Shown: in pieces, positions 1 to 64,000 of the stretch | Numbering within the stretch: position 1 is the stretch's first letter | How the letters are laid out: the number at the start of each line of letters is the position of its first letter | DNA from: Paraburkholderia sp. PGU19 | Lineage (GTDB): Bacteria > Pseudomonadota > Gammaproteobacteria > Burkholderiales > Burkholderiaceae | NCBI RefSeq assembly: GCF_013426915.1 | Contig: NZ_AP023183.1 | Location: 310,001-374,000, forward strand | Direction: 5' to 3' | Length of the DNA: 64,000 nucleotides | Notes under the pieces: generated by a model | Database searches by the model: none | The model's input: the letters and a program-made list of their open reading frames with translations, nothing else | What the model was told of the DNA's origin: nothing | Translations under genes and position numbers: made by a program

Positions 1-618
1 CGGAATGACAATCCTGCCGCCCGGCTTCAACTGCCGCACGAGGGGAGGAGGGACATGGCTCGCGGCGGCGGTGACGATGATGGCATCGTAGGGCGCGTGG
101 GCTTCCCACCCGTAATAGCCGTCTCCCACTGTGGTTTCCACCTTCTTGTACGCGAGCCGCCGCAGACGCTCCTGTGCCGCCTTGCCCAAAGGCTCGATGA
201 TTTCAATCGTATAAACCTCTCGCGCGAGTGTCGAGAGGATCGCCGCCTGATACCCTGAGCCAGTGCCGACCTCCAGCACGACGTCAGTGGGCTTGATCAT
301 CATCAGGTCGGTCATCATCGCGACAATGTACGGCTGCGAAATGGTCTGGCCGTAGCCGATGGGAAGCGGCCGGTTCTCGTAGGCGTTGCGCTCCTCGCCA
401 GGCGGAACGAACTGGTGGCGAGGCACCCGGTCCATCGCGGCGAGCACGCGCGAATCGATGGCGGGTCTGCCGGTTTCGGCGAAGGTTTCGGTCGTGAGCT
501 CCGCGATGTCCTTGATCATTTTCGCGCGAAGGGGCGCAAAATCGTCGGCCGCGTGAACGCCAGAAGACATCCACACCAATGCGATTGCTGGAATCAGGGT
601 GCGCAGCCAGCGCAGCAT
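1..618 (-). CDS. pcm: Protein-L-isoaspartate O-methyltransferase, exported form (partial, runs off left edge)
   Basis: SAM-dependent repair enzyme that methylates isoaspartyl residues in damaged proteins. The reading frame is open from an ATG at 618 to the window edge, giving 206 residues, so the C-terminus is missing. The SAM-binding motif LEVGTGSGYQAA lies near residues 98-110, preceded by the family-typical QPYIVAMMTDLM stretch and followed by VGDGYYGW and APYDAIIVTAAA. The N-terminus is a hydrophobic signal-like segment (about residues 1-23, ending GVHA), so this copy is probably periplasmic, unlike cytoplasmic Pcm. No strong Shine-Dalgarno sequence is visible. The family call is firm. 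Export is inferred from the leader. Confidence 0.9.
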   Translation of the reverse strand, partial: MLRWLRTLIPAIALVWMSSGVHAADDFAPLRAKMIKDIAELTTETFAETGRPAIDSRVLAAMDRVPRHQFVPPGEERNAYENRPLPIGYGQTISQPYIVAMMTDLMMIKPTDVVLEVGTGSGYQAAILSTLAREVYTIEIIEPLGKAAQERLRRLAYKKVETTVGDGYYGWEAHAPYDAIIVTAAASHVPPPLVRQLKPGGRIVIP

Positions 619-1014
619 GACTGGTTTCACCGTGCGGTCCCTGTTGCCTGACCCGCTTCAATTCTAAGCCCGCGCATGCGAGGTCGGGCAGGGCGCATCC
701 GACCGCCCGCCGCGTGTCAGGCGCACCCCCGAGCCCGTCGCTGTATCGCTGCCGCAGAGCGGCCGGGCGGCGCGACCGGTCTTGCTTTGCGGCACGTGCC
801 AAGCAAATATAAACCCGAATGACCGAAGAGCCGTTGAGAGCGGTCTTTGATCTCTTGCAATCGCGTAAGTCTGTTCCGGGTCGCAAGTACTCGTTCACTC
901 GCAACGGTACCTGACATTCGTGGCTACGACGGCGCGAACGGCGGCAAAGCCCTGATCAGCGGGCGTACCAGGCGGCGTCGGGGAGGGAGGGCGCGGCGAG
1001 TCGGATGAGGCCGC

Positions 1015-1029
1015 TTGACATAAAAGCCG
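1015..1029 (+). repeat. Dispersed TTGACATAAAAgCCG motif, copy 1
   Basis: A 15-bp motif found three times in intergenic DNA (also 34684-34698 and 58531-58545). Each copy is preceded by a GCGAG-type sequence. TTGACA resembles a -35 box, but no matching gene follows here. The function is unknown; it could be the relic of a mobile-element end or a promoter. Confidence 0.5.
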
Positions 1030-1226
1030 TTAGGTCGCCGGCAGGAAGCAAATACAAGCGAAATGAAAGCAAGTCTTCGCGCCGGAAGGGTAGGGCTCGG
1101 GCGCATGCAGCCACTAACGGATCAATTTGTGCGGAATTTAGCGAAAGGGCTGGTTTTTTTCGAATGGGCGTTCGGCACGCCGTTGCGCTGACCCGTACTT
1201 GAATCGGATTTATCAGCAAAAGTCGG

Positions 1227-1254
1227 AAGTCGTGCAAACCCGGACGACTTTTTC
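1227..1254 (+). terminator. Possible Rho-independent terminator
   Basis: AAGTCGT pairs with ACGACTT across a 10-base loop, followed by a short T run. No credible gene lies just upstream, so it may belong to a decayed gene. Confidence 0.4.
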
Positions 1255-1460
1255 TCTTCTAAATCAACGAGGGCACGGTGTGATTTCGTCTCACCGTGAG
1301 ACTGACAATGACAACGTACGCCAAGACATTGGACGCGAACAGTTGACTACGCGAAACCGCGCGATGGATTGCTGGGCGGGCCGGGGGCTTCCACCCGCTG
1401 AAGTTTGACCTGTGGCGGTCGCATTCCCGGTATCAAAAGCGCTGCCATTTCGTGCCACAT

Positions 1461-1759
1461 TTGCGAACTCCTTGCGAACTAGGGGCGTACCAAGTGCGTA
1501 CCAAGTGCGAACTCCTTGCGAACTATCTGCGTACCACGTGAGAACTCCTTACGTACTAGATGAGTACTATGTGCGAACTACTTTGCGAACTAGATGCGTA
1601 CCGTGTGCGAACTCGCTGCGAACTAGGTGCGTACCGCGTGTGAACTTCGCGCGAACCATTTATGAACTTTGCGGGAACCACTTTCGGACTAGCGCGATCG
1701 AGGTGCGAACCGGTTGTGAACTTTGCTTTGACTCCTTTACGAACTACGAAAGAACTAGG
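1461..1759 (+). repeat. Array of about 26 direct repeats with an 11-bp period (GCGAACT / GCGTACC cores)
   Basis: Cores of the form TGCGAACT or TGCGTACC recur every 11 bp with almost no slippage (for example core starts at 1463, 1474, 1485, 1496, 1507, 1518, 1529 and 1540; one 12-bp step near 1585). In the best-kept part they form a 33-bp higher-order unit: GCGAACT, GCGAACT, GCGTACC. The last units, after about 1640, are degenerate. An 11-bp step puts every core on roughly the same face of the helix, which suggests a cooperative DNA-binding array such as iterons or tandem operators. A DnaA-box-like ATATCCACA lies at 2023-2031. No rep or par gene is visible nearby. The function is inferred only. 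Confidence 0.85.
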
Positions 1760-1978
1760 GCTGCTAATCAGCCGCTGGCGTGGGCGTCAGCAGGACTTGC
1801 GAAGAGCGGGCGACTATGCTCTACTTCGAGCCAGCGCTGCTTCGAGGTGTCGAACCCGAGAGCGACAAAGAATTACACCGCGCCGCGGTTAAGCGGCAGT
1901 CGTACGTTCCGTACTCGCACGGAACACCCATCAAAGATTCCGCGGAGCTATCCGCGCGAACTAATTTTTCGACAGTCG

Positions 1979-2000
1979 ACGCCCTCACGGGCGTTTTTTT
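1979..2000 (+). terminator. Rho-independent terminator
   Basis: ACGCCC and GGGCGT form a stem with a TCAC loop, followed by seven T residues. It lies downstream of the 11-bp repeat array. No gene was identified upstream. Confidence 0.6.
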
Positions 2001-2305
2001 CAGCCCATAGCGAATCCCCGACATATCCACACAGAGGCAAGGCGCAAACCCTTGACGAGTGCGGCCGAGCGGGATGTTTGACTCAACCGTCGTACGACAT
2101 ACGCGTTGGGGAAAACGTGGCAGATTCGCAAGAACCGTAGGCGTAACCGTTCGATGGCGGACGGACTATTCACTGGTCGCGAAAGCGTCGGGGTGAGTGG
2201 GGGTGCCTTGCCCGCCAGCCATGGCAGGGAAGATCAAACACTGGAGATACGTGCGCTATCTCCGACCGTTCCTCTCGCGAGGAATGGAAGCGCGCAGGAT
2301 TGGCT

Positions 2306-3663
2306 CCCCTTTAACAGGTTGCTGAAATACCGCCGACGCGCGTCATCGCGGCGGGCCGTAGATGCGTTGATATGAGGACCTTACCCGCCCCCTTGGAGAT
2401 CATGCGCGGCGCTGACACGTTTACCGAGAGTTTGTTTTCTTTTCGCAAGCTGGACGACTTCGTTCCGGCCTCGCATCCGCTGCGTGCGATCCGCGTCATG
2501 GCGAACAAAGCGCTCGCGAAGATGGATCGACTGTTTGCCGGGATGTACGAAGCCGACATAAAGGGCGGGCGGCCGAGCATCGCGCCGGAGAAATTGCTGC
2601 GAGCCATGCTCATTCAGGTGCTTTACAGCATCCGCTCGGAGCGCCAGCTCATGGAGCAGGTGCAATACAACCTCTTGTTTCGCTGGTTCATTGGCCTGGC
2701 AATGGATGATGTGGTGTGGGTGCCCACGGTCTTCACGAAGAACCGCGAGCGGTTAATCAAGCACGACGCAGTGATCGAATTCTTCAACGAGGTGGTGAAC
2801 ATCGCTGAGAAGAATGACCTGCTCTCGGGTGAGCATTTCAGCGTGGACGGCACGCTGATCCAGGCGTGGGCGGGGCACAAAAGCTTCGTGCGCAAGGAGG
2901 GTGACGATCAGGACAACGACGGTGGCAGTGCGGGTGACTTCAAGGGTAGCAAGCGCAGCAACGAGACGCACCAGTCGAAGACCGATTCCGATGCGCGTCT
3001 TTATCGCAAAGGCAAGACGGCCAGCGAATTGCGGTACATGGGCCATACGCTGACCGATAATCGGCACGGCCTGGTAGTCAACGCGCGCGTGACCAGTGCT
3101 GACGGGCACGCTGAACGCGAGGCAGCCAAGATCATGATCAACGATGCAAGGCAAGTGGCAGAAGACCCCGACGTGGAAATCACGCTGGGTGCGGACAAGG
3201 GTTACGACGCACAGGAATTTATCGAGGCCTGCCAGGCGATGAAGGTTACACCGCACGTTGCACAAAACACTTCGGGCCGGCGTTCCGCGGTGCCCGATAC
3301 GATTGCCTCAAGCGTGGGCTACGCCATTTCGCAGCAAAAACGCAAGTTGATCGAACAAGGTTTCGGATGGGCCAAGACCGTGGGACGTATGCGCCAGGTC
3401 ATGGTGCGTGGCTTGAAGAAGGTGGACCAGATGTTCGTGTTGAACATGGCGGCCTACAACCTCGTGCGCATGCGTTCACTGGGACAAGTCCGCCCGTAGT
3501 GGCGGAAATGGCAGAAACGAGCCCAGAAATTGGCCTCAGGTCATCGAAAATGATGTTGAATCCGCGCTGAAATTTCGCAATGCGAAAAAGCTTGAAACAG
3601 AAGCTGCGTAAGCGGAGGGGTGCTGCTTTCACTGATGGGTACTTCAGCAACCTGTTAAAGGGG
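2306..3663 (+). mobile_element. IS5/IS1182-type insertion sequence with perfect 21-bp inverted ends
   Basis: Left end 2306-2326 and right end 3643-3663 are exact inverted complements (core CCTTTAACAGGTTGCTGAA). They enclose one transposase gene. The element is about 1.36 kb and looks complete. I could not identify a clear target-site duplication next to the repeats. Confidence 0.9.
2372..3499 (+). CDS. IS5/IS1182-type transposase
   Basis: A 375-residue DDE transposase. The N-terminal region (FRKLDDFVPASHPLRAIR, then GRPSIAPEKLLRAMLIQ) and RSERQLMEQ are typical of this group. Catalytic residues are visible as FSVDGTL (first Asp), LGADKGYD (second Asp) and LIEQGFGWAKTVGRMR (Glu). The charged insertion DDQDNDGG near the middle is usual for the group. 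The frame is intact and lies between perfect terminal repeats, so the element may be functional. The start is the first ATG after the left end; no strong ribosome-binding site is seen, as is common for transposases. Confidence 0.93.
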   Translation: MRTLPAPLEIMRGADTFTESLFSFRKLDDFVPASHPLRAIRVMANKALAKMDRLFAGMYEADIKGGRPSIAPEKLLRAMLIQVLYSIRSERQLMEQVQYNLLFRWFIGLAMDDVVWVPTVFTKNRERLIKHDAVIEFFNEVVNIAEKNDLLSGEHFSVDGTLIQAWAGHKSFVRKEGDDQDNDGGSAGDFKGSKRSNETHQSKTDSDARLYRKGKTASELRYMGHTLTDNRHGLVVNARVTSADGHAEREAAKIMINDARQVAEDPDVEITLGADKGYDAQEFIEACQAMKVTPHVAQNTSGRRSAVPDTIASSVGYAISQQKRKLIEQGFGWAKTVGRMRQVMVRGLKKVDQMFVLNMAAYNLVRMRSLGQVRP

Positions 3664-3775
3664 CCGGCGCCTGGTCGAGTACCAGGTAACCTCGTGACCG
3701 TAAGGGCGAGGCGTGAGCGGAGTTTTGAGAGGTCAGGCTACCGCCGGAATGCACATTTTTACGACAGACCGACCT

Positions 3776-3787
3776 TTTCACATTGTG
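3776..3787 (+). promoter_or_regulatory. 12-bp direct repeat TTTCACATTGTG, copy 1
   Basis: The identical 12-mer recurs at 3948-3959, immediately upstream of the recombinase start. CACATTGTG is nearly palindromic. It could be an operator or a recombinase-binding site. Confidence 0.4.
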
Positions 3788-3947
3788 ATATGCGGGAGTT
3801 GCTTCCTCCCGGGTGCGCACTACAGGCGTACCGAACTCAGACCGACCGCGAGATCGGATAAGAGGAACGAGCTTCAACGCATAGGTGCGCGGCGTATCCA
3901 CGCGAACCGGTCATCCGGTGTCCTGAACCCAAGGCACAGGGGCGACA

Positions 3948-3959
3948 TTTCACATTGTG
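3948..3959 (+). promoter_or_regulatory. 12-bp direct repeat TTTCACATTGTG, copy 2
   Basis: Second exact copy. It ends 9 bp before the recombinase ATG at 3969 and partly overlaps its ribosome-binding region, so a bound protein would block translation or transcription initiation there. Inference only. Confidence 0.4.
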
Positions 3960-3968
3960 GGGGAGAGA

Positions 3969-5387
3969 ATGTCTCGGTATAAGTCGAGGAGTCGGGTTCC
4001 CGGACCAGAGGTGGACGACGCTGCGTTCGGAGATGAGCCAGATGGCTGGCGCTCGCGGGTAGAGGCAATTCTGAAGGCCAACGTTTATCGGCGCGTCAAT
4101 GGACGTGTGGCAGCCCATCGTACGGTGGAACACAACACGACGGTCATCTTCTGCGCGTTTGATACGTGGCACAACAAGCTCAACCACAAGATCAAGATCC
4201 CGCAAAAGCTGACCGACCGGCATGTGCAGGTGCTGGTGCGGTACTGGTACGAAGAAGGCAAAGCGGCGTCGACGATGAACAACGACCTTTCCGTGCTCCG
4301 GAAGTTTTTCGGGTGGATGGGGAAGAAAGGGATTGTGCGCTCGCTCAAGGAATATCTTCCCGACGCGCCCGCCGATCGCATTGAGCGCCGTAACATGGCC
4401 GCAACCGGAAATAGGTCGAAGTCGTGGAGCGCAAATGGGATTGATGTCGAGCAGAAGCTCCAGGAGGCATTTGCGCTGGATGAGCGCTTCGGAATCATCC
4501 TTGCGATGCAATTCGCGTTCGGCTACCGGCGCAAGGAGACGATCAGCATTCGCCCGTGGATCAACGACCTCCGGCCGCTGGGACAGAACGCGTTCATGAT
4601 GTATGAGCGAGACGGCACCAAGGGCGGGCGGCAGCGGCTGATCCGACTCGAGTTCCCGTTTCAGGTGTGGGCTCTTGACTATGCGAAATCGCGCATTTCC
4701 AAACGCGCCCATCTTGGGTGGCAGAAAACGCGGCGCGGTGAAAATGCGACTTTGGAATACAGCCTTGAGCGATACAAGGAGTACATGAAAAAGCTCGGCA
4801 TTTGCAGAAAAGATGTCTTCGTGACGGGCCATGGTGGGCGTGCGGAATATGCGGAAAACTGCGCGCTCCTTCGCGGTTTCGTCCCAGTCCCGGCGTCTCT
4901 TGGTGGAAAGGCTAACCAGATGCCGCGCGAAGACCTCGAAATTCTGGAGAAACAGGTCAGCGAAAATCTCGGACACAGCCGCGCCCGGATTACGCGGGAT
5001 AGTTACTACGGCACTCCGGACAAGGCTGAGCCACAAGCAGCCAGTTCGGAGCAGGTGGAAGGAAGTGGAAGTGGCACACCGGGGGGCGTCGCTGACAACG
5101 CATCGCAGCGACCGCCCGTTGGCACTGCGATCAGCCTGGAGGAGCGGCTGGCTGCCGCGTGCGAACCTCCGAAGGGATTTTTGGACCTCGCGACTTCCTA
5201 TTACCGCACGATGCCGGCAGGGCGCGTTCGCCCGGACCCTTCGAAACCTCCGGTACCAGGTGTCGGCAGGTTTGCGGCAAAAGCCATCAGTGAAAAAGCG
5301 AAGGCCGAGCCGGTGAAGCGTAAAGGTGGTGTAAGGAGCCGCCCATACGATGAGATGAGCGTCGGCTGCGTTTGCCATTCGGGGTAG
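3969..5387 (+). CDS. Tyrosine site-specific recombinase (integrase-domain protein)
   Basis: A 472-residue tyrosine recombinase that would cut and rejoin DNA through a 3'-phosphotyrosine link. The catalytic set is readable: Arg in GYRRKETISI (about residue 187), Lys in GTKGGRQR (about 218), the HxxR box HGGRAEYA (about 288-291), His in LGHSRARITRDSYYG (about 336) and Tyr nucleophile candidates in DSYYG (about 346-347). The first 130 residues resemble a SAM-like core-binding domain (TVIFCAFDTW, then STMNNDLSVLRKFFGWM). A 120-residue low-complexity tail follows the Tyr. ATG 3969 is chosen because GGGGGAGAG precedes it; an in-frame GTG at 3957 is the alternative. The stop codon lies inside the terminal repeat of the palindrome-ended element at 5381. 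This is not an integron integrase by sequence. Confidence 0.85.
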   Translation: MSRYKSRSRVPGPEVDDAAFGDEPDGWRSRVEAILKANVYRRVNGRVAAHRTVEHNTTVIFCAFDTWHNKLNHKIKIPQKLTDRHVQVLVRYWYEEGKAASTMNNDLSVLRKFFGWMGKKGIVRSLKEYLPDAPADRIERRNMAATGNRSKSWSANGIDVEQKLQEAFALDERFGIILAMQFAFGYRRKETISIRPWINDLRPLGQNAFMMYERDGTKGGRQRLIRLEFPFQVWALDYAKSRISKRAHLGWQKTRRGENATLEYSLERYKEYMKKLGICRKDVFVTGHGGRAEYAENCALLRGFVPVPASLGGKANQMPREDLEILEKQVSENLGHSRARITRDSYYGTPDKAEPQAASSEQVEGSGSGTPGGVADNASQRPPVGTAISLEERLAAACEPPKGFLDLATSYYRTMPAGRVRPDPSKPPVPGVGRFAAKAISEKAKAEPVKRKGGVRSRPYDEMSVGCVCHSG

Positions 5388-5491
5388 TCGTCCGATCATC
5401 GTTTCTTCGGCGGTCGCCGACACGCAGCACCTTTGATGCAAGCAACTTTGCGCGCTGCTACCGTCAGATTCACGAAAAGGATGACTACCCC
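5381..5491. mobile_element. Short palindrome-ended element, copy G (111 bp)
   Basis: Left end GGGGTAGTCGTCC and, inverted, right end GGGGTAGTCATCC bound 111 bp. The arms continue to CGGCGGT and GACGGT. The reverse-strand interior AGTTGCTTGCATCAA resembles AGTCGCTTATAGCAA in the 58.3-kb copy. The recombinase stop codon TAG (5385-5387) lies within the left arm. It marks the left border of the duplicated envelope-protein cassette. Partial copy at 49723-49819. Confidence 0.75.
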
Positions 5492-5634
5492 TGATTGCAC
5501 TCTTGTATTTTCGGCCCGAAACGGCGCTCGTGGCGTGCGTCGTGTCCGCGTGTCCTTCAACATGAAACGCAGATCCATTGCCACGTCGACGCAACTGCGC
5601 ATTGCGTTTTCCTGACGCGCGAAAAGGAGCACGC

Positions 5635-5940
5635 ATGACGCTTTCGAAATGCCTGTTGCTGATCGCGTTGTCGCTGTCCGGTTGTCACGCGCAATCCTCG
5701 AAGACGTATTTCGGCGATGGCCAGACCCCGCCGCAACACGGGCGCGCCTCTTCGCCGCCGCCACTTCCTGGAGCCGAACTGATACAACCACTGCCTCCAG
5801 GCGAACCGCCTCCACAAGCGCAGCAGAAGGCAAAGCCGCAAGCAAAGGCAAGCTCAAAATCGAAGTCCAAACACAGGCAGCACTATCGGCATCCCCCGAA
5901 ACACCATTCGCCACATCAGAGTCAGTATTCGCATCCCTGA
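5635..5940 (+). CDS. Small proline/histidine/lysine-rich lipoprotein
   Basis: 101 residues with a lipoprotein signal peptide: MTLSKCLLLIALSLSGC ends in a perfect LSGC lipobox, so the mature protein should start at Cys17. The mature part is short and disordered, with PPPLPG, PLPPGEPPP, a Lys/Ser/Gln-rich stretch and a His-rich end (KHHSPHQSQYSHP). ATG 5635 is preceded by AAAAGGAG, so the longer frame beginning at 5578 is not used. A paralog follows at 6143, and about 110 bp of upstream DNA is conserved between the two, which suggests tandem duplication with the promoter. A rearranged copy lies at 49963. No known domain; an envelope or metal-binding role would be a guess. Confidence 0.75.
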   Translation: MTLSKCLLLIALSLSGCHAQSSKTYFGDGQTPPQHGRASSPPPLPGAELIQPLPPGEPPPQAQQKAKPQAKASSKSKSKHRQHYRHPPKHHSPHQSQYSHP

Positions 5941-6142
5941 TCCGGTCGCATGTTCAATAGTTCAGAAATGCGCGGGTCCATCGCTTTTCCGGTGCCTTGT
6001 GTTGATTTGGACACGTGTGCATTCGATCCGAAACGGCGCTCGAGGCATGCGCCGTGTCCGCGCGCCCTTCGACGCGAAACGCAGATCCATTGCGACATCG
6101 AGCATTGCGGTATCCTCACGCTCCTATTGAAAAGGAGCGCGC

Positions 6143-6337
6143 ATGAAACTTTCGAAATACCTGTTGCTGATGGCATTGTCACTGTCCGGTGTCGGTCACG
6201 CTCAAACCTCACAGACGTATTACTTCGGCGAAGGCCAAGGCGCGCCGCAAAGCGGGGGTGCCACTTCGCGCGATCGGCATCACACGAAGCACCATTCACA
6301 CCATTCGCCGCATCGGAACCGAAATTCGCATCCCTGA
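6143..6337 (+). CDS. Small secreted His-rich peptide (paralog of the upstream lipoprotein)
   Basis: 64 residues. The signal peptide MKLSKYLLLMALSLSG is almost identical to that of the upstream lipoprotein, but the lipobox Cys is lost and the segment now ends SGVGHAQ, a signal-peptidase-I-type site. The mature part is about 40 residues, starting TSQTYYFGEGQG (compare SSKTYFGDGQT in the paralog) and ending in a His-rich tail. AAAAGGAG precedes ATG 6143. The stop lies 48 bp before the IS21-type insertion at 6386. Confidence 0.7.
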   Translation: MKLSKYLLLMALSLSGVGHAQTSQTYYFGEGQGAPQSGGATSRDRHHTKHHSHHSPHRNRNSHP

Positions 6338-6449
6338 TCCGGTTAGCGTGTGCGCTGCGCATGAGTGGTCGCACTTGTGACCTGGTGTTAGCGCCGGTGT
6401 AAAAGCGACGCTAAACGACGGCGCAAGGCTGAGCGGTTCACTCAAGTAC

Positions 6450-6472
6450 AAAGGGGCCGCGCGGGCCCCTTT
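6450..6472 (-). terminator. Hairpin terminator downstream of the IS21 operon
   Basis: AAAGGGGCC and GGCCCCTTT form a strong GC stem inside the left end of the IS21-type element. Read on the minus strand it is followed by T residues, and it sits about 20 bp past the last IS gene. Confidence 0.6.
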
Positions 6473-6492
6473 CGTTGTATGCGCAGCGTTGA

Positions 6493-6708
6493 TCAGAACG
6501 GCGGGTCGTGCTCGTTGAACGGCGGCTCGCGTTGCCGGCGATCTTGGCGCAGGACCTGCTGCATGTCGGACAGATAGCGTGCGCAGATCACTTCACGCAG
6601 GTCGTCGAGCAGTTCAAACACGGCGAGCGCCTGTTCGGGCGTCCAGTCCGCGGGGACGATGAAGCTTAAGCCGCGGGTGCGGCCGGAAGGCAGCGGCGGG
6701 GCTTTCAT
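6493..6708 (-). CDS. Small accessory protein of the IS21-type element
   Basis: 71 residues with no known domain. It starts at ATG 6708, overlapping the istB stop by 4 bp (ATGA), so it is translationally coupled and is the last gene of the IS operon. The sequence has a readable core (FIVPADWTPEQALAVFELLDDLREVI) rich in helix-forming residues, unlike an antisense shadow. Probably a passenger of this IS subgroup; function unknown. Confidence 0.6.
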   Translation of the reverse strand: MKAPPLPSGRTRGLSFIVPADWTPEQALAVFELLDDLREVICARYLSDMQQVLRQDRRQREPPFNEHDPPF

Positions 6709-7478
6709 GAGGACTCGCCTCCTTTGGCGGATTTACCGGGACTGCGCTGGCGGGCGCGTTTGTCGGCCCGTTCACGCGCTTCCTTCAAGCGATACGATTC
6801 GCCTTCGATCGGGATGACCTCGGCGTGATGCACGAGGCGATCGACGAGCGACACGACACAGGCGGCGTTCGGGAACACCTCGTGCCATTCGGCAAACGGT
6901 CGATTCGATGTAACGATGGTGCTGTTGTTCTGGTATCTCCGGCTGATCAGCTCGAACAGCAGATCGGCGTGGCGATTCGAGTACGAGAGGTAGCCGACCT
7001 CGTCGATTACAAGGACGTCGGGCGCAGCATAGCGATGCAGGCGCCGGCGCAGCGTTGAATCGCTATCGAGCGCAGCGAGTTCGCCCAGCATATTGCCGGC
7101 GGTGGTGAACAGCACCGTGTGTCCATGCACGAGTGCCTGATGCGCGACGTTCTTCGCCAGTGTCGACTTGCCCACGCCGTTTGGGCCGATGAGCACGACG
7201 TTCGCGGCGTCCTTCAGGAACCCGAGTGTCATCAGATCTTCGATGGCGCCGCGATCACACCGCGACGGCCAACTCCAGTCGAAGTCGCACAACGCCTTGA
7301 AGCCACCCAGATGCGCATCCTTGATGCGCCGCTCGAGTGATCGGCGCGCCCGTTCGTCTTCCTCCCACTGCACCAGCGGCGCGACCCACGGTTCATGCGC
7401 AACCTCGGGCCAGTGGGCAAGCAGCCCGTGCAAACGTAATTCCTGCGCACGCATACGTAATGATTCAAGCGAGCTCAT
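6705..7478 (-). CDS. istB: IS21 transposition helper ATPase IstB
   Basis: 257-residue AAA+ ATPase that works with IstA in target selection and strand transfer. Walker A is GPNGVGKST (about residue 105) and Walker B is [10 protein letters not shown] (about 165). Sensor-type features follow in [16 protein letters not shown]. The start at 7478 is set by GGAGG eight bases upstream. The frame stays open upstream to 7922, but that part overlaps istA in another frame and has no ribosome-binding site. It overlaps the end of istA by 14 bp. Confidence 0.95.
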
Positions 7479-8964
7479 CGGGACCTCCAGCAAGTTGATC
7501 GTAGGTATCGAGCCGGTGGGGTTGAACCGGCGCGTCCTTCTGGCGCACGTGCGGCGGTAGGCACACGGCCAGCGGCGGGGGTAATTGACGCGCTTCGCGA
7601 CGGCGCTCCAGCGCCAGGCGCACGGCATTCGGGTGGGGCACACCGCTTTCGAGCGCATCGCCGATCGCGGCCTGCAATTGCGCGGCGCCGTAGCGATCGA
7701 GCATGCGCAGCAGCGCTGCCGTGATGGTGCCCAGGTTCGCACCGCGTTCGGCCGCGCCGCGCAGCAGATCCTGACTGGCGGGGGCGGCCCTGGCCAGGCG
7801 ATCCATGCCACGATGATGGCGAGCCTCGCGTTTGACGCCGACGAGTGTCTCGATGTGAACCGGCTCTTCGATTTGCGCGCCGCGGTCGTAGCTGCGATCG
7901 TGACGCGCAATGACATCGGCACCGTCCAGCACGCGTACCTGCTCGAGATCGGCGCGTACCGTGAGCGTGCGCCGCACGTGCGTGTGCGGGATCGAGTAGT
8001 CGTTTAGATCGAAGCGTACATAGGGCGTCTTCCCGACCTTGACGGCGAGCGTTTCCTCAACAGGATACGGGTTCTTCGGTAGCGCAAGCAGCATCGGCTG
8101 CTCCTGGGCAAACGCCTGGCGCACACTGATCGCTCGATCCTCCGGGCACGGGCGATCGGCTGCCTGCGTGCGGCACCAGTGCTCGGCTTGCGCATTCAGA
8201 TCGTCCAGATCGGTGAACTGCCTGGCCGCGAAGAACGCGTCGCGGACATGACGAATTGCACGCTCGACGCGGCCCTTCTCGTTGCCGCGCGCAATCGCCA
8301 CCGGTCTCGGTTCGAAGCGATAGTGCGCGGCGAAGGCGAGCAGCGTCGGGTGGAAACGAATGGCGTCCCCCTGGCGTTCGAGCACGGCGCTCTTGAGGTT
8401 ATCGTAGAGGATGACCCTGCCGAGCCCGCCCCAGCGGGTGAAGGCGCCGATATGACCGCGCAGGAAGTTCTCCATGCGCGCGTCGAGGAAGAAGCGCAGA
8501 TACAGGTCGCGCGAGTACGAGAGCACCATCACGAAGGCCATCAAGGGCCGGCGCGCGCGGCCAATTTGCAGGTGGCCGAAGTGCCCCCAGTCGCATTGCA
8601 TCTGTTCGCCGGGCAAGGTGCGCAACCGCAGATACGCTTCGGCAGCCGGGCGTGGCCGATGCAGCGAGATCAGATGCCGGAAGTGCGTGGGGCCACCTTG
8701 ATAGCCGCGCTCGCGCACCATGCCGTACAGGCGGCTGGCGGTAAGCGTTGGGTACTTCTCGAGCGTCTGGCGAATGAACGGCAGGTACGGCTCGATCATC
8801 GAAGAGCGCGGCGCCGGACCGTGGCGCGGTAGGCCAGCCTGTGCGAGCACACGTTTGACAGTCCCGCGATGCACGTGCAGTTGCTGCGCGATCGTGCCGC
8901 AGCGCCACTTCTCGACGTGGTAGAGCCGCAGGATATGGGCTTCGAGTTCAGCGTCAATCGTCAC
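7465..8964 (-). CDS. istA: IS21 transposase IstA
   Basis: 499-residue DDE transposase, the usual length for IstA. N-terminal helix-turn-helix: [22 protein letters not shown]. The rve-type catalytic core shows Asp in CDWGHFG, Asp in LYDNLKSAV and Glu in [16 protein letters not shown] 8964 is chosen because GAGGAGG lies just upstream and the length then matches the family; the open frame continues to 9144 without support. It overlaps the upstream accessory ORF by 11 bp. No disabling mutation seen. Confidence 0.93.
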
Positions 8965-9421
8965 CGTCAGAGCCTCCTCGGAATCGGTAGATGCAATGAG
9001 GAGCTCGACGGCGCAACGGGCCAAGGCGCACGAACGGCGAACAGGCACAGCCGCATAGGTGGCAATGCTTCGTCGCCGGTACCGAGGTTGTGACGCGACG
9101 ATGAGTGCCAGCGGCGTGCATCGAGTCCGCTGGCAGTAGAGCACTGGGCGCCGTCGCAGGTGAACCGTGATGCGTCACTTTATTGCGTTGCGCCCGATAG
9201 CGACGGGCGCGCTGCGCATGGGCAAGACGCCCGCGGCGAGAGCGCTGGTAACGTTGAGCCGCTTCGCGCAAGCTGGCGCGCCGGGCTGCTTGCGCACAGC
9301 CGCCGGCGCAATAGATCTGGCCTCGATCACATCGGCGGCAAATGAACACCTGCGTGCGGCAGCGGGCGCACAGGAAGAAACGGCCCGTGGGCAGCATGCC
9401 ACCGGCATTGCCTTCGGTCAT
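8954..9421 (-). CDS. Cys-rich accessory protein of the IS21-type element
   Basis: 155 residues, first gene of the IS operon. Two Cys clusters ([21 protein letters not shown], and further on CHLCGCAC) suggest zinc-ribbon-like folds, separated by an Arg-rich helix ([18 protein letters not shown]). Its stop overlaps the IstA start region by 11 bp, implying coupled translation. I associate such small proteins with some IS21 elements of Burkholderiaceae. A DNA-binding or regulatory role is inferred. Confidence 0.6.
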
Positions 9422-9855
9422 CGGCGATCCCCGTAGAACGCCGAAGACAATGCGATAGACAGGGGCGCACGAGCCGTGGAATACTGCGGCTGCACGCGCT
9501 CCTCTGTTAAGCCCCGTGGCTTTGCATTGCGACTTGTGTGGCGCGACTCCGGGGTGAACTTGGCGGTTTACCGGTGTCGCGCCAGTGGTTTCTTCGGCGC
9601 TGCGCCTTTCTACCGCAACCGCTCCCCGCCGTCATCCTCAACGCGCTTTGCGCGTCTGCACTCGCCCTACGGGCTCCTTACGACGCACAAAGCGTCATCG
9701 ATACCCTGCTGTACGTGTTCCCCACACACTGCTCAACGAGAATAGGTCGTCTAACGGCTCAATTCCGAAACGCCGTCGTTTAGTGTCGGATTTAGACCGG
9801 CGTTCACACCTGGCCTTGCTCTCGTGAAAACCCCCGACGTCCGTCGCGTCCTATA

Positions 9856-9941
9856 GGGGTATTCGTCCTCTCATTTTCTGGCGGTAACGGCGTAAGAAGC
9901 CGCTTGTAGCAAGGCCCAGCTGAGCGGCATCACACGCTTTT
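9856..9941. mobile_element. Short palindrome-ended element, copy F, left part
   Basis: Begins GGGGTATTCGTCC and continues through TTTTCTGGCGGT, matching the consensus end. The interior AGCCGCTTGTAGCAAGGC matches AGTCGCTTATAGCAAGGC in the 58.3-kb copy. The right part resumes at 12530 after an IS66-type insertion. It marks the right border of the envelope-protein cassette. Confidence 0.75.
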
Positions 9942-10039
9942 GTAACTTGATGGATTTTCAACTGGTTGATCTGAAAGCTTGTTGTAAGAAGTCGAACAGT
10001 ACCGTTGCGGATGAAGTTGACGCGCGAGAGGATCGGCTG

Positions 10040-11629
10040 CTAGCGAATAGGATCGATGTGTGATTCGGCGGGCAGAAGAGGGGCGACTTTCCAGGGTAGC
10101 AGTTCGTCGATCCGGTTCGCTGGGTGATCGGCGATGCGTTCGATGACGTAATGCAGGTAGGCTTCGGGATCGATGCCATTCAGGCGCGCAGTACCGATCA
10201 GGCTGTACATCGCAGCAGCACGTTCGCCGCCTGAGTCTGCTCCGGCAAATAAAAAATTCCGTCTTCCGATTGCCACGCCGCGCAATGCGCGCTCAGCAAT
10301 CAGATTGTCAATCTCGGCCTGACCATCGCTGCAGTAGTAGACCAGCGCAGGCCAGCGATTCAACGAATACTGGATCGCCTTGGTGGTGTCTGATTTCGCG
10401 GAGAGTGTGAGAAGCGTCGCCTCGAACCACCGCTTCATGTTATCAAGCAGCGGCACCGCCTTCTCCTGGCGAACGCGGCGTCGCTCTTCAGGCGGCTTGC
10501 CACGAATGTGCTCTTCGATGCGATAGAGGGCGTCGATGCGCTCGAGTGCGTCGCTGGTGATCGGCGATGGCCGAACAGCGTGCAGGTCGTGCAGCTTTCG
10601 GCGTGCATGGGCCATGCATGCAGCTTCGCGAATCTGGCCGCCCACATATAGCTCGGCATAGCCAGCAAACGCGTCTGCCTGCAGTACGCCAGTGAAGTTG
10701 GCAAGGTGTTGCTGCGGATGTTCGCCGCGACGATCCGGTGTGTAGGCAAACCAGACGGCCGGCGCTTCGGTCGAACCACTTGACCGGTCATCGCGCACAT
10801 ACACCCAGAGACGGCCGGTCTTCGTCTTCCCATTGCCTGGTGCGAGCACCGGTAGCGGCGTGTCGTCGGCGTGAACCTTCGTGCCGCCAAGTGCGTGGCG
10901 GCGCACCGCTTCGACCAGCGGGTTGAGTAGCCAGGTCAGACTGCCCAGCCAGTGACCCATGGTGCCCGCTTCGATCTCGACGCCGTCGCGTGCGTACATG
11001 ACAGACTGCCGGTAGAACGGGATGTGGTACGCGAACTTCGATGTCGCGATGTGTGCGAGCAGTGCCGGACCCGGAAGGCCACGATCGATCGGACGGCTCG
11101 GCGCTGCGGCCTGCACGATACAGTCGCAGCACGAACAGGCTAACTTCGGGCGACGATGGCGGATGACGCGGAAGTGTGCGCGCACGTATTCGAGCTGCTC
11201 GGATACGTCTTCGCCCAGCGGTTTGAGTGTGCCGCCGCAACCCGGGCAGTGCTCCCCGGTGGGCAGATGCACGCGCTCTTCACGTTCGAGGTGATCAGGA
11301 AGCGGTTTGCGACTGCCACTCTCGCGGCGTTGCTGCGCCTTCTTTGCGTCAGCCTGGGCAGCCGCACCTTCGTCGGTCTGCAGGTCCTCAAGTCGCAGCT
11401 CAAGCTGCTCGATCTGACGCTCCAGCTTGTCAGACTTGCGACCGAACTGCATGCGGCGCAGCTTCGCAATCGTCAGCTTCAGATGTTCAATCTCGATTAC
11501 GCGGGAACTGAGCTGGTCCTGCAATTCGGCGACCCGCTGCGCGTTTGCATGAGCTGTCGCCGCATGCGCGAGCACAAGCGCCTTCAGGGCATCGATGTCG
11601 TCGGGCAGATCGGTATCGGTGAGATCCAT
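10040..11629 (-). CDS. tnpC: IS66 transposase TnpC
   Basis: 529 residues. Order: N-terminal coiled coil (about 30-90, with LKLTIAKLRRMQFGRKSDKLERQIEQLELRLEDL), zinc-binding stretch (CPGCGG, then CSCCDC), then the DDE core (KVHADDTPLPVL, LQADAFAGY) and the C-terminal conserved region (QAEIDNLIAERALRGVAIGRRNFLFAG, with the catalytic Glu). The frame is intact and of family length. It is transcribed after tnpA and tnpB. Confidence 0.95.
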   Translation of the reverse strand: MDLTDTDLPDDIDALKALVLAHAATAHANAQRVAELQDQLSSRVIEIEHLKLTIAKLRRMQFGRKSDKLERQIEQLELRLEDLQTDEGAAAQADAKKAQQRRESGSRKPLPDHLEREERVHLPTGEHCPGCGGTLKPLGEDVSEQLEYVRAHFRVIRHRRPKLACSCCDCIVQAAAPSRPIDRGLPGPALLAHIATSKFAYHIPFYRQSVMYARDGVEIEAGTMGHWLGSLTWLLNPLVEAVRRHALGGTKVHADDTPLPVLAPGNGKTKTGRLWVYVRDDRSSGSTEAPAVWFAYTPDRRGEHPQQHLANFTGVLQADAFAGYAELYVGGQIREAACMAHARRKLHDLHAVRPSPITSDALERIDALYRIEEHIRGKPPEERRRVRQEKAVPLLDNMKRWFEATLLTLSAKSDTTKAIQYSLNRWPALVYYCSDGQAEIDNLIAERALRGVAIGRRNFLFAGADSGGERAAAMYSLIGTARLNGIDPEAYLHYVIERIADHPANRIDELLPWKVAPLLPAESHIDPIR

Positions 11630-11680
11630 CGCGACAGTTTACGACCATCAACTTCACGCGGATCATGTGGTAACAGACGT

Positions 11681-12028
11681 TTACAAAGCACTGCGCGGGC
11701 GTGCCGCTTCGACCGGTTGTCGCCAGTCAAACCCTTCGAGCAGGAGCGAGAGTTGAGCGGTGGTCAGCGCCACGACGCCGGCGTCGGCGCGGGGCCATGC
11801 AAAACGCCCCGTCTCAAGGCGCTTCGCAAATAAACAGAGGCCGCCATCGCTCCAGTACAACGCCTTCAGAAGATCACCGCGCCGGCCCCGGAAGATAAAA
11901 ACATGGCCGCCATAAGGATCCTTCTCAAGCACCGTCTGTACCTTCGCCGCGAGCGAATTGAAGCCGGAACGCATGTCAGTGACGCCGGCAGCGATCCAGA
12001 TCCGTGTGTTTGCAGGCGGCCCGATCAT
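11681..12028 (-). CDS. tnpB: IS66 accessory protein TnpB
   Basis: 115 residues, IS66 Orf2 family. Conserved blocks VTDMRSGFNSLAAKV, FRGRRGDLLKALYWSDGG and KRLETGRFAWP are present. It overlaps tnpA by 4 bp, which indicates coupled translation. Required with TnpA and TnpC for transposition in characterised IS66 members. Confidence 0.95.
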   Translation of the reverse strand: MIGPPANTRIWIAAGVTDMRSGFNSLAAKVQTVLEKDPYGGHVFIFRGRRGDLLKALYWSDGGLCLFAKRLETGRFAWPRADAGVVALTTAQLSLLLEGFDWRQPVEAARPRSAL

Positions 12029-12432
12029 CGGAGAATCCGCTCGAGGATCAGGCGCAATATCGTCGCATCAGGCACGCCTTCTATCCGGACCGAAGTATTG
12101 CCATGCTGAAGCTGGATGCTGCCGTTTGCAGCCGCCGAAGATGCCGGCGCGTCCGTCGCCTCCGGTGCATGGCGGGCTGGTCGATCGGACTGTACATCAA
12201 CAACGGCAGGCAACATGGTCTCCGCCTGCGCATCTTCGACCAGCAGACCCTGAGCGTACAGTTTGCGCCAGGCCCACACCTGATTGGCGTTGATGTTGTT
12301 GTCGCGGGCGACCCTTGCGACCGACGCACCGGCTTCAAAGGTCTGCTCGACGACCGATCGTTTCCATTCCAATGGATGCCGTCGGTTCTGGCGTCTTGCG
12401 GGTAACTCGACTGTCTGAGTCACTGTGTCCAT
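12025..12432 (-). CDS. tnpA: IS66 accessory protein TnpA
   Basis: 135 residues. A helix-turn-helix (EWKRSVVEQTFEAGASVARVARDNNINANQVWAWRKLY) is followed by an Ala/Pro-rich linker and a short conserved end. Probably binds the IS66 ends. First gene of the IS66 operon. Confidence 0.92.
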   Translation of the reverse strand: MDTVTQTVELPARRQNRRHPLEWKRSVVEQTFEAGASVARVARDNNINANQVWAWRKLYAQGLLVEDAQAETMLPAVVDVQSDRPARHAPEATDAPASSAAANGSIQLQHGNTSVRIEGVPDATILRLILERILR

Positions 12433-12529
12433 TCTCGCTGTTTGTGGACAGAGTCAGTCACTCGTGTCCGTCGCAGCGATGATTGCATCTTCTACGACAG
12501 GCGGGGAACGGTACAAATCAGGTGCTTAC

Positions 12530-12581
12530 AGCTTTTTTTCGTGAAAACCGCCAGAAAATGCACGAAAAGGACGAATATCCC
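12530..12581. mobile_element. Short palindrome-ended element, copy F, right part
   Basis: Read on the minus strand it is AGGGATATTCGTCC, then TTTTCGTGCATTTTCTGGCGG, matching the consensus end and the left part at 9856. Together the two halves form one element split by the IS66-type insertion. Confidence 0.75.
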
Positions 12582-12749
12582 TAAAAGGAATACGTCTTCG
12601 AGACCCGCAGTTGTTGACCGCGACCGGCAGCCGCTCACTTTGAGAAAGCGAGGGAGGCGTCAATCCGTATTTTGCGAGCGTCCGCTCGCGATAGAGTCGG
12701 TTCTAGTTGATGCCCTTGGCGCCGTGCGGCCCGAACAGATGACATTTTC

Positions 12750-13301
12750 CTAGCAATGCGCGTTGGGAATCGAGGACCATGCTGGTTCATCGAAGTACAT
12801 TTGCTCGAGCGATAGCGTTATCCCGAACTTCGACGCTGACTGCAGCCCATTGGCTCCCCAGAATTCGACTCGTCCGTGCTCATCGACCACTATGACCTCA
12901 CGGGCGCCGCCCTTCAGATAGGCTCCTACTCTCAGGTCGATATCGTCGCGAGTGTCGCGGTCAAGCAGCACCTCAACACACAAAGCTGGAACAAACGGGA
13001 CAGGCGCGCTTCGGTCAATCCTCTCCCAGTTGTCGGGCGGCATCCAGATAACATCGGGTATGCGAATGCCAAATGACGTTGTCGTCACTGGAACCGCCAT
13101 CGCCGCAACGTGACCAATCTGCTCGGTGATTTGGCAGTAAGCGTCAGTTAGCACTATCTGTCGCCTCGCTGAAGGGTGTGAATACAGCACTGCGTCACCG
13201 CGCGCGTCCAGTTCGCAAGGGTCCCGCAAGCCGGACTCCATGTTGGGGTTAATCCGCCGCCACCGCGCGACCAGTCCGTCCCGCTCGAGGAAAGTAGACA
13301 C
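12750..13301 (-). CDS. Uma2-family (DUF820) nuclease-like protein
   Basis: 183 residues. The PD-(D/E)xK-like core of the Uma2 family is visible: IRIPDVIWMP gives the Asp, PALCVEVLLDRDTRDDIDLRVGAYLKGGAREVIVVD gives Glu-x-x then the Lys/Tyr-containing helix and the terminal strand. Uma2 proteins are widespread putative endonucleases of unclear role. The start is GTG 13301 with AGAGG about ten bases upstream. Flanked by the element F right end and a gene-poor stretch. Nuclease activity is inferred from the fold. Confidence 0.7.
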   Translation of the reverse strand: MSTFLERDGLVARWRRINPNMESGLRDPCELDARGDAVLYSHPSARRQIVLTDAYCQITEQIGHVAAMAVPVTTTSFGIRIPDVIWMPPDNWERIDRSAPVPFVPALCVEVLLDRDTRDDIDLRVGAYLKGGAREVIVVDEHGRVEFWGANGLQSASKFGITLSLEQMYFDEPAWSSIPNAHC

Positions 13302-14000
13302 GTCAATGAGCCTCTAGTAGAGGAAGTCGCGTAAGCGTATACCCGTTTCTCAGTAACTTAATACTTGTACTTTGTGTGCAACGCACAATCTGGTGCCCTG
13401 AAACAGGTCGAAGCGGCCCCATTTCATACGGCCGGAACGCCTGCAAATTATCCCGCTCCTTTGCTCAATAACCCTTCTCTGATGAATGCTGAAGTGATTT
13501 CTCAGTATTTTTGTGCGATGCGTCAATTATCGGGAATAGGACGCAGGTCGAAGCGTCTTAATCACATGGTCATCGCGATGACGAGCATGATTGACGGCAG
13601 CAATACTCCGGGTCCCGCGCCCGTCGCAACTGACGAGTTCACTTCTGCATCCGCTTGGCAGAAGTGTTAGCGTGTGGAGTCGGCGGATGGCCTCTGGGAA
13701 TATCTATCCCCATTATTGGGTACAGCCTGCTGGACCAGGGCGTAGCCCGTAGGATGAATGCAACCAACCGCAGTATATCGCCGCAGCGGGGCGACGGTCC
13801 GCGCCCGGTCAACGAAAAGCGGTCTGCGCTTCGCGAGTAGCGCGCTGGCCAGACTTCATGCGTATCTGCTGAAGCGGCACATCATTAATTTATTACAGCT
13901 CGAACGTCCCTATTGTCATGGGCGGTATGTCGGGCGGAAGCCGAGCCTTGGGGGCACTCAGTTCAATGGCGCTCGTTCGTTTGGCAACAGGAGGTTCAAC
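13302..14000. other. Gene-poor stretch
   Basis: No convincing gene. An open frame at 13365-13670 has a non-ATG start, no ribosome-binding site and no recognisable domain. The final 30 bases carry the ribosome-binding site of the next gene. Confidence 0.5.
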
Positions 14001-14210
14001 ATGAAACTGGACGTCACGACGTTCCGGCAACTAAGACGTCTCACGCCGGTCCTTGACGACATACTGAACGCAGGAGAGGTTGAGCACCCGGACCAGGCTG
14101 TGCATCTCGAGGCGCTTGCCCAACTGTGTTCACAACTTTTCGACGCATATCACTGCATGCACCCGGACGAGATTGCGCAAGCTCGCTTCGATGCCCTTGA
14201 GTCGCAGTAA
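14001..14210 (+). CDS. Small conserved-looking hypothetical protein
   Basis: 69 residues, largely helical, with no known domain (TFRQLRRLTPVLDDILNAGEVEHPDQAVHLEALAQLCSQL). ATG 14001 is preceded by CAGGAGG at ideal spacing, so it is very likely translated. It is 64 bp upstream of the Hfq-like gene on the same strand and may be cotranscribed. Confidence 0.6.
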   Translation: MKLDVTTFRQLRRLTPVLDDILNAGEVEHPDQAVHLEALAQLCSQLFDAYHCMHPDEIAQARFDALESQ

Positions 14211-14274
14211 CTCATTTCTTCTGAGCTGACTGGCGGCTCCAGCTATCGTCGATACAATCGAAGGACCTATCGCA

Positions 14275-14568
14275 TTGACCTCAGAACATGACCGCGCGCC
14301 CAGCGTACAAGACGACTTCCTGCAGACGCTCGTAAGCGACAAGACCACCGTAAGCGTGTACCTCGTGAACGGCATCAGACTGAGTGGTCAACTGGCCGCC
14401 TTTGACCAGTTCTCAGTTCTGCTGGAGTCGGGTCCAGCCGTGCAACTCGTATTCAAGCATGCCATTTCGACCGTGCTACCGGTCAATGGCTGCGGTCCGG
14501 GACGCGAGTTGACCGGGGCGCCAGTGAGTGGCGATAAGCCGAAGCACGCGCGAGGCCGTGCCCGATGA
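14275..14568 (+). CDS. hfq: Hfq-like RNA chaperone (paralog)
   Basis: 97 residues. The Sm1 motif (VSVYLVNGIRLSGQLAAFDQFSVLLE) and the Sm2 motif (QLVFKHAISTVLP) are both clear, with the signature KHA and the distal-face YLVNGI/FDQ residues. It should form a hexameric RNA-binding ring. The N-terminus is unlike the usual MSNKGQ start and the tail is short and basic (KPKHARGRAR). The start appears to be TTG 14275 with a weak AAGGA upstream; a downstream start would damage the Sm1 strand. Burkholderiaceae often have a second Hfq, and this accessory-region copy fits that class. Confidence 0.85.
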   Translation: MTSEHDRAPSVQDDFLQTLVSDKTTVSVYLVNGIRLSGQLAAFDQFSVLLESGPAVQLVFKHAISTVLPVNGCGPGRELTGAPVSGDKPKHARGRAR

Positions 14569-14591
14569 CAACTGCCATGATATGCCGTGGC

Positions 14592-14855
14592 CTACGCTTC
14601 ACTTGCGCATAGCCACGCGACGTCCACGTCGAGAAATTCAGAAAGGCGCTCGCAATCCGTACTCTTCGGAACAAGAACTCCGGCGCGCCAAAGGGTCACC
14701 TCGTGCTCGGGGACGCCGAGTGGCCTGGCCACCTGACCGGAGGTTACCTTTGCGCGCTTGATAGTCATGTCCAGCCGTGCCGCGAAGGCCCGCCTGGAGC
14801 CGTTGTGATTGAGAGTGCTTCGCAGATGTACATCAAGATTCAGACGACGATTCAT
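14592..14855 (-). CDS. XRE-like helix-turn-helix protein
   Basis: 87 residues. The helix-turn-helix region KVTSGQVARPLGVPEHEVTLWRAGVLVPKSTDCERLSEFLDVDVAWLC matches the layout of small XRE/Cro-type regulators. ATG 14855 is taken as the start, with ACGGAGC about 13 bases upstream; an in-frame TTG at 14864 is the alternative. Its 3' end faces the Hfq-like gene. Target unknown. Confidence 0.5.
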   Translation of the reverse strand: MNRRLNLDVHLRSTLNHNGSRRAFAARLDMTIKRAKVTSGQVARPLGVPEHEVTLWRAGVLVPKSTDCERLSEFLDVDVAWLCASEA

Positions 14856-14864
14856 GGGGTGCAA

Positions 14865-15643
14865 TGCTCCGTGTAACTCATCCTGACCATACCAATGTAC
14901 TTCGGGCTACCAAGGTGTGAGCCGACTCCGATGTTGATGCTTGCAGTCGAGCGCCATCACCCGGGCCGGCATGGCGTTCGCGTGAACTTCACTGCGCATG
15001 AACGCCCGTCGCAGCGCCTCGTCCCCGACCTGAGTTAACGCTTCAAATGCCCGGCGTTCTCGAGACGGATGCCGTTTTCGCTATCCCGTTCACTGCCGCG
15101 AGTCACACTCCACCGCTTTCGTGAAATAGGAGCGCAATGCAAACGTTCGTATGACTGAGGGCTGTCGAAAAACTTGCTCAAAGGCCCTTTGTCGCCAGCG
15201 GGTCCGGGAAGTTCCACCGGCAAGCACAGGCTTGTCCGGAAATAGAGGCACGTACCGTTCGGCTACTTCGTCGCATAGCGCGATGACGACCACGGTGCGA
15301 AAAACGTCATCGCAATGAGGACGCAAACGAATCCGGTTGGTCGCCACGATGAAAAAAATTATTCTTGACAAAATGCTCCGTGATAGGGCGATTCAATTGG
15401 TATCCCGATGGTCACCATCCTGTAATTGAACCTCGTCGTCTTGCAGCCCTACACCTGTCGACACTCGGCGAGCACCATCGCGCAGCCCAGCGCTGAGGAA
15501 GGTGGACACGCAATCGCTGTGGAGCCCCCCTGCGGAGCCGGTTCGAAAATGTACACCGACACGGGAGCTTCCGACGAGATTCATCAGTTGGACACCGTTG
15601 ACGACCATGCTGAACGTTGGACACACGTCTTCAGGAGGCGAAC
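14865..15643. other. Non-coding region upstream of the phasin gene
   Basis: No credible gene. A minus-strand frame at 15090-15371 lacks a ribosome-binding site. TTGACA at 15365-15370 may be part of a promoter for the phasin gene, but I see no convincing -10 box at the right spacing. CAGGAGG at 15632-15638 is the phasin ribosome-binding site. Confidence 0.4.
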
Positions 15644-16216
15644 ATGACTGATTTTCAGGAACAAGCTGTTGCAGCCCAACGGGGAAATCTTGACTTCTTT
15701 TTTGGGCTGACCGGCAAGATATTGGAAGGCGAGGAAAAACTCATCAAACTGAATCTGGATACGGCCAGAACGGCGTTTGGCGATTGGTATCAACGCCTGC
15801 AAGACGGGCTGGCGAAGAAGGACGGACAGGAAGTTGCTGGTCTGCAAGACTCGCTGGCGCTGCCCTCGGCCGAGCAGGTCCTGACTTATGAACGTCAGGT
15901 TGCCGAGATTGCGTCGAGTACGCAAGCGCAGCTGTCAGAGGTGGTCAATGCCCGGTACCATGAGGTCAGCCGCCAGGTTCAATCGTTCGCCGAGAATCTC
16001 GCGCAAAACGCCCCACTCGGTTCCGAGGCCGCAACTGCATTTCTGAAACACGCTATCACGCTGGCCAACACCGCTCAGGAAAGCGTGCAAAACGCAACGA
16101 AGCAGGTAGTCGAAATCGCGCAAAGTAACCTCGAAGCCACAACGAAAGCAGCAACGGAGATGACCGAAGTGGCTGACCAGGCAGTCGAGAAAACGGCGAA
16201 GACGGCGAAGCAATAA
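15644..16216 (+). CDS. Phasin (PHA granule-associated protein)
   Basis: 190 residues of the phasin_2 type. It coats polyhydroxyalkanoate granules. The sequence is almost wholly amphipathic helix and Ala/Gln/Glu rich (QEQAVAAQRGNLDFFFGLTGKILEGEEKLIKLNLDTARTAF, then the long TQAQLSEVVNARYHEVSRQVQSFAENL helix) with a Lys/Ala/Thr tail (EVADQAVEKTAKTAKQ). Length and composition fit the family. ATG 15644 is set by CAGGAGG five bases upstream, not the in-frame upstream start at 15617. Confidence 0.85.
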   Translation: MTDFQEQAVAAQRGNLDFFFGLTGKILEGEEKLIKLNLDTARTAFGDWYQRLQDGLAKKDGQEVAGLQDSLALPSAEQVLTYERQVAEIASSTQAQLSEVVNARYHEVSRQVQSFAENLAQNAPLGSEAATAFLKHAITLANTAQESVQNATKQVVEIAQSNLEATTKAATEMTEVADQAVEKTAKTAKQ

Positions 16217-16448
16217 TTTGAAGGGGTGTGCTGGTTTCGGACGTAACCCGGTAACCGACGTGAGCGGACATCACGTGCGCTGGAATGAACGACCAGCGCA
16301 CGCGAGACTTGGGGTTTTTCCGGTAGCGGCTACTGCGCGGTGTAACCAGGCGAGTAAGCACCCGGGAAAACTGTCACGGCACATAGCTGAAAAGGAATGG
16401 TCCGCCTCGGTGGACCATTCACTACGCGACAGCGAGCAAGCTGAGGTG

Positions 16449-16652
16449 TCAAACTGGCTGAATGTTTGCAGCCTGCTTGCCCTTCGGACCTTGCTTGACT
16501 TCGAAGCTCACCTTTTGTCCGTCCTTCAGAGACTTGAAGCCCTCCGCCTTTACCTCCGAAAAATGAGCAAACAGGTCTTCACCACCTTCATCCGGCGTGA
16601 TGAAACCAAAACCCTTTGCGTCGTTAAACCACTTCACGGTACCCGTTGCCAT
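16449..16652 (-). CDS. CspA-family cold shock protein, copy 1
   Basis: 67 residues, a complete cold-shock domain with RNP1 KGFGFITP and RNP2 DLFAHFS. Binds single-stranded RNA and DNA and melts RNA structure. ATG 16652 is chosen ([10 protein letters not shown]), with GAGGGTCAGG just upstream; an earlier in-frame start at 16667 adds five atypical residues. A second intact copy is at 29896 and a dead copy at 45006. It converges on the phasin gene. Confidence 0.95.
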
Positions 16653-16841
16653 CCTGACCCTCTTCAAAGACTGATGTGTTGTAAAACGCGACGGTTACCG
16701 CCGCACACATACGTTTTTAACAGAGGAGAATGCTCTAAACAATTAGCGTTTCCGACAGGTGTCGTGACACCAAACCGTCGTTTTGACGCCTGGCTTTAAT
16801 GCCTAGATTTCATGAATTATCCCGGGAATTTCATAGTTTAG

Positions 16842-17030
16842 GCATCCTACGGATCGCACGACGGCACGCCATACATTGTTCAAATCGCTCCATGTTTCCA
16901 AGCCGACATCGTGCTGGTTGACGGTAACGTGCAAGAAGCCCTCAAGGTCATGCAGGAAGGACCCACCAGGATTCCGATGGTCATGAAGGACAGGCAAATC
17001 CATGAATACTGCAAGGAGAGCGAACCCTTC
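16842..17030 (+). pseudogene. Amidohydrolase C-terminal remnant
   Basis: The frame after the stop at 16839 reads ...ADIVLVDGNVQEALKVMQEGPTRIPMVMKDRQIHEY. This is the usual end of metal-dependent amidohydrolases (ADxVLVDGxP..., IxMVMKDGxI). It has no start codon and only about 50 recognisable residues, so it is a decayed 3' fragment. Confidence 0.5.
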
Positions 17031-17549
17031 ACTCCAGATGTGCACCTTTCGCCGGTCGCAAAGGCAACGCACGACGCCGATGTTAAAGAGGAGCTGCAGA
17101 CAGTCCATCGTCGTTTCAATCGACGAATACCGCCGCCGACTGACGACTTTACTCAACTGGCTGGCCAACTTCGATGTCTCTCGGGATTCGCGCATCGGTA
17201 ATTCGGCGTGGACTTTCCGACCCGCTCTCACTGGTGGAAGTGATTCGCGAATCAGCCAACTTAGCCCAGCTCGACTTTCTCGCTGACTGAGTTCAGCCAA
17301 ACACCTGGCAATTACTCATTCCACATTTAAAAGATAGGCGATGAGCATTGCTGCTTCTGCGCGCCGAATGGAAGACGAGACCGGCCTGCGCCATACGCTC
17401 TCCACGGGGCGGTTCAGCGTCGAACTGTGCAAAGGGCACTGCCTGAGCGAACGCCGGGAGCAAGTTGGTGTGTTCGCACAACCTAAGCAACATCAGGCGA
17501 ACAGCCGTGCTTGAGGGCCTGCGCGCCAAGTCTGGGCGTCGCACCACGG

Positions 17550-17822
17550 TCACGGAGCCCGAGCTCGCATGTATGCGTCGACTGCATGTGCACCTTTGAA
17601 GCATCTACGCTTCTTCAGGTCCTCAATGAGGAGCGCACCGAACTCGTCAAACTTGTCCAGACCGCAGTCCATGACAAACTGCTCAAGCACCTCTGCAACG
17701 GCGGCAGCCGTGCTAGCCGCGGACAATGTGCTAGCGATGTGAGAGGCACCGCGCGCGAGTTCGACCTTGAATACGAGCCTGAGTTCGATATCGCCATAAT
17801 AGCTCTTCGTTGTCTTGCTCAT
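17550..17822 (-). CDS. Hypothetical small protein
   Basis: 90 residues with no recognised domain. The start at 17822 has GAGGG at good spacing. Composition is protein-like, with an Ala-rich helix (STLSAASTAAAVAEVLEQFVMD) and an acidic-basic alternation (CGLDKFDEFGALLIEDLKKRRCFKG). The opposite-strand frame is open too, so the call is moderate. Confidence 0.5.
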   Translation of the reverse strand: MSKTTKSYYGDIELRLVFKVELARGASHIASTLSAASTAAAVAEVLEQFVMDCGLDKFDEFGALLIEDLKKRRCFKGAHAVDAYMRARAP

Positions 17823-19722
17823 GCCGCCCTCGATGGGTCAATACTGACTGACGCCAGTCGTCTGCTACCTGTATTTTTATCCGCTCCTTCCCAAAGCAGT
17901 GAGAAACTCTTTGAACCCTGTACGCTGAGGAATGCCCAAGCCCACCGAATAAAGTTCGTGCAGACGACGGCGTCAGTATGTCTGAGCAAACATGAGCCGT
18001 GTCCAGCTCGCTATAACCTGCTCCAGCCTTGCAATGGTGAAGCTCGGTCTCGGCGGTGAAATCAGCGTGGGTCAGAGAAGCCCGATTTGAGGGGCGGGCT
18101 GAACAATTGCGTATCTTGGGGAAGCGCTGCCCCTCGAAGACAATAGGAGCTAGTTTATGCAGATGCAATATTTGGCGTGTGTATTGTCTGAACGATGCTA
18201 GATGCACACCTCTTTTAACACGTCCTCTCTGATGCCCGCTATGCAACTGCCATCGACGGCGCCGTTACTGCTCTTGTGGTCCGTGCTTCAAGCGTGCGTC
18301 CCCACAATAAGACGGCCGCGTCCAACGTCATCCGTGGAAGCGCGCTCTCGCCGGTCTCCGACCGCCGCGATACGATAGACGCGTTGCATTTCACTTCGAA
18401 CTGTCCGAGCCGCTAACGAGCGCATTTGCCTAAAGAGCCACCTGATGGGTGCAGACTTCAGCGAAACCACCAAAAAGCCTCGTTCCGCGCAATGTCAGCC
18501 GCGGCAAAGACACCGGCAAGGTCACAACTGGTCGCAACGCATTCGAAACTACTGTCTTCGAAGATAAAAATAAAATGGCGCAGCGCAATCGCCGGAGGAG
18601 TATTTGGCCACCACTCGGAAACAAGAGTCGAATAAAGGACCTCATAGGCGCCGCAACAGCATAAGCCCTTAGCATGCAGGACATGTCGGCTTAACTCTCC
18701 ACTCTTGGGTGGCCCGAGGCTTTGGAACACAGCGGCGTCGAAACGCAACAGACAAAACGGCGCTTCTCTACGAGCGAGAGAGTTATATCGGTGAGGCTGG
18801 GACGGTGCAATACGATACACAAGCATAGCTCGACCTTCGTCGGCAATGACCGATGGTTCAGTCGAGACCGGCGTCGGCCTTGGAACCGAATCAAGGCGCA
18901 CCAGAGCTTCCCCTCTGTCGCGTGCAAATGAAGACCCCAGCTCAGGTTGCATCGAATGTCTGCGCCATTTGTGTTAAGAATTGACGGTAGGCTCATCAAA
19001 AAGCCACGAAACTCCTGATATTCCGATATCAACTGTCGCCGTCCAAATTTTAGCGAAGTACCGTTGGAAATGAGAGGCTACAGAGCGTCACCAACCGCCA
19101 AAAACTTGTCATCGCACGACGATTACCTGGCCAGCGCCCTTCCGGGTGTCATGGACTAAATCGTCGCACCGGTTCTACGGTTAGGGGTATACGGAGGTCT
19201 GGTATTGGCCTGTCCGTGGTCAGCTATCTGGTCAATGCCAGGCAGGGCGAAGGTTGCCCTACGGTGCCTGCTTAATGAGTCACGGAGTGAAAGAGGTGCC
19301 TCTCGCCTCCCTAAGATGCGCGAGTCCCATTATTGAGCCTGTTGTCTCGACGTCGATACAGTTACGTCTGACCAATTCTGCAAGTGTCGGCTTGCATGGA
19401 TATAAACGCGGTGGCGTCCTTGAAATGAAATCGAAACTTCTGCGCTTGCCTTGGACGAGCAAACGCGTCGCCACCAACAATCATTTCATACTCGTGCGCA
19501 TGGAGCACACAATACCCTCGCCGCAAAGCGGAGGCCACATAGTTCGTGTCGAATCGACTCCAAAGTCGTGCACTGGGGTTGGCTCAAACCACGCCAGGGT
19601 CCCTGTTGAGCCAAACCGTTATTGGTGGCAACGTCACAGGACGAGGGAACTTCCGTGGCTGGTTGCGTCGCCGACTGCATAGGATAGCTCGCCCCGCCTC
19701 CTGGCCCGCGCGCATGTGCGTA
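17823..19722. other. Gene-poor stretch of about 1.9 kb
   Basis: Only short, mutually overlapping frames without ribosome-binding sites or domains. A 71-residue frame at 18449-18664 is the most protein-like but unsupported. The DNA is less GC-rich than its neighbours in places. Probably decayed or regulatory DNA. Confidence 0.45.
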
Positions 19723-20586
19723 TCAGGGTCCGTGCATCTGTGGTTCGGCCGACGGCGGCTGTGCCGTATCCGGGACACGGTTGCCTCGCGATTCTGCCGC
19801 ATGGTCGCGCTCCCTGATTGACGGAAGCAGCACATAGTCGCGCTCCGGCCCTGGCATCGCGATGATTGCGTGCATCGTCACTCTTGTCATCCAGCAGGTA
19901 TCCGCCGGCGTCGCCGCCGACGGGTGCGACGCATAGTACGCGTACCGGTCAAGGCTATCCGGATCCGCTTGAAGTTCCGCGGCGATGGCCTGTGAAAGTC
20001 GCGCTTGTCCCGCCGCAGACTGGTCGCGAGTCGGCGTCTGTATCGGCGCGCCGGATGCGTAACTCAGCACTACCTTATAGAGCAAACCAAGGTACTGATC
20101 AACGTCAGCATTGGACATATCCAGAAGTCGCACGCGCATCATCACAGCGCTCATATCGGATAGGCCGTAACAATTGACGGGCACAAGCTCGTCGAGCAGG
20201 CGAGTAATCAGTTTGACGTATTGGAGGCGATCAGCCGCATCCAGACGCGCAATGCCGTCGGACATCAGGATTTGTTGCTTCTCCGGGTCGAGAAAGATGT
20301 CGCCAACGCCGTCCGCGTCATCCGGCAAGTTCGCCGCGATAGTTGGATCACTCCGTATCCTGTGCACCCATTTGAGGACGGTCTGGGCTTTTTCAGACCC
20401 GGGTTCCAAATTGTACTGGCGCAACAGTTGATCGGTGCCTGCCGATCTGTTCGCTAACGGCGGTCCCGTCGTGGCATCTCGCGGCGCAGGAAAATCTGGC
20501 GTATCAAGGCGCATGGCCGCGTTCGCCCGCACCGTCAGGGCCAGTAATACCAGAACGGACAGCAAAGAAACAGACCTGGACATCAT
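19723..20586 (-). CDS. Hypothetical secreted protein
   Basis: 287 residues. The signal peptide is MMSRSVSLLSVLVLLALTVRANA, with cleavage near residue 23. The start ATG 20586 is fixed by GGAGG seven bases upstream; the open frame continues upstream to 20796 without support. The mature part is helical, with no known domain; RLDAADRLQYVKLITRLLDELVPVNCYGLSDMSAVMMR is a notable stretch. Two Cys (in VNCYG and DTCWMTR) could form a disulfide. Likely periplasmic or secreted. Stands alone. Confidence 0.75.
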   Translation of the reverse strand: MMSRSVSLLSVLVLLALTVRANAAMRLDTPDFPAPRDATTGPPLANRSAGTDQLLRQYNLEPGSEKAQTVLKWVHRIRSDPTIAANLPDDADGVGDIFLDPEKQQILMSDGIARLDAADRLQYVKLITRLLDELVPVNCYGLSDMSAVMMRVRLLDMSNADVDQYLGLLYKVVLSYASGAPIQTPTRDQSAAGQARLSQAIAAELQADPDSLDRYAYYASHPSAATPADTCWMTRVTMHAIIAMPGPERDYVLLPSIRERDHAAESRGNRVPDTAQPPSAEPQMHGP

Positions 20587-20843
20587 GAAGCCTCCATGCG
20601 ATGCATAACAAGTCTGGAACACCCCCCGCTTAAATCGTATGCCGGCTGCACATGCTTTAAATGGCAGCTTCCAGACGGCCGCGCAACGCGCTGTACATGC
20701 GCGAAACGAACGCCGTTCGGTGAAGGAGCGCGCGCCGAGATGCTCCGCTATCTCGCCGTCGACAATCACGCGGCCGTGCGCGAACGAAAGGCTCAAGGCT
20801 GGTCGCCCGGTTGCACTTGCGTCTGTCGACCCAGACCTTCCGC

Positions 20844-20909
20844 TTGTCCACAGCCTTATCCAGAGAAAATGTGGATAACTTCGACCTGGGTTTCGCCAGG
20901 TGTGGACAA
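20844..20909. promoter_or_regulatory. Cluster of four DnaA-box-like 9-mers
   Basis: TTGTCCACA (20844-20852), TTATCCAGA (20856-20864), TGTGGATAA (20870-20878, a perfect box on the other strand) and TGTGGACAA (20901-20909). The first two face right and the last two face left. CCTGG and CCAGG with a 6-base loop lie between the last two boxes. The cluster lies in non-coding DNA upstream of the secreted-protein gene at 20586. Candidate DnaA-binding locus. A replication origin is possible but unproven. Confidence 0.6.
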
Positions 20910-21108
20910 GGGAAGGTGCCCCTGCGATGTTCGTCCCGTCGATTTATCGACATCGGGTCAGACAAACGCCACTGTCATCAGATGTTCAGTCGTGAAACTT
21001 TGATGCCGGAACGCGACACGTCTCCCATCAGAGATGTATTGGTCAGCACGATCGATTCGATGGGTGCGGAGGCCGTTGTCGTATCGATCTCTCCGTTCGC
21101 TCCAACCT

Positions 21109-21375
21109 CTAGCGGCGCAACCGATCTTCCATGAACAGGAAAATGACGGCCTTCGTCTGGGCACCTGCCTTCAGGCCGAATGAGCCTGCCACCGTGCTGT
21201 AGTAGTCAATCGACTTCCCGCCGACGTGCGTATTCGCCACCGGCGAGGTCAACCGTAAGCACCGACGGAAACACGAGTGCGCCGTTCGCCTTGCCGACAA
21301 GTTCCCTGGCCCCCTTGACGCCCTTGGCGGTCTCGTACGACAGCGTTCCGTGGACCTTGGCATCGATTTCCTGTC
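21109..21375 (-). pseudogene. SYLF/Ysc84-domain lipid-binding protein remnant
   Basis: Two minus-strand frames join to give GTLSYETAKGVKGARELV, GKANGALVFPSVL, then after a shift VGGKSIDYYSTVAGSFGLKAGAQTKAVIFLFM. These are hallmark SYLF (Ysc84) blocks. The frameshift near GGEYA and the early stop after LFMEDRLRR, where intact members continue for another 40-60 residues, show it is broken. Confidence 0.65.
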
Positions 21376-22092
21376 ACTTCGCCGCGTGGACTCACCCGCA
21401 AGGGCGTCACGCAATATCGCCCGGGAGAACGTGAGCATAATCCCTGCGACGGCGGGCATGACCGCCGGTCGCCGTTCGCCAGTGGCAGCTTTGTGGCGTC
21501 ACGGTTCAGCGCGTGCAACCGGCCAGTTGCTGGCGCTCGCCCGCTCTACAAAACCGTCCTTCAAACGGCGGGTGCATATCCGAAACCCGCCGCATGTCCA
21601 TCGTACGCATCCTTTACCTCGCCTCATTGTAGGCGGCCAGCCGAGTAGCAGGGCGACAAGCGTCGGTTGCCGACGTATTTGTTCGCATTGGTCCCATGGC
21701 GGTGGTGTGGGACTTACGCTTTACGTCCATGCCATGTTGGAAGCGTTACATGTGTTCGCGGACAGCGGTCCGCCCTCACAACCGAAAAGAAATTCGGCAT
21801 CGCACCGGGGATAAGCCTTCGCAACTCTCTCAAGTCCCGGCGATTTCAGCAAGGTACAAAAGTGCTTCTACGACTCGATGGACGAACGATCAACGGGTCG
21901 AACGTGCTATTGGAGCTACAACGCGACGCAGCGGTCTGGACATCATTACGTGACTTTGGAGCGGTGGAGTATTTTGTGCGGGGAAGCGGTCGCGCGTTGG
22001 AAGTCGCTCCGTTTTGAACTATAACGTGGCAGACAGCCCCGAATGCTGGGGCGGCTTCGCCACAGGCGCGTTCGATATGCGGGGAGGTAATC

Positions 22093-22560
22093 ATGAAAAT
22101 CTGCCTACCGAGGTCGTTCGTAGTTGCTGCCGTGCTTGTGGTCGTCGGTCAGGGCGGCGCGTTCGCGAAGACCGAGACCTGCCATTCTGCAACGAACAAG
22201 CAGATTGCTGCGCTTTTCGATCGCTGGAACGATTCGCTGAAAACTGGCGACCCGCAGAAGGTCGTAGCGAACTACGCGCCACGCTCAATCTTGCTACCGA
22301 CCGTATCGAACAAGCCGCGTTTGACTGTTGACGAGAAGGTTGACTACTTCAGGCATTTTCTCGAAAACAAGCCGGTGGGCACCATCGACTTCCGCGACAT
22401 CATGATCGAATGCAACACGGCGATCGACGCGGGGCTCTACTCGTTTAAATTTGCGGACGGTTCAGTGGTCAAGGCGCGTTATACATTCACCTATGAATGG
22501 AATGGGCACAACTGGCTGATCACCAGCCATCATTCGTCGAAGCTACCAGAAGGTGATTAA
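22093..22560 (+). CDS. Secreted SnoaL-like / CaMKII-association-domain protein
   Basis: 155 residues with a signal peptide ending at GGAFA (about residue 25). The mature part has the NTF2-like fold pattern of the SgcJ/EcaC and CaMKII_AD group: NKQIAALFDRWNDSLKTGDPQKVVANYAPRSILLPT at the N-terminus and VVKARYTFTYEWNGHNWLITSHHSSKLP at the C-terminus. The His-His-Ser-Ser ending is typical of that group. GGGAGG precedes ATG 22093. Substrate unknown; periplasmic location inferred. Confidence 0.75.
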   Translation: MKICLPRSFVVAAVLVVVGQGGAFAKTETCHSATNKQIAALFDRWNDSLKTGDPQKVVANYAPRSILLPTVSNKPRLTVDEKVDYFRHFLENKPVGTIDFRDIMIECNTAIDAGLYSFKFADGSVVKARYTFTYEWNGHNWLITSHHSSKLPEGD

Positions 22561-22873
22561 GCCTTCGTAAAGCTCAATACGCAAGCGCATGCCGCACTGA
22601 CGTGCTAAGGCCACATTGAAGCTACGATCGGGGAATGACAGCGCGTTGTTATTCGCCTGCAGCACCGAGGCGCTAACGAATTCAGAGTTGCTTGCTGTGT
22701 TCGCGCCGCGTTCTGCCGGAGGCGCGTCGCGCGGTCGTGGGCGCGAGCATGCCGGTGTCGATGCCGCGTCGATGAGCAATGGTAGAGCGCATCTGAACGG
22801 AGGACTTCGGTGAGGCTCAACGCCGATTCGCTTTCGCGCGACAAGATAGTCGATAGCTCGAGGGAGACGAGCC

Positions 22874-23937
22874 ATGTTAATGAAGTTGCTTCTTGTCTTT
22901 GTTCCGGTCGCGGTTGCGCTGGAGTACTCGCTTCCAATCACCATCTTCTTGTCTTCATCGCCTCGTCGCTCGCCATCCTCCCCCTCGCCGGGTGGATGGG
23001 ACATGCCACCGAGCAACTGGCTGAACGCATGGGCGAGGGTGTAGGTGGACTTCTCAATGCGACTTTTGGCAATGCCGCGGAGTTGATTATCGCGTTCGTC
23101 GCATTGCAGGCAGGACTTCATCAAGTGGTGGAAGCATCTATTATCGGTTCGATTGTAGGGAATATGCTGCTGGTGTTCGGCGCCGCAATGCTGGCCGGAG
23201 GAATGCGCTATCCCGAGCAACGCTTCAATCCGCTTGGAGCAAGGTCTCAAGCGACCATGCTCCTGCTCGCGGCTGTCGCGCTGATTCTTCCTGCCGCCTT
23301 CGAATCCGTAGAGGGCACAACCGTGATGCTCCACCGGCTCAGCATCTCGATTTCCCTCGTGCTCCTTGTCGTCTATGGGCTGTATCTTGTGTTCTCACTG
23401 ATCACTCACCCCGAATTATTCCGCAGTTCCGACGCGCCAGAGAAGGCCATGCCCGAAAAAGAGGAAAAACCCCCGTCAGTAGTACGGGCCCTGGCAATAT
23501 TGGCAGTTGCAACCGTGGGGACCGCGTGGATGAGTGAGATCATGGTAGGTTCGATCGAACCCATGGTGCACGAATTCGGCCTCAGCGACGTTTTCGTGGG
23601 TGCCTTTGTGGTCGCCATACTGGGAAACGCCGCCGAGCACGCAACGGCCATTACGGCAGCATTGAACAATCGCATGGATCTGTCATTTTCCATCGCGCTT
23701 GGCTCAAGTGTTCAGGTTGCACTCTTCGTCGCGCCGGTTCTGGTGCTCGCTAGCCTCTTTTTTGGCCCTTCTCCAATGGATCTGGCCTTCCGTCCCGACC
23801 TCGTCCTGATCGTGGTTTTGTCAGCGCTGGTCACGGCTCAGATGGCGAGCGACGGACGTGCTGACTGGCTCAAGGGAACGCAACTCCTCGTCGTTTATTT
23901 CGCCCTTGCCCTCATGTTTTTCTTTTTGCCGAGCTAA
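22874..23937 (+). pseudogene. Ca2+/H+ antiporter (CAX family), frameshifted near the N-terminus
   Basis: From about 22940 on, the sequence is a full CAX antiporter: [30 protein letters not shown] (first GNAAE motif) and VVAILGNAAEHATAITAAL (second), with about ten membrane segments. The natural start is ATG 22874 (MLMKLLLVFVPVAVALEYSLP), but that frame runs to a stop near 23042. The family sequence continues in another frame ([20 protein letters not shown]). So one base is missing or added around 22930-22940. Either a real recent inactivation or a sequencing error. If real, the only in-frame starts are an implausible upstream GTG (22810) or internal Met codons. Confidence 0.8.
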
Positions 23938-24169
23938 GGGTGCCGGGTAGAGGTGGCCCAAGGCCCGACTTGCTTGCCTGCGCCCCGGCGCAAGGCCGTC
24001 GGTGACGAATTGGGTCGCAGTGTCCGCGCCGTCGGCTGCAATGCGACCTGCTGACCGCAACCGCTAGCGTGGTGCCCCGAATGCGCACGGCGGTCGCTAT
24101 ATTCTCCGGTTTATCGCACAAGTTTCAAATTCTCAGGTCCGGTGTAGTTCGCGCTCGGCCGGATGATCT

Positions 24170-24290
24170 CGTGGCGTGGAACAAGACCATCGGGCTATCA
24201 AGCGCCGCACCCGATCCATTGTTGGGATTCAAGGATTTTCGCTGTGCTCGCATCTTGTTGTGCGGCATACGCCATGCTTGCGCCGATCCT
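24170..24290 (+). pseudogene. IS6-family transposase C-terminal remnant
   Basis: VEQDHRAIKRRTRS in one frame and GFKDFRCARILLCGI in another reproduce the conserved C-terminal region of IS6-family transposases (EQDHR.IK.R...MLGFK.F..A...). Only about 40 residues remain and they are frameshifted. Confidence 0.65.
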
Positions 24291-24604
24291 CAGAACACGC
24301 GCAATTTCGCGAAGGAAGCCGCTCGAACCACGTTGTAGTCGAATGGCAAGTGGTGGGCTCGGATGACGCACCGAGGCGTAACGCTCCGATTGTCATTGTC
24401 ATCGACCCGGAAGCAATCGATCGGTGTGAGAATGGCGCGCTGGGCGAACAGTCCAGGATAGAGTCACGGATACGCGAAATCGTCGAGAGGCGATGTGGTC
24501 ACGACGATCCCAATGGCCACGTCGACGTCATCGAACTGTTTGTTGTTCGGATCGGTGAAGGCGACCTCCGAGTTGACTATCTGCCTGCTGATACACCTGG
24601 GAAG

Positions 24605-24862
24605 TCAATACTTGATGTCCCGGGCCACCTGCCGGCCGTGCTGCTTGGTCTCACGCTTATCCTGCCTGCATTGCGAGTTGCTTTGCTGGTTAGCTGCCCG
24701 GCAATCCTGCTTTGTGTCACGTGAGCCCTGACGCGTTTCCTGGCGAACGTCACGCCCTGCACGACGTTGCTGCGCCTGCTCGGTTGCCGCGGAATTCCCC
24801 GCGGAGGCTGCCAGAAAGATCGCGGCGATCGTAACCGCGAAACCACGATTCCGTATAAACAT
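24605..24862 (-). CDS. Small secreted basic protein
   Basis: 85 residues. The signal peptide MFIRNRGFAVTIAAIFLAASAGNSAA is followed by a very hydrophilic Arg/Gln/Asp-rich mature chain with a repeated pattern (DVRQETRQGSRDTKQDC, then QCRQDKRETKQHGRQVARD). Two Cys. AAGGAG precedes ATG 24862. Likely a long amphipathic helix in the periplasm; function unknown. Confidence 0.7.
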   Translation of the reverse strand: MFIRNRGFAVTIAAIFLAASAGNSAATEQAQQRRAGRDVRQETRQGSRDTKQDCRAANQQSNSQCRQDKRETKQHGRQVARDIKY

Positions 24863-25087
24863 GATGCGATCTCCTTGTCCGTGATAGTCAATGCCATTTC
24901 TAAATGGTCACGGTTGCCCCTGCCGTCGTGATCTGGGGTCGTTTATGCGTTTCAGTGTACTGGAGAGCTTCTACGCTGCCCGCCAGTCATTGGACCAAAG
25001 TCCAATACAACATTCCATTCACAGTGTATAGGCTGAAAGCTCGCTACCGGCAAACCAGCTACGCGAACATACCATTGGGGGTTCGTC

Positions 25088-25357
25088 ATGAAATCGATTG
25101 CGGCCGTAATCACCGCCACCGTCGCGCTGTTGTCGCCTTCCGGCGTCTGGGCTCAAGAAGCTTCTGGAGCAAGCCCATCGACAGCCTCTGAACATCCTGA
25201 TGCAATCGTCAGAATGCACCAACAGGTTGCTGCGGCGAATCGCGAATACAACCGGGAGGTTGCGGCTGCAAAAAAGGTCTTCGACCACAAAAAAGCGGAA
25301 GCCAAAAAGAAGCGCGACGCTGCAGTTGCAGTCGCCCACAGCGGCGTGAGCCAGTAA
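25088..25357 (+). CDS. Small secreted coiled-coil protein
   Basis: 89 residues. The signal peptide ends at GVWAQ (about residue 22). The mature protein has a charged helix (HQQVAAANREYNREVAAAKKVFDHKKAEAKKKRDAAVAVAH) likely to form a coiled coil. GGGGG lies upstream of ATG 25088. Resembles in style the secreted protein at 24605, but not in sequence. Function unknown. Confidence 0.65.
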   Translation: MKSIAAVITATVALLSPSGVWAQEASGASPSTASEHPDAIVRMHQQVAAANREYNREVAAAKKVFDHKKAEAKKKRDAAVAVAHSGVSQ

Positions 25358-25862
25358 AAGCATTTCTCGTTCTCAAGTTGTCAGGCTGTTGCGCTCGAGT
25401 CTCACCGCTGAAGTTCGACCTCAACAGGGTATGCGTCCAAAGTCCAATTTGACTATTTGAGGACCCGTGAGGCGAAGAGGGGATAGAAGGGCGAAGTACT
25501 GGCGTGAATCAGGAAGGGGGGGTCATCCTGCCCGTGGGATTCATGTCCATCGCCGGCTGGTTCTGGTTCGGAAGGGCTTACGAAAAAGTACGAAGATGCT
25601 CTGGTGTCTCGGGGTTGGACTCCGGTGAAGAGTACGGCCGATCACATTGAACTATGTAAGCATGGGGTGTCATGCATCAATTCTCGTTTCTCAAGGCGGG
25701 GAACGAGTAGCTGTCGGTATGACGTTTGATGCTGCGACTATTTCCACATGCCACAACCACATGGCTGATTGAATTGACAGCAGCAGGATAGGCTGGCGGT
25801 GTTGATTACCCGGACTAGGTCCAACCGCAGTGAATATTTAACCAAACTTTGGGGTGCTGACT
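25358..25862. other. Intergenic region, no gene seen
   Basis: About 500 bp without a supported frame. It presumably contains the promoter of the GlsB-type gene, but I see no clear -35/-10 pair. Confidence 0.4.
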
Positions 25863-26108
25863 ATGGGGATCATTGCATGGCTGGTCATCGGTGCACTCGC
25901 TGGATGGCTGGCTGGCCTGCTGGTGAAGGGCGGAGGTTTCGGCCTGATTGTCGATATCATTGTCGGCATCGTGGGGGCCTTCATCGGTGGTTGGCTGTCG
26001 GGTGTGCTTGGCATCTCACTGGGCGGCGGTCTGATCGGGTCCCTGATTACCGCCGTGATCGGTGCAGTCATCCTGTTGTTTATCATCCGTCTCATCAAAC
26101 GTGGATAG
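25863..26108 (+). CDS. GlsB/YeaQ/YmgE-family stress membrane protein
   Basis: 81 residues, almost entirely membrane segments with Gly-rich packing motifs: IIAWLVIGALAGWLAGLLVKGGGFGLIVDIIVGIVGAFIGGWL, then a second half ending IIRLIKRG. This is the transglycosylase-associated (GlsB) family of inner-membrane stress proteins. ATG 25863 is preferred over the earlier in-frame start at 25854 for its TTGGGG upstream and family-typical MGIIAWL beginning. A good terminator follows at 26137. Confidence 0.88.
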   Translation: MGIIAWLVIGALAGWLAGLLVKGGGFGLIVDIIVGIVGAFIGGWLSGVLGISLGGGLIGSLITAVIGAVILLFIIRLIKRG

Positions 26109-26397
26109 CGAGCGTACTGGCTGTCTGAACATACGGACCCGGCTTCGGCCGGGTTTGTTGTTTCCCGGCCTCCAGCTATTGTTTGGCAACGCGCGGCCAG
26201 CGGCGTGCGCTTCGTCACGCGAAGCGAAGTTTCCGTCGGGTCCCCAGGTGATGTTGCCGATGCGTATCCACGCTTCCCACTGGCCGTCGCTGCGCCGGCC
26301 CGGCACGGGGGCGTAACCTGTCGCTTCCAACTCGGCCTCGACGGCCTTTACTTCGGCGCGCAGGGCGAGTTCGCCGGATATCAGGTATACACCTGAC
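26016..26397 (-). CDS. Possible small hypothetical protein antisense to the GlsB terminator
   Basis: Minus-strand frame with protein-like content, notably LRAEVKAVEAELEATGYAPVPGRRSDGQWEAWIRIGNITWGPDGNFASRDEAHAAGRALP. No clear start or ribosome-binding site is visible, and the 3' third is antisense to the terminator and GlsB gene. It may be the remains of a small gene whose true end is near 26170. Confidence 0.3.
26137..26157 (+). terminator. Rho-independent terminator after the GlsB-type gene
   Basis: ACCCGGC and GCCGGGT form a 7-bp stem with a TTCG tetraloop followed by TT. It lies 29 bp after the stop codon. Confidence 0.8.
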
Positions 26398-26768
26398 CGG
26401 CTTCGGTTACGAACGACTTGCCGAACAGGTGTAAAAGACCGCCGCCATGACCGCGTGGATTCACGCGTGGCTCTATTGCGGAACGCCCACGTTGACGTGG
26501 AGCGGCATGCACGGGCCAAACTAATTCACCTGGACGACGACTCAATCTGAGCCTAATGTTGAGTGCGCTGGTATTGCGATATCGCGCAACATGTCATCGT
26601 CTGTGACATTTTGTGAACTTGCCGTCGCCCTCACCTTGACTCGGGGCCTGGCAGGCTACTTTTCGGTGCCTGCCCATCAAAGGTAGTGGCCATACGGGAC
26701 GGCGTATCCTCGTGGCATTCTATTCGAAACGCAGCCTGTGCCGGGCGTGCTCTGAAAGGAGTGTGAAG

Positions 26769-27242
26769 ATGGGAATCCGACTTAATCCACAAGGCTTCAT
26801 TGCAGCAGCACTGAGCGCTGCACTTACCCTCAGCCTGGCCAGCGGCGCCTGGGCGCAGCAAGCAACCGACAACTCCAGCGCGGGCAACACCAACGGTGGC
26901 GGCATGCCACAGACTCAGCGTCAAGGTGACGTTGAGTACCTATCGGGCGGTGTCGGAGCCGACGAGTCGCATGCGCTGGAGCGTGCGCGTAGCCAGTGGC
27001 CGCTTGGACTGAACTTCACCGGCTCGGGCTCGGACTACCTTGCCGACGTTCAGGTCAGGATCGTCGATTCCCATAACGCGGAAGTACTGAACGCAACGTC
27101 ACAGGGCCCATACATGCTGGTACGTGTACGTCCGGGCCAGTACACCGTGCGTGCGAGCTATAAGGGCAATGAACAGAGCAAGTCGGTCACTGTGCCGGCC
27201 AAGGGCGGTACCAGGTCAACCTTCCATTGGGCGATTCAATAA
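26769..27242 (+). CDS. Secreted carboxypeptidase-regulatory-like protein
   Basis: 157 residues with a signal peptide ending at GAWAQ (about residue 29). The C-terminal half has a beta-sandwich pattern (YLADVQVRIVDSHNAEVLNATSQGPYMLVRVRPGQYTVRASYKGNEQSKSVTVPAKGG) typical of carboxypeptidase-regulatory or prealbumin-like domains. AAAGGAG precedes ATG 26769. Probably periplasmic or outer-membrane associated; partner unknown. Confidence 0.75.
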   Translation: MGIRLNPQGFIAAALSAALTLSLASGAWAQQATDNSSAGNTNGGGMPQTQRQGDVEYLSGGVGADESHALERARSQWPLGLNFTGSGSDYLADVQVRIVDSHNAEVLNATSQGPYMLVRVRPGQYTVRASYKGNEQSKSVTVPAKGGTRSTFHWAIQ

Positions 27243-27433
27243 GGCAACTGGGACGGCCGTTGTCCAAGTAGTTGTCGCCTCGACGGTTGTGACTCAGGCC
27301 GATTTCAATTCCTGGTTGCGGGGTTGGGAGATGACGCTGGCCGGGTCAGCACGATCGGGATTCAGGTGCACGACGTGAATGCGCTGCCAGTTGCGCGTGG
27401 GGCCTTTCCAGCGCAGCGGCGCAGTGACGGCAT

Positions 27434-27497
27434 GAGGGTCGGCCGGGATTCGTAGATATCTGAAGCTTAAGATATTCACGAATCCCGGCCGACCCTC
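27434..27497. repeat. 64-bp near-perfect palindrome
   Basis: Arms 27434-27453 and 27478-27497 are exact 20-bp inverted complements (GAGGGTCGGCCGG...). The 24-bp centre is itself nearly palindromic around AAGCTT. Only three of 32 base pairs mismatch. It abuts the broken end of the IS6 remnant and could form a cruciform or long RNA hairpin. Confidence 0.85.
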
Positions 27498-27499
27498 GG

Positions 27500-27928
27500 A
27501 CAGCTGCGTCGCTGATCGGTGACTACCTTGCGTGGTGCTTCACCACAGGAGGCGGGCATGCGCTCGAAAAACCGCTTCGCTGCAGCCTTGTCGCGACGCT
27601 TCTGCAGCAGGACGCCGAGTTCGGCACCGTGCTGATCAATTGCTCTCCACAACAGATACGGCTCGCCGCGCAGCGTCACGAACATCTCGTCAAGGTGCCA
27701 CGTGCTGCCCGGCTTGCGCCGCACCGCCTTGGCGCACCTGGCGAATCCGGGGCCAAACTTGTCACACCAGCAAGGGATCGTCTCGTACGTGACCACGACG
27801 TCGCGCTCAAGCAACAACTCTTCCATGTCGCGTAGGCTCAGGCTGAACCGGAAATACCAGCGAACCCCGCAGCTGATGACGAAAGCAGGGAGGCGGTGGC
27901 CGTGATAAAGCGATTTCGTCTTGTTCAT
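27500..27928 (-). pseudogene. IS6-family transposase, 3'-truncated at the palindrome
   Basis: Starts MNKTKSLYHGHRLPAFVISCGVRWYFRFSLSLRDMEELLLERDVVV and includes the first catalytic region KPGSTWHLDEMFVTLRGEPYLLWRAIDQHG. The frame leaves the family sequence at about KVVTD, exactly where the palindrome begins, so the last catalytic Glu region is lost. A 22-bp tandem duplication (27909-27930 and 27931-27952) covers the start codon. The 43.2-kb copy belongs to the same subgroup. Confidence 0.85.
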
Positions 27929-28092
27929 CGAGCGATTTCGTCTTGTTCATCGCTTCATTCTACCGCCGCCTGTTCACCAACCTGACAAAGCCATCCTATC
28001 TAGGCCGCCAAGCCTATTTTCGCCACCTTCAACCACGGCAGCGGACTTGCCGGTGTCCACTGCTGTGGCGAAGATCGGCAACATAAGGTTTC

Positions 28093-28980
28093 CTAAGGCC
28101 CAACCGTAATCAAGAGCGTAACGTCGACGAGGTAATCCGGCGGCGGGGCTGCCGACCCGAAGTCTCCCGGTAGATAGTGGAACCGGCCGCCATAGTGAAT
28201 CGTGTGTGAGCCCGCCGACAGGGGCTTCAGAATCAGGTAGTAGCCGTCAGCTACGGCCGTGTCAGTTCCGTAAATATCTTCCGGTATTCCAAACACCCAG
28301 CGCAACGCTGCTGTAAATGTGAATTGGTCGGTAGCGACGCGATACGCCGTCACATCGGTGACTGGTACGTTGTCTATAGTGACGAACAGGTCTTGGATTC
28401 GTTCAGCGAATCGGTTGGCAATCGCCTGTTCACCCGCCGCCGTAGTTGGCGTGTAGACGCCGGGAGGCAGCAGTGTCGAAGAAAATGTATCGAGCGTCGC
28501 CAGCAAGATGGATGTGTCAGCCGGGATAACGTTAGCTGACTGGTCGCAAGTCAGCGGCGTGTTGGGGACGTCGAGCGCATGAAAGTAGGAACTGGGTGTA
28601 GCCCAATACCAGACGTTACCGCTTTGGCCGGCTGAGATGGGACGGGTACAGTTGAGTAGCGGATTTGGCAGAAAGGGGCCGTTATCTATCGTATTCACCC
28701 ACTGCCAAAACGAAGTCACCCATTGACGGTACGTTTTCCCTTCGAAGCGTGTGTGGCGAGGGACAATTGCAGTATTGTCAGTCCCTGCCTGCGCGACGGA
28801 ACGCTTGCTGGCGGTATCGGCGGGGTTGACGAGGGCGTCGGCGGCCGCCGTACTGGCTGGGCGATCGGTGCCGCCGCCACCGCATCCAGTCAGTATGACT
28901 GCAATCGTTGCGGCGATGGCCGAGAATCGCAATGCCCTCGTGACTTGAGAAATAAGGGTAGTGAGATCTGTATCGTTCAT
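28093..28980 (-). CDS. Hypothetical lipoprotein
   Basis: 295 residues. After about 30 residues there is a signal segment ending ILTGCGGGG, a good lipobox followed by the Gly-rich linker common in Burkholderia lipoproteins. The mature domain has no name I recognise; YRQWVTSFWQWVNTIDNGPFLPNPLLNCT and GRFHYLPGDFG...YLVDVTLLITV look conserved and beta-rich. ATG 28980 is preceded by TAGGAGAG. Predicted at the inner leaflet of the outer membrane. Stands alone between IS6 remnants. Confidence 0.75.
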   Translation of the reverse strand: MNDTDLTTLISQVTRALRFSAIAATIAVILTGCGGGGTDRPASTAAADALVNPADTASKRSVAQAGTDNTAIVPRHTRFEGKTYRQWVTSFWQWVNTIDNGPFLPNPLLNCTRPISAGQSGNVWYWATPSSYFHALDVPNTPLTCDQSANVIPADTSILLATLDTFSSTLLPPGVYTPTTAAGEQAIANRFAERIQDLFVTIDNVPVTDVTAYRVATDQFTFTAALRWVFGIPEDIYGTDTAVADGYYLILKPLSAGSHTIHYGGRFHYLPGDFGSAAPPPDYLVDVTLLITVGP

Positions 28981-29174
28981 CACGCTCTCCTAACCGGGCT
29001 TTGCTTGATTTGCTTGCTTTGCTGCCAGCCGAACGCGTTGTGTGATCTTTTATAGACGGCCATTGAGCGCATCGTCGGACAAAAGGTGGCGGTTATCGCC
29101 AGCCGCTCAAGTTGGTCGACCGATGAGGACGTAGGGGTGGAATTTTGCCTCGGAGCTTGCACCGGTTCGCGGTG

Positions 29175-29560
29175 GGCGCTGGAAAAGCATTCCGTCGCTT
29201 CAAGAGTGCAGTCGGCATGAGCCGGCGCATTGACGAGACCTACATGAAGATCTAGGGTGAAGGGCGACTAGGTGTCTCTACCGGGCTGTGGACCAGGCCG
29301 GCAATAAGATCGACTCGCTGCTGCCAGCCCATCGTGACGGGGCTGCGGCTCTGAGGTACTTTGAAAGGGCGATTGCCCGGAACGGCGAACCCGAGACCGT
29401 GACGATCGATAAGAGCGAATCGAATATGGCCGCGCTACAGGCGCTCAACGCGGACTGTGAAATACCGATCAGGGTCCGCGCCAGAATAAGTATCTGAACA
29501 ACGTCGTTGAGCAGGATCGCCGTGCGATCAGGAATCGTACCAGTAAGCAATCCTGATCAC
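29175..29560 (+). pseudogene. IS6-family transposase remnant
   Basis: Pieces in different frames: RRIDETYMKI, a stop, then VDQAGNKIDSLLPAHRDGAAALRYFERAIARNGEPETVTIDKS, then KYLNNVVEQDRRAIRNRTSKQ. This is the catalytic half of an IS6 transposase with several stops and frameshifts. The N-terminal third is missing. Confidence 0.8.
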
Positions 29561-29895
29561 ATAGGACTTGTCGCCTCGACTTTCCTTAGCACGACAAAAG
29601 CCGCGCCGCTGGGCATGACTGATTGCGTCTATGCCGTGCTCAAGCGCACTGCCATTACTACAAGCGCTCGGGCAGTAAATCGCGGCACCCAAAAGTCTTG
29701 CGGCTCGTTGGCGACCAGGTGGTGAATCGCCGCGTCTTGAGAAGAGGGCGCCAGCACATCGCGGTTGCACAAACCACGGCGACACGCGAGTCGAATCGCG
29801 CATGTGCCCGATGCTCGCGACAACCACCGACGTCCTCAACTCAAGAGAGCTGACCCGCGCAGGGCGCGTCACGTGTCAAGGAGACGCGCGTGCCT

Positions 29896-30099
29896 TCAGA
29901 CAGGCTTGATATTCGCAGCTTGCTTGCCCTTCGGCCCCATCTTCACATCGAAGCTTACTTTCTGGTTTTCCTGCAACGACTTGAAGCCTTCAGTCTTGAT
30001 TTCAGAGAAGTGGGCGAACAGGTCTTCACCACCTTCATCCGGAGTAATGAAACCAAACCCCTTCGCATCGTTGAACCATTTCACTGTGCCAGTTGCCAT
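29896..30099 (-). CDS. CspA-family cold shock protein, copy 2
   Basis: 67 residues with intact RNP1 (KGFGFITP) and RNP2 (DLFAHFS). Differs from copy 1 mainly at residues 39-58 ([27 protein letters not shown]). ATG 30099. An IS3 element begins 33 bp upstream of the start and has therefore separated this gene from the distal part of its native promoter and long leader. Confidence 0.95.
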
Positions 30100-30181
30100 T
30101 TTTAAACCTGTAAACGTTGAAAGTCGCTTTTTGAACCGCCCCGGATTTTGTGGAGGCTCCAACTCTTGAGAGAATGGAGCC

Positions 30182-30508
30182 ATGAACAAGAAGGTAACCA
30201 AGTTTTCCCCGGAAGTCCGGGAGCGCGCAGTGCGTCTGGTGCGCGAGCAGCGTAGCGAACATCCGTCGATGTGGTCGGCGGTCGAATCGATTGCGCCGAT
30301 GATCGGCTGCACACCGCAGACACTGCACGAGTGGGTCAAGCGCGACCAGGTCGACCACGATGAGCGCGATGGTGTGACCTCAGACGAGCGCGAGCGCCTC
30401 AAGGCCTTGGAGCGCGAAGTCAAGGAGTTGCGTCGTGCCAACGAGATTCTCAAGGTCGCGAGCGCGTTTTTCGCCCAGGCGGAGCTCGACCGCCGTTTCA
30501 AGTCCTGA
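30182..30508 (+). CDS. IS3-family OrfA
   Basis: 108 residues. Helix-turn-helix ([15 protein letters not shown]... [19 protein letters not shown]) followed by a leucine-zipper-like coil ([32 protein letters not shown]). Binds the IS ends. A run of five T near GCGTTTTTCGCC before the stop could be the site of the programmed frameshift that joins it to OrfB. Confidence 0.93.
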
Positions 30509-31416
30509 AGGCCTTTATCGATCAGCATCGCGACACCTTCGGGGTCGAGCCGATCTGCAAGGTCTTGCGGATTGCCCCGTCGGGCTACCGACGCCATGCC
30601 GCGCAGCTTCGTGATCCGTCGCGGCGCTCTGTTCGCGCAATCCGCGATGAACGTCTGCGGCCGGAGATCGAGCGTGTGTGGCGGGCCAACATGCAGGTCT
30701 ACGGCGCCGATAAAGTCTGGAAGCAGATGAACCGGGAGCGTATCGCGGTGGCGCGCTGCACGGTCGAACGGTTGATGAAGCAACTGGGTTTGCGCGGCGT
30801 GATGCGAGGCAAGCGTGTTCGCACGACTGTTCCAGATGCCATAGCCCCGCGCCCACTGGATCGGGTCAATCGCCAGTTCAAGGCGGCACGGCCGAACCAG
30901 CTCTGGGTTTCGGATTTCACCTACGTTTCGACGTGGCAGGGCGGGCTGTACGTGGCCTTCGTGATCGACGTGTTCGCTCGCCGTATTGTCGGCTGGCGCG
31001 TCAGCACCTCGATGACCACGGACTTCGTTCTGGATGCACTTGAACAGGCGCTTTACGCGCGACGCCCGGGCGACGACGGGACCTTGATACACCATTCGGA
31101 CAGAGGGTCCCAATACGTCAGCATTCGCTATAGCGAACGGCTGGCCGAAGCGGGCATCGAACCGTCGGTCGGCAGCCGGGGCGACAGCTATGACAACGCC
31201 TTGGCTGAAACGATCAACGGCTTGTACAAGGCTGAACTGATTCATCGCCGCGCCTGGAAAACGCGGGAATCCGTTGAACTGGCAACGCTGGAGTGGGTGG
31301 CCTGGTTCAATCATCATCGATTGATGGAACCCCTCGGCTATATCCCGCCCGCCGAAGCTGAGGCAAACTACTATCGGCAACTTGAAACAGCTGCCGCTGA
31401 ACCCGTATTAACTTAA
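30487..31416 (+). CDS. IS3-family OrfB (transposase catalytic subunit)
   Basis: Open frame overlapping the end of orfA, expected to be made as an OrfAB frameshift product. The rve core is complete: [13 protein letters not shown] (Asp), [10 protein letters not shown] (Asp) and [15 protein letters not shown] (Glu). The family C-terminus [17 protein letters not shown] is present. The first in-frame ATG (30565) falls inside the conserved HTH_21 region, which supports translation by frameshifting. Confidence 0.92.
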
Positions 31417-31453
31417 ACCAACCAGCCTCCACGATTCCCGGGGCGGTTCATTT

Positions 31454-31930
31454 TGCGCCTGCGAGATGACACGGAGTGATTGCCCGCGACGCAGGACCTT
31501 GTACCACGCTGTGATGAAACTTAGCAATCTCGCAGTCCTACGGACAGTGCCCGGTCGCGTCAGGGCGGACCCGCGCAGGCGTTTGACGGCGTCACGACAT
31601 CCAGCTCACTTCCCAACGCCGAACTGAAATTCAGTCCGGTAATCATTGCTGGAAAAACAGAACCCTTCGGCAAATAAACCCGCATCGGAGAAATGTCGCG
31701 ATCAAGTTCACTCAAGCTACTGCGCCCGCCAACTTGACAAAGCCCATTTGAGAAGTATCAAAACCGATGATACGGGCTGATACCAACCGCACGCGCTAGC
31801 GTGAACGTGGCGGGATTGGCCGGCAGACCGGGAGCGAAAATTGCCGCGCAAGTTAGTGCCTCAAAAATTGGGGGGCGGTCATATGTTCTACCAATCCTTC
31901 GCGCCTTATCGGGGATATGGCGTCCGTCTT
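31454..31930. other. Non-coding DNA between the IS3 element and element D
   Basis: No supported gene. It may contain the displaced upstream leader of cspA copy 2, next to the IS3 insertion. Confidence 0.4.
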
Positions 31931-32102
31931 GGGGTATTCGTCATTTGGGTGCAAAAAATGGCGGTCGCGGGGCGCGGAGCTACCTATGGCAAGGCTTCGC
32001 AAATATGCGAGTCGCGACAGATTGGGCGATCTGCAAGTCATTGATAAGGCGGCATTTGTCGATCCTAACGTCCAGAATTCGCACCAAAATGACGATTACC
32101 CC
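31931..32102. mobile_element. Short palindrome-ended element, copy D (172 bp)
   Basis: Left end GGGGTATTCGTCATTTGGG and, inverted, right end GGGGTAATCGTCATTTTGG. The interior is closely related to copy C at 50882 (shared TTCGCAAATATGCGAGTCGCG and the following GGCGATCTGCAAGTCATTG). It contains an inner small palindrome TCGCA-AATA-TGCGA. It lies 300 bp upstream of the glycosyltransferase gene. Confidence 0.75.
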
Positions 32103-32409
32103 AGATGGCAAATGGGCGGAATGCGGGATTCTGGTGCACGCCACCCTACCCATGGTTCGGAAATAGTAAAGGTCGATCCCGCAGGCGCCGAGCATCAGCG
32201 ATGTTCCGACTGACTCATTTCATGCGGACCCGCCTCGCCCGGATGTGGGCACTCCGCTTGCTTCATGCGTTTGATTCCCCAATCGGTTCGACAAGTGCGA
32301 GCGGCAGACATAGTCATCCGCTACCGGAACAATGCTTCGATGCAGTCATTGTTTCTTCTTTCTTCGCGCTTACCATGAGGTCGAACTCAAGTCCGCCTGA
32401 GCGACTGAA

Positions 32410-33540
32410 ATGCCAAAGCTTCCCGCAGTATTCATGGTAGGCGCGTTTCCACCGCCTGTTCATGGGCTGTCGATGGCGAACGAAGCAATCGCCGAGCGCT
32501 TGAACGGTCGCGCCCGGATCGTCAAATTCGACACTGTAGGGGCACGAGTAAGATCTGGATGGGCAGGCCGTCTCTGCCGGCTCGGCACTGGTTGGGCCGT
32601 CTTGCGTTTCGCGGTCATGGCAGCCGTGCGGCGACCATCGTCAATCTATATCGGCCTCTCAGGTGGGCCTGGTCAATTGTACGATGGGATGTTCGCGTTA
32701 ATTGGAAACCTGCTGCACGTCCCGGTGTTCATTCACCATCACAGCTTCCGGTACATCAACAGACCATCACGTTTGACGCGACTGGTCTTCGATCTTGCGG
32801 GCAACGCAACCCACATCGTGTTGTGCCCCGATATGGCGGTGCGCCTAAAACAGCTGTACCCGACATCGGTTGGGGAAACGCTGGTGTTGTCCAATACCTC
32901 ATTGTTTCCAGCAGCGCCAGGTGGGCACGCACGGGTACGCGGAGAGCGTCCGCTGACACTGGGATTTTTGTCGAATATCACACGCGAGAAAGGGGTCTTC
33001 GTATTTTTCGACGTGCTTTCCGCACTCGATCGACGAGGTCTTCAAGTTCGAGCAACTATAGCCGGGCCCGTCGCCGACGCGATCGGGGATGAATTCAATG
33101 CGGCGTTAATTCGCCATCCTAGAGCAGATTATGTCGGCCCGGTTTCGGGCGAAAAAAAGACGAACTTCTACAAGTCAATCGACTTGCTGGTTTTTCCATC
33201 CAGTTATGAAAACGAGGCCGAACCGCTCACCGTCATCGAGGCAATCGGATTTGGCGTCCCTGTTATCGCATCCGACAAGGGATGCATTCCTTCGACATTG
33301 CGGCGGGGCGGCGGAGCCTGCGTTGTCGACGATGAGCGAATGGCAGAACGCATCGCGGATTTCGTGGTCGACGTCGCTAGCTCTCCAGGCGTCTATGAGG
33401 CACTCTCGTGTGGTGCGGTGGCGTCCGTGATGAACCAAGCCCCAAGTCAGGCCGCTGCGCTTCGCAAGCTCCTTGGAATGCTGACACGGACAGATGCGGT
33501 AGATGGTTATGTCATCTCGGACCGGCGGATAGATTCTTAG
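32410..33540 (+). CDS. Group-1 (GT4-type) glycosyltransferase
   Basis: 376 residues, GT-B fold. N-domain start VFMVGAFPPPVHGLSMANEAIAERL holds the Gly-rich acceptor loop. The C-domain shows GFLSNITREKGVF and the nucleotide-sugar EX7E-like region SSYENEAEPLTVIEAIGFGVPVIASDKG. It transfers a sugar from an NDP-sugar onto an acceptor, probably in surface polysaccharide synthesis. No other sugar gene adjoins it; a sugar-transfer-associated ATP-grasp fragment at 60.3 kb may be from a similar locus. ATG 32410; no strong Shine-Dalgarno. Confidence 0.85.
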   Translation: MPKLPAVFMVGAFPPPVHGLSMANEAIAERLNGRARIVKFDTVGARVRSGWAGRLCRLGTGWAVLRFAVMAAVRRPSSIYIGLSGGPGQLYDGMFALIGNLLHVPVFIHHHSFRYINRPSRLTRLVFDLAGNATHIVLCPDMAVRLKQLYPTSVGETLVLSNTSLFPAAPGGHARVRGERPLTLGFLSNITREKGVFVFFDVLSALDRRGLQVRATIAGPVADAIGDEFNAALIRHPRADYVGPVSGEKKTNFYKSIDLLVFPSSYENEAEPLTVIEAIGFGVPVIASDKGCIPSTLRRGGGACVVDDERMAERIADFVVDVASSPGVYEALSCGAVASVMNQAPSQAAALRKLLGMLTRTDAVDGYVISDRRIDS

Positions 33541-33608
33541 GGCGCCCGGTCGTATGTGTCCGGGCGTCGGGGACGCGCTTTCCAAAAAAAGCGTGGGGTC
33601 ATTTTGAC

Positions 33609-34446
33609 GGCTCTGGTGCAAATAGCGCGGGGGCGAATCGGTTAAGGTGTCGGTCTGAACGAATTGAGAACCGCCGATGAGCAAGCTGAAGAGTCTGGAG
33701 GAACTGTTCGCGGGACGTCATTTTGACCGCGATGTGATCATTCTGTGTGTTCGCTGGTACCTGCGCTACAAGCTCAGCCTGCGCGATCTGGTCGAGATGA
33801 TGGCCGAACAGGGTTTGTCGCTGGCTCACACGACGATTCTGCGCTGGGTGAAACGTTATACGCCCGAGTTCGTCAAACGCTGGAATCGCTTTGCTACACC
33901 TGCGGGTCGTGGCGCGTCGACGAGACCTATCTGAAGATTCGTGGCAGGTGGGTCTACCTGTACCGTGCGGTGGATCGGGCTGGCCAGACGGTGGACTTCA
34001 TTCTCAGGGCGAGGCGCGACGTGGCCGCCGCCAAAGCCTTCTTCAGCAAGGCCATCAGGCATCAGGGCCAGCCGCCGGAGACCATCACGCTCGACGGTTA
34101 TGCTGCCTCGCACCGCGCGGTGCGCGAGATGAAGACCGATGGTCTGCTGCCTGAAGACACGAAGGTCCGGTCGTCGAAATATCTGAACAACGTGATCGAG
34201 CAGGACCATCGCCACATCAAATCCAGAACGAATGTGATGCTCGGTTTCAAACGGTTCAGGGACGCCGCGACCACAATTTCAGGCATCGAACTGACGCATT
34301 GAATTCGCAAAGGCCAGTTCGACCTCGCGAAGCTCGGCCTCAAGGATGCCGCTGCGCCCGCCGTGTTGAATTATGTTCTGTCCAATCGATAAGGTATCCT
34401 TCCTATAGGAAGCGTCTCAACCGGCTTACCTATTTGCACCAGAGCC
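33609..34446 (+). mobile_element. IS6-family element (838 bp), inactive
   Basis: Terminal repeats GGCTCTGGTGCAAATAG (33609-33625) and its exact complement (34430-34446). No 8-bp target duplication is seen (ATTTTGAC versus GTCCCAAG), which suggests later recombination between copies. The transposase inside is frameshifted. Confidence 0.9.
33677..34392 (+). pseudogene. IS6-family transposase, frameshifted
   Basis: [53 protein letters not shown] is intact up to about 33900. The frame then shifts, and [26 protein letters not shown] (first Asp) continues in the next frame through [14 protein letters not shown] stop at 34300 (ELTH, stop, IRKGQF) cuts the last 30 residues. Non-functional as it stands. 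Confidence 0.9.
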
Positions 34447-34683
34447 GTCCCAAGTTGTGGGCAGCAAATAGTAAGGGCGATCTCAGTTGTCCTCCGAACT
34501 CGACTAGCTCCGACTAGATTGGGTGGTGGTGCGTTGAGGCAGGTCTGGCGGCCACAAAGTTTGCTGCCAGTGCACTAGGGCGTTGCGCTTAGGGGCATTC
34601 GCCTGCACCGATTCCGAATGGCACTAAACCGGTCTAAAGCTGCCTCACGAAGGGCGACACCCGGGAGAGCGAGTCGACGAGAC

Positions 34684-34698
34684 TTGACATAAAAACCG
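34684..34698 (+). repeat. Dispersed TTGACATAAAAACCG motif, copy 2
   Basis: Identical to the copy at 58531, preceded in both by GCGAGT...CGAGAC. Lies in the intergenic DNA between the IS6 element and the racemase-like gene (which points left and ends at 34758). Confidence 0.5.
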
Positions 34699-34757
34699 CT
34701 GGTTTTGACAACAGACAGGTACGGCCGTCTCGAGGGACGGTCGTATTGGCGTATTTG

Positions 34758-35534
34758 CTACAGTGCAAACAACCGCCCTAGTTGCGGCTCGCTATCGGGC
34801 ACGCCAGCAAGTCGCAACGCGTGCCAGGCCATCGCGAAGTTGCTCGAGATGATAGGCTTGCCTGTCGCCGCCTCAAGCTGTGGGATCAGCGCACCGACAC
34901 GCAGGCTCGTGCAGGAGACGAACACCGCGTCCACATCGGCTTGCCGCGCAAGCTGCCCGATCGCTGTGCAAAGCGACCGGGCGTCGATCCGGGCGACCTC
35001 GTTATCGTCTGCGTGCTCGAATGATGCGATGCGGGCCACGGCAATCCCGCGCGCTTCGATGTAGTCGCGCATGAACTCGTTAATGGAGCGGATATACGGC
35101 GTCAGCAACGCGGCACGCCGCACCTGCAGCGCATTGAGGGCTGCGACGGCACCCGTGATTGGGGTCGTGCAGGCGATGCCGGGACGCGCCTCGCGAATGC
35201 GTGCAAACACGCGCTCCTCGCCGATCACCATTGCCGCCGACGTGCAGCCGAACGCCACCACATCGAGCCGCTCGCCTGGCAGGAGCAACCCGACGGCCGG
35301 GGCGATGCGCGATTCAATTTCCGCCAGTCGTGCCGGTGTGATATCCGGCGAGTTCTGCAAGCGGCTTTCATAAAAAGCGACGCCGTCCTGCCGGAGCAGT
35401 TCACGCCATTCGTGTTCGATCGTGTGGTCGGTTGCCAGAACGATGAGGCCGATTGCCGCGCGCTGCGCGACGCCGTCGTCGAGCGCGAAATCGAGCTTCA
35501 TGAAGGCGTCGTGCTGCAGTGAGGTCGTGCTCAT
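34758..35534 (-). CDS. Asp/Glu racemase or maleate-isomerase-family protein
   Basis: 258 residues. The two catalytic Cys of the superfamily are present: VVAFGCTSAAMVIG (about residue 90) and DAVFVSCTSLRVGALIP (about 200). The layout (TPITGAVAALNALQVRRAALLTPY between them) fits the maleate cis-trans isomerase / arylmalonate decarboxylase branch more than true Asp racemase. ATG 35534 overlaps the dadA-type stop by 4 bp, so the two are translationally coupled. A role in racemising or isomerising an amino or dicarboxylic acid is inferred from the neighbours. Confidence 0.8.
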   Translation of the reverse strand: MSTTSLQHDAFMKLDFALDDGVAQRAAIGLIVLATDHTIEHEWRELLRQDGVAFYESRLQNSPDITPARLAEIESRIAPAVGLLLPGERLDVVAFGCTSAAMVIGEERVFARIREARPGIACTTPITGAVAALNALQVRRAALLTPYIRSINEFMRDYIEARGIAVARIASFEHADDNEVARIDARSLCTAIGQLARQADVDAVFVSCTSLRVGALIPQLEAATGKPIISSNFAMAWHALRLAGVPDSEPQLGRLFAL

Positions 35535-36428
35535 TTCATCGTCATCCCTGTCAGGTCCAGTTCGGGCGTGCGCCCTGCCATGATGTCGGCGAGCAATTTT
35601 GCGGTGCCGCAAGACATCGTCCATCCCATGTGTCCGTGCCCCGTGTTCAGAAACAGATTGCGGTGGCGTGTACGGCCGATCAGTGGGGTACCCTCGGGTG
35701 TCATGGGTCGCAGCCCGGCCCAGTAGCTCGGCTTCGTGTAGTCGGCACCGTCGGGGAACAACTCGCGCGCCGCACGTAGCATCGGGACAAAGTCTGCGGG
35801 CGTGTGGCGTGTGTCGTAGCCTGCAAATTCGGCCGTTGCGGTAAAGCGGAGCCGTTCGCCGAAGCGTGCCCATGCAACGAGATGGTTTTCGTCTACGCCG
35901 CCAATCTGCGGAGGCCGGTATTCGCGTCCGGCCGGAAATGTTGCCGAGTAGCCCTTGACGGGATAGATCGCCAGCCTGTAACCGAGCGGGCGCGCGAGAA
36001 TCGGCGAATACGAGCCGAGCGCGAGCACAAAGTCGTCGCCGTCGATGAGACCTGCCGGCGTGCGGACGCCTGTTATCCGGTCGCCGGCCGCTTCGATACG
36101 GCTGATCGGGGTGTCAAACATAAAGCGTACGTCAAGTCGCTCGCAGACTTTCTGCAGCTCGCGGGTGAACTGATGCGCATCGCCGCTCTCGTCACTGGGG
36201 CAGTAGATCGCGCCGGCAATCCCGTCGCGCGCGTGCTCAAGCGCCGGCTCACGCATGACTACCTGTGCGACGTCCAGCGTTTCGAGCGGCAAACCATTTT
36301 CGACAAGGATCGACATATTCGAGCGGCCGCGCTCGAACGATGCCGCGTCACGATAGAGATACAGCAGGCCGCGGCTGATCCGGTCGTACTGAGCTTCCCT
36401 CGGTTTTTCGCCTTCCACAGGCCCCAAG

Positions 36429-37319
36429 TTACGCAGCGGCATCCTTGGTCTGCTGAGCTTTGATCCAGTCTTGCAGAAACTGAACCGGCGATGCGAAGCC
36501 GAGCGACGAATGACGACGACTGCGGTTATAAAACACTTCCAGGTATTCAAACAAGTCTGCCATCGCTTCCTGATGCGTCCGGTAACGTGTCGCATGGACG
36601 CGCTCGTTTTTCAGGCTGTTAAAAAAGCTTTCCGTCGGCGCGTTGTCCCAGCAGTTTCCCTTGCGACTCATCGAGCAGCGCATGCCATATTCCGTCAGCT
36701 TGCGCTGGAAGTCGTGGCTCGCGTACTGGCTACCACGGTCGGAGTGATGCATGGCGCCCGGCTCGGGCCGACGTCGAAACCACGCCATTGTCAGCGCGTC
36801 GATCACGATGTCCGCCGTCATGCGCGGCTTGATCGACCAGCCGACAACTTCCCGGTTGAACAGGTCCAGCACGATCGCCAGATACAGCCAGCCCTCGTCG
36901 GTCCAGATGTACGTGATATCCGAAGTGAACACGCGATTCGGCGCCGTCGGCGTAAAGTTGCGCTCTAGCAGATTCTCTGCGACTGGCAGCTTGTGCTTCG
37001 AGTCCGTCGTTACCTTGTAGCGCTTCTTGTGCCGGGCCCGGATACCGTTCTCGCGCATGAGCCGCTCGACCCGTTCCTTGCTGGCCGGAAAGCCACGGGC
37101 GCGAATCTCCTCGGTCATCCGTGGCGATCCATAGGCGCCCTTGACCTCGGCGTGGATAGTGCGGATCAGCGCCAGCAACTGTTCGTTGCTCAGGCGTTTG
37201 CGCTCGGGCGTGCCACCGCGCTTCCATGCTCTATAGCCGTTCAGACTGACCGACAGGACCTCGCACAGGGCCGACAGCGGAAAGTGCCGGCACTGCATAT
37301 CAATCCAGGCGTACTTCAA
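36429..37319 (-). CDS. IS3-family OrfB transposase
   Basis: 296 residues. HTH_21 region (YGSPRMTEEIRARGF, then RLMRENGIRARHKKRYKVTT) and rve core: FTSDITYIWTDEGW (Asp), [12 protein letters not shown] (Asp), NCWDNAPTESFFNSLKNE (Glu). C-terminus NRSRRHSSLGFASPVQF. Its TTG start overlaps the orfA stop, so expression is by coupling or frameshifting. Intact. Confidence 0.95.
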   Translation of the reverse strand: MKYAWIDMQCRHFPLSALCEVLSVSLNGYRAWKRGGTPERKRLSNEQLLALIRTIHAEVKGAYGSPRMTEEIRARGFPASKERVERLMRENGIRARHKKRYKVTTDSKHKLPVAENLLERNFTPTAPNRVFTSDITYIWTDEGWLYLAIVLDLFNREVVGWSIKPRMTADIVIDALTMAWFRRRPEPGAMHHSDRGSQYASHDFQRKLTEYGMRCSMSRKGNCWDNAPTESFFNSLKNERVHATRYRTHQEAMADLFEYLEVFYNRSRRHSSLGFASPVQFLQDWIKAQQTKDAAA

Positions 37320-37609
37320 AGGAGGTCCTTCGCGAAGAACGCCGCCGCTTTTTTTACGATTTCAAGTTCCATCTGCAGGCGCTTGTTTTCGGCTCGCAGG
37401 CGCGACAGCTCCATTTGTTCCGGCGTCACAGCCTTTGTCCCGGCGCCGTTCAGCTTTCCTGCCTCTGCAGCTTTCACCCAGTTGCGCAGTGTCTGCGGTG
37501 ACATCTTCAATTCACGGGCCACGGCACGGATGCTTTGCCCATCCTTGATCCGTTGTACTGCGGCCGCCCTGAACTCAGCCGTATATGCATGGTTTGGTAC
37601 CTTGAACAT
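37316..37609 (-). CDS. IS3-family OrfA
   Basis: 97 residues. Helix-turn-helix RAAAVQRIKDGQSIRAVARELKMSPQTLRNWVKAAE followed by a leucine-zipper coil (ELSRLRAENKRLQMELEIVKKAAAFFA). DNA-binding subunit of the IS3 transposase. Overlaps orfB by 4 bp. Confidence 0.95.
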   Translation of the reverse strand: MFKVPNHAYTAEFRAAAVQRIKDGQSIRAVARELKMSPQTLRNWVKAAEAGKLNGAGTKAVTPEQMELSRLRAENKRLQMELEIVKKAAAFFAKDLL

Positions 37610-38069
37610 TATTCTTTTCCTTACTTCAGATCGAGTTTACACACGACCCGTTGGAAGGCGAAATTTCGGGGGAAGCTCAGTACTGCAGTTGCTCTCTCAC
37701 AGTCAACTGCTGTAGCTGATCCTGTGCGTAACGACACAACCGTACCTTCCGCGAGGTGTTTTCGCGCGAGCGCGTCGCGGTGCAGTTGCGCAGGAACAGC
37801 ACACACCACGCCCACATGTGCGGATCGGCGTTGAGTCGCAGGCGAAGCGCCTGTCCTTCGACGAACAGTGATTTCAACAGGATTTTGGGTGCGTGCGGTG
37901 AAGCCCACGTATACGAATGCCCCGGCGCGACGAGCCCGGCATTCGCAAAGCTGGTTTCGAGCGCAACACCCGAGCGGCGATCGAGCACGGTGACGGCGCG
38001 ACCGTCCCTCGCGAGGTAATACGCCGTTGTAACACCTGCAAGGCCGGCGCCGAGCACGATGCTTTTCAT

Positions 38070-38326
38070 CTGCACCCCTGTTGTCGTCTAGTAAATATAG
38101 GTCTGCCGCCGCTTTCTTGAGTGATTTATACGCGGATACCCTATATCGGATCAGCGGTTCGGGGGACCTATCATGAATAAGGCATCTTGCGGGCATTGCA
38201 CGAAAGGTGTGCGCGAGGCTCGCGCAATACCGCGCAAGACGATTTATTACGTTACGCTAACTGATCGCGCCGGCTTACCCGCGTCGCGGGACCGTCCGGT
38301 CGGATTCACAGTCAGGAGCCGAGAAC
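38070..38326. promoter_or_regulatory. Divergent intergenic region between dadA and the Liv transporter
   Basis: 257 bp separating two divergent transcription units and so expected to hold both promoters and shared control sites. I see no confident -35/-10 or operator. AGGAG at 38314 is the ribosome-binding site of the binding-protein gene. Confidence 0.5.
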
Positions 38327-39520
38327 ATGAATGCTCAGAACAATGGCATGCCCGACGCCTTCCGCGTGCTACGGCAAACCGTTGCTGCGGCTATCTTCGG
38401 TCTGGCGACACTCGCCGCGCTCACCCCCGAAGTGGCGCATAGCCAGACCATCAAGATCGGCGTACCGGTGCCGCTTTCGGGTAGCAGCGCCAACGCCGGC
38501 ACCGATATCGTGAACGGCGCCAAACTGGCGGCCGCGAAGATCAACGCGGCGGGCGGCCTGCTGGGTAAGCAGGTCGAACTCGTACCGGAGGACGATGCCT
38601 GCGACGCGCAAACGGCGGTGCAGGCCGCGCAGAAGCTGGTCGACGCGGGCGTGGTCGCGGTGGCCGGCGGGTATTGCTCGAGCGCCGCGCTTCCCGAGCT
38701 GACGACCTTTCATCGGTCCGGCATTCCGTACGTACTGGATGCGTCGACCAACCCGAAGCTGACCGAAATGGGCTACGACAACGTCTTTCGCACCATCGGC
38801 CGCGATGACCAGCAGGGCCCGTTCGCTGCCAGCTTCATCAAGAACTCGCTGCACGCGAAGCGTGCGGCGGTCATCGACGACAATACAACTTATTCGAAGG
38901 GGCTGGCGCAGAACACGGTCGACGCGCTCAAGAAGGGCGGTGTCGAAGTCGTGTACGCTGATTCGATCACGCCCGGCCAGATGGATTACTCGCCGACCCT
39001 GACCAAAGTCGCGTCGCTCAAACCCGACGTGATCTACTACACCGGTTACTTTTCGGAAGCCGGACTGCTCGTGAAGGAGGCGCGGCAACTGGGCCTCAAG
39101 ATGACCCTCATGGGTGGCGACGCCACCAACGACCCGACGCTGATGAAAACCGCCGGCCCGGCCGCCGACGGCATGATCATCACGACCTCTCCGCTGGCGC
39201 AATTCCTTTCCGGCGCGCACAGCTACGTTGACGACTATACAAAGGCCTATGGACAGGGTCCCGGCCCGTATTCCGTCTATGAATACGATGCCGTCGCCGT
39301 CACGGCAAAGGCGATTGCCGATGCGAAATCGGCGGACCCGAAGGCGATCATCGCCGCGCTGCACAAGATCAAGGACTATGCGGGCCTGACTGGAACGATC
39401 GGATTCGATCCGAAGGGCGACCGCAGCCGCGCGGTGTACATCACGATCATCGTGCGGAACGACCAGTTCGCGGCTTATCAAAGGCAGGACTCGGGTGGTC
39501 ACTGGGTGGCAATGAAATAG
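38327..39520 (+). CDS. livK: Branched-chain-amino-acid-type ABC transporter, periplasmic binding protein
   Basis: 397 residues, LivJ/LivK (Peripla_BP_6) family. The signal peptide ends near residue 38 (EVAHSQ). Family landmarks: IKIGVPVPLSGSSANAGTDIVNGAKLAAAKINAAGGLLGKQVELVPEDDACD at the start, VAGGYCSSAALPE, DVIYYTGYFSEAG and the C-terminal YAGLTGTIGFDPKGDR. Type-I binding protein that delivers an amino acid or related ligand to LivH/LivM. AGGAG 8 bp before ATG 38327. First gene of the transporter operon. The ligand is not determined; the racemase and dehydrogenase neighbours suggest a D-amino or dicarboxylic acid. Confidence 0.93.
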   Translation: MNAQNNGMPDAFRVLRQTVAAAIFGLATLAALTPEVAHSQTIKIGVPVPLSGSSANAGTDIVNGAKLAAAKINAAGGLLGKQVELVPEDDACDAQTAVQAAQKLVDAGVVAVAGGYCSSAALPELTTFHRSGIPYVLDASTNPKLTEMGYDNVFRTIGRDDQQGPFAASFIKNSLHAKRAAVIDDNTTYSKGLAQNTVDALKKGGVEVVYADSITPGQMDYSPTLTKVASLKPDVIYYTGYFSEAGLLVKEARQLGLKMTLMGGDATNDPTLMKTAGPAADGMIITTSPLAQFLSGAHSYVDDYTKAYGQGPGPYSVYEYDAVAVTAKAIADAKSADPKAIIAALHKIKDYAGLTGTIGFDPKGDRSRAVYITIIVRNDQFAAYQRQDSGGHWVAMK

Positions 39521-39545
39521 GCGCCGCGGCTCACCCGTTGCGGCC

Positions 39546-40445
39546 ATGAGCACCTTTTTGCAGTACGTCGTCGAAGGGCTGACGATCGGCTCGTTCTACG
39601 CGCTCGTGGCCCTCGGGTACACGATGGTCTACGGCATCATCCGTCTGATCAACTTTGCGCACGGCGATCTGTTCATGGTCGGCGCATTTATCGGCTGGAC
39701 CAGTCTCGCGGCGTTGGCGAGCGCGCATCTGCCGCTTGCGCTCGCGCTGGCGGCTGCTTTCGCGGTGTCGATGGTCGCGACGGGCGGACTCGGCGTCGCC
39801 ATCGCGCGCGTCGCGTATCAGCCATTGCTGCGCGCACCGCGCCTGTCGATCCTCATTACCGCGCTAGGCATCTCGCTGGCACTCGAAAATGCCGTGCTTC
39901 TTATTTACGGCGCCGGCTTCAGGACCTATCCACACCTGCTCACCCACGCGGGACTCAATCTGCTCGACGTGCAAATAACGTTCGCGCAGATCGGCATTGT
40001 CGCCGTCAGCTTTACGCTGATGCTGGGTCTCTACTTTTTCGTGCATCACACGTTCCTCGGCACCGCGATGCGTGCGCTCGCGATCGATCAGGATGCGGCG
40101 CGCCTGATGGGCATTGATGTCGAGCGGATGATCCAGCTCACCTTCTTCATCGGATCGGTTCTCGCTGCAGTCGCGGGCGTGATGGAGGGCCTCTTTTATA
40201 CGCAGATCAACTTTTTCATGGGCTTCGTGCTCGGGCTGCGCGCATTTACCGCGGCCGTGCTCGGTGGGATCGGCAATATACCGGGCGCCATGGCGGGCGG
40301 ACTCCTGATCGGGTTGCTGGAGGCATTCGGCGCTGGTTATGTGTCGTCGCAGTGGACGGATGTGTTCGTGTTCGGCGTGCTGATCGCCGTGCTGGTTGTC
40401 AAGCCGACGGGCCTGTTCGGCGAGCGCGTCGTCGAGAGGATGTAG
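39546..40445 (+). CDS. livH: LivH-type ABC permease
   Basis: 299 residues, about eight membrane segments. N-terminus FLQYVVEGLTIGSFYALVALGYTMVYGIIRLINFAHGDLFMVG is the LivH hallmark. The EAA-like loop is TAMRALAIDQDAARLMGIDVERMIQLTF. Inner-membrane permease partner of LivM. 25 bp after the binding-protein gene. The ribosome-binding site is weak, which fits coupling within the operon. Confidence 0.95.
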   Translation: MSTFLQYVVEGLTIGSFYALVALGYTMVYGIIRLINFAHGDLFMVGAFIGWTSLAALASAHLPLALALAAAFAVSMVATGGLGVAIARVAYQPLLRAPRLSILITALGISLALENAVLLIYGAGFRTYPHLLTHAGLNLLDVQITFAQIGIVAVSFTLMLGLYFFVHHTFLGTAMRALAIDQDAARLMGIDVERMIQLTFFIGSVLAAVAGVMEGLFYTQINFFMGFVLGLRAFTAAVLGGIGNIPGAMAGGLLIGLLEAFGAGYVSSQWTDVFVFGVLIAVLVVKPTGLFGERVVERM

Positions 40446-40448
40446 CGT

Positions 40449-42263
40449 ATGCGCGCACCGGTTCCGATGCCAGTGCGGCCCACGATCGTCACGGTGGGGC
40501 TGCTCGCGCTTGCCATCGCGCTGCCGGCTTTCTCCAGCAACTACGTGATCGATGTCGCCCTGACGATCGTCACGTACTCGATCCTCGGCCTCGGGCTGAA
40601 CATCGTGGTCGGCTATGCCGGCCTGCTCGATCTCGGCTACGCGGCATTCTTTGCGATCGGCGCCTACACCACGGCATTGCTCGAAACGCTGCTGGGTTTC
40701 TCTTTTTGGGAGACGCTCCCGTTCAGCGTGGCGTTCGCCGGGGTATCGGGGGTGGTGATTGGCTATCCGACGTTGCGTCTGCGTAGCGACTATCTGGCCA
40801 TCGTCACGCTGGGGTTTGGCGAGATTACCCGGATCGTCGCGACCAATCTCGACATCACGGGCGGTCCAAACGGGATTTACGGTATCGCCAGCGCGAATCT
40901 CTTCGGCTATGAGATCAGCTCGCCGCGCGCAGTCTACGAACTGGGCATGGCGTTCCTCATCGTTGTCCTGTTATTCGCGGTCCGCCTCGGCCGCTCGCGG
41001 CTCGGGCGTGCGTGGACGAGTATCCGCGAGGACGAAGCGGCCGCCGAGGCAGTCGGCGTCCCGACGCTGCGCGTGAAGCTTCTGGCCTACGTAATGGGCG
41101 CGCTGATCGGCGGCATAGCGGGCAGCCTGTTCGCCGCGCGTTTCGGCACCATCGATCCCACCGGTTTCACTTATCTGCAGTCCGTGACGATTCTCATCAT
41201 CGTCGTGCTCGGCGGACGCGGCAGCATACCGGGCGTCATTCTCGGTGCGATCATCGTCGCTGGCGTACCGGAATTGCTGCGCTTTCTGAACCTCTGGCGC
41301 ATTTTCGGATTCGCCGTCGCGCTCGTGATCCTGATGCTGTTGCGACCGCAAGGCTTGTGGCCTGTCCGTGCAAAACGCGCGATGCCGCATGCGGGTGTGT
41401 CAGGCGTGCCGGCTTCACCCGCACCACCCGTTATGACAGGGGCGGGCGAAACGCTGCTCGAGGTTCGCGATCTGGCGTGCCGATTCGGCGGCGTGCTGGC
41501 GGTCGGTGGAATCAGCTTCGTCGTGCGCAGCGGCGAGATCCTTGCGCTGATTGGCCCGAACGGTGCTGGCAAGACGACGGTCTTCAACTGCCTGACTGGC
41601 GTCGTCCGCGCGAGCGATGGACGTCTGTTCTGGTGCGGCGCGCCCCTGGGCGGCGGCGCACCCCACCGCAACGTGCACCGCGGCATCGCCCGCACGTTTC
41701 AGGGCATTCGTCTCTTTGGTCACATGAGCGCGTTTGAGAACGTGCTGACGGGAATGGACCACCGGTTGCACACGTCGCTAGTGTCAGAACTCCTGGGCAC
41801 ACCGTCCGCGCACGCCGAGGCGGCTGAACACGAGGCACAAGGCATGCGCTGGCTCGACATGGTCGGGCTTGCTGCACGAGCGAGCGAATACGCGGCCGAT
41901 CTACCCTATGGCGACCAGCGCCGGCTCGAAATCGCTCGCGCATTGGCGAGCAATCCGCGCCTGCTGCTGCTTGACGAGCCGGCTGCCGGGATGAATCCGA
42001 CAGAGAAGTACGCGCTGATGGAGCTGATCCGGCGTATCCGCGCGCTCGGCGTCACGGTGCTGCTCATCGAACACGACATGACGCTGGTGATGGGCGTCTC
42101 CGACCGGATCATCGTGATGGATCACGGCGTGATCATCGCCGAAGGGCCACCCGCGCAGATCCAGAGCGATACGCGCGTGATTGACGCGTATCTTGGCATC
42201 GCCGAAGAAGACGACGCGGCCGGCGATGTCGCCAGCGGGGAGAGGTCGCTGTGGAACTCCTAG
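40449..42263 (+). CDS. livMG: Fused LivM permease - LivG ATPase
   Basis: 604 residues. The first about 310 form a LivM permease (GYAGLLDLGYAAFFAIGAYTTALLE near residue 55, EAA-like SIREDEAAAEAVGVPTLRVKLLAYVMGALIGGIAGSLFAARFG). After a Pro/Ala linker (about 315-335), a complete LivG ATPase follows: Walker A GPNGAGKTT, signature LPYGDQRRLEIARALA, Walker B LLLLDEPAAGMNPTE, and His in IEHDMTLVMG. Such fusions are known in the family and keep permease and ATPase at equal amounts. Starts 3 bp after livH and overlaps livF by 13 bp. Confidence 0.95.
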   Translation: MRAPVPMPVRPTIVTVGLLALAIALPAFSSNYVIDVALTIVTYSILGLGLNIVVGYAGLLDLGYAAFFAIGAYTTALLETLLGFSFWETLPFSVAFAGVSGVVIGYPTLRLRSDYLAIVTLGFGEITRIVATNLDITGGPNGIYGIASANLFGYEISSPRAVYELGMAFLIVVLLFAVRLGRSRLGRAWTSIREDEAAAEAVGVPTLRVKLLAYVMGALIGGIAGSLFAARFGTIDPTGFTYLQSVTILIIVVLGGRGSIPGVILGAIIVAGVPELLRFLNLWRIFGFAVALVILMLLRPQGLWPVRAKRAMPHAGVSGVPASPAPPVMTGAGETLLEVRDLACRFGGVLAVGGISFVVRSGEILALIGPNGAGKTTVFNCLTGVVRASDGRLFWCGAPLGGGAPHRNVHRGIARTFQGIRLFGHMSAFENVLTGMDHRLHTSLVSELLGTPSAHAEAAEHEAQGMRWLDMVGLAARASEYAADLPYGDQRRLEIARALASNPRLLLLDEPAAGMNPTEKYALMELIRRIRALGVTVLLIEHDMTLVMGVSDRIIVMDHGVIIAEGPPAQIQSDTRVIDAYLGIAEEDDAAGDVASGERSLWNS

Positions 42264-42988
42264 AAATCCGCGATCTGCACGTGAGTTACGGGAACATCGA
42301 GGCGTTGCATGGTGTCTCGCTCGATGTCGGGGCGTGCGAGATAGTTGCGCTGCTCGGCGCCAATGGTGCAGGCAAGACCACGATGCTCAGGACCATCTCG
42401 GGTCTGATCCGGCCGCGCGCCGGACGGATCGAGCTCTCCGGGCGGCCGCTGACGGGGATGCATTCCCACCAGATCGTTGCGCTCGGCGTTGGACACGTGC
42501 CGGAGGGGCGACGCATCTTCGGCACGCTGACAGTCGAGGAGAATCTGCGCCTCGGCGGCTATCTGTTGCGGCGCGACTCTGTGGCGCTGGATCGCCGGAT
42601 CGCCGCCCTCTATGAGACCTTCCCGCGGCTTGGCGAGCGACGCGGCCAGTACGCCGGAACGCTCAGCGGTGGTGAACAGCAGATGCTCGCCATTGGGCGC
42701 GCGCTGATGCTCAAGCCCAGGCTTGTGCTGCTGGACGAACCGTCGATGGGGCTCGCGCCGAAACTGGTGCGCGCGATCTTTGGCATGATCGCGGACGTCT
42801 GCACGGAAGGCACTTCGGTGCTTCTTGTCGAGCAGAACGTCAGACAGGCTCTTCGCATTGCGCACCGGGCTTATGTGCTGGAAGGCGGGAGTATGGCGCT
42901 GTCGGGTACGTCCCGGGATCTGGTCAACGACAGCCGTGTTCGAGCCGCGTATCTTGGAGGGAGTGCGTCATCGACGGGATTGCCATAA
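42251..42988 (+). CDS. livF: LivF-type ABC ATPase
   Basis: 245 residues. Walker A GANGAGKTT, signature LSGGEQQMLAIGRALM, Walker B LVLLDEPSMGLAPKL, then VEQNVRQALRIAHRAYVLEGG, the LivF C-terminal pattern. The GTG start at 42251 lies inside the livMG end and is preceded by GGGGAGAGG. Second ATPase of the importer. Confidence 0.95.
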   Translation: MELLEIRDLHVSYGNIEALHGVSLDVGACEIVALLGANGAGKTTMLRTISGLIRPRAGRIELSGRPLTGMHSHQIVALGVGHVPEGRRIFGTLTVEENLRLGGYLLRRDSVALDRRIAALYETFPRLGERRGQYAGTLSGGEQQMLAIGRALMLKPRLVLLDEPSMGLAPKLVRAIFGMIADVCTEGTSVLLVEQNVRQALRIAHRAYVLEGGSMALSGTSRDLVNDSRVRAAYLGGSASSTGLP

Positions 42989-43042
42989 CGGATGCCATGC
43001 AGATTTTTGCGCACACCGCCCGCTTTTTCAAGGAGCGACTTC

Positions 43043-43200
43043 ATGTTGAACTACCCTGTCGCCTACCAATCGACAAAAGGTTCCGCGCTCGATGTCGACA
43101 AGGACTTCTATACACGCATCGCGACCGAACAGGATAGTCGCGAGCTGGTCGAATGGTTCTGTCAGGTTGACGAGGGTAGGTTACGTTCTTGGATCACGAG
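43043..43200 (+). pseudogene. Truncated gene at the end of the transporter operon
   Basis: ATG 43043 has AAGGAG at ideal spacing and begins MLNYPVAYQSTKGSALDVDKDFYTRIATEQDSRELVEWF. The frame continues only about 45 residues before IS6-derived DNA starts. The beginning is reminiscent of DUF1989 (urea-carboxylase-associated) proteins, but this is tentative. It was probably the fifth gene of the operon, and most of it was lost on IS6 insertion or deletion. Confidence 0.5.
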
Positions 43201-43212
43201 TAGTTATACTAA

Positions 43213-43935
43213 TCATATAATTTTTGTCGAAATGTCAGAGACAGTCCTATCATACCATTTGGCGAGGCGTTCTTTGAGTATCGCGCGATGACATGCAGCG
43301 TTCATCCGGTGTCTGGGCAACGCGAAGTGCTGCCGGATTGGGCCGAAGCATGAGAGAAACGCCTGTGTGCGATGCACATCGCGAAAGCCGCACATCTGGC
43401 GTTCGCGCCTGCGGGTTGGCTGGTGGCTATTCTCGGCGCGGTTGTTCACGCGAGCAGCCGCCTTGACGAAGATGTGCTTTACCTGAGCGGGCTCTGGAAT
43501 TTCAGCCTTCGCCGCCGGATAACTGCGCAGTTGATCGGTAACGATCTTGCGCGGCACCGGGATTGATCGCAGCACCCGCCGGAAGAAGCGCTTGGCCGCG
43601 GCCTTGTCGCGGCGCTTTTGTACGAGCACGTCGAGCTCGGCGCCATGCTCGTCGACCGCTCGCCACAACAGATACGGCTCGCCGCGTAGTGTCACGAACA
43701 TCTCGTCAAGGTGCCAGGTGCTGCCCGGCTTCCTCCGCACCGCCTTGGCGCGCTGGGCGAGTTCAGCTCCGAATTTGTCGCACCAGCAACGGACCGTTTC
43801 GTGACCACGACGCCACGCTCGAGCAACAACTTCTCGACGTCGCGCAGGCTCAGGCCGAACCGGTTATACCAGCGAACCGCGCAGCTGATGACGACAGCAG
43901 GGAAGCGGTGGCCGTGATATAGCGATTTCGTCTTC
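43213..43935 (-). pseudogene. IS6-family transposase, frameshifted and lacking its start
   Basis: KTKSLYHGHRFPAVVISCAVRWYNRFGLSLRDVEKLLLERGVVV in one frame, then after a shift near 43800 KAVRRKPGSTWHLDEMFVTLRGEPYLLWRAVDEHG (first catalytic Asp region), VTDQLRSYPAA and VNNRAENSHQPTRRRERQM in another. The usual start ATG is missing: family MNKTKS is replaced by KEKTKS. Same subgroup as the copy at 27500. Confidence 0.9.
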
Positions 43936-44668
43936 TCCTTCGTACTGCATGCAGCCCACAACCGTGAGGCGGGACTGGCTCCACGGGCACAACCGTCTCC
44001 CTGCAACTTGACTGTAGTCGCGCGAAGCAGAAATGCGTGTGTGCGGGCGGACAGAATTTTTCCGGCGTCGGGCACGTGCGTCGCACCGGGCACGGCGCTC
44101 CGAAGAGGGAAGGCTGTTCGGCGGGAGCCGTGTCGAGCCGCATTGTGCTGACCTGAGCCGTATTGCGGGCAGCGCGTGGTGCACGACGCACCGTGCTGCC
44201 AGAAAGGGAAAAAGCTCTTCCTCGACGTGACGGCAGAGCACTGCGCGACTGAAGATGACGTCACGCGAGAGACGAACGAACGGTGAGGGGGCTTCCGTGG
44301 GCATCAGGTCTCGATACGGTGTCCTGGTAACCGGCCGCCAGGGCTTCGGTCCGTGCTACGATTGTACCAGGCAGCGACTGCTTCTTCCGCAGCCAGGGCA
44401 TCAGCATGCATCGCACTTTCGACCAGGCGAAAGATCCCTATCCAGACACGGTGCCCCGTTCAATTCTCGACGTCTGGCGACAAAGCACCGGGCGTTATTG
44501 CTCGCCTTCATGTCGCCGACAACGCTCGCAACACGGATCATCTGATGCCGACCCTCGGGGACCAGCAGCAGGAGTGCCGCATCGTCCAGGCCATTTTTTG
44601 CGGTGCAACGCACTGAAGAATCAGCGGATCGCATCCAAGCTGGCATTAGGTAAAACCAAGGAAGAGTG
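43936..44668. other. Gene-poor stretch
   Basis: No supported gene. Overlapping plus-strand frames at 44353-44669 share protein-like pieces (DPYPDTVPRSILDVWRQS and HLMPTLGDQQQECRIVQAIF) that could be one small frameshifted gene. I cannot name a family. Confidence 0.35.
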
Positions 44669-44833
44669 ATGAACACGATCGCGTGGCAACAAGGTTTTGC
44701 AGCTGGTCGTCTGGGCAAAGCGCTGGATCTTTGTCCCTACTTCGGCTGCGCGGTGTGGGAGTGGATCTGCGGATACCTCGACGGACAGGCTAAACCGTTG
44801 CGCCTAGTCCACGATCACGCAGTGAACCCATAA
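44669..44833 (+). CDS. Rmf-like mini-protein
   Basis: 54 residues. AWQQGFAAGRLGKALDLCPYF...VWEWICGYLDGQAKP follows the pattern of ribosome-modulation-factor-like proteins (GxxAGRxGK, nPY, then W..GW.dG). AAGGAAGAG precedes the ATG. Small Rmf-fold proteins bind ribosomes or have other stress roles; the exact role is unknown here. The Cys-Pro-Tyr in place of Asn-Pro-Tyr is unusual. Confidence 0.55.
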   Translation: MNTIAWQQGFAAGRLGKALDLCPYFGCAVWEWICGYLDGQAKPLRLVHDHAVNP

Positions 44834-45005
44834 ATCTTGCGACGAGGTCCGCGTTCGCACAAAACCACTTTACGACGTTCGGGCCGCATCCAGTAGTGCG
44901 TGCCGAATGCCCACCTCATTTAGGGCGGCTGAAACGCTGAACGTACAGTCAATTGGCCCGCACAAGACGAGCCATCCATTGAGATGAGACGCTTGCCTGG
45001 GCCCG

Positions 45006-45206
45006 CTACACGGGCTTGATATTGGCGGCTTGCTTGCCCTTTGGGCCCATCTTCACGTCGTAGCTTACCTTCTGGTTCTCCTGCAGTGACTTGAAGCCCT
45101 CGGTCTTGATTTCGGAGATGTGTGCGAACAGGTCTTCTCCGCCGTCATCCGGGGTGATAAAGCCAAAGCCTTTTGAATCGCTACCATTTCACTGTGCCAG
45201 TTGCGA
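45006..45206 (-). pseudogene. CspA-family cold shock gene, dead copy
   Basis: The downstream two thirds ([55 protein letters not shown] in pieces) are intact and close to copy 2. The start codon is ATC instead of ATG, and one base is lost just after TGTVKW, creating TAG and a frameshift. It cannot be translated as a cold-shock protein. Confidence 0.88.
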
Positions 45207-45792
45207 TTTCCTGATCCTGTAGACGTTAAGAGTCATTCGCGGTCGGTATCGCACGGCGCGACCGCCTGCGACGGACAACTTTGTATGACGCCCGGATGAC
45301 CCTGCCAATCAGCTTGGCCACGGTCTCCCGTACACTGCCCGAAAGTTCCCCCGTGAATGACACGCGTCAGTGTAGCTGCGGCGCGGCAGGAACCAGGGAA
45401 GCCGACAATACATCCGACGCCCAGAGTAGTCCTCATCGGCAGAAGGCCGTGGGTCAGTCGCCACGCCATTTGCTGTCGCGTCACCCGGACGTCGCGAAGA
45501 CGCAAGTTCAGATAGCTCCGGCGCTATTGAGTCATCGCCGTTTCGCATCGCCGAACGCGCCGTGGTTGCGTTATACGATGGCGGCTTCAGGAGTAGCTCA
45601 CCCGGTCCGTACGATTGATGGCGGTTTATATGGAAAAACATCGATCGATCAATGATCGCAATGATCTGCGAACCTGTCGACTGCATGAAAACTGTGCGCC
45701 CGCACCGCCGTCCAACAGGCAGCTTTTGTACAGCGCTACCACCCAGGTTGCGCGGCTCGAACGTAGGGATGCATCAGATTGATGGGGAAAAC
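45207..45792. other. Intergenic region, no gene seen
   Basis: The first part may be the old leader of the dead csp copy. Open frames here have no ribosome-binding site. Confidence 0.4.
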
Positions 45793-46605
45793 ATGAACCA
45801 GCTCGCTCTCGACTCCCGACAACATGTGAAAGCCCGCGCACGCCTGATTGGTGACCGGCTTGATCTGAAAAACTACAAGATCGCCGATCCGATCGGGACG
45901 ACACCGCTGACACTGACTGTCGGTCCTGACGATGGCGTAGCCGTCCTGTTTCGCTATGGTGTCGTTGTATTTTTTGGTGTGGGTGCCGGCGATGAAGCAG
46001 CTTTCATTGATTCGCTCAGAAACATCATAACCAATGTTTACAGCAGTCCGGAGGTCGAAGAGCTCGACATTTACCGTGGAAAATCCAGCGCGGCGGTGCA
46101 GAGCGACGCCGTGTGGCTGGACAAGGTCACGCTGGAGAGGATACAGATAATTGCAGACGTACTTGGCAAGAGCCTCGTCCTGTCATTGTATGAGAAAGAG
46201 GTCGCGGGGAAATTTGACGGGATTGCCCCCGTCGCGCTGGAACTGGCTAACTCCGGAAAGGTGAGGGCAGATTCGAAATCACTTTTGTCGAAAATCGGCA
46301 ATCTGATACTGATCGAGCACCGCATGGTTGGTCGTGCCGAGATCGGTGACAAGCCTGAGATCCTGTGGGAATATCCGTCGCTTGGCGGCCTGTATGCTGC
46401 CCTCGAAGATGAATTTGAACTACATGAGCGTCACGCAGCGCTAGAGCGCAAACTTACCCTGATCTCGGACACCGTCCATACCCTGGCGGATATCGTCGAG
46501 AACAAGAAAATTCACAAACTGGAATGGTATGTGATCGGGTTAATCTGCTTTGAAGTAGTTCTGAGCCTTGTGGATCTGGCCAGAAGATGGCTGGTTCCGG
46601 GCTGA
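45793..46605 (+). CDS. RMD1/YagE-family (DUF155) protein
   Basis: 270 residues. The DUF155 layout is clear: VAVLFRYGVVVFFGVGAGDEAAFIDSLRN near residue 55, VWLDKVTLERIQIIADVLGKSLVLSLYE near 115, and a C-terminal coil (HAALERKLTLISDTVHTLADIVENKKIHKLEW) leading into one membrane segment (YVIGLICFEVVLSLVDL). Eukaryotic RMD1 relatives act at mitochondria; bacterial roles are unknown. Start taken at ATG 45793 (GGGG upstream), with in-frame ATG 45769 as an alternative. Likely an inner-membrane tail-anchored protein. Confidence 0.8.
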   Translation: MNQLALDSRQHVKARARLIGDRLDLKNYKIADPIGTTPLTLTVGPDDGVAVLFRYGVVVFFGVGAGDEAAFIDSLRNIITNVYSSPEVEELDIYRGKSSAAVQSDAVWLDKVTLERIQIIADVLGKSLVLSLYEKEVAGKFDGIAPVALELANSGKVRADSKSLLSKIGNLILIEHRMVGRAEIGDKPEILWEYPSLGGLYAALEDEFELHERHAALERKLTLISDTVHTLADIVENKKIHKLEWYVIGLICFEVVLSLVDLARRWLVPG

Positions 46606-46822
46606 ATCGACAGACAAACGGAAATCTTCCCTTCTCCGGGCACGACATAACGATCCTGATGCCGGGCAAGCGTGCCGCGCGCGGGCTCGCGCGCTTCCTG
46701 CCCTGACGGATAGAAAAAGCGGCTACAGGCGTGACAGGGTTTTATGACGCCTTCATCATGGTGAAACGGTTTCGATCGTGAATCCATCCGTCGTCGTTTC
46801 TTTTGCTCTACGCCACACACTT

Positions 46823-47260
46823 ATGCGTCGTATCGTTGTTCGCAACTCGCCCGTTCATGGCCGCGGCGTTTTCGCGCTGGTCGATCTCCAGCCCGGCACG
46901 TACCTTCTCGAATATAAAGGCGAACTCGTTTCGTGGAAGAGGGCGGAACAGGCCTACGCTCTTTCCGGTGCCGAAGATGGCCACACGTTTTTCTTCGCCC
47001 TGGATGACGCGCGGGTGATCGATGGTGCCCGGGGAGGGAATTCCGCCCGGTGGCTCAATCACAGCTGCGCACCGAACTGCGAGGCGGAACAGGACGATGA
47101 CCGGGTATTCATCCGGACGACCCGTCCGATCGGAAAGGGCGCCGAACTTTTCATTGACTATCAGCTTCAGGTTGAAGGTCGCCGGACTGCTGCGATCACC
47201 CGGTCGTACGCGTGCCGCTGCCGGGCAGCGGGCTGTCGAGGCACCATGCTCGCCGACTGA
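46823..47260 (+). CDS. SET-domain protein-lysine methyltransferase
   Basis: 145 residues, a minimal SET domain. RGVFALVDLQPGTYLLEYKGE at the start, the pseudoknot motif WLNHSCAPNCEAEQ, GAELFIDYQL, and a post-SET Cys cluster (YACRCRAAGCRG). It would transfer methyl from SAM to lysine on a protein. ATG 46823 fits the domain start; the in-frame GTG at 46778 would add 15 residues. SET proteins in bacteria are uncommon and usually horizontally acquired; the target is unknown. Confidence 0.8.
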   Translation: MRRIVVRNSPVHGRGVFALVDLQPGTYLLEYKGELVSWKRAEQAYALSGAEDGHTFFFALDDARVIDGARGGNSARWLNHSCAPNCEAEQDDDRVFIRTTRPIGKGAELFIDYQLQVEGRRTAAITRSYACRCRAAGCRGTMLAD

Positions 47261-47606
47261 CTGGCGCCACATGCAGGTGCGCGACCGGCGAACCAACAGC
47301 CTGGGTTTGAAAGGTGATCGATGTGCCGGCGTCGGATTCATCCCGCGAGAATTCGGGGCGCCGCGGGGGGATTTTTACTTCGACACTTCTGGGGAAATTA
47401 CGGTCGTCGTTGACACAGGGCCGCAAATTGCAGAATCAACGGTGGGCATCCAGCAGACGCAACAGTTCCGCGCGCAATCCGGATATGTCAAGAACATGCC
47501 GTGCGCGGAGACCGCGCCAAAGCGGAGGCTTTATGCCGCGATATGATGAGTGCAATCGTTGCCTGCGAGCGTCGGATACCATCGCTCGAAGCATGATCGC
47601 AACTGC
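47261..47606. other. Intergenic region, no gene seen
   Basis: About 350 bp between the SET gene and the ISKra4-type remnant. No supported frame or clear terminator. Confidence 0.4.
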
Positions 47607-48943
47607 TCATTCAGGACGGACGTCCTCACCTGCAGAAGGCCTTGCGCATGAGCCGGTCGCCACGCCATGCTGACGCTTCACAAAGCGCTTGCTGACCACC
47701 TGGTTGACCGCCGACTCGACGAAGCTCGAGGTGATCGGCTCGCCATGACGGTAGCGGTCCCCGTAGTTCACGATAAAGCGCTGGTTGTTCTCGAGATACC
47801 CGATGAACTCCTCGAGTCTGGCCAGCAGTCTGGCCTCCTCGGGACTGTCATCCGTGGCGAGTTCCCAGCCCAGGCGTTCAAGCCGCTGCAGCGCCGGATA
47901 AGGGCAGCCGTGCCAGAGGTGCCACTTTGCAATGCGCAGCGCATCGATCAGTGTGTCGACACATGGCCGTTCGTCGCGGTCCGGCAACCCCTTCATCATC
48001 TGTTCGAGATTCTGTACCCGCATGGCGACGTGAAACCAGTCGAGTACTCTAAGTACTCTCTCGCCATAATCGCCAAAGTCGAGCTCGGCGCGGCGCACGG
48101 TGTCGCCGCCGTCCGGCAGGAAAGTTACCGGCTGGTCGGCGCCGACGCCTTCCTGCGCAAGAAACGCGCCAGCATCCGATCGGCAGGCTCGTGCTCGAGT
48201 GTGTGAACGTAAGCGAAGCTGTGTCCGCGACCGTCGTCGCGCAGTGATTTCCCGACGATGACTTCGAACCAGCCGTCCTGCCGGCTGCTGTGTCCGGCCA
48301 GGCGGATATAGCCGCCGTCGATGCCCACGGCGCGTACTGAACTGTGCTGCGGAATGGCGCATCGGCCAGCAGGCAGATCGACGTATCGCCGTTGCTCGAC
48401 GGCGACCGTTGCCTTCGAACTCTCAAGGCGGCGGCCGAGCGCGGCGACGCGTCTCCGGATCGTGGTGGCCGCGAGCACATGCTCAAGCGGTAACACCTCC
48501 TGCAGTACCCGGACGGTCAGCCCGTAGGACATCAACGCGGCAAACTTGGCCTCGAGATACTGCAGTTCGGGACTCGTCCGCTCACGCAGGCAACTGGCCA
48601 ACGGGCTGAAGGACCGGCGCGCGCTTCCGTTACAACGGCACCGGTACAGCCGCGGGCTATCGAACGATAGCCGGCCAAACACCGAGCGGTAGAGCAGGCG
48701 ATGGTGGCCCTTGACGGTCAGACGGGAGCCGCACTCCGGACACACGCTCATTCGGGCAATCGCCTCCGTGGCCTGGGTTTCTATCATCGAACGCTGCAGC
48801 CGGCCCAGCAGCGCCTTTGCCTCTTCAAGGTGCAAGCCGAGTGAGCCGGCATCGAAGCCTTCCCGTTCGAAGTGGGCAATCTCCGTGATACTCGGCTGCT
48901 CGTCGACTTCCGTCCGAACCACAATCTGCACGCTGATATGCAT
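47607..48943 (-). pseudogene. ISKra4-type transposase, frameshifted
   Basis: MHISVQIVVRTEVDEQPSITEIAHFEREG starts the protein; CPECGSRLTVKGHHRLLYRSVFG (zinc ribbon) and VRAVGIDGGYIRLAG (first catalytic Asp) follow. The frame breaks near 48150, and the rest (FLPDGGDTVRRAELDFGDYGERVLRVLDWFHVAMRVQNLEQM, second Asp; ITSSFVESAVNQVVSKRFVK, Glu) is in another frame. The C-terminus is also altered. Not functional unless the shift is programmed or an error. Confidence 0.85.
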
Positions 48944-48983
48944 GGCGGCCTCCTCCGCTCGGCACATCGCCTGGGCGATCAGC

Positions 48984-49601
48984 TTATCGCACCAGCGTCT
49001 GCAGGCGTTCATTCGCGGCCCGACCGTCGAAACGCCGATCCAGCCAGATAAGCCATTCGTCGGCCTCGAAGCGCAGATCGTTCACGTCAATCTGGCCTTC
49101 GGGCCTTCGCGCAAAGCCTCAATCCACTCGAGAAATTCCTGCTCGCCATGAACTTCGAGAGCGTTCATGTATCTCTTGGGACCTCCGGCGTCTTCTGGCG
49201 GGCAACGCCCCGGGGCCCGCGACGCAGCGTGGTAGTGGTCTTGCCCGCTGGTTGCACGTTCGCCGTTCGACGCGCACGTCATGCAACCACCAGGAGGTGA
49301 AGTCGTACAGATAGGCAAAGCGCTCATGTTCGTGCAGGCCAAATGCTGCGAGGGACGGGCTGTCTGGGCCGTCGAAGAATTGGAACGCACCGTCACGATG
49401 TCCACCGTAACGCCATCCGCGGATGACGAACCGGTGCAGGTGTTCGTCGTGCCGGCCCATGGCGAGCTGCATCACCTGATGCAACTGCGCAATCGTGATC
49501 TGCTCGGGAATCAGGACTCGCCGCCAGACCGGCGGGCTGACGCCCCGCAGACTGATTCGCAACTGGAGAACGGAAGATGCTTCGGAAGAGTCGGAGTCCA
49601 T
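48984..49601 (-). pseudogene. pRiA4b ORF-3-like passenger protein of the ISKra4 element, frameshifted
   Basis: VLQLRISLRGVSPPVWRRVLIPEQITIAQLHQVMQLAMGR is the IS1096-passenger/pRiA4b ORF-3 fold start, followed by HLHRFVIRGWRYG and LYDFTSWWLHDVRVE. The frame then shifts near 49250, and CPPEDAGGPKRYMNALEVHGEQEFLEWIEALREG, then IDVNDLRFEADEWLIWLDRRF complete it. It lies directly upstream of the transposase on the same strand, as in some ISKra4 elements. Confidence 0.8.
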
Positions 49602-49722
49602 CGAAGGCACTATAAAGGCTTCGTTCAGTCATGTTCGCAGACCCGATTCCAGCCCCCGCTTTGGCGCGGTCTCCGTATAGGCGCTTTGATCCTGAAAACC
49701 CATACGGATCGGTGGCTTGAAA

Positions 49723-49819
49723 GATCATCGTTTCTTCGGCGGTCGCCGACACGCAACACCTTGATGCAAGCAACTTTGCGCGCTGCTACCGTCAGATTCA
49801 CGAAAAGGATGACTACCCC
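49723..49819. mobile_element. Partial copy of short palindrome-ended element G
   Basis: Near-identical to 5394-5491 but lacking the first 13 bp of the left arm, which is replaced by sequence next to the ISKra4 remnant. Left border of the second envelope-protein cassette. Confidence 0.75.
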
Positions 49820-49962
49820 TGATTGCACTCTTATATTTTCGATCCGAAACGGCGCTCGTGGCGTGCGTCGTGTCCGCGCGTCCTTCAACGTGAAACGCAG
49901 ATCCATTGCCACGTCGACGCAACTGCGCAGTGCGTTTTCCTGACGCGCGAAAAGGAGCACGC

Positions 49963-50151
49963 ATGAAGCTTTCGAAATGCCTGTTGCTGATCGCGTTGTC
50001 GCTGTCCGGTTGTCACGCGCAATCCTCGAAGACGTATTTCGGCGATGGCCAGACCCCGCCGCAACACGGGCGCGCCTCTTCGCCGCCGCCACTTCCTGGA
50101 GCCGAAATATTTCGAAAGCTTCATGCGCGCTCCTTTTCAATAGGAGCGTGA
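49963..50151 (+). pseudogene. Lipoprotein gene copy, C-terminus replaced by an inversion
   Basis: Same AAAAGGAG, signal peptide, lipobox (LSLSGC) and first half (KTYFGDGQTPPQHGRASSPPPLPGAE) as the gene at 5635. At 50107 the sequence switches to inverted DNA, so the protein ends in 15 unrelated residues (IFRKLHARSFSIGA). It may still be made as a 62-residue lipoprotein, but the Pro/His-rich tail is lost. Confidence 0.8.
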
Positions 50152-50488
50152 GGATAACGCAATGCTCGATGTCGCGATGGATCTGCGTTTCGCGTCGAAG
50201 GGCGCGCGGACACGGCGCATGCCTCGAGCGCCGTTTCGGATCGAATGCACACGTGTCCAAATCAACACAAGGCACCGGAAAAGCGATGCACCTGCGCATT
50301 TCTGAACTATTGAACATGCGACCGGATCAGGGATGCGAATACTGACTCTGATGTGGCGAATGGTGTTTCGGGTGATGCCGATAGTGCTGCCTGTGTTTGG
50401 ACTTCGATTTTGAGCTTGCCTTTGCTTGCGGCTTTGCCTTCTGCTGCGCTTGTGGAGGCGGTTCGCCTGGAGGCAGTGGTTGTATCAG
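50107..50488. repeat. Inverted copy of the segment between the two paralogous genes
   Basis: This 382-bp stretch is the reverse complement of about 5779-6159. It carries, backwards, the lipoprotein C-terminal half and the upstream region and start of the second paralog. About 32 bp of the second signal peptide (6160-6191) are missing at the right junction, where TCGGTCACGCTC resumes in the original direction. The rest of the second paralog (to about 50624) therefore has no start. Confidence 0.85.
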
Positions 50489-50795
50489 TCGGTCACGCTC
50501 AAACCTCACAGACGTATTACTTCGGCGAAGGCCAGGGCAAGCCGCAAAGCGGGGGGCCACTTCGCGCGATCGGCATCACACGAAGCACCATTCGCCGCAT
50601 CGGAACCGGAATTCGCATCCCTGATCCGGTTAGCGTGTGCGCTACGCATGAATGGTCACGCCTGTGACCTGGCCTTGCTCTCGTGAAAACCCCCGACGTC
50701 CGTCGCGCCCTACAGTGATAGCCACATGCCGGCGCTACCGCGACGCGTTGCCGCGAGACCGGCCGTGGACCCATTTCGTGCGCAACGAGCGCGCC

Positions 50796-51146
50796 ATGGA
50801 CCCCGCGACGACGGCCATCATCGCACCGCTGTCGGCCGCCGCAAGCGGTGCGACAACAGAAGTTGCCAAGAAGGCCATCTCGGGGTATTCGTCCTTTTGG
50901 TGCAAAAGATGGCGGTCGCGGGGCGCGCAGCCGCCTACGACAATGCTTCGCAAATATGCGAGTCGCGACAGATCGGGCGATCTGCAAGTCATTGATAAGG
51001 CGGATTTTTTCGATCCTAACCGCCATACAAGCACCAAAAGGACGATTACCCTGAGGTCGACGAGTAGACGCGTGGTTCCCGGGGTGGCTGCTGGTGGATC
51101 AAACCGGCGCTCGCGGGCCGGTTCGGTGAGGCGCGTGTCAGCGTGA
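50796..51146 (+). pseudogene. N-terminal fragment of a small Burkholderia-type protein fused to element C
   Basis: Begins MDPATTAIIAPLSAAASGATTEVAKKAI, the usual start of a family of hypothetical proteins I associate with Burkholderiaceae. The frame then runs straight into the palindromic element (at 50882) and is translated as GYSSFWCKRWRSRGAQ. So the element either inserted into the gene or its left end now supplies a false C-terminus. The original downstream part is not found. Confidence 0.5.
50882..51052. mobile_element. Short palindrome-ended element, copy C (171 bp)
   Basis: Left end GGGGTATTCGTCCTTTTGG and, inverted, right end AGGGTAATCGTCCTTTTGG. Interior matches copy D (31931), including TTCGCAAATATGCGAGTCGCG. 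The right terminal base has diverged (CCCT instead of CCCC). Confidence 0.75.
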
Positions 51147-51680
51147 CCGGGCCGCGTCGCGTGCGACTGCCCTGCTCGGAGAGATCCTGCGGCGGGAGCA
51201 CGAAGGCGACCAGCACGAACTGGTCAGTCTGCGTCAGGCATTCAGCCGGTTGCATGCGGGTCTGTTCGAGGCGTACATGACAACACGAAAAGTGCAGCAC
51301 CGGTGAAGAGTTCATGGCAGGCGTGCTCTGAAGCCCGATTCATCACGCTTGCAGCAACCTCGGCGACCGGTTGTCCGGGACCATCCCCGGATAATGTCCG
51401 AACCGAATTGACGTGCCGGCCTCGATACTGCATGACCGACCAATTGACACTGCATGTCCTGGGCGACGGACAAAGGGCGTTAAACGACCTGAGTCGGTAT
51501 AAACATGCGACGCGTACCTTCATGTCATGCGGCGCAACCAGGCCTTCTGTAGCTTGACGGGCAAACACCACCTTTCCGCTTTGCAACGCGGCAAATCTTT
51601 TCTATGGTGGTAGACGACGCACCGCAGTGACAAAACCGCGACGATCATCGTTCTTGATGGGGTGCATAAGGGGTCCGGCA
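51053..51680. other. Gene-poor stretch
   Basis: No supported gene. A plus-strand stretch around 51165-51306 reads TALLGEILRREHEGDQHELVSLRQAFSRLHAGLFEAY, which is protein-like but without a start or known family, so it may be a remnant. Confidence 0.35.
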
Positions 51681-54035
51681 ATGACCCACGATCTAAGGAC
51701 CTGGCTGGTTCAGAGTGGACTCGGAAAGCACGCCGCAGCGTTTGAGTCGCAGGGAATTGACTGGGACGTGCTCGCCGACCTTTCAGACGGCGATCTGAAG
51801 GAACTCGGGCTGACGCTCGGCGACCGCAAGCGGCTCGCCAAAGCGCGAGCGGTGTTGACCGAGTCCCACGAATATCAAGCGGCGTGTGTAAAGAAACGAG
51901 GAGCATCACCTTCGTCGGCCGCCGGAAGCATTGAGGCTGAGAGGCGGCAATTGACGGTGATGTTCATCGACCTCATCGATTCGACCGCGCTTGCGGAACG
52001 GTTTGACCCGGAAGAGATGCGGAGTCTTCTGGCAGCCTATCATCGAGCCTGCGCGAGCGCGATCGACGCTCATGAAGGCCATATTGCGCTTTACGTCGGC
52101 GACGGAGTCGACGTCTATTTTGGCTACCCGAATGCTCACGAAGACGATGCGATACGTGCGGTACTGGCCGGCTTCGCCGTCATTGCCGCACTTCGCAAGG
52201 CCAACGAGCGCGTCGAAACCGAGCACGGCGTCCGCCTACACGTTCGTATCGGAATCGAGACCGGACTGGTCGTCGTCGGTACGATTGGCGCCGGACCCAC
52301 CCTGGATCATCAGGCAATCGTCGGCGAGGCGCCAATCGTCGCCGCGCGGCTGCAGGCGCTCGCTCCAGCCGACTCCGTCATAGTGGGCCCCGTCAGCCGT
52401 CATTTGATCGAGGGATCGTTCCGTCTCGAAAATCTGGGGCGGCGGCGACTGAAAGGGGTGACCGGTACCGTGCAGGTTCAACGCGTACTAGCGCCGACCG
52501 AAGCTGTCGACCGCTTCGAGATCAGAACGATCCATGGGGTGACGCCTCTCGTGGGCCGTGCGGCTGAGCTCGGCATGATCCGGCAGCGCTGGCAGCACAG
52601 CGTGGATGGCGAGATGCGCAGCGTGCTGGTGATTGGTGAGCCCGGTATCGGAAAGTCTCGCGTGCTGCGGGCATTTTGCGACAGTATTCGTGGAGACCTC
52701 CATGAGGCTGTCTCGCTTCACTGCTCCTCTTACCATCGCAACAGTCCCTTCTGGCCGGTACTACGCTGGCTACAACGCGCGATGGGTCTCGGTCCCAATG
52801 GGAATATTGAAGAGCGACGGACCGGCATCGCCAGACTCGCGGTCGATGCAGAAGAAACGCGACTCGCGCTTGCGACGTTGCTCGGCATCCCGACAGACGC
52901 GGACCATCCGGATCTTGACGTTTCCTCTCCATCCCTCAAACGTCGGACGCTTGATGTGCTCGTCTCTATCGTCGAAAACTTGACGCGCGTTCAACCCTTG
53001 CTCGTTGTCGTCGAAGACGCGCAATGGATCGATCCGTCATCCCTTGAATTTGTTCGGCTGGTTCTCGAGCGGCTGGAGACCAACCGTCTCCTGGTACTGG
53101 TCACCGCGCGCCCTGAGTTCGAGCCGGGTTGGAATTACCCTCATCTTGTTACCGTCAACCTCGATCGGCTCTCCCGCGGTGAAAGCGTTGCAATAATTGA
53201 ACAGATCACCGATGGAAAGCCGCTTCCAGGTTTCGTTCTCGACGAGATTGTTTCCAAGACGGACGGCGTGCCGCTATTCGTTGAGGAGCTAACCAAGGCT
53301 GTCCTCCAGGGCGATTTGCTGCACGATGCGGGCATCCGCTATGAATTGAAAGGAGCCCCGCAGACAATTGCGATTCCCGATACGCTGCAGGGCTCGCTGC
53401 TATCACGGCTTGATCGGCTGGATCCAACCGCAAAGGAGGTTGCCCAGATTGCGGCCACCGTGGGAAGGGAATTCAGCATAAAGCTGTTGCGCCTGATTGC
53501 GTCGCGATCAGAGAGAGAACTGCAGGAAACGCTCAAGAGCCTCGTCGCCGCCGAAATCATCGTTTCCACTTCGAGTAAGCCGGGGGAAAGCGGCACCTAT
53601 CAGTTCCGGCACGCGTTGATCCAGGAGATCGCCTACCAATCCCTGTTACTCGAGCGCCGCCGACAATACCACGCGCTGATCGCCGTCGCGCTAGAGGAAC
53701 ATTATCCGGAAATCGTCGACCGACAACCCGAGTTGATCGCTCAGAACTACGCCGCCGCCGATCAGCCTGAACGTGCAATCTCTTATTGGCAGCTCGCCGG
53801 GGAGCGTGCGCTTGCGGGAGCGGCATACGACGAGGCTATCGCTCACGTGCGCAGCGGACTGGAACTGGCAAATAGATCTGGGTTATCAGAGCAGGGCGTG
53901 CTTGCCCACCTTCACAAGATATTGCGCAACTTGCTTGACCGCGCTGAACATAGTCGCCGCGATGTCTATCTTGCGTCGGCGGTGGATCTTTGCGAACTTG
54001 AACGGCGTATGCGTTCGATCGGGACTGACGATTAG
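51681..54035 (+). CDS. SAM domain - class III adenylate/guanylate cyclase - AAA/TPR signalling protein
   Basis: 784 residues. Order: SAM domain (LRTWLVQSGLGKHAAAFESQGIDWDVLADLSDGDLKELG, about 4-60); class III cyclase domain (QLTVMFIDLIDSTALAERFDPEEM with the metal Asp, then HIALYVGDGVDVYFGYPNAHEDDA, about 95-245); large STAND/AAA-type ATPase (Walker A VIGEPGIGKSR, Walker B PLLVVVEDAQWIDPSS, about 290-620); then the start of TPR-like helices (AISYWQLAGERALAGAAYDEAIAHVRSGL). Many homologs have longer TPR tails, so the C-terminus may be shortened. ATG 51681 follows AAGGGG; an upstream in-frame start (51627) lacks support. Probably a stress or ligand sensor producing cAMP. Confidence 0.88.
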   Translation: MTHDLRTWLVQSGLGKHAAAFESQGIDWDVLADLSDGDLKELGLTLGDRKRLAKARAVLTESHEYQAACVKKRGASPSSAAGSIEAERRQLTVMFIDLIDSTALAERFDPEEMRSLLAAYHRACASAIDAHEGHIALYVGDGVDVYFGYPNAHEDDAIRAVLAGFAVIAALRKANERVETEHGVRLHVRIGIETGLVVVGTIGAGPTLDHQAIVGEAPIVAARLQALAPADSVIVGPVSRHLIEGSFRLENLGRRRLKGVTGTVQVQRVLAPTEAVDRFEIRTIHGVTPLVGRAAELGMIRQRWQHSVDGEMRSVLVIGEPGIGKSRVLRAFCDSIRGDLHEAVSLHCSSYHRNSPFWPVLRWLQRAMGLGPNGNIEERRTGIARLAVDAEETRLALATLLGIPTDADHPDLDVSSPSLKRRTLDVLVSIVENLTRVQPLLVVVEDAQWIDPSSLEFVRLVLERLETNRLLVLVTARPEFEPGWNYPHLVTVNLDRLSRGESVAIIEQITDGKPLPGFVLDEIVSKTDGVPLFVEELTKAVLQGDLLHDAGIRYELKGAPQTIAIPDTLQGSLLSRLDRLDPTAKEVAQIAATVGREFSIKLLRLIASRSERELQETLKSLVAAEIIVSTSSKPGESGTYQFRHALIQEIAYQSLLLERRRQYHALIAVALEEHYPEIVDRQPELIAQNYAAADQPERAISYWQLAGERALAGAAYDEAIAHVRSGLELANRSGLSEQGVLAHLHKILRNLLDRAEHSRRDVYLASAVDLCELERRMRSIGTDD

Positions 54036-54044
54036 GGTATAACG

Positions 54045-54104
54045 GGGCTCAACAAGGTACGCGGTTATGCGCCGCAGCACATCAACCTTTACCTTGTTGA
54101 GCCC
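54045..54104. terminator. Long-stem hairpin between convergent genes
   Basis: GGGCTCAACAAGGTA and its exact complement (15 bp) flank a 30-base loop, ending 5 bp before the CDGSH stop. Positioned between convergent genes, so it may act as a bidirectional terminator. It lacks a clear T tract and could instead be a small inverted-repeat element. Confidence 0.5.
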
Positions 54105-54108
54105 TATT

Positions 54109-54315
54109 CTATGGCTTTTCGTCGAGATTGCTTGAGAACCCGACTTTCTTATGTGAGCCGTCGCAGAGTGGCTTGTGGCTCGACTGACCGCACCGGCATA
54201 GCCAGACTTCGTTCTTGCCCGCTGCGATTGGTTGCCCGCCCTGCGTGTTAATCTGGAAGTCACCTGTTATGTGGTACGGGCCGTCATTCTGTGGTGTGAT
54301 GATTACAGTCGCCAT
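54109..54315 (-). CDS. CDGSH iron-sulfur domain protein
   Basis: 68 residues. WLCRCGQSSHKPLCDGSHKKVGF provides the three Cys and one His that bind a 2Fe-2S cluster in CDGSH (mitoNEET-like) proteins. The N-terminal strands (TVIITPQNDGPYHITGDFQI) and QPIAAGKNEVW are typical. ATG 54315 is preceded by TGGAGG; the longer open frame is unsupported. Likely a cytoplasmic redox protein. Confidence 0.92.
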   Translation of the reverse strand: MATVIITPQNDGPYHITGDFQINTQGGQPIAAGKNEVWLCRCGQSSHKPLCDGSHKKVGFSSNLDEKP

Positions 54316-54673
54316 GTGCGCCTCCAATGAGGGTGAATCGCGCAAGCCTGCGCAGCACCGGGCCCTCAATTGGGGCAACCCGGCAGCAGGTCCAGTTTCA
54401 GTCTATATCCGGATGGCGCGAAAATGAGCCGGTTCCTGCCGCGCGATCGTGCAAAGCCGGGCACCGGACGTGCTGCGGCGCATCGTGGTGGGGCCACGGC
54501 CGTATGCGTTCATCATGGCCGCGGTGTTTGCGCTGATCGGTGTATTTCCGCAACTGACGGCGCTCCTGTTCGGCGCATCCTGATGGAGTGTTTAGTCAGA
54601 TCAAGCCAGCTTCAACGGTGAAGGTGGATTCGATACACTGGAAAAGACCTGTATATCGCATTTCACCGCTGTG
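54316..54673. other. Intergenic region with a possible membrane-peptide remnant
   Basis: One frame (about 54450-54583) reads VLRRIVVGPRPYAFIMAAVFALIGVFPQLTALLFGAS, a plausible membrane segment, but there is no start codon with a ribosome-binding site. Probably the 3' remnant of a membrane-protein gene. Confidence 0.3.
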
Positions 54674-54965
54674 ATGGATCTGGATTTCAGGCAAACCGTA
54701 TCCAGCGACTTGGAATGGCTATTTGACACGTACAAGCGAACGATGAGGGTTTTGGTCTCCTGGTTGTATGGATCGGACGAGGACTCGCAACGAGCAGGGT
54801 TCGCAAAAAACGTTCGCCAAGGTGCCTGCCAGATCGTGACGTACGAGGGCAAACGATGCGGATTTGTGCACTGGGAGGTCGAACCGGATCTCGTATGGCT
54901 GAGGATGCTTTGTATCGTGCCGGATATGCAACTCAAGTCGATCGGCAGTCAAGTGATGGCGAAGG
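54674..54965 (+). pseudogene. GNAT-type acetyltransferase, 3'-truncated by IS6 DNA
   Basis: DFRQTVSSDLEWLFDTYKRTMRVLVSWLYG starts the frame and LVWLRMLCIVPDMQLKSIGSQVM is the acetyl-CoA-binding beta4/alpha3 region with a degenerate Q/RxxGxG/A loop. The frame then runs into the IS6 transposase at about 54966. The C-terminal third is gone. Confidence 0.65.
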
Positions 54966-55659
54966 TTAGCTGCGCTACAAGGTCAGCCTGCGTGATGTGT
55001 TGAGATGATCGCCGAGCGTGGCCTGTCGCTGGCCCACACGACGATTCTGCGTAGGGTGGAACGCTACACGCCGGAGTTCGTCAAACGCTGGGACCGTTTC
55101 GGCACGCCTGCGGGTGCGTCGTGGCGCGTCGACGAAACTTACGTAAAAATCCGCGGCAAATGGATCTATCTTTATCGGGCAGTAGATCGGGTGGGGCAGA
55201 CGGTTGATTTCCTGCTCAGGCCGAAACGTGACGTGAAGGTCGGCCAAAGCCTTCTTTAGCAAGGCCATCATACATCAGGGCAAGCCGCCACAAACCCTCA
55301 CCCTCGATCGCTATGCCGCCTCACACCATGCCGTGCGGGAGATGAGGGCGGAAGGCCCGCTACAGGAGGACACGAAGATCCGGTCGTCGAAATATCTCAA
55401 CAACTTGATCGAGCAGGACCATCGCGACATCAAGTCCCGGACCAATGTCATGCTCGGCTTCAAACGGTTCAGGAACGCCGCGATCACGCTCGGAGGCACT
55501 GAGCTGATGTATCGCATTCGAAAAAGTCAATTCATTCTCGCGAAGCTCGGTCTCAAAGATACTACTGCGCCCGCCGTCTGGAATGCTGTCCTGTCTGCCC
55601 GATAAGAAATCCTTTCTATTCGAACCGTCTCTTCCAGACCGCCTATTTGCACCAGATCC
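54966..55659 (+). pseudogene. IS6-family element, 5'-truncated and frameshifted
   Basis: Begins abruptly in LRYKVSLRD, continues [29 protein letters not shown] and [27 protein letters not shown] frameshift near 55245 follows, then KYLNNLIEQDHRDIKSRTN to the end. The right terminal repeat CTATTTGCACCAGATCC (55643-55659) resembles that of the element at 33609. The left end is missing. Confidence 0.88.
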
Positions 55660-55779
55660 CTTACGAGGTGCGCGTCGCACTAGTCGTTGTCACGCCGCCG
55701 TTCACGGCGACAACAGCGTCGCGGGACTTTCGCAAATGAGGCGGCACAGTCCGCGAAAGCCCCACTATCAACTTGCGCT

Positions 55780-56043
55780 CTAGTGACCGCTGTCGGCGCT
55801 ACATTGTGGCAGGTGACCACAGGTGGCCCATCCCGGGCGAGTCGAATTTCCGCTCACAGTGGCGCCCCCGGATACACCACCATATCCGGACGTGCCGGGA
55901 GAGGCGCTCGTCGAGGTGTTGGCGCTGCTAGAGGTCGATACCGATTGCGCATCTTGCTGCCCTGCCATGTCCTGGGCTTGCACTGCGCCTGCTAACGAGA
56001 GTGCGCCCAGGAACGCTGCAGACGTGAGAAACGTGGTCTTCAT
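55780..56043 (-). CDS. Small secreted Ser/Gly/Thr-rich protein
   Basis: 87 residues. The signal peptide MKTTFLTSAAFLGALSLAGAVQA is cut before QDMAG. The mature chain is low complexity (SVSTSSSANTSTSASPGTSGYGGVSGGATVSGNS) with two Cys near the end. AAAGGAG precedes ATG 56043. Function unknown; surface or periplasmic location inferred. Confidence 0.7.
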   Translation of the reverse strand: MKTTFLTSAAFLGALSLAGAVQAQDMAGQQDAQSVSTSSSANTSTSASPGTSGYGGVSGGATVSGNSTRPGWATCGHLPQCSADSGH

Positions 56044-56660
56044 GACTTACTCCTTTACGACATCAGGTTTCAGTTTTTGCGACCGCTTTGACATAAGCAC
56101 GGGTGAAGGGGCTGGCATGCGCCAGAGGACAGACGCTGCCGGCGATTCTGCCCGTTGCCGGAACCCGTTGCGGCGACGATATTCGTGGCCTTGGCCTTCG
56201 ACCGGGTTCTGGGAGAAACAATTAACGCGGCAAAACCGCGACTGGCGTTCGAGGGGACAAATGCACCTGAAGAACTGCCTGAGGGCCTGTAAGCCCGGTG
56301 CGTGAAAAGGATGCGCACAACATAACCCTATGTCAGCGTCCGGAAAATACACTAAGCCTTTCGTCATAGGACGGCTCGCGAACTGGACACGCGACAAGAC
56401 ATCACCGGGCATGCTGCGTATTGCGGGGCAATTGCTCGTGATGGAGCGTCATTGGGGTCTCCGACCTCGAAGCCGTGACTGTTGCCGCAGATGGATCGAC
56501 ATGCCCGAATATTTCGCGCAGCAAAACGGAGCAATTCCCTTGAAATGATCACCCGTTTGTTCGACACAGGTCTGCATGTGGCTTACTTCTGCACGTTATT
56601 GGGAATTACGATCAGCTGCGGCACATTCGAATTGGCCAGTGACCAAATGAGCGACAGTAA
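56044..56660. other. Gene-poor stretch
   Basis: A plus-strand frame at 56330-56548 (MSASGKYTKPFVIGRLANWTRDKTSPGMLRIAGQLL...) has no ribosome-binding site and no known domain. Nothing else supported. Confidence 0.4.
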
Positions 56661-56870
56661 TCAACCTACGGCCGTCCAGCCGAACGCAATATTGATCAGC
56701 AAGATAGCCATTCGACTCGCGTGTTGTCGGTGACGAGTACACAGTGAAACCGCGTCATAATGGCCAGCATTCTCCCGCACACACGTTTGGAACGGACTAG
56801 TGTAGATGTAGATGCCGTTTGCAACGAGGATAGTAGCAGCGGTAATGCTCGCTGGGATAAATTGCTTCAT
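56661..56870 (-). CDS. Small secreted or membrane-anchored protein
   Basis: 69 residues. MKQFIPASITAATILVANGIYIYTSPFQTCVRE: an N-terminal hydrophobic anchor followed by a short Cys-containing tail. AGGG lies upstream of ATG 56870. Small proteins with the YxSPxQTC pattern seem familiar from Burkholderiaceae, but I cannot name a function. Confidence 0.5.
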   Translation of the reverse strand: MKQFIPASITAATILVANGIYIYTSPFQTCVRENAGHYDAVSLCTRHRQHASRMAILLINIAFGWTAVG

Positions 56871-57209
56871 GTTCGTTATCCCTACAATTTTCTCTGCTGC
56901 GAGTTGCTTCTTGTGGGACATTCTTACACCGAGCATCCGGCTGCGCGTGATACTTTCGGGCCAACTCTTGCCCTGTGAGCAGCCATATCTCCCTCCGTTC
57001 GCAATGACGCAGCTAACCGCGTGTGGAGGACAAATCTCGCTCCCGAATGTACGTTAGACGGCAACCATCGCCGCATGAGCGCATGGCAGCGTCGAAAAGT
57101 CTTTGCTGCCGGCCGCTACTCTCGCTACCTTTGAGTCATACGAACACCGCTGCGTGTTCCTGGCAACACGCTGGCGGATCGGCGATGGACCACTCCAGGG
57201 GCGGCAAAT

Positions 57210-58229
57210 ATGCATATCTTTTTCGCTGGGCCGGCCGGGCTATTTCGCGAGAGCGTCGCACGTCTGCTCGGCGATCTGCTCCCCGGCGCCGAGGTCGGGA
57301 TCGCAGACTACGCCGCCTCGGGGTCTGAAGTCAGGTTAGCCGCCGACCTGCTCGTGCTGGATGGCGATCACGTGAGTGAAGCACTCGAGGCCGTCGGCGC
57401 GGCACGTCGCAGCAACCACGCCCTGCCGATCGTCGTGCTGCTGACGACGCTCGATCTCCGGTTTGTCGAGAGTTTCATCGCCGCCGGTGCGGGGGGGTGT
57501 GTCGACAAATCGGATTCCGCGGAAGTGCTACGAGGCGCGCTGCGTCTGGTGATGGCGGGTGGCATATACCTGCCCCCCACGCTGTTCAGTTTCGTGGTGA
57601 ACGGGCACGAACCATCCGCAGATACGTCGACGAAGTCGAATGCAGTGCCGCAAGACAGTGCCTGTGCGCTGACTCCGCGACAAATCGAGGTACTGGCGCT
57701 CGCCGCGCGCGGAGACTCCAACAAGGCGATCGCACGCCACCTCAATATTGCCGAGGGAACGGTCAAGGCACATCTGTACTCCGCTTACAAGGCGCTCAAG
57801 GTCGGTAGCCGAAGCCAGGCGAGCATAGCTGCGATGAGGCTGAAAGAGGTCAGCGACGAACAGCTTCATCAGGCACTAAGTGGTCAGTTGTCGGTGGGAA
57901 GGCTGCTGGCCCGTATGACGCGTAGTCATTTCAGGTCAGGCGAAGTGCTGTTTCGCAAGGGTGATCGGAGCGATGCGATCTATTACATTGTCCGCGGCAA
58001 ATTCAGTCTGCCGGAGATCGGCATCGAAGTGGGGCCCGGTGCGATCCTTGGGGAGATCGGATTGTTCTCGGCTGACCATCGCCGCATGTGTACAGCGCGC
58101 TGCGACAGCGACAGCGAACTGCTTTCGGCTTCGGCAACGGATGCCATGCGGCTCTACTACCAGGATCCCGAGTTTGCAACCTATTTGACATGTCTCATTA
58201 CGCGCCGGCTGCACCCCGACACGCGGTGA
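57210..58229 (+). CDS. Transcription regulator: receiver-like - LuxR HTH - cNMP-binding domains
   Basis: 339 residues. Domains in order: receiver-like fold (1-115; DLLVLDGDHVSEALE holds the candidate phospho-Asp, VLLTT and a Lys in CVDKSDSAEV complete the site), LuxR-type helix-turn-helix (about 150-212; LTPRQIEVLALAARGDSNKAIARHLNIAEGTVKAHLYSAYKAL), then a Crp-like cyclic-nucleotide-binding barrel (about 235-335; FRSGEVLFRKGDRSDAIYYIVRGKFSLPEIGIEVGPGAILGEIGLFS). A NarL-type regulator with a cNMP sensor at the C-terminus is unusual. The cNMP phosphate-binding Arg-Ser pattern is altered, so ligand binding is uncertain. ATG 57210 with AGGGG about 10 bases upstream. A cyclase gene lies 3 kb upstream. 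Confidence 0.85.
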   Translation: MHIFFAGPAGLFRESVARLLGDLLPGAEVGIADYAASGSEVRLAADLLVLDGDHVSEALEAVGAARRSNHALPIVVLLTTLDLRFVESFIAAGAGGCVDKSDSAEVLRGALRLVMAGGIYLPPTLFSFVVNGHEPSADTSTKSNAVPQDSACALTPRQIEVLALAARGDSNKAIARHLNIAEGTVKAHLYSAYKALKVGSRSQASIAAMRLKEVSDEQLHQALSGQLSVGRLLARMTRSHFRSGEVLFRKGDRSDAIYYIVRGKFSLPEIGIEVGPGAILGEIGLFSADHRRMCTARCDSDSELLSASATDAMRLYYQDPEFATYLTCLITRRLHPDTR

Positions 58230-58303
58230 CCGCCCAACACCACTGACAACGCTCTCACGCGATATTTCTGCGCGTTCGCGCCCGGAGTAAAAGTGTCCAG
58301 ACA

Positions 58304-58427
58304 GGGGTAATCGTTCGAATCGTGCAAAATCTGGCGGTAATAGGTTGCAAAGTCGCTTATAGCAAGGCAGCGCGACTTCGCGATTTTTGCAAACCGCCAG
58401 ATTTTGCACGATTCGAACGATTACCCC
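58304..58427. mobile_element. Short palindrome-ended element, copy E (124 bp, perfect 35-bp arms)
   Basis: 58304-58338 and 58393-58427 are perfect 35-bp inverted complements (GGGGTAATCGTTCG ... AAATCTGGCGGT). The 54-bp interior holds AGTCGCTTATAGCAAGGC, shared with copy F. Best-preserved member of the family; lies 75 bp after the regulator gene. Confidence 0.88.
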
Positions 58428-58530
58428 AATCCGCGCAGCGCTGACGTAGACCCGTGACTACCCAAACTATTGCTGTGGCCGATCAGTGGTGCATGGCGGG
58501 CGACGCCGGGGATAGCGAGTGCGGCGAGAC

Positions 58531-58545
58531 TTGACATAAAAACCG
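58531..58545 (+). repeat. Dispersed TTGACATAAAAACCG motif, copy 3
   Basis: Identical to the 34684 copy with similar flanks (GCGAGTGCGGCGAGAC upstream, TTGG/CTGG downstream). No gene follows closely on this strand. Confidence 0.5.
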
Positions 58546-58674
58546 TTGGTCTCGACGCGCACAGACGGGGACCGCTTGCCCGTACTGGGAGGAGGGCAGT
58601 GAACCGGGACGCGCATGTTGCAATCCCGCTTCACCACCTCATTGCCGACGACGACTATATAAGTCCCCTTACGA

Positions 58675-59507
58675 CTAGGTATAGTGCCGGGCGCGGACTT
58701 CAGCCGCTGCAGCGAGTGCTTCCCGATAAGCAGTTCTTTTGGCCTTGGCCTCTGCCTTCATTTGCTCGCGGTTCTCGCGGCTCTTGTGGTATGTCTTCGA
58801 TTCGATGAAAAGTCGCAGGCTCCCACCAGTGACGGAACCGAGGTTGCGCAGGACGGGAGGTTGATTCGGATCGACCCACAGGATCTGCTGCAGCTCGTTG
58901 GTGACCGGGTCCACCCAGCTGATGTATCCGCCAGGCAGAACCTGCCGGGGGTCTTCACCGCTCCCGTGAAGCTATAACGCGCGTCGGGAGTGACATCGGG
59001 GTCGTAATAGTGCGGCGTAATGAAATCGGACACGGCTATACCATCGATCGTGTAAGTGTACGGATCGGCTTCGCATGGGTCACAGGCTTCGACCAGATAT
59101 TCGAAGCGGCCCGTCCCATCCTGGAGTTTGCCGTCGACGATCTCTATCGCATTCGAGGTCTGTAGCCGGTTGCCATTCGGGTCGATGAGCATTTCAATGG
59201 TTTCGTGACTCGCATCGACTGCCCACTCGTCGCTGCCAGGCGTAACGATCACCTTCGCGTACGGCTGGTTATGGCGCGTCATATGGAAGCCGCCTTCGTC
59301 GGGAGGCAGGGTTTTGACGAGCTGCACAGGCCACACGCCCTGCGGGATCTTTTTATGGTCGGCGAGGTATGAGACAGAGGCACTCACCGGCCAATACTTT
59401 GGCAGGTCCCGCGTCACCTGAACATTCAGCGCCGCGGCAACCGCGGCCATCGTTTGCGTATCGACCGTGCCCGTCGTGTCGACGAGCCCAACTTTCGTTG
59501 CCAACAT
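58675..59507 (-). pseudogene. Hypothetical protein with SHETIEMLIDP motif, frameshifted
   Basis: MLATKVGLVDTTGTVDTQTMAAVAAALNVQVTRDLPKYWPVSASVSYL starts the protein (ATG 59507, AGGAGG upstream). AVDASHETIEMLIDPNGNRLQT resembles the His-Glu motif of some metalloprotease-like proteins. In a run of five G at 58947-58951 the frame shifts, and GGYISWVDPVTNELQQILWVDPNQPPVLRNLG ... KTYHKSRENREQMKAEAKAKRTAYREAL completes it in the next frame. Total about 278 residues. A one-base slip in a homopolymer could be a sequencing error. Confidence 0.65.
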
Positions 59508-59670
59508 AATTGCCTCCTGTACATCCGCTCGGATGATACGAACAGCCATGTCGGGCGGATCTCCGCCCGGTGTTTCCGCATTGTCCTTTCGAAAGGCGGC
59601 GGGCGCTGCGGGCCAATGCGACTGCGGTAGCCGGCGGCAGACGGGCGAGATTTCTCCAGCGCTGCGCGCC

Positions 59671-60141
59671 TACCTGTAAGCTGACTCGTTCGATCAGCGG
59701 GTTGCGTATGGGATCGGTGAACACGGTTTTGCCGATCTGCCAGTCGTGGGCAGCATTGCCCGTTGCGACCTGCCAGTTCATCGTGTGCGGGTCGATCTGA
59801 GCCGCGCTGTTCGACTCGAGCATCTCTTCGTCGACGAAGGTGCCGACCGCATCGTCGATAAGAAACTGAAGATCGGCCGTCTCCGTCATGTCGAGTACCG
59901 GGTAATACACTTCCGACACGATTCCACGGTACCTGGCGAAATAGATTTGCGAAGCGGGATTGAGCACGGTGCTGAGAAAGGATTTCTGCGCTGGTCCGTG
60001 CATCGCTGCTATAACCGGACTGCCGAAGGCTTCTCCCACAATCGTCGCGTGGGCGAGGCTGACCCGCAATGCAGTGACTGCCGTAGTTGCTGCACGACGC
60101 ATTGTTGTAAGTCTCATCGCGTCATGTCCTCGAATCGCCAT
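59671..60141 (-). pseudogene. Glucoamylase/glucodextranase (GH15) N-terminal domain fragment
   Basis: After a signal-like start, SFLSTVLNPASQIYFARYRGIVSEVYYPVLDMTETADLQFLIDDAVGTFVDEE...DPHTMNWQVATG...WQIGKTVFTDPIRNPLIERVSLQV matches the N-terminal beta-domain of bacterial GH15 enzymes. The catalytic (alpha/alpha)6 domain is entirely missing; the frame degenerates at about 59670, where the 5' side of the neighbouring gene begins. Truncated and inactive. Confidence 0.7.
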
Positions 60142-60251
60142 ACCCTCGCACTGCCCATCGGTTCAATGCCTTCCGCAAGAAGTCAGCTGACTGATCACGT
60201 TACGCCCAGAGACGGACGTTTCCTTTCGATAGAACGAAGAGCGAGTTGAGC

Positions 60252-60548
60252 ATTTGAAGCCCCGCCTCGGCACAGTGGCCGATACTGCCGCAGGACCAAC
60301 ATCCGCGAACATCCGGATTCGAAGGCGACATTTTCGGGGGGATCGTTCCTGTGTTCGGAACTTGGGCCAGGAAGGTCTTGCAGCTACATGGCAAGCTACC
60401 GTTTATCGGCTGCATCGGCTGGGATGTGACCGTTGACTTCGGCGAGGGCGTAAAAGTACTGGAATGGAACGCGGAGCAAAACGATGTGAACTTCGGAGAG
60501 GCCACACAGGGACCGTGCTTCGCCGACGTCGGATGGAGCATCTCCTTA
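60252..60548 (+). pseudogene. Sugar-transfer-associated ATP-grasp fragment
   Basis: FEGDIFGGIVPVFGTWARKVLQLHGKLPFIGCIGWDVTVDFGEGVKVLEWNAEQNDVNFGEATQGPCF is the C-terminal, metal- and ATP-binding part of the sugar-transfer-associated ATP-grasp family (GWDhxhxxxGxxhhExNA). No start, and cut on the right by IS6-derived DNA at about 60565. Confidence 0.6.
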
Positions 60549-60559
60549 CAAAGGCTGCC

Positions 60560-60690
60560 TTCCGTGCCCCGCGAAGCTCGGCCTCAAAGATATCACTGCG
60601 CCCGCCGTCTGGAGTGCTGTCCTGTCTGCTCGATAAGAAATCCTTTCTATCTGAACCGTCTCTTCCAGATGGCCTATTTGCACCGGAACC
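60560..60690 (+). pseudogene. IS6-family 3' remnant
   Basis: CGAAGCTCGGCCTCAAAGAT...CTGTCTGCTCGATAAGAAATCC and the terminal repeat CCTATTTGCACCGG at its end closely match the 3' end of the IS6 copy at 54966. Only the last about 25 codons remain. Confidence 0.8.
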
Positions 60691-60776
60691 CTGCTTCACA
60701 CCGTCGACAAGGCAACCTTCAGAAGACGTACGGTTCAAAAATCAAATGCACAAATCCTGGTCGTTGCACTGGCTAT

Positions 60777-61056
60777 TCAGACGATTCCAATCTTCAAACT
60801 TGCGACGAGTTTGACTACTTTGCTGCGCGCAGGAAGTTCAGCGAGCGAAACGTGTTCAATGACATTGAATGGTTTGTCCGGATAGCGGGGTATACGCTGG
60901 CCAAAGAGCATGATGCAACTACCAGCGTCATGGCGACGGGAACCGTAAACGATACCTTGAGTCTCCGGGCTTTGGTCAAATGCTGCCTGTGCCCACTGTC
61001 GGGCCTGCGGGTAAAAGGCTGGCATAGCTTCGATCAACCGATGTCGCTCCAGTCAC
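60777..61056 (-). pseudogene. RES-domain protein C-terminal fragment
   Basis: QWAQAAFDQSPETQGIVYGSRRHDAGSCIMLFGQRIP carries the RES-family pattern GxxYxSRRxxxGxCxxLF, seen in NAD-degrading toxins of RES-Xre systems. The frame starts right after a stop at about 61057, so only the C-terminal third is left. No partner antitoxin is seen beside it. Confidence 0.5.
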
Positions 61057-61299
61057 AGTGCAGGTAGATACGGACTATGAAAGCTCACACAATGGATCGG
61101 ATCATCGAATGCGATGCGAGCAATCCGGTCCTGCCAGAATCCTTTTCCGTTTGCATCGGGTTGTGGATGTGCCGAGCCGGCTTTGCACATACACGACGGT
61201 ATTTCACGATGACCATCGAACTCGCCGCGGCAGCAGACAGGTTCAGCGCGAGTAGCTCCCAGTAGCCGCGGCGTGCGCAGGTAGATCGAGATCCCGCGG

Positions 61300-61361
61300 A
61301 AGGCAAGCGGATAGTGCACGCGTTTGAGCACCTTCGCCAACAGCCCGGATTCCTGCTTCAT
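61300..61361 (-). pseudogene. IS6-family 5' remnant
   Basis: MKQESGLLAKVLKRVHYPL is the N-terminus of an IS6-type transposase; the frame diverges immediately afterwards. Confidence 0.4.
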
Positions 61362-61379
61362 CTATCAAATCGTTCGACT

Positions 61380-61876
61380 CGTTGCCTGCAGATGCGTAAC
61401 AGGTCACCTTGGTGAGACAGAACCTTTCACAGCGCGGTGACTTGATTGGTTCTCAAGTCAACCGAATAGGTCTCCCGTAATAAGGAAGTGCGCTCAACAA
61501 TTTATGAGAAAGATAATCACTCTTTTTGCGCCTGGGGCCGAATTGCGAAGTGCTTTCAACCGCCGGTCATTTTTTATTGAAGAGAATGAGCGGTGCATCA
61601 GTTACCGGTAAAAAGTATACACATCGAGTGGCTTTTTTATAAGGCGAAATTCCGGGGCTCCGAATAACAATTTGCTTGCACAACCATAATCCGCTTTTCC
61701 CCGCCACGCCTTGATTCACGTCACTGACATGCGCAAACGTTAAACTCTGCTGGCTGATGGACAGGAACGCTCAGCACAAGCAGCTCCAATTTTTAGATCA
61801 GGGGTAACAGAACAGATCTGGGAAGTTCAGTTCAGGAGCAGAGATCTCAAATCTGTTTGTCTTCTGGAGATACGAA
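61380..61876. other. Upstream region of the phosphoesterase gene
   Basis: No gene. This roughly 500-bp, relatively AT-rich leader should contain the promoter of the YncE/phosphoesterase gene. I could not recognise a confident Pho box or sigma-70 promoter. Confidence 0.4.
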
Positions 61877-64000
61877 ATGAAGAAATGCAGGCTGACTCAG
61901 TCTGGTATCACATTAGGATTACTAACCGCCTCAATACTCTTTCCAACCCTTCAAGCAGACGCGGCACCTCAAGGCAACATGGAACTGCTGCCGACCGGCC
62001 AGTTCATCTCCCCCAGAGCCATTCCGGGCGCCGTCCAGCAGTTGCTGAACCCGCAAATATCGGCCAAGCCAGGCCAGGTAGTCAGCGGCGCCATCAAGTC
62101 GCAGCTCAGCCCGGACGGCAACACACTGGCCGTGATCACGGCTGGCTACAACACCGTCTACACCGGCGCCAGCAACAGCACGCTGGACCAGGCTGACTCG
62201 ACCCAGTACATCTTCATCTACGACGTGTCGGGCACGAACAAGGCCAATCCGAAGCTGGTGCAGGCAATTCACCAGAACAACGCGTTCGATGGTCTCGCCT
62301 GGAACGGTAACCAGACCCTGTACGGCACCGGCGGCGCCGACGACAGGGTCTATGTGTACAACCGCGCTTCGGCTGCCCCGTCGGCCCAATGGTCCCAGAC
62401 CTCGGCCATCGCGCTGAACCACACCAGGGGCATTGGTTCGGGCGTGAAGCCGAACGCCGGCGGCCTGGCTGTTTCCGCTGACGGCCGGAACCTGGTCGTT
62501 GCCAACAACTACAACGATTCGATCTCGATCATCGACACGACCTCGAACACGCTCGTGTCGGAATACGATCTGCGTCCATTCAACACGTCGGGACGGCAAG
62601 GCGTCGCCGGTGGCGAATATCCGTGGGCGGTTTCGCTGAAGGCCGACGGCACCGCGTTCATCTCGTCGGTGCGTGACCGTGAAGTCGTGGTGCTGAACGT
62701 GGCGAACCCGGCCGCGCCGCAATTCATCACGCGCATTCCGGTGAAGGGCAATGCGTACGGCATGGCCCTCTCGCCGGACCAGTCGAAGCTCTACGTCGCC
62801 GTGTCGAACGCCGACCAGATCGCCGTCATCGATACCGCCAACCACAACGTTGAGAAGACGATCGACATCGCCAGCCAGTCCGGCGACGGTAACGACCAGG
62901 GCAGCGGCAACAACAAGAAGTACGGCGGCCGCGATACGGTCAACGTGACCGTTTCGAAGGACGGCAAGACCCTGTATGCCGTCAACAACGGCGACAACTC
63001 GATCGCCGTGATCTCGCTCGATGGTAATAACGGCTATCATGTCAACGGTCTGATCCCGACTGCCTATGCGCCGAAGGACATTACGCTGAGCGCCGATGGC
63101 TCGCAGATGTACATCATCAACGGCAAGTCGGTCACTGGTCCGAACCCCCTCTACACCTCGGGTACCAGGGCACAGTACCAGTTCGGCCTGGAGCAGGGCA
63201 GCCTCGTCAGCGCCCCGGTCCCGGCGGGTGATGTGCTTGCCCGGCTGACCACCCAGGTGGACGAAAACAATCACTATTCGGTGAAGGAATCGGATAGCGA
63301 TCGCGAGACCATGAATTTCCTGCGCGCCCGCATCAGGCACGTGATCTACGTCGTCAAGGAAAACCGCACGTACGACCAGATCCTCGGCGACCTCGGCAAC
63401 GGCTCGAACGGCGATCCGACGCTGACGATGTTCGGCAAGGCCACCACGCCGAACTTCCACAACATCGCTGGCAACTTCGTCACGCTCGACAACTTCACCG
63501 ATCCGGGCGACGGTTCGATGGACGGCTGGTCGTGGGTGCAGCACGCACACGTCACGCCGACCGAGGAAGTTTCGCAGCAGGAGAACTACGCTGGCGTCAG
63601 CCGTGGCATGGCGTACGAATCCGAAGGCTCCAACCGCGGTCTGCCGGTTGGCCTCCCCGGCACCGCCATGCGCGACTTCGCGACAAACGGCAGTTTCTCC
63701 GGCGCTACGTCGTCGCTACCGGGCGGCGCGGCCAACGCGCTGCCGGGCATCGCCGACGTGACAGTGCCGGATGCGCCGTTCGGCTATCAGAAGGCGAGCA
63801 TCTACGACGCGGTTCTGCAAGCAGGTGGTGCGGTCCGCAACTACGGCGGCATGGTCAACAACGTTGGCTCGATCGGCACGATCGCCAACCCGCTGCTCAA
63901 CCCGGCCGCTGGCAACATCGTCCAGGCCCACCCGCTCAAGCCGTCCCTCGTGAACCTGACGGACCCGTACTACCGCGGCTTCGACCAGGCCTATCCGGAC
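61877..64000 (+). CDS. Bifunctional YncE-type beta-propeller / alkaline-phosphatase-superfamily phosphoesterase (partial)
   Basis: 708 residues in the window; open at the right edge. The signal peptide ends near DAA (about residue 30). A seven-bladed YncE-like propeller follows (repeats such as LVVANNYNDSISIIDTTSNTLVSEYDLR, KLYVAVSNADQIAVIDTANHNVEKTIDI, LYAVNNGDNSIAVISL). From about residue 490 comes a phosphoesterase domain beginning IRHVIYVVKENRTYDQILGDLG, where the Asn/Thr around ENRTYD is the family metal-site region. GGAG lies upstream of ATG 61877. Predicted secreted or periplasmic acid-phosphatase/phospholipase-C-type enzyme. The domain order is established in Proteobacteria. Confidence 0.93.
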   Translation, partial: MKKCRLTQSGITLGLLTASILFPTLQADAAPQGNMELLPTGQFISPRAIPGAVQQLLNPQISAKPGQVVSGAIKSQLSPDGNTLAVITAGYNTVYTGASNSTLDQADSTQYIFIYDVSGTNKANPKLVQAIHQNNAFDGLAWNGNQTLYGTGGADDRVYVYNRASAAPSAQWSQTSAIALNHTRGIGSGVKPNAGGLAVSADGRNLVVANNYNDSISIIDTTSNTLVSEYDLRPFNTSGRQGVAGGEYPWAVSLKADGTAFISSVRDREVVVLNVANPAAPQFITRIPVKGNAYGMALSPDQSKLYVAVSNADQIAVIDTANHNVEKTIDIASQSGDGNDQGSGNNKKYGGRDTVNVTVSKDGKTLYAVNNGDNSIAVISLDGNNGYHVNGLIPTAYAPKDITLSADGSQMYIINGKSVTGPNPLYTSGTRAQYQFGLEQGSLVSAPVPAGDVLARLTTQVDENNHYSVKESDSDRETMNFLRARIRHVIYVVKENRTYDQILGDLGNGSNGDPTLTMFGKATTPNFHNIAGNFVTLDNFTDPGDGSMDGWSWVQHAHVTPTEEVSQQENYAGVSRGMAYESEGSNRGLPVGLPGTAMRDFATNGSFSGATSSLPGGAANALPGIADVTVPDAPFGYQKASIYDAVLQAGGAVRNYGGMVNNVGSIGTIANPLLNPAAGNIVQAHPLKPSLVNLTDPYYRGFDQAYPD

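Follow-up and report, generated by a model that had tools for sequence, protein, structure and literature searches.

Short palindrome-ended elements in the window

The window, i.e. the whole stretch of 64,000 nucleotides of Paraburkholderia sp. PGU19 analysed here, contains two full-length copies of a short palindrome-ended element, one 124-bp form, one copy split by an IS66-family insertion sequence and two truncated copies (Table 1). The six places listed by a sequence-only reading all hold the sequences described: the 35-bp end pattern (up to 3 mismatches) has 5 matches in the window against a mean of 0 in shuffled sequence (n = 100), and a 13-bp pattern (up to 2 mismatches) has 18 matches against 4.0 expected, the largest shuffle giving 9. 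The description needs correction in that the two-part element is one copy with an IS66-family transposase gene between its parts, and the 111-bp element is truncated like the partial copy, both of these lying in a duplicated stretch. The two full-length copies are 87% identical to each other. The 35-bp pattern has 10 matches in the whole genome, and the reversed control pattern has 0.

Table 1 Copies of the element family and the interrupting transposase gene in the window.
Feature	Coordinates	Strand	Details
Truncated copy, 111 bp	5381..5491	+	13 bp of left end left
IS66-split copy, left part	9856..9941	+	
IS66-family transposase gene between both parts of split copy	10040..11629	-	gene coordinates
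IS66-split copy, right part	12530..12581	+	35-bp end at 12547-12581
Full-length copy, 172 bp	31931..32102	+	ends 31931-31965 and 32068-32102
Truncated copy, left end absent	49723..49819	+	within duplicate of 5394-5732 stretch
Full-length copy, 171 bp	50882..51052	+	left end 50882-50916; right end to 51052, first base decayed
Short form, 124 bp	58304..58427	+	perfect 35-bp arms 58304-58338 and 58393-58427

The search for further genomic copies that the earlier reading had proposed was positive. The end was found at up to 1 mismatch in 45 of 144 genomes of the genus (reversed control, 0 among the genomes listed), and an exact scan of genome contigs detected 56 stretches carrying it, including, outside its own genus, Burkholderia, Caballeronia, Cupriavidus, Ralstonia, Trinickia and one Herbaspirillum MAG; the family is widespread in bacteria with large, fluid genomes. 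Among 83 pairs of ends spaced 60-1000 bp (up to 5 mismatches per end), 77 delimit elements of 171-173 bp and 6 fall outside this range, a near-fixed length despite the copies being only about 66% identical. Length was taken from this count because the set of 93 short copies used below was limited to 160-180 bp (up to 4 and up to 9 mismatches in the two ends), which also bounds its indel count.

Ends shared with a Tn3-family insertion sequence

The same 35-bp ends also bracket insertion sequences of 3.3-3.6 kb whose main gene encodes a Tn3-type TnpA of about 1000 amino acids. Twelve such copies were identified (end identity to the consensus 0.83-0.97), for example one of 3365 bp encoding a 999-aa Tn3 TnpA. 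This partner insertion sequence combines ends starting with GGGG and a Tn3-type DDE transposase (PF01526, E 1e-109; DUF4158; PDB relative, the TnpA of Tn4430), as Tn3-family elements do. The short elements are TIMEs, i.e. MITEs cut down from an IS1071/IS882-like Tn3-family insertion sequence: TIMEs have TIRs of about 38 bp in common with a Tn3-family element, here the 35-bp ends of the 12 insertion sequence copies, and the forms of 124-173 bp leave no room for a gene, so the earlier statement that no transposase is carried was right for the short form. As judged against Rfam and the literature searched, which gave no description of it, the TIME family is new. A TIME is probably built of two insertion sequence ends (about 86 bp each) joined head to head; the subterminal blocks of the insertion sequence are only slightly closer to the TIME than shuffled sequence is. 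No close helper transposase was found in the genome to which the window belongs.

Target duplications are split between copies

The direct duplications at element borders that the sequence-only reading had proposed to look for were absent: not one of the 93 short copies is flanked by a 5-bp target duplication of its own, and own duplications of 2-12 bp were not above chance. The flanks nevertheless carry the signature of a 5-bp stagger, their composition being symmetric about a 5-bp core (184 ends; C at position -6 in 110), with symmetry peaking at 5 bp (r 0.93), followed by 4 bp (0.77). In all 3 same-genome pairs with an identity of 99% or more (a cut set after the list was seen, passed by just three pairs), the two copies divide one exact 5-bp duplication between them, compared to 1 of 24 less similar same-genome pairs (76-98%) and a background of 16 matches in 8340 between-genome end pairs; the pair test left out the 10 of 93 copies with no genome label. 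In each of the three top pairs one end combination matches and the other does not (5 and 2, 5 and 2, 5 and 0), the pattern expected when an older donor has undergone a single new event. One 77%-identical pair and one end pair of unlike copies (G133) also show a 5-bp match, and either may be due to chance. The split duplication was absent between two full insertion sequence copies compared on one Cupriavidus megaplasmid.

A 49.7-kb unit with one copy at each end interrupts an IS110-type gene and is flanked by a 5-bp duplication; its uninterrupted site is present in other genomes. The comparison of filled and empty sites proposed earlier was successful for this unit. Target duplication of 5 bp per insertion event, as expected of TIMEs, is recovered in split or outer position (the 3 of 3 pairs and the composite unit); own direct repeats at each copy are not strictly defining for TIMEs. 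Flank symmetry, split duplications and the composite unit show a 5-bp staggered, replicative mechanism. Among the options raised by the sequence-only reading, whose interpretation is partly supported overall, that of non-autonomous transposons is borne out by the Tn3-family ends and the recoverable 5-bp target duplications.

Breakpoints at the copies

Once subjects that were the copy itself or had the end in common are set aside, an uninterrupted homologue reaches the border at 20 ends of 18 copies, and 0 continue into the other flank. Support from breakpoints was also drawn from the window. For the 124-bp form, the flank homologies end before the element is reached; in at least 4 draft genomes its two neighbouring genes sit on separate contigs, which is weak evidence. 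The ancestral order of the inverted G094 pair was sought in relatives with no informative match, and no inversion was confirmed; one relative matched the joined target of the third pair (G113) through the duplication plus 8 bases and then diverged. When the flanks of G113 and those of G094 were joined, no gene was convincingly restored. Given the lack of own duplications in the 93 copies and the evidence for 5-bp replicative transposition, the copies are probably scars of inversions, deletions or replicon joinings and not simple insertions.

Proposed mechanism and alternatives

We consider it likely (probability of roughly 0.8) that the TIMEs derive from the ends of IS1071/IS882-like insertion sequences and are moved by the TnpA of the full insertion sequence, with a 5-bp stagger, replicatively and usually without resolution. 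TnpA made by a full insertion sequence would bind and nick both TIME ends, presumably acting in trans on the short form; the nicked ends would be joined to a target whose strands are cut 5 bp apart, and replication would produce two copies. Rather than a clean insertion, the reaction would usually yield an inversion, a deletion next to the element or a joined molecule, because no resolution system was seen in the short form or in the insertion sequence; missing resolution may well be the rule for all copies. With such outcomes, the two halves of a duplication would be separated, each beside a different copy, or would flank a copy-ended unit on its outside. The fixed length probably reflects a requirement of the two-ended transposition complex.

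The alternative that survives best, though we regard it as improbable, is that ordinary TIME insertions with 5-bp duplications had their flanks later swapped by homologous recombination between copies, as Szuplewska et al. 2014 proposed for some Pseudomonas TIMEs (PMC4133298). Copies L031 and L120, with a common right flank and different left flanks, fit this exchange, as do the Pseudomonas TIMEs described in that source, of which 4 of 18 have direct repeats and some have the 3' parts of different genes on their two sides. However, exchange predicts that both duplications be split, and only one is split in each of the three most alike pairs; it also needs to have occurred at every copy, none of the 93 having kept its own duplication. 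Site-specific recombinase target or core sites (res-, dif- or attC-like) that shuffle flanks, the recombinase substrates of the earlier reading, are very unlikely: near-fixed length, flanks differing on both sides and the res-like sites borne by other TIMEs (PMC13367494) agree with such sites, but conservation is lowest at the centre (0.57 compared to 0.85 at the ends, 57 copies), which speaks against a crossover core, and what the flanks show at the outer borders is the 5-bp stagger of transposition. Least probable of all are structured RNAs or hairpin regulatory elements (REP-, BIME- or ERIC-like), also raised earlier: the 124-bp copy forms a near-perfect hairpin when folded (z -14.2) and arms within a copy differ by a mean of 6.9 of 35 positions against 8.7 when dealt among copies (lowest of 2000 shuffles 8.1), which shared descent also explains, but the arms are the ends of an insertion sequence, only 5 of 93 copies have perfect ones, Rfam gave no match to the elements (its sole match being an ALIL element elsewhere), and the two full window copies, folded as 150-nt stretches, behave like shuffles (z -0.56 and 0.06), the last 21-22 bases, and hence the terminal pairing, lying outside the stretch.

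A more far-reaching version of unresolved replicative transposition, which we put forward tentatively and at somewhat less than even odds, is that the family practically never inserts simply, that every copy is an inversion, deletion or fusion scar, so that the copies log Burkholderiaceae rearrangements, and that the 172-bp size comes from the geometry of the transposition complex and not from descent. If true, TIME copies would be a readable log of rearrangements in the multi-replicon genomes of Burkholderiaceae. Individual inversions and replicon joinings can be traced by pairing up split 5-bp duplications between copies.

Comparison with known systems

IS1071 and IS882 are, like the partner, TnpA-only Tn3-type insertion sequences; the partner TnpA is 37.7% identical to that of IS1071 and 50.8% to that of IS882, and the IS1071 end also starts with GGGGT, shows GTGCA and CGGT at corresponding positions and agrees at 22 of 35 bases. 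TIME244, IS101 and MITESen1, with the TIME-COMPs (PMC13367494), resemble the 49.7-kb unit in that Tn3-type mini-elements bracket cargo with a 5-bp repeat outside, the unit being longer than the 1-11 kb TIME-COMPs listed there. As described in the same source, TIME244 and IS101 have res-like sites and move in Enterobacteriaceae plasmids, whereas no conserved core site was seen in the present family. The Pseudomonas TIMEs (TIME1-4 and relatives, 262 bp), according to PMC4133298, are likewise gene-free with Tn3-family ends, highly conserved in size despite different cores, rarely flanked by direct repeats in natural copies, and able to form composite units; unlike the present family, they generated complete 5-6 bp repeats when trapped on a plasmid and mostly occur once per genome. 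The present family belongs to another Tn3 branch (IS1071/IS882-like), measures 172 bp and occurs in Burkholderiaceae, with several copies in one genome. Two points left open for Pseudomonas TIMEs, the few direct repeats and the constant length, become testable: both would follow if a two-ended, length-constrained complex transposes the element replicatively without resolution.

Structure and distribution of the short elements

All six places in the window at which the sequence-only reading had described dispersed palindrome-ended elements carry them, in full-length, split or truncated form. Matches to the 35-base end pattern (at most 3 mismatches) numbered five in the window, with none in shuffled sequence, and ten in the 11.2-Mb genome, with none for a reversed control pattern.

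Features of the window and of the copies compared
Feature	Coordinates	Description
Full-length copy	31931-32102	172 bp
Full-length copy	50882-51052	171 bp
Copy with perfect arms	58304-58427	124 bp
Split copy	9856-9941 and 12530-12581	IS66-family transposase gene in between
Truncated copy	5381-5491	within duplicated stretch
Truncated copy	49723-49819	within duplicated stretch
Duplicated, partly inverted block	5394-6385 and 49723-50672	carries both truncated copies; pieces 96-98% identical, direct and inverted
Run of 11-bp units	1451-1671	TGCGAACTCCT, TGCGAACTAGG and TGCGTACCAAG types; 14 overlapping copies
Near-perfect palindrome	27434-27497	32-bp arms, no spacer
ALIL pseudoknot	30463-30579	117 bits; RNA element of IS transposase frameshifting
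802-aa protein	51627-54035	SAM, adenylate/guanylate cyclase, AAA and DUF3563 domains
Locus L043, same genome	8874-9104 (C4:1290873-1291103)	copy 60 bp from the end of a second, partial copy
Pair in genome G152 (L275-L278)	C3:315341-364997	100% identical, direct, bordering a 49.7-kb catabolic unit; duplication at outer borders
Pair in genome G094		99.4% identical, inverted, 438 bp between copies
Pair in genome G113		99.4% identical, on two draft contigs

The consensus of the short form (copies oriented by sequence) is 172 bp long. In the 57 copies of exactly this length, conservation was 0.85 and 0.86 in the 35-bp ends, 0.75 and 0.73 in a second block on each side (46-72 and 101-120) and 0.57 in the centre (73-100). 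The consensus halves are imperfect inverted repeats over their whole length, so the element can be read as two ends of about 86 bp placed head to head. Length was nearly fixed: among 83 end pairs lying 60-1000 bp apart, each end with no more than 5 mismatches, 77 spanned 171-173 bp and 56 exactly 172 bp. Within the 93 copies of a set restricted to 160-180 bp, mean identity was 66% (400 random pairs), and the mean departure from the consensus was 44 substitutions against 0.7 indel positions.

The partner insertion sequence

A search with the 124-bp copy revealed, in one relative, two inward-facing ends 3365 bp apart, enclosing a 999-aa TnpA with a Tn3 DDE domain (E 1e-109) and DUF4158. Its only PDB sequence matches were to Tn4430 TnpA; among the matches listed, the closest plasmid relatives (Cupriavidus and Burkholderia) were 74-80% identical, IS882 50.8% and IS1071 37.7%. 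Twelve insertion sequence (IS) copies with the same ends measured 3334-3577 bp, four of them with a longest open frame of merely 521-746 codons; the TnpA gene takes 3 kb, leaving little space for a resolvase. By eye, the IS ends contain similar second blocks at nearly the same distance as in the short form (AAGGCT on the side upstream of tnpA, and either ATCAATG or ATCAAAG on the opposite side); their measured identity to the short form was only slightly above that of shuffled sequence.

The window's genome encodes a single long Tn3-type TnpA frame of 751 codons, which shares 39% identity with the partner TnpA and 47% with that of IS1071; two further matches are partial, one of them under the family cut-off. 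As no close helper transposase was found in this genome, the window copies are probably dormant.

Target duplications and breakpoints

The direct duplications sought at the element borders were absent from single copies: an own 5-bp repeat was found in 0 of 93 short copies (a single copy matches at 4 of 5 bases; mean flank match 27%, the chance level) and in 0 of 13 complete IS copies. A 5-bp stagger can be read from the flank composition: of 184 ends, 110 have C at position -6, the preferences at -5/-1 and -4/-2 are complementary to each other, and 5 bp fitted best among 2-12 bp (r 0.93; 4 bp, r 0.77).

Replicative transposition within one molecule leaves the halves of the target duplication on two copies, and between molecules it results in joining instead of insertion unless resolved (PMC5142620, a study on IS26 and Tn3 elements). 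Among 27 same-genome pairs of at least 75% identity, all three that are at least 99% identical, a cut chosen once the list was seen, have one combination of opposite ends whose 5-bp flanks agree exactly; so does 1 of the remaining 24. The between-genome rate was 16 of 8340 end pairs, at which three out of three would have a chance of about 6e-8. Exchange between two ordinary insertions should split both duplications; the second end combination was unmatched in each of the three pairs, which speaks against such exchange and favours a single new event that started from an older donor.

The G152 unit interrupts a transposase gene of the IS110 type, whose right piece carries PF02371. Comparison of filled and empty sites recovered the uninterrupted target: the flanks, joined over one duplication copy, gave unbroken matches in other genomes (best, all 198 query bases at 96%). 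The 20 scanned ORFs of the 34 listed include metabolic genes (aldehyde dehydrogenases, aminotransferases, acyl-CoA dehydrogenase, CoA transferase, TPP enzyme), transposases, a reverse transcriptase and others, with no replication gene among them. The unit may have arrived as a composite transposon or through the joining of a circle.

The examined loci supplied an uninterrupted homologue for 20 ends, which belong to 18 copies (14 short, 4 IS); each homologue came within 7 bases of the border, and none ran on into the other flank of its copy (alignment scores 9-17; shuffle control for one similar pair, mean 9.7, maximum 12). Two window copies show the same pattern: a paralogue 95% identical to the right flank of 31931-32102 lies on another replicon and starts at the border, and the paralogue of the left flank at 9855 ends at 50714. 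The sample is biased to repeated sequence, so these alignments support the copies as breakpoints, short of proof for every copy. The copies at L031/L045 and L120/L166 belong to two species; their right flanks are 98% identical and their left flanks unrelated, a neighbourhood changed on one side only. The L043 arrangement looks like one copy having jumped into the other, which speaks against strong target immunity.

Relation to known elements

The family behaves as Tn3-derived inverted-repeat miniature elements (TIMEs) and shows their main features, and the G152 unit may be a large natural TIME composite. The elements represent a new TIME family, with a different branch of Tn3-type IS as its source and a different bacterial group as its host; none of the papers searched described it, those containing one of four end sequences included (relevance judged by title). 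Its most unexpected features are the fixed length and the apparent lack of simple insertions. No copy here keeps its own direct repeats, and in the founding TIME paper (PMC4133298) most natural copies likewise lack them; Pseudomonas TIMEs also resemble the family in length, being mostly 262 bp regardless of their core.
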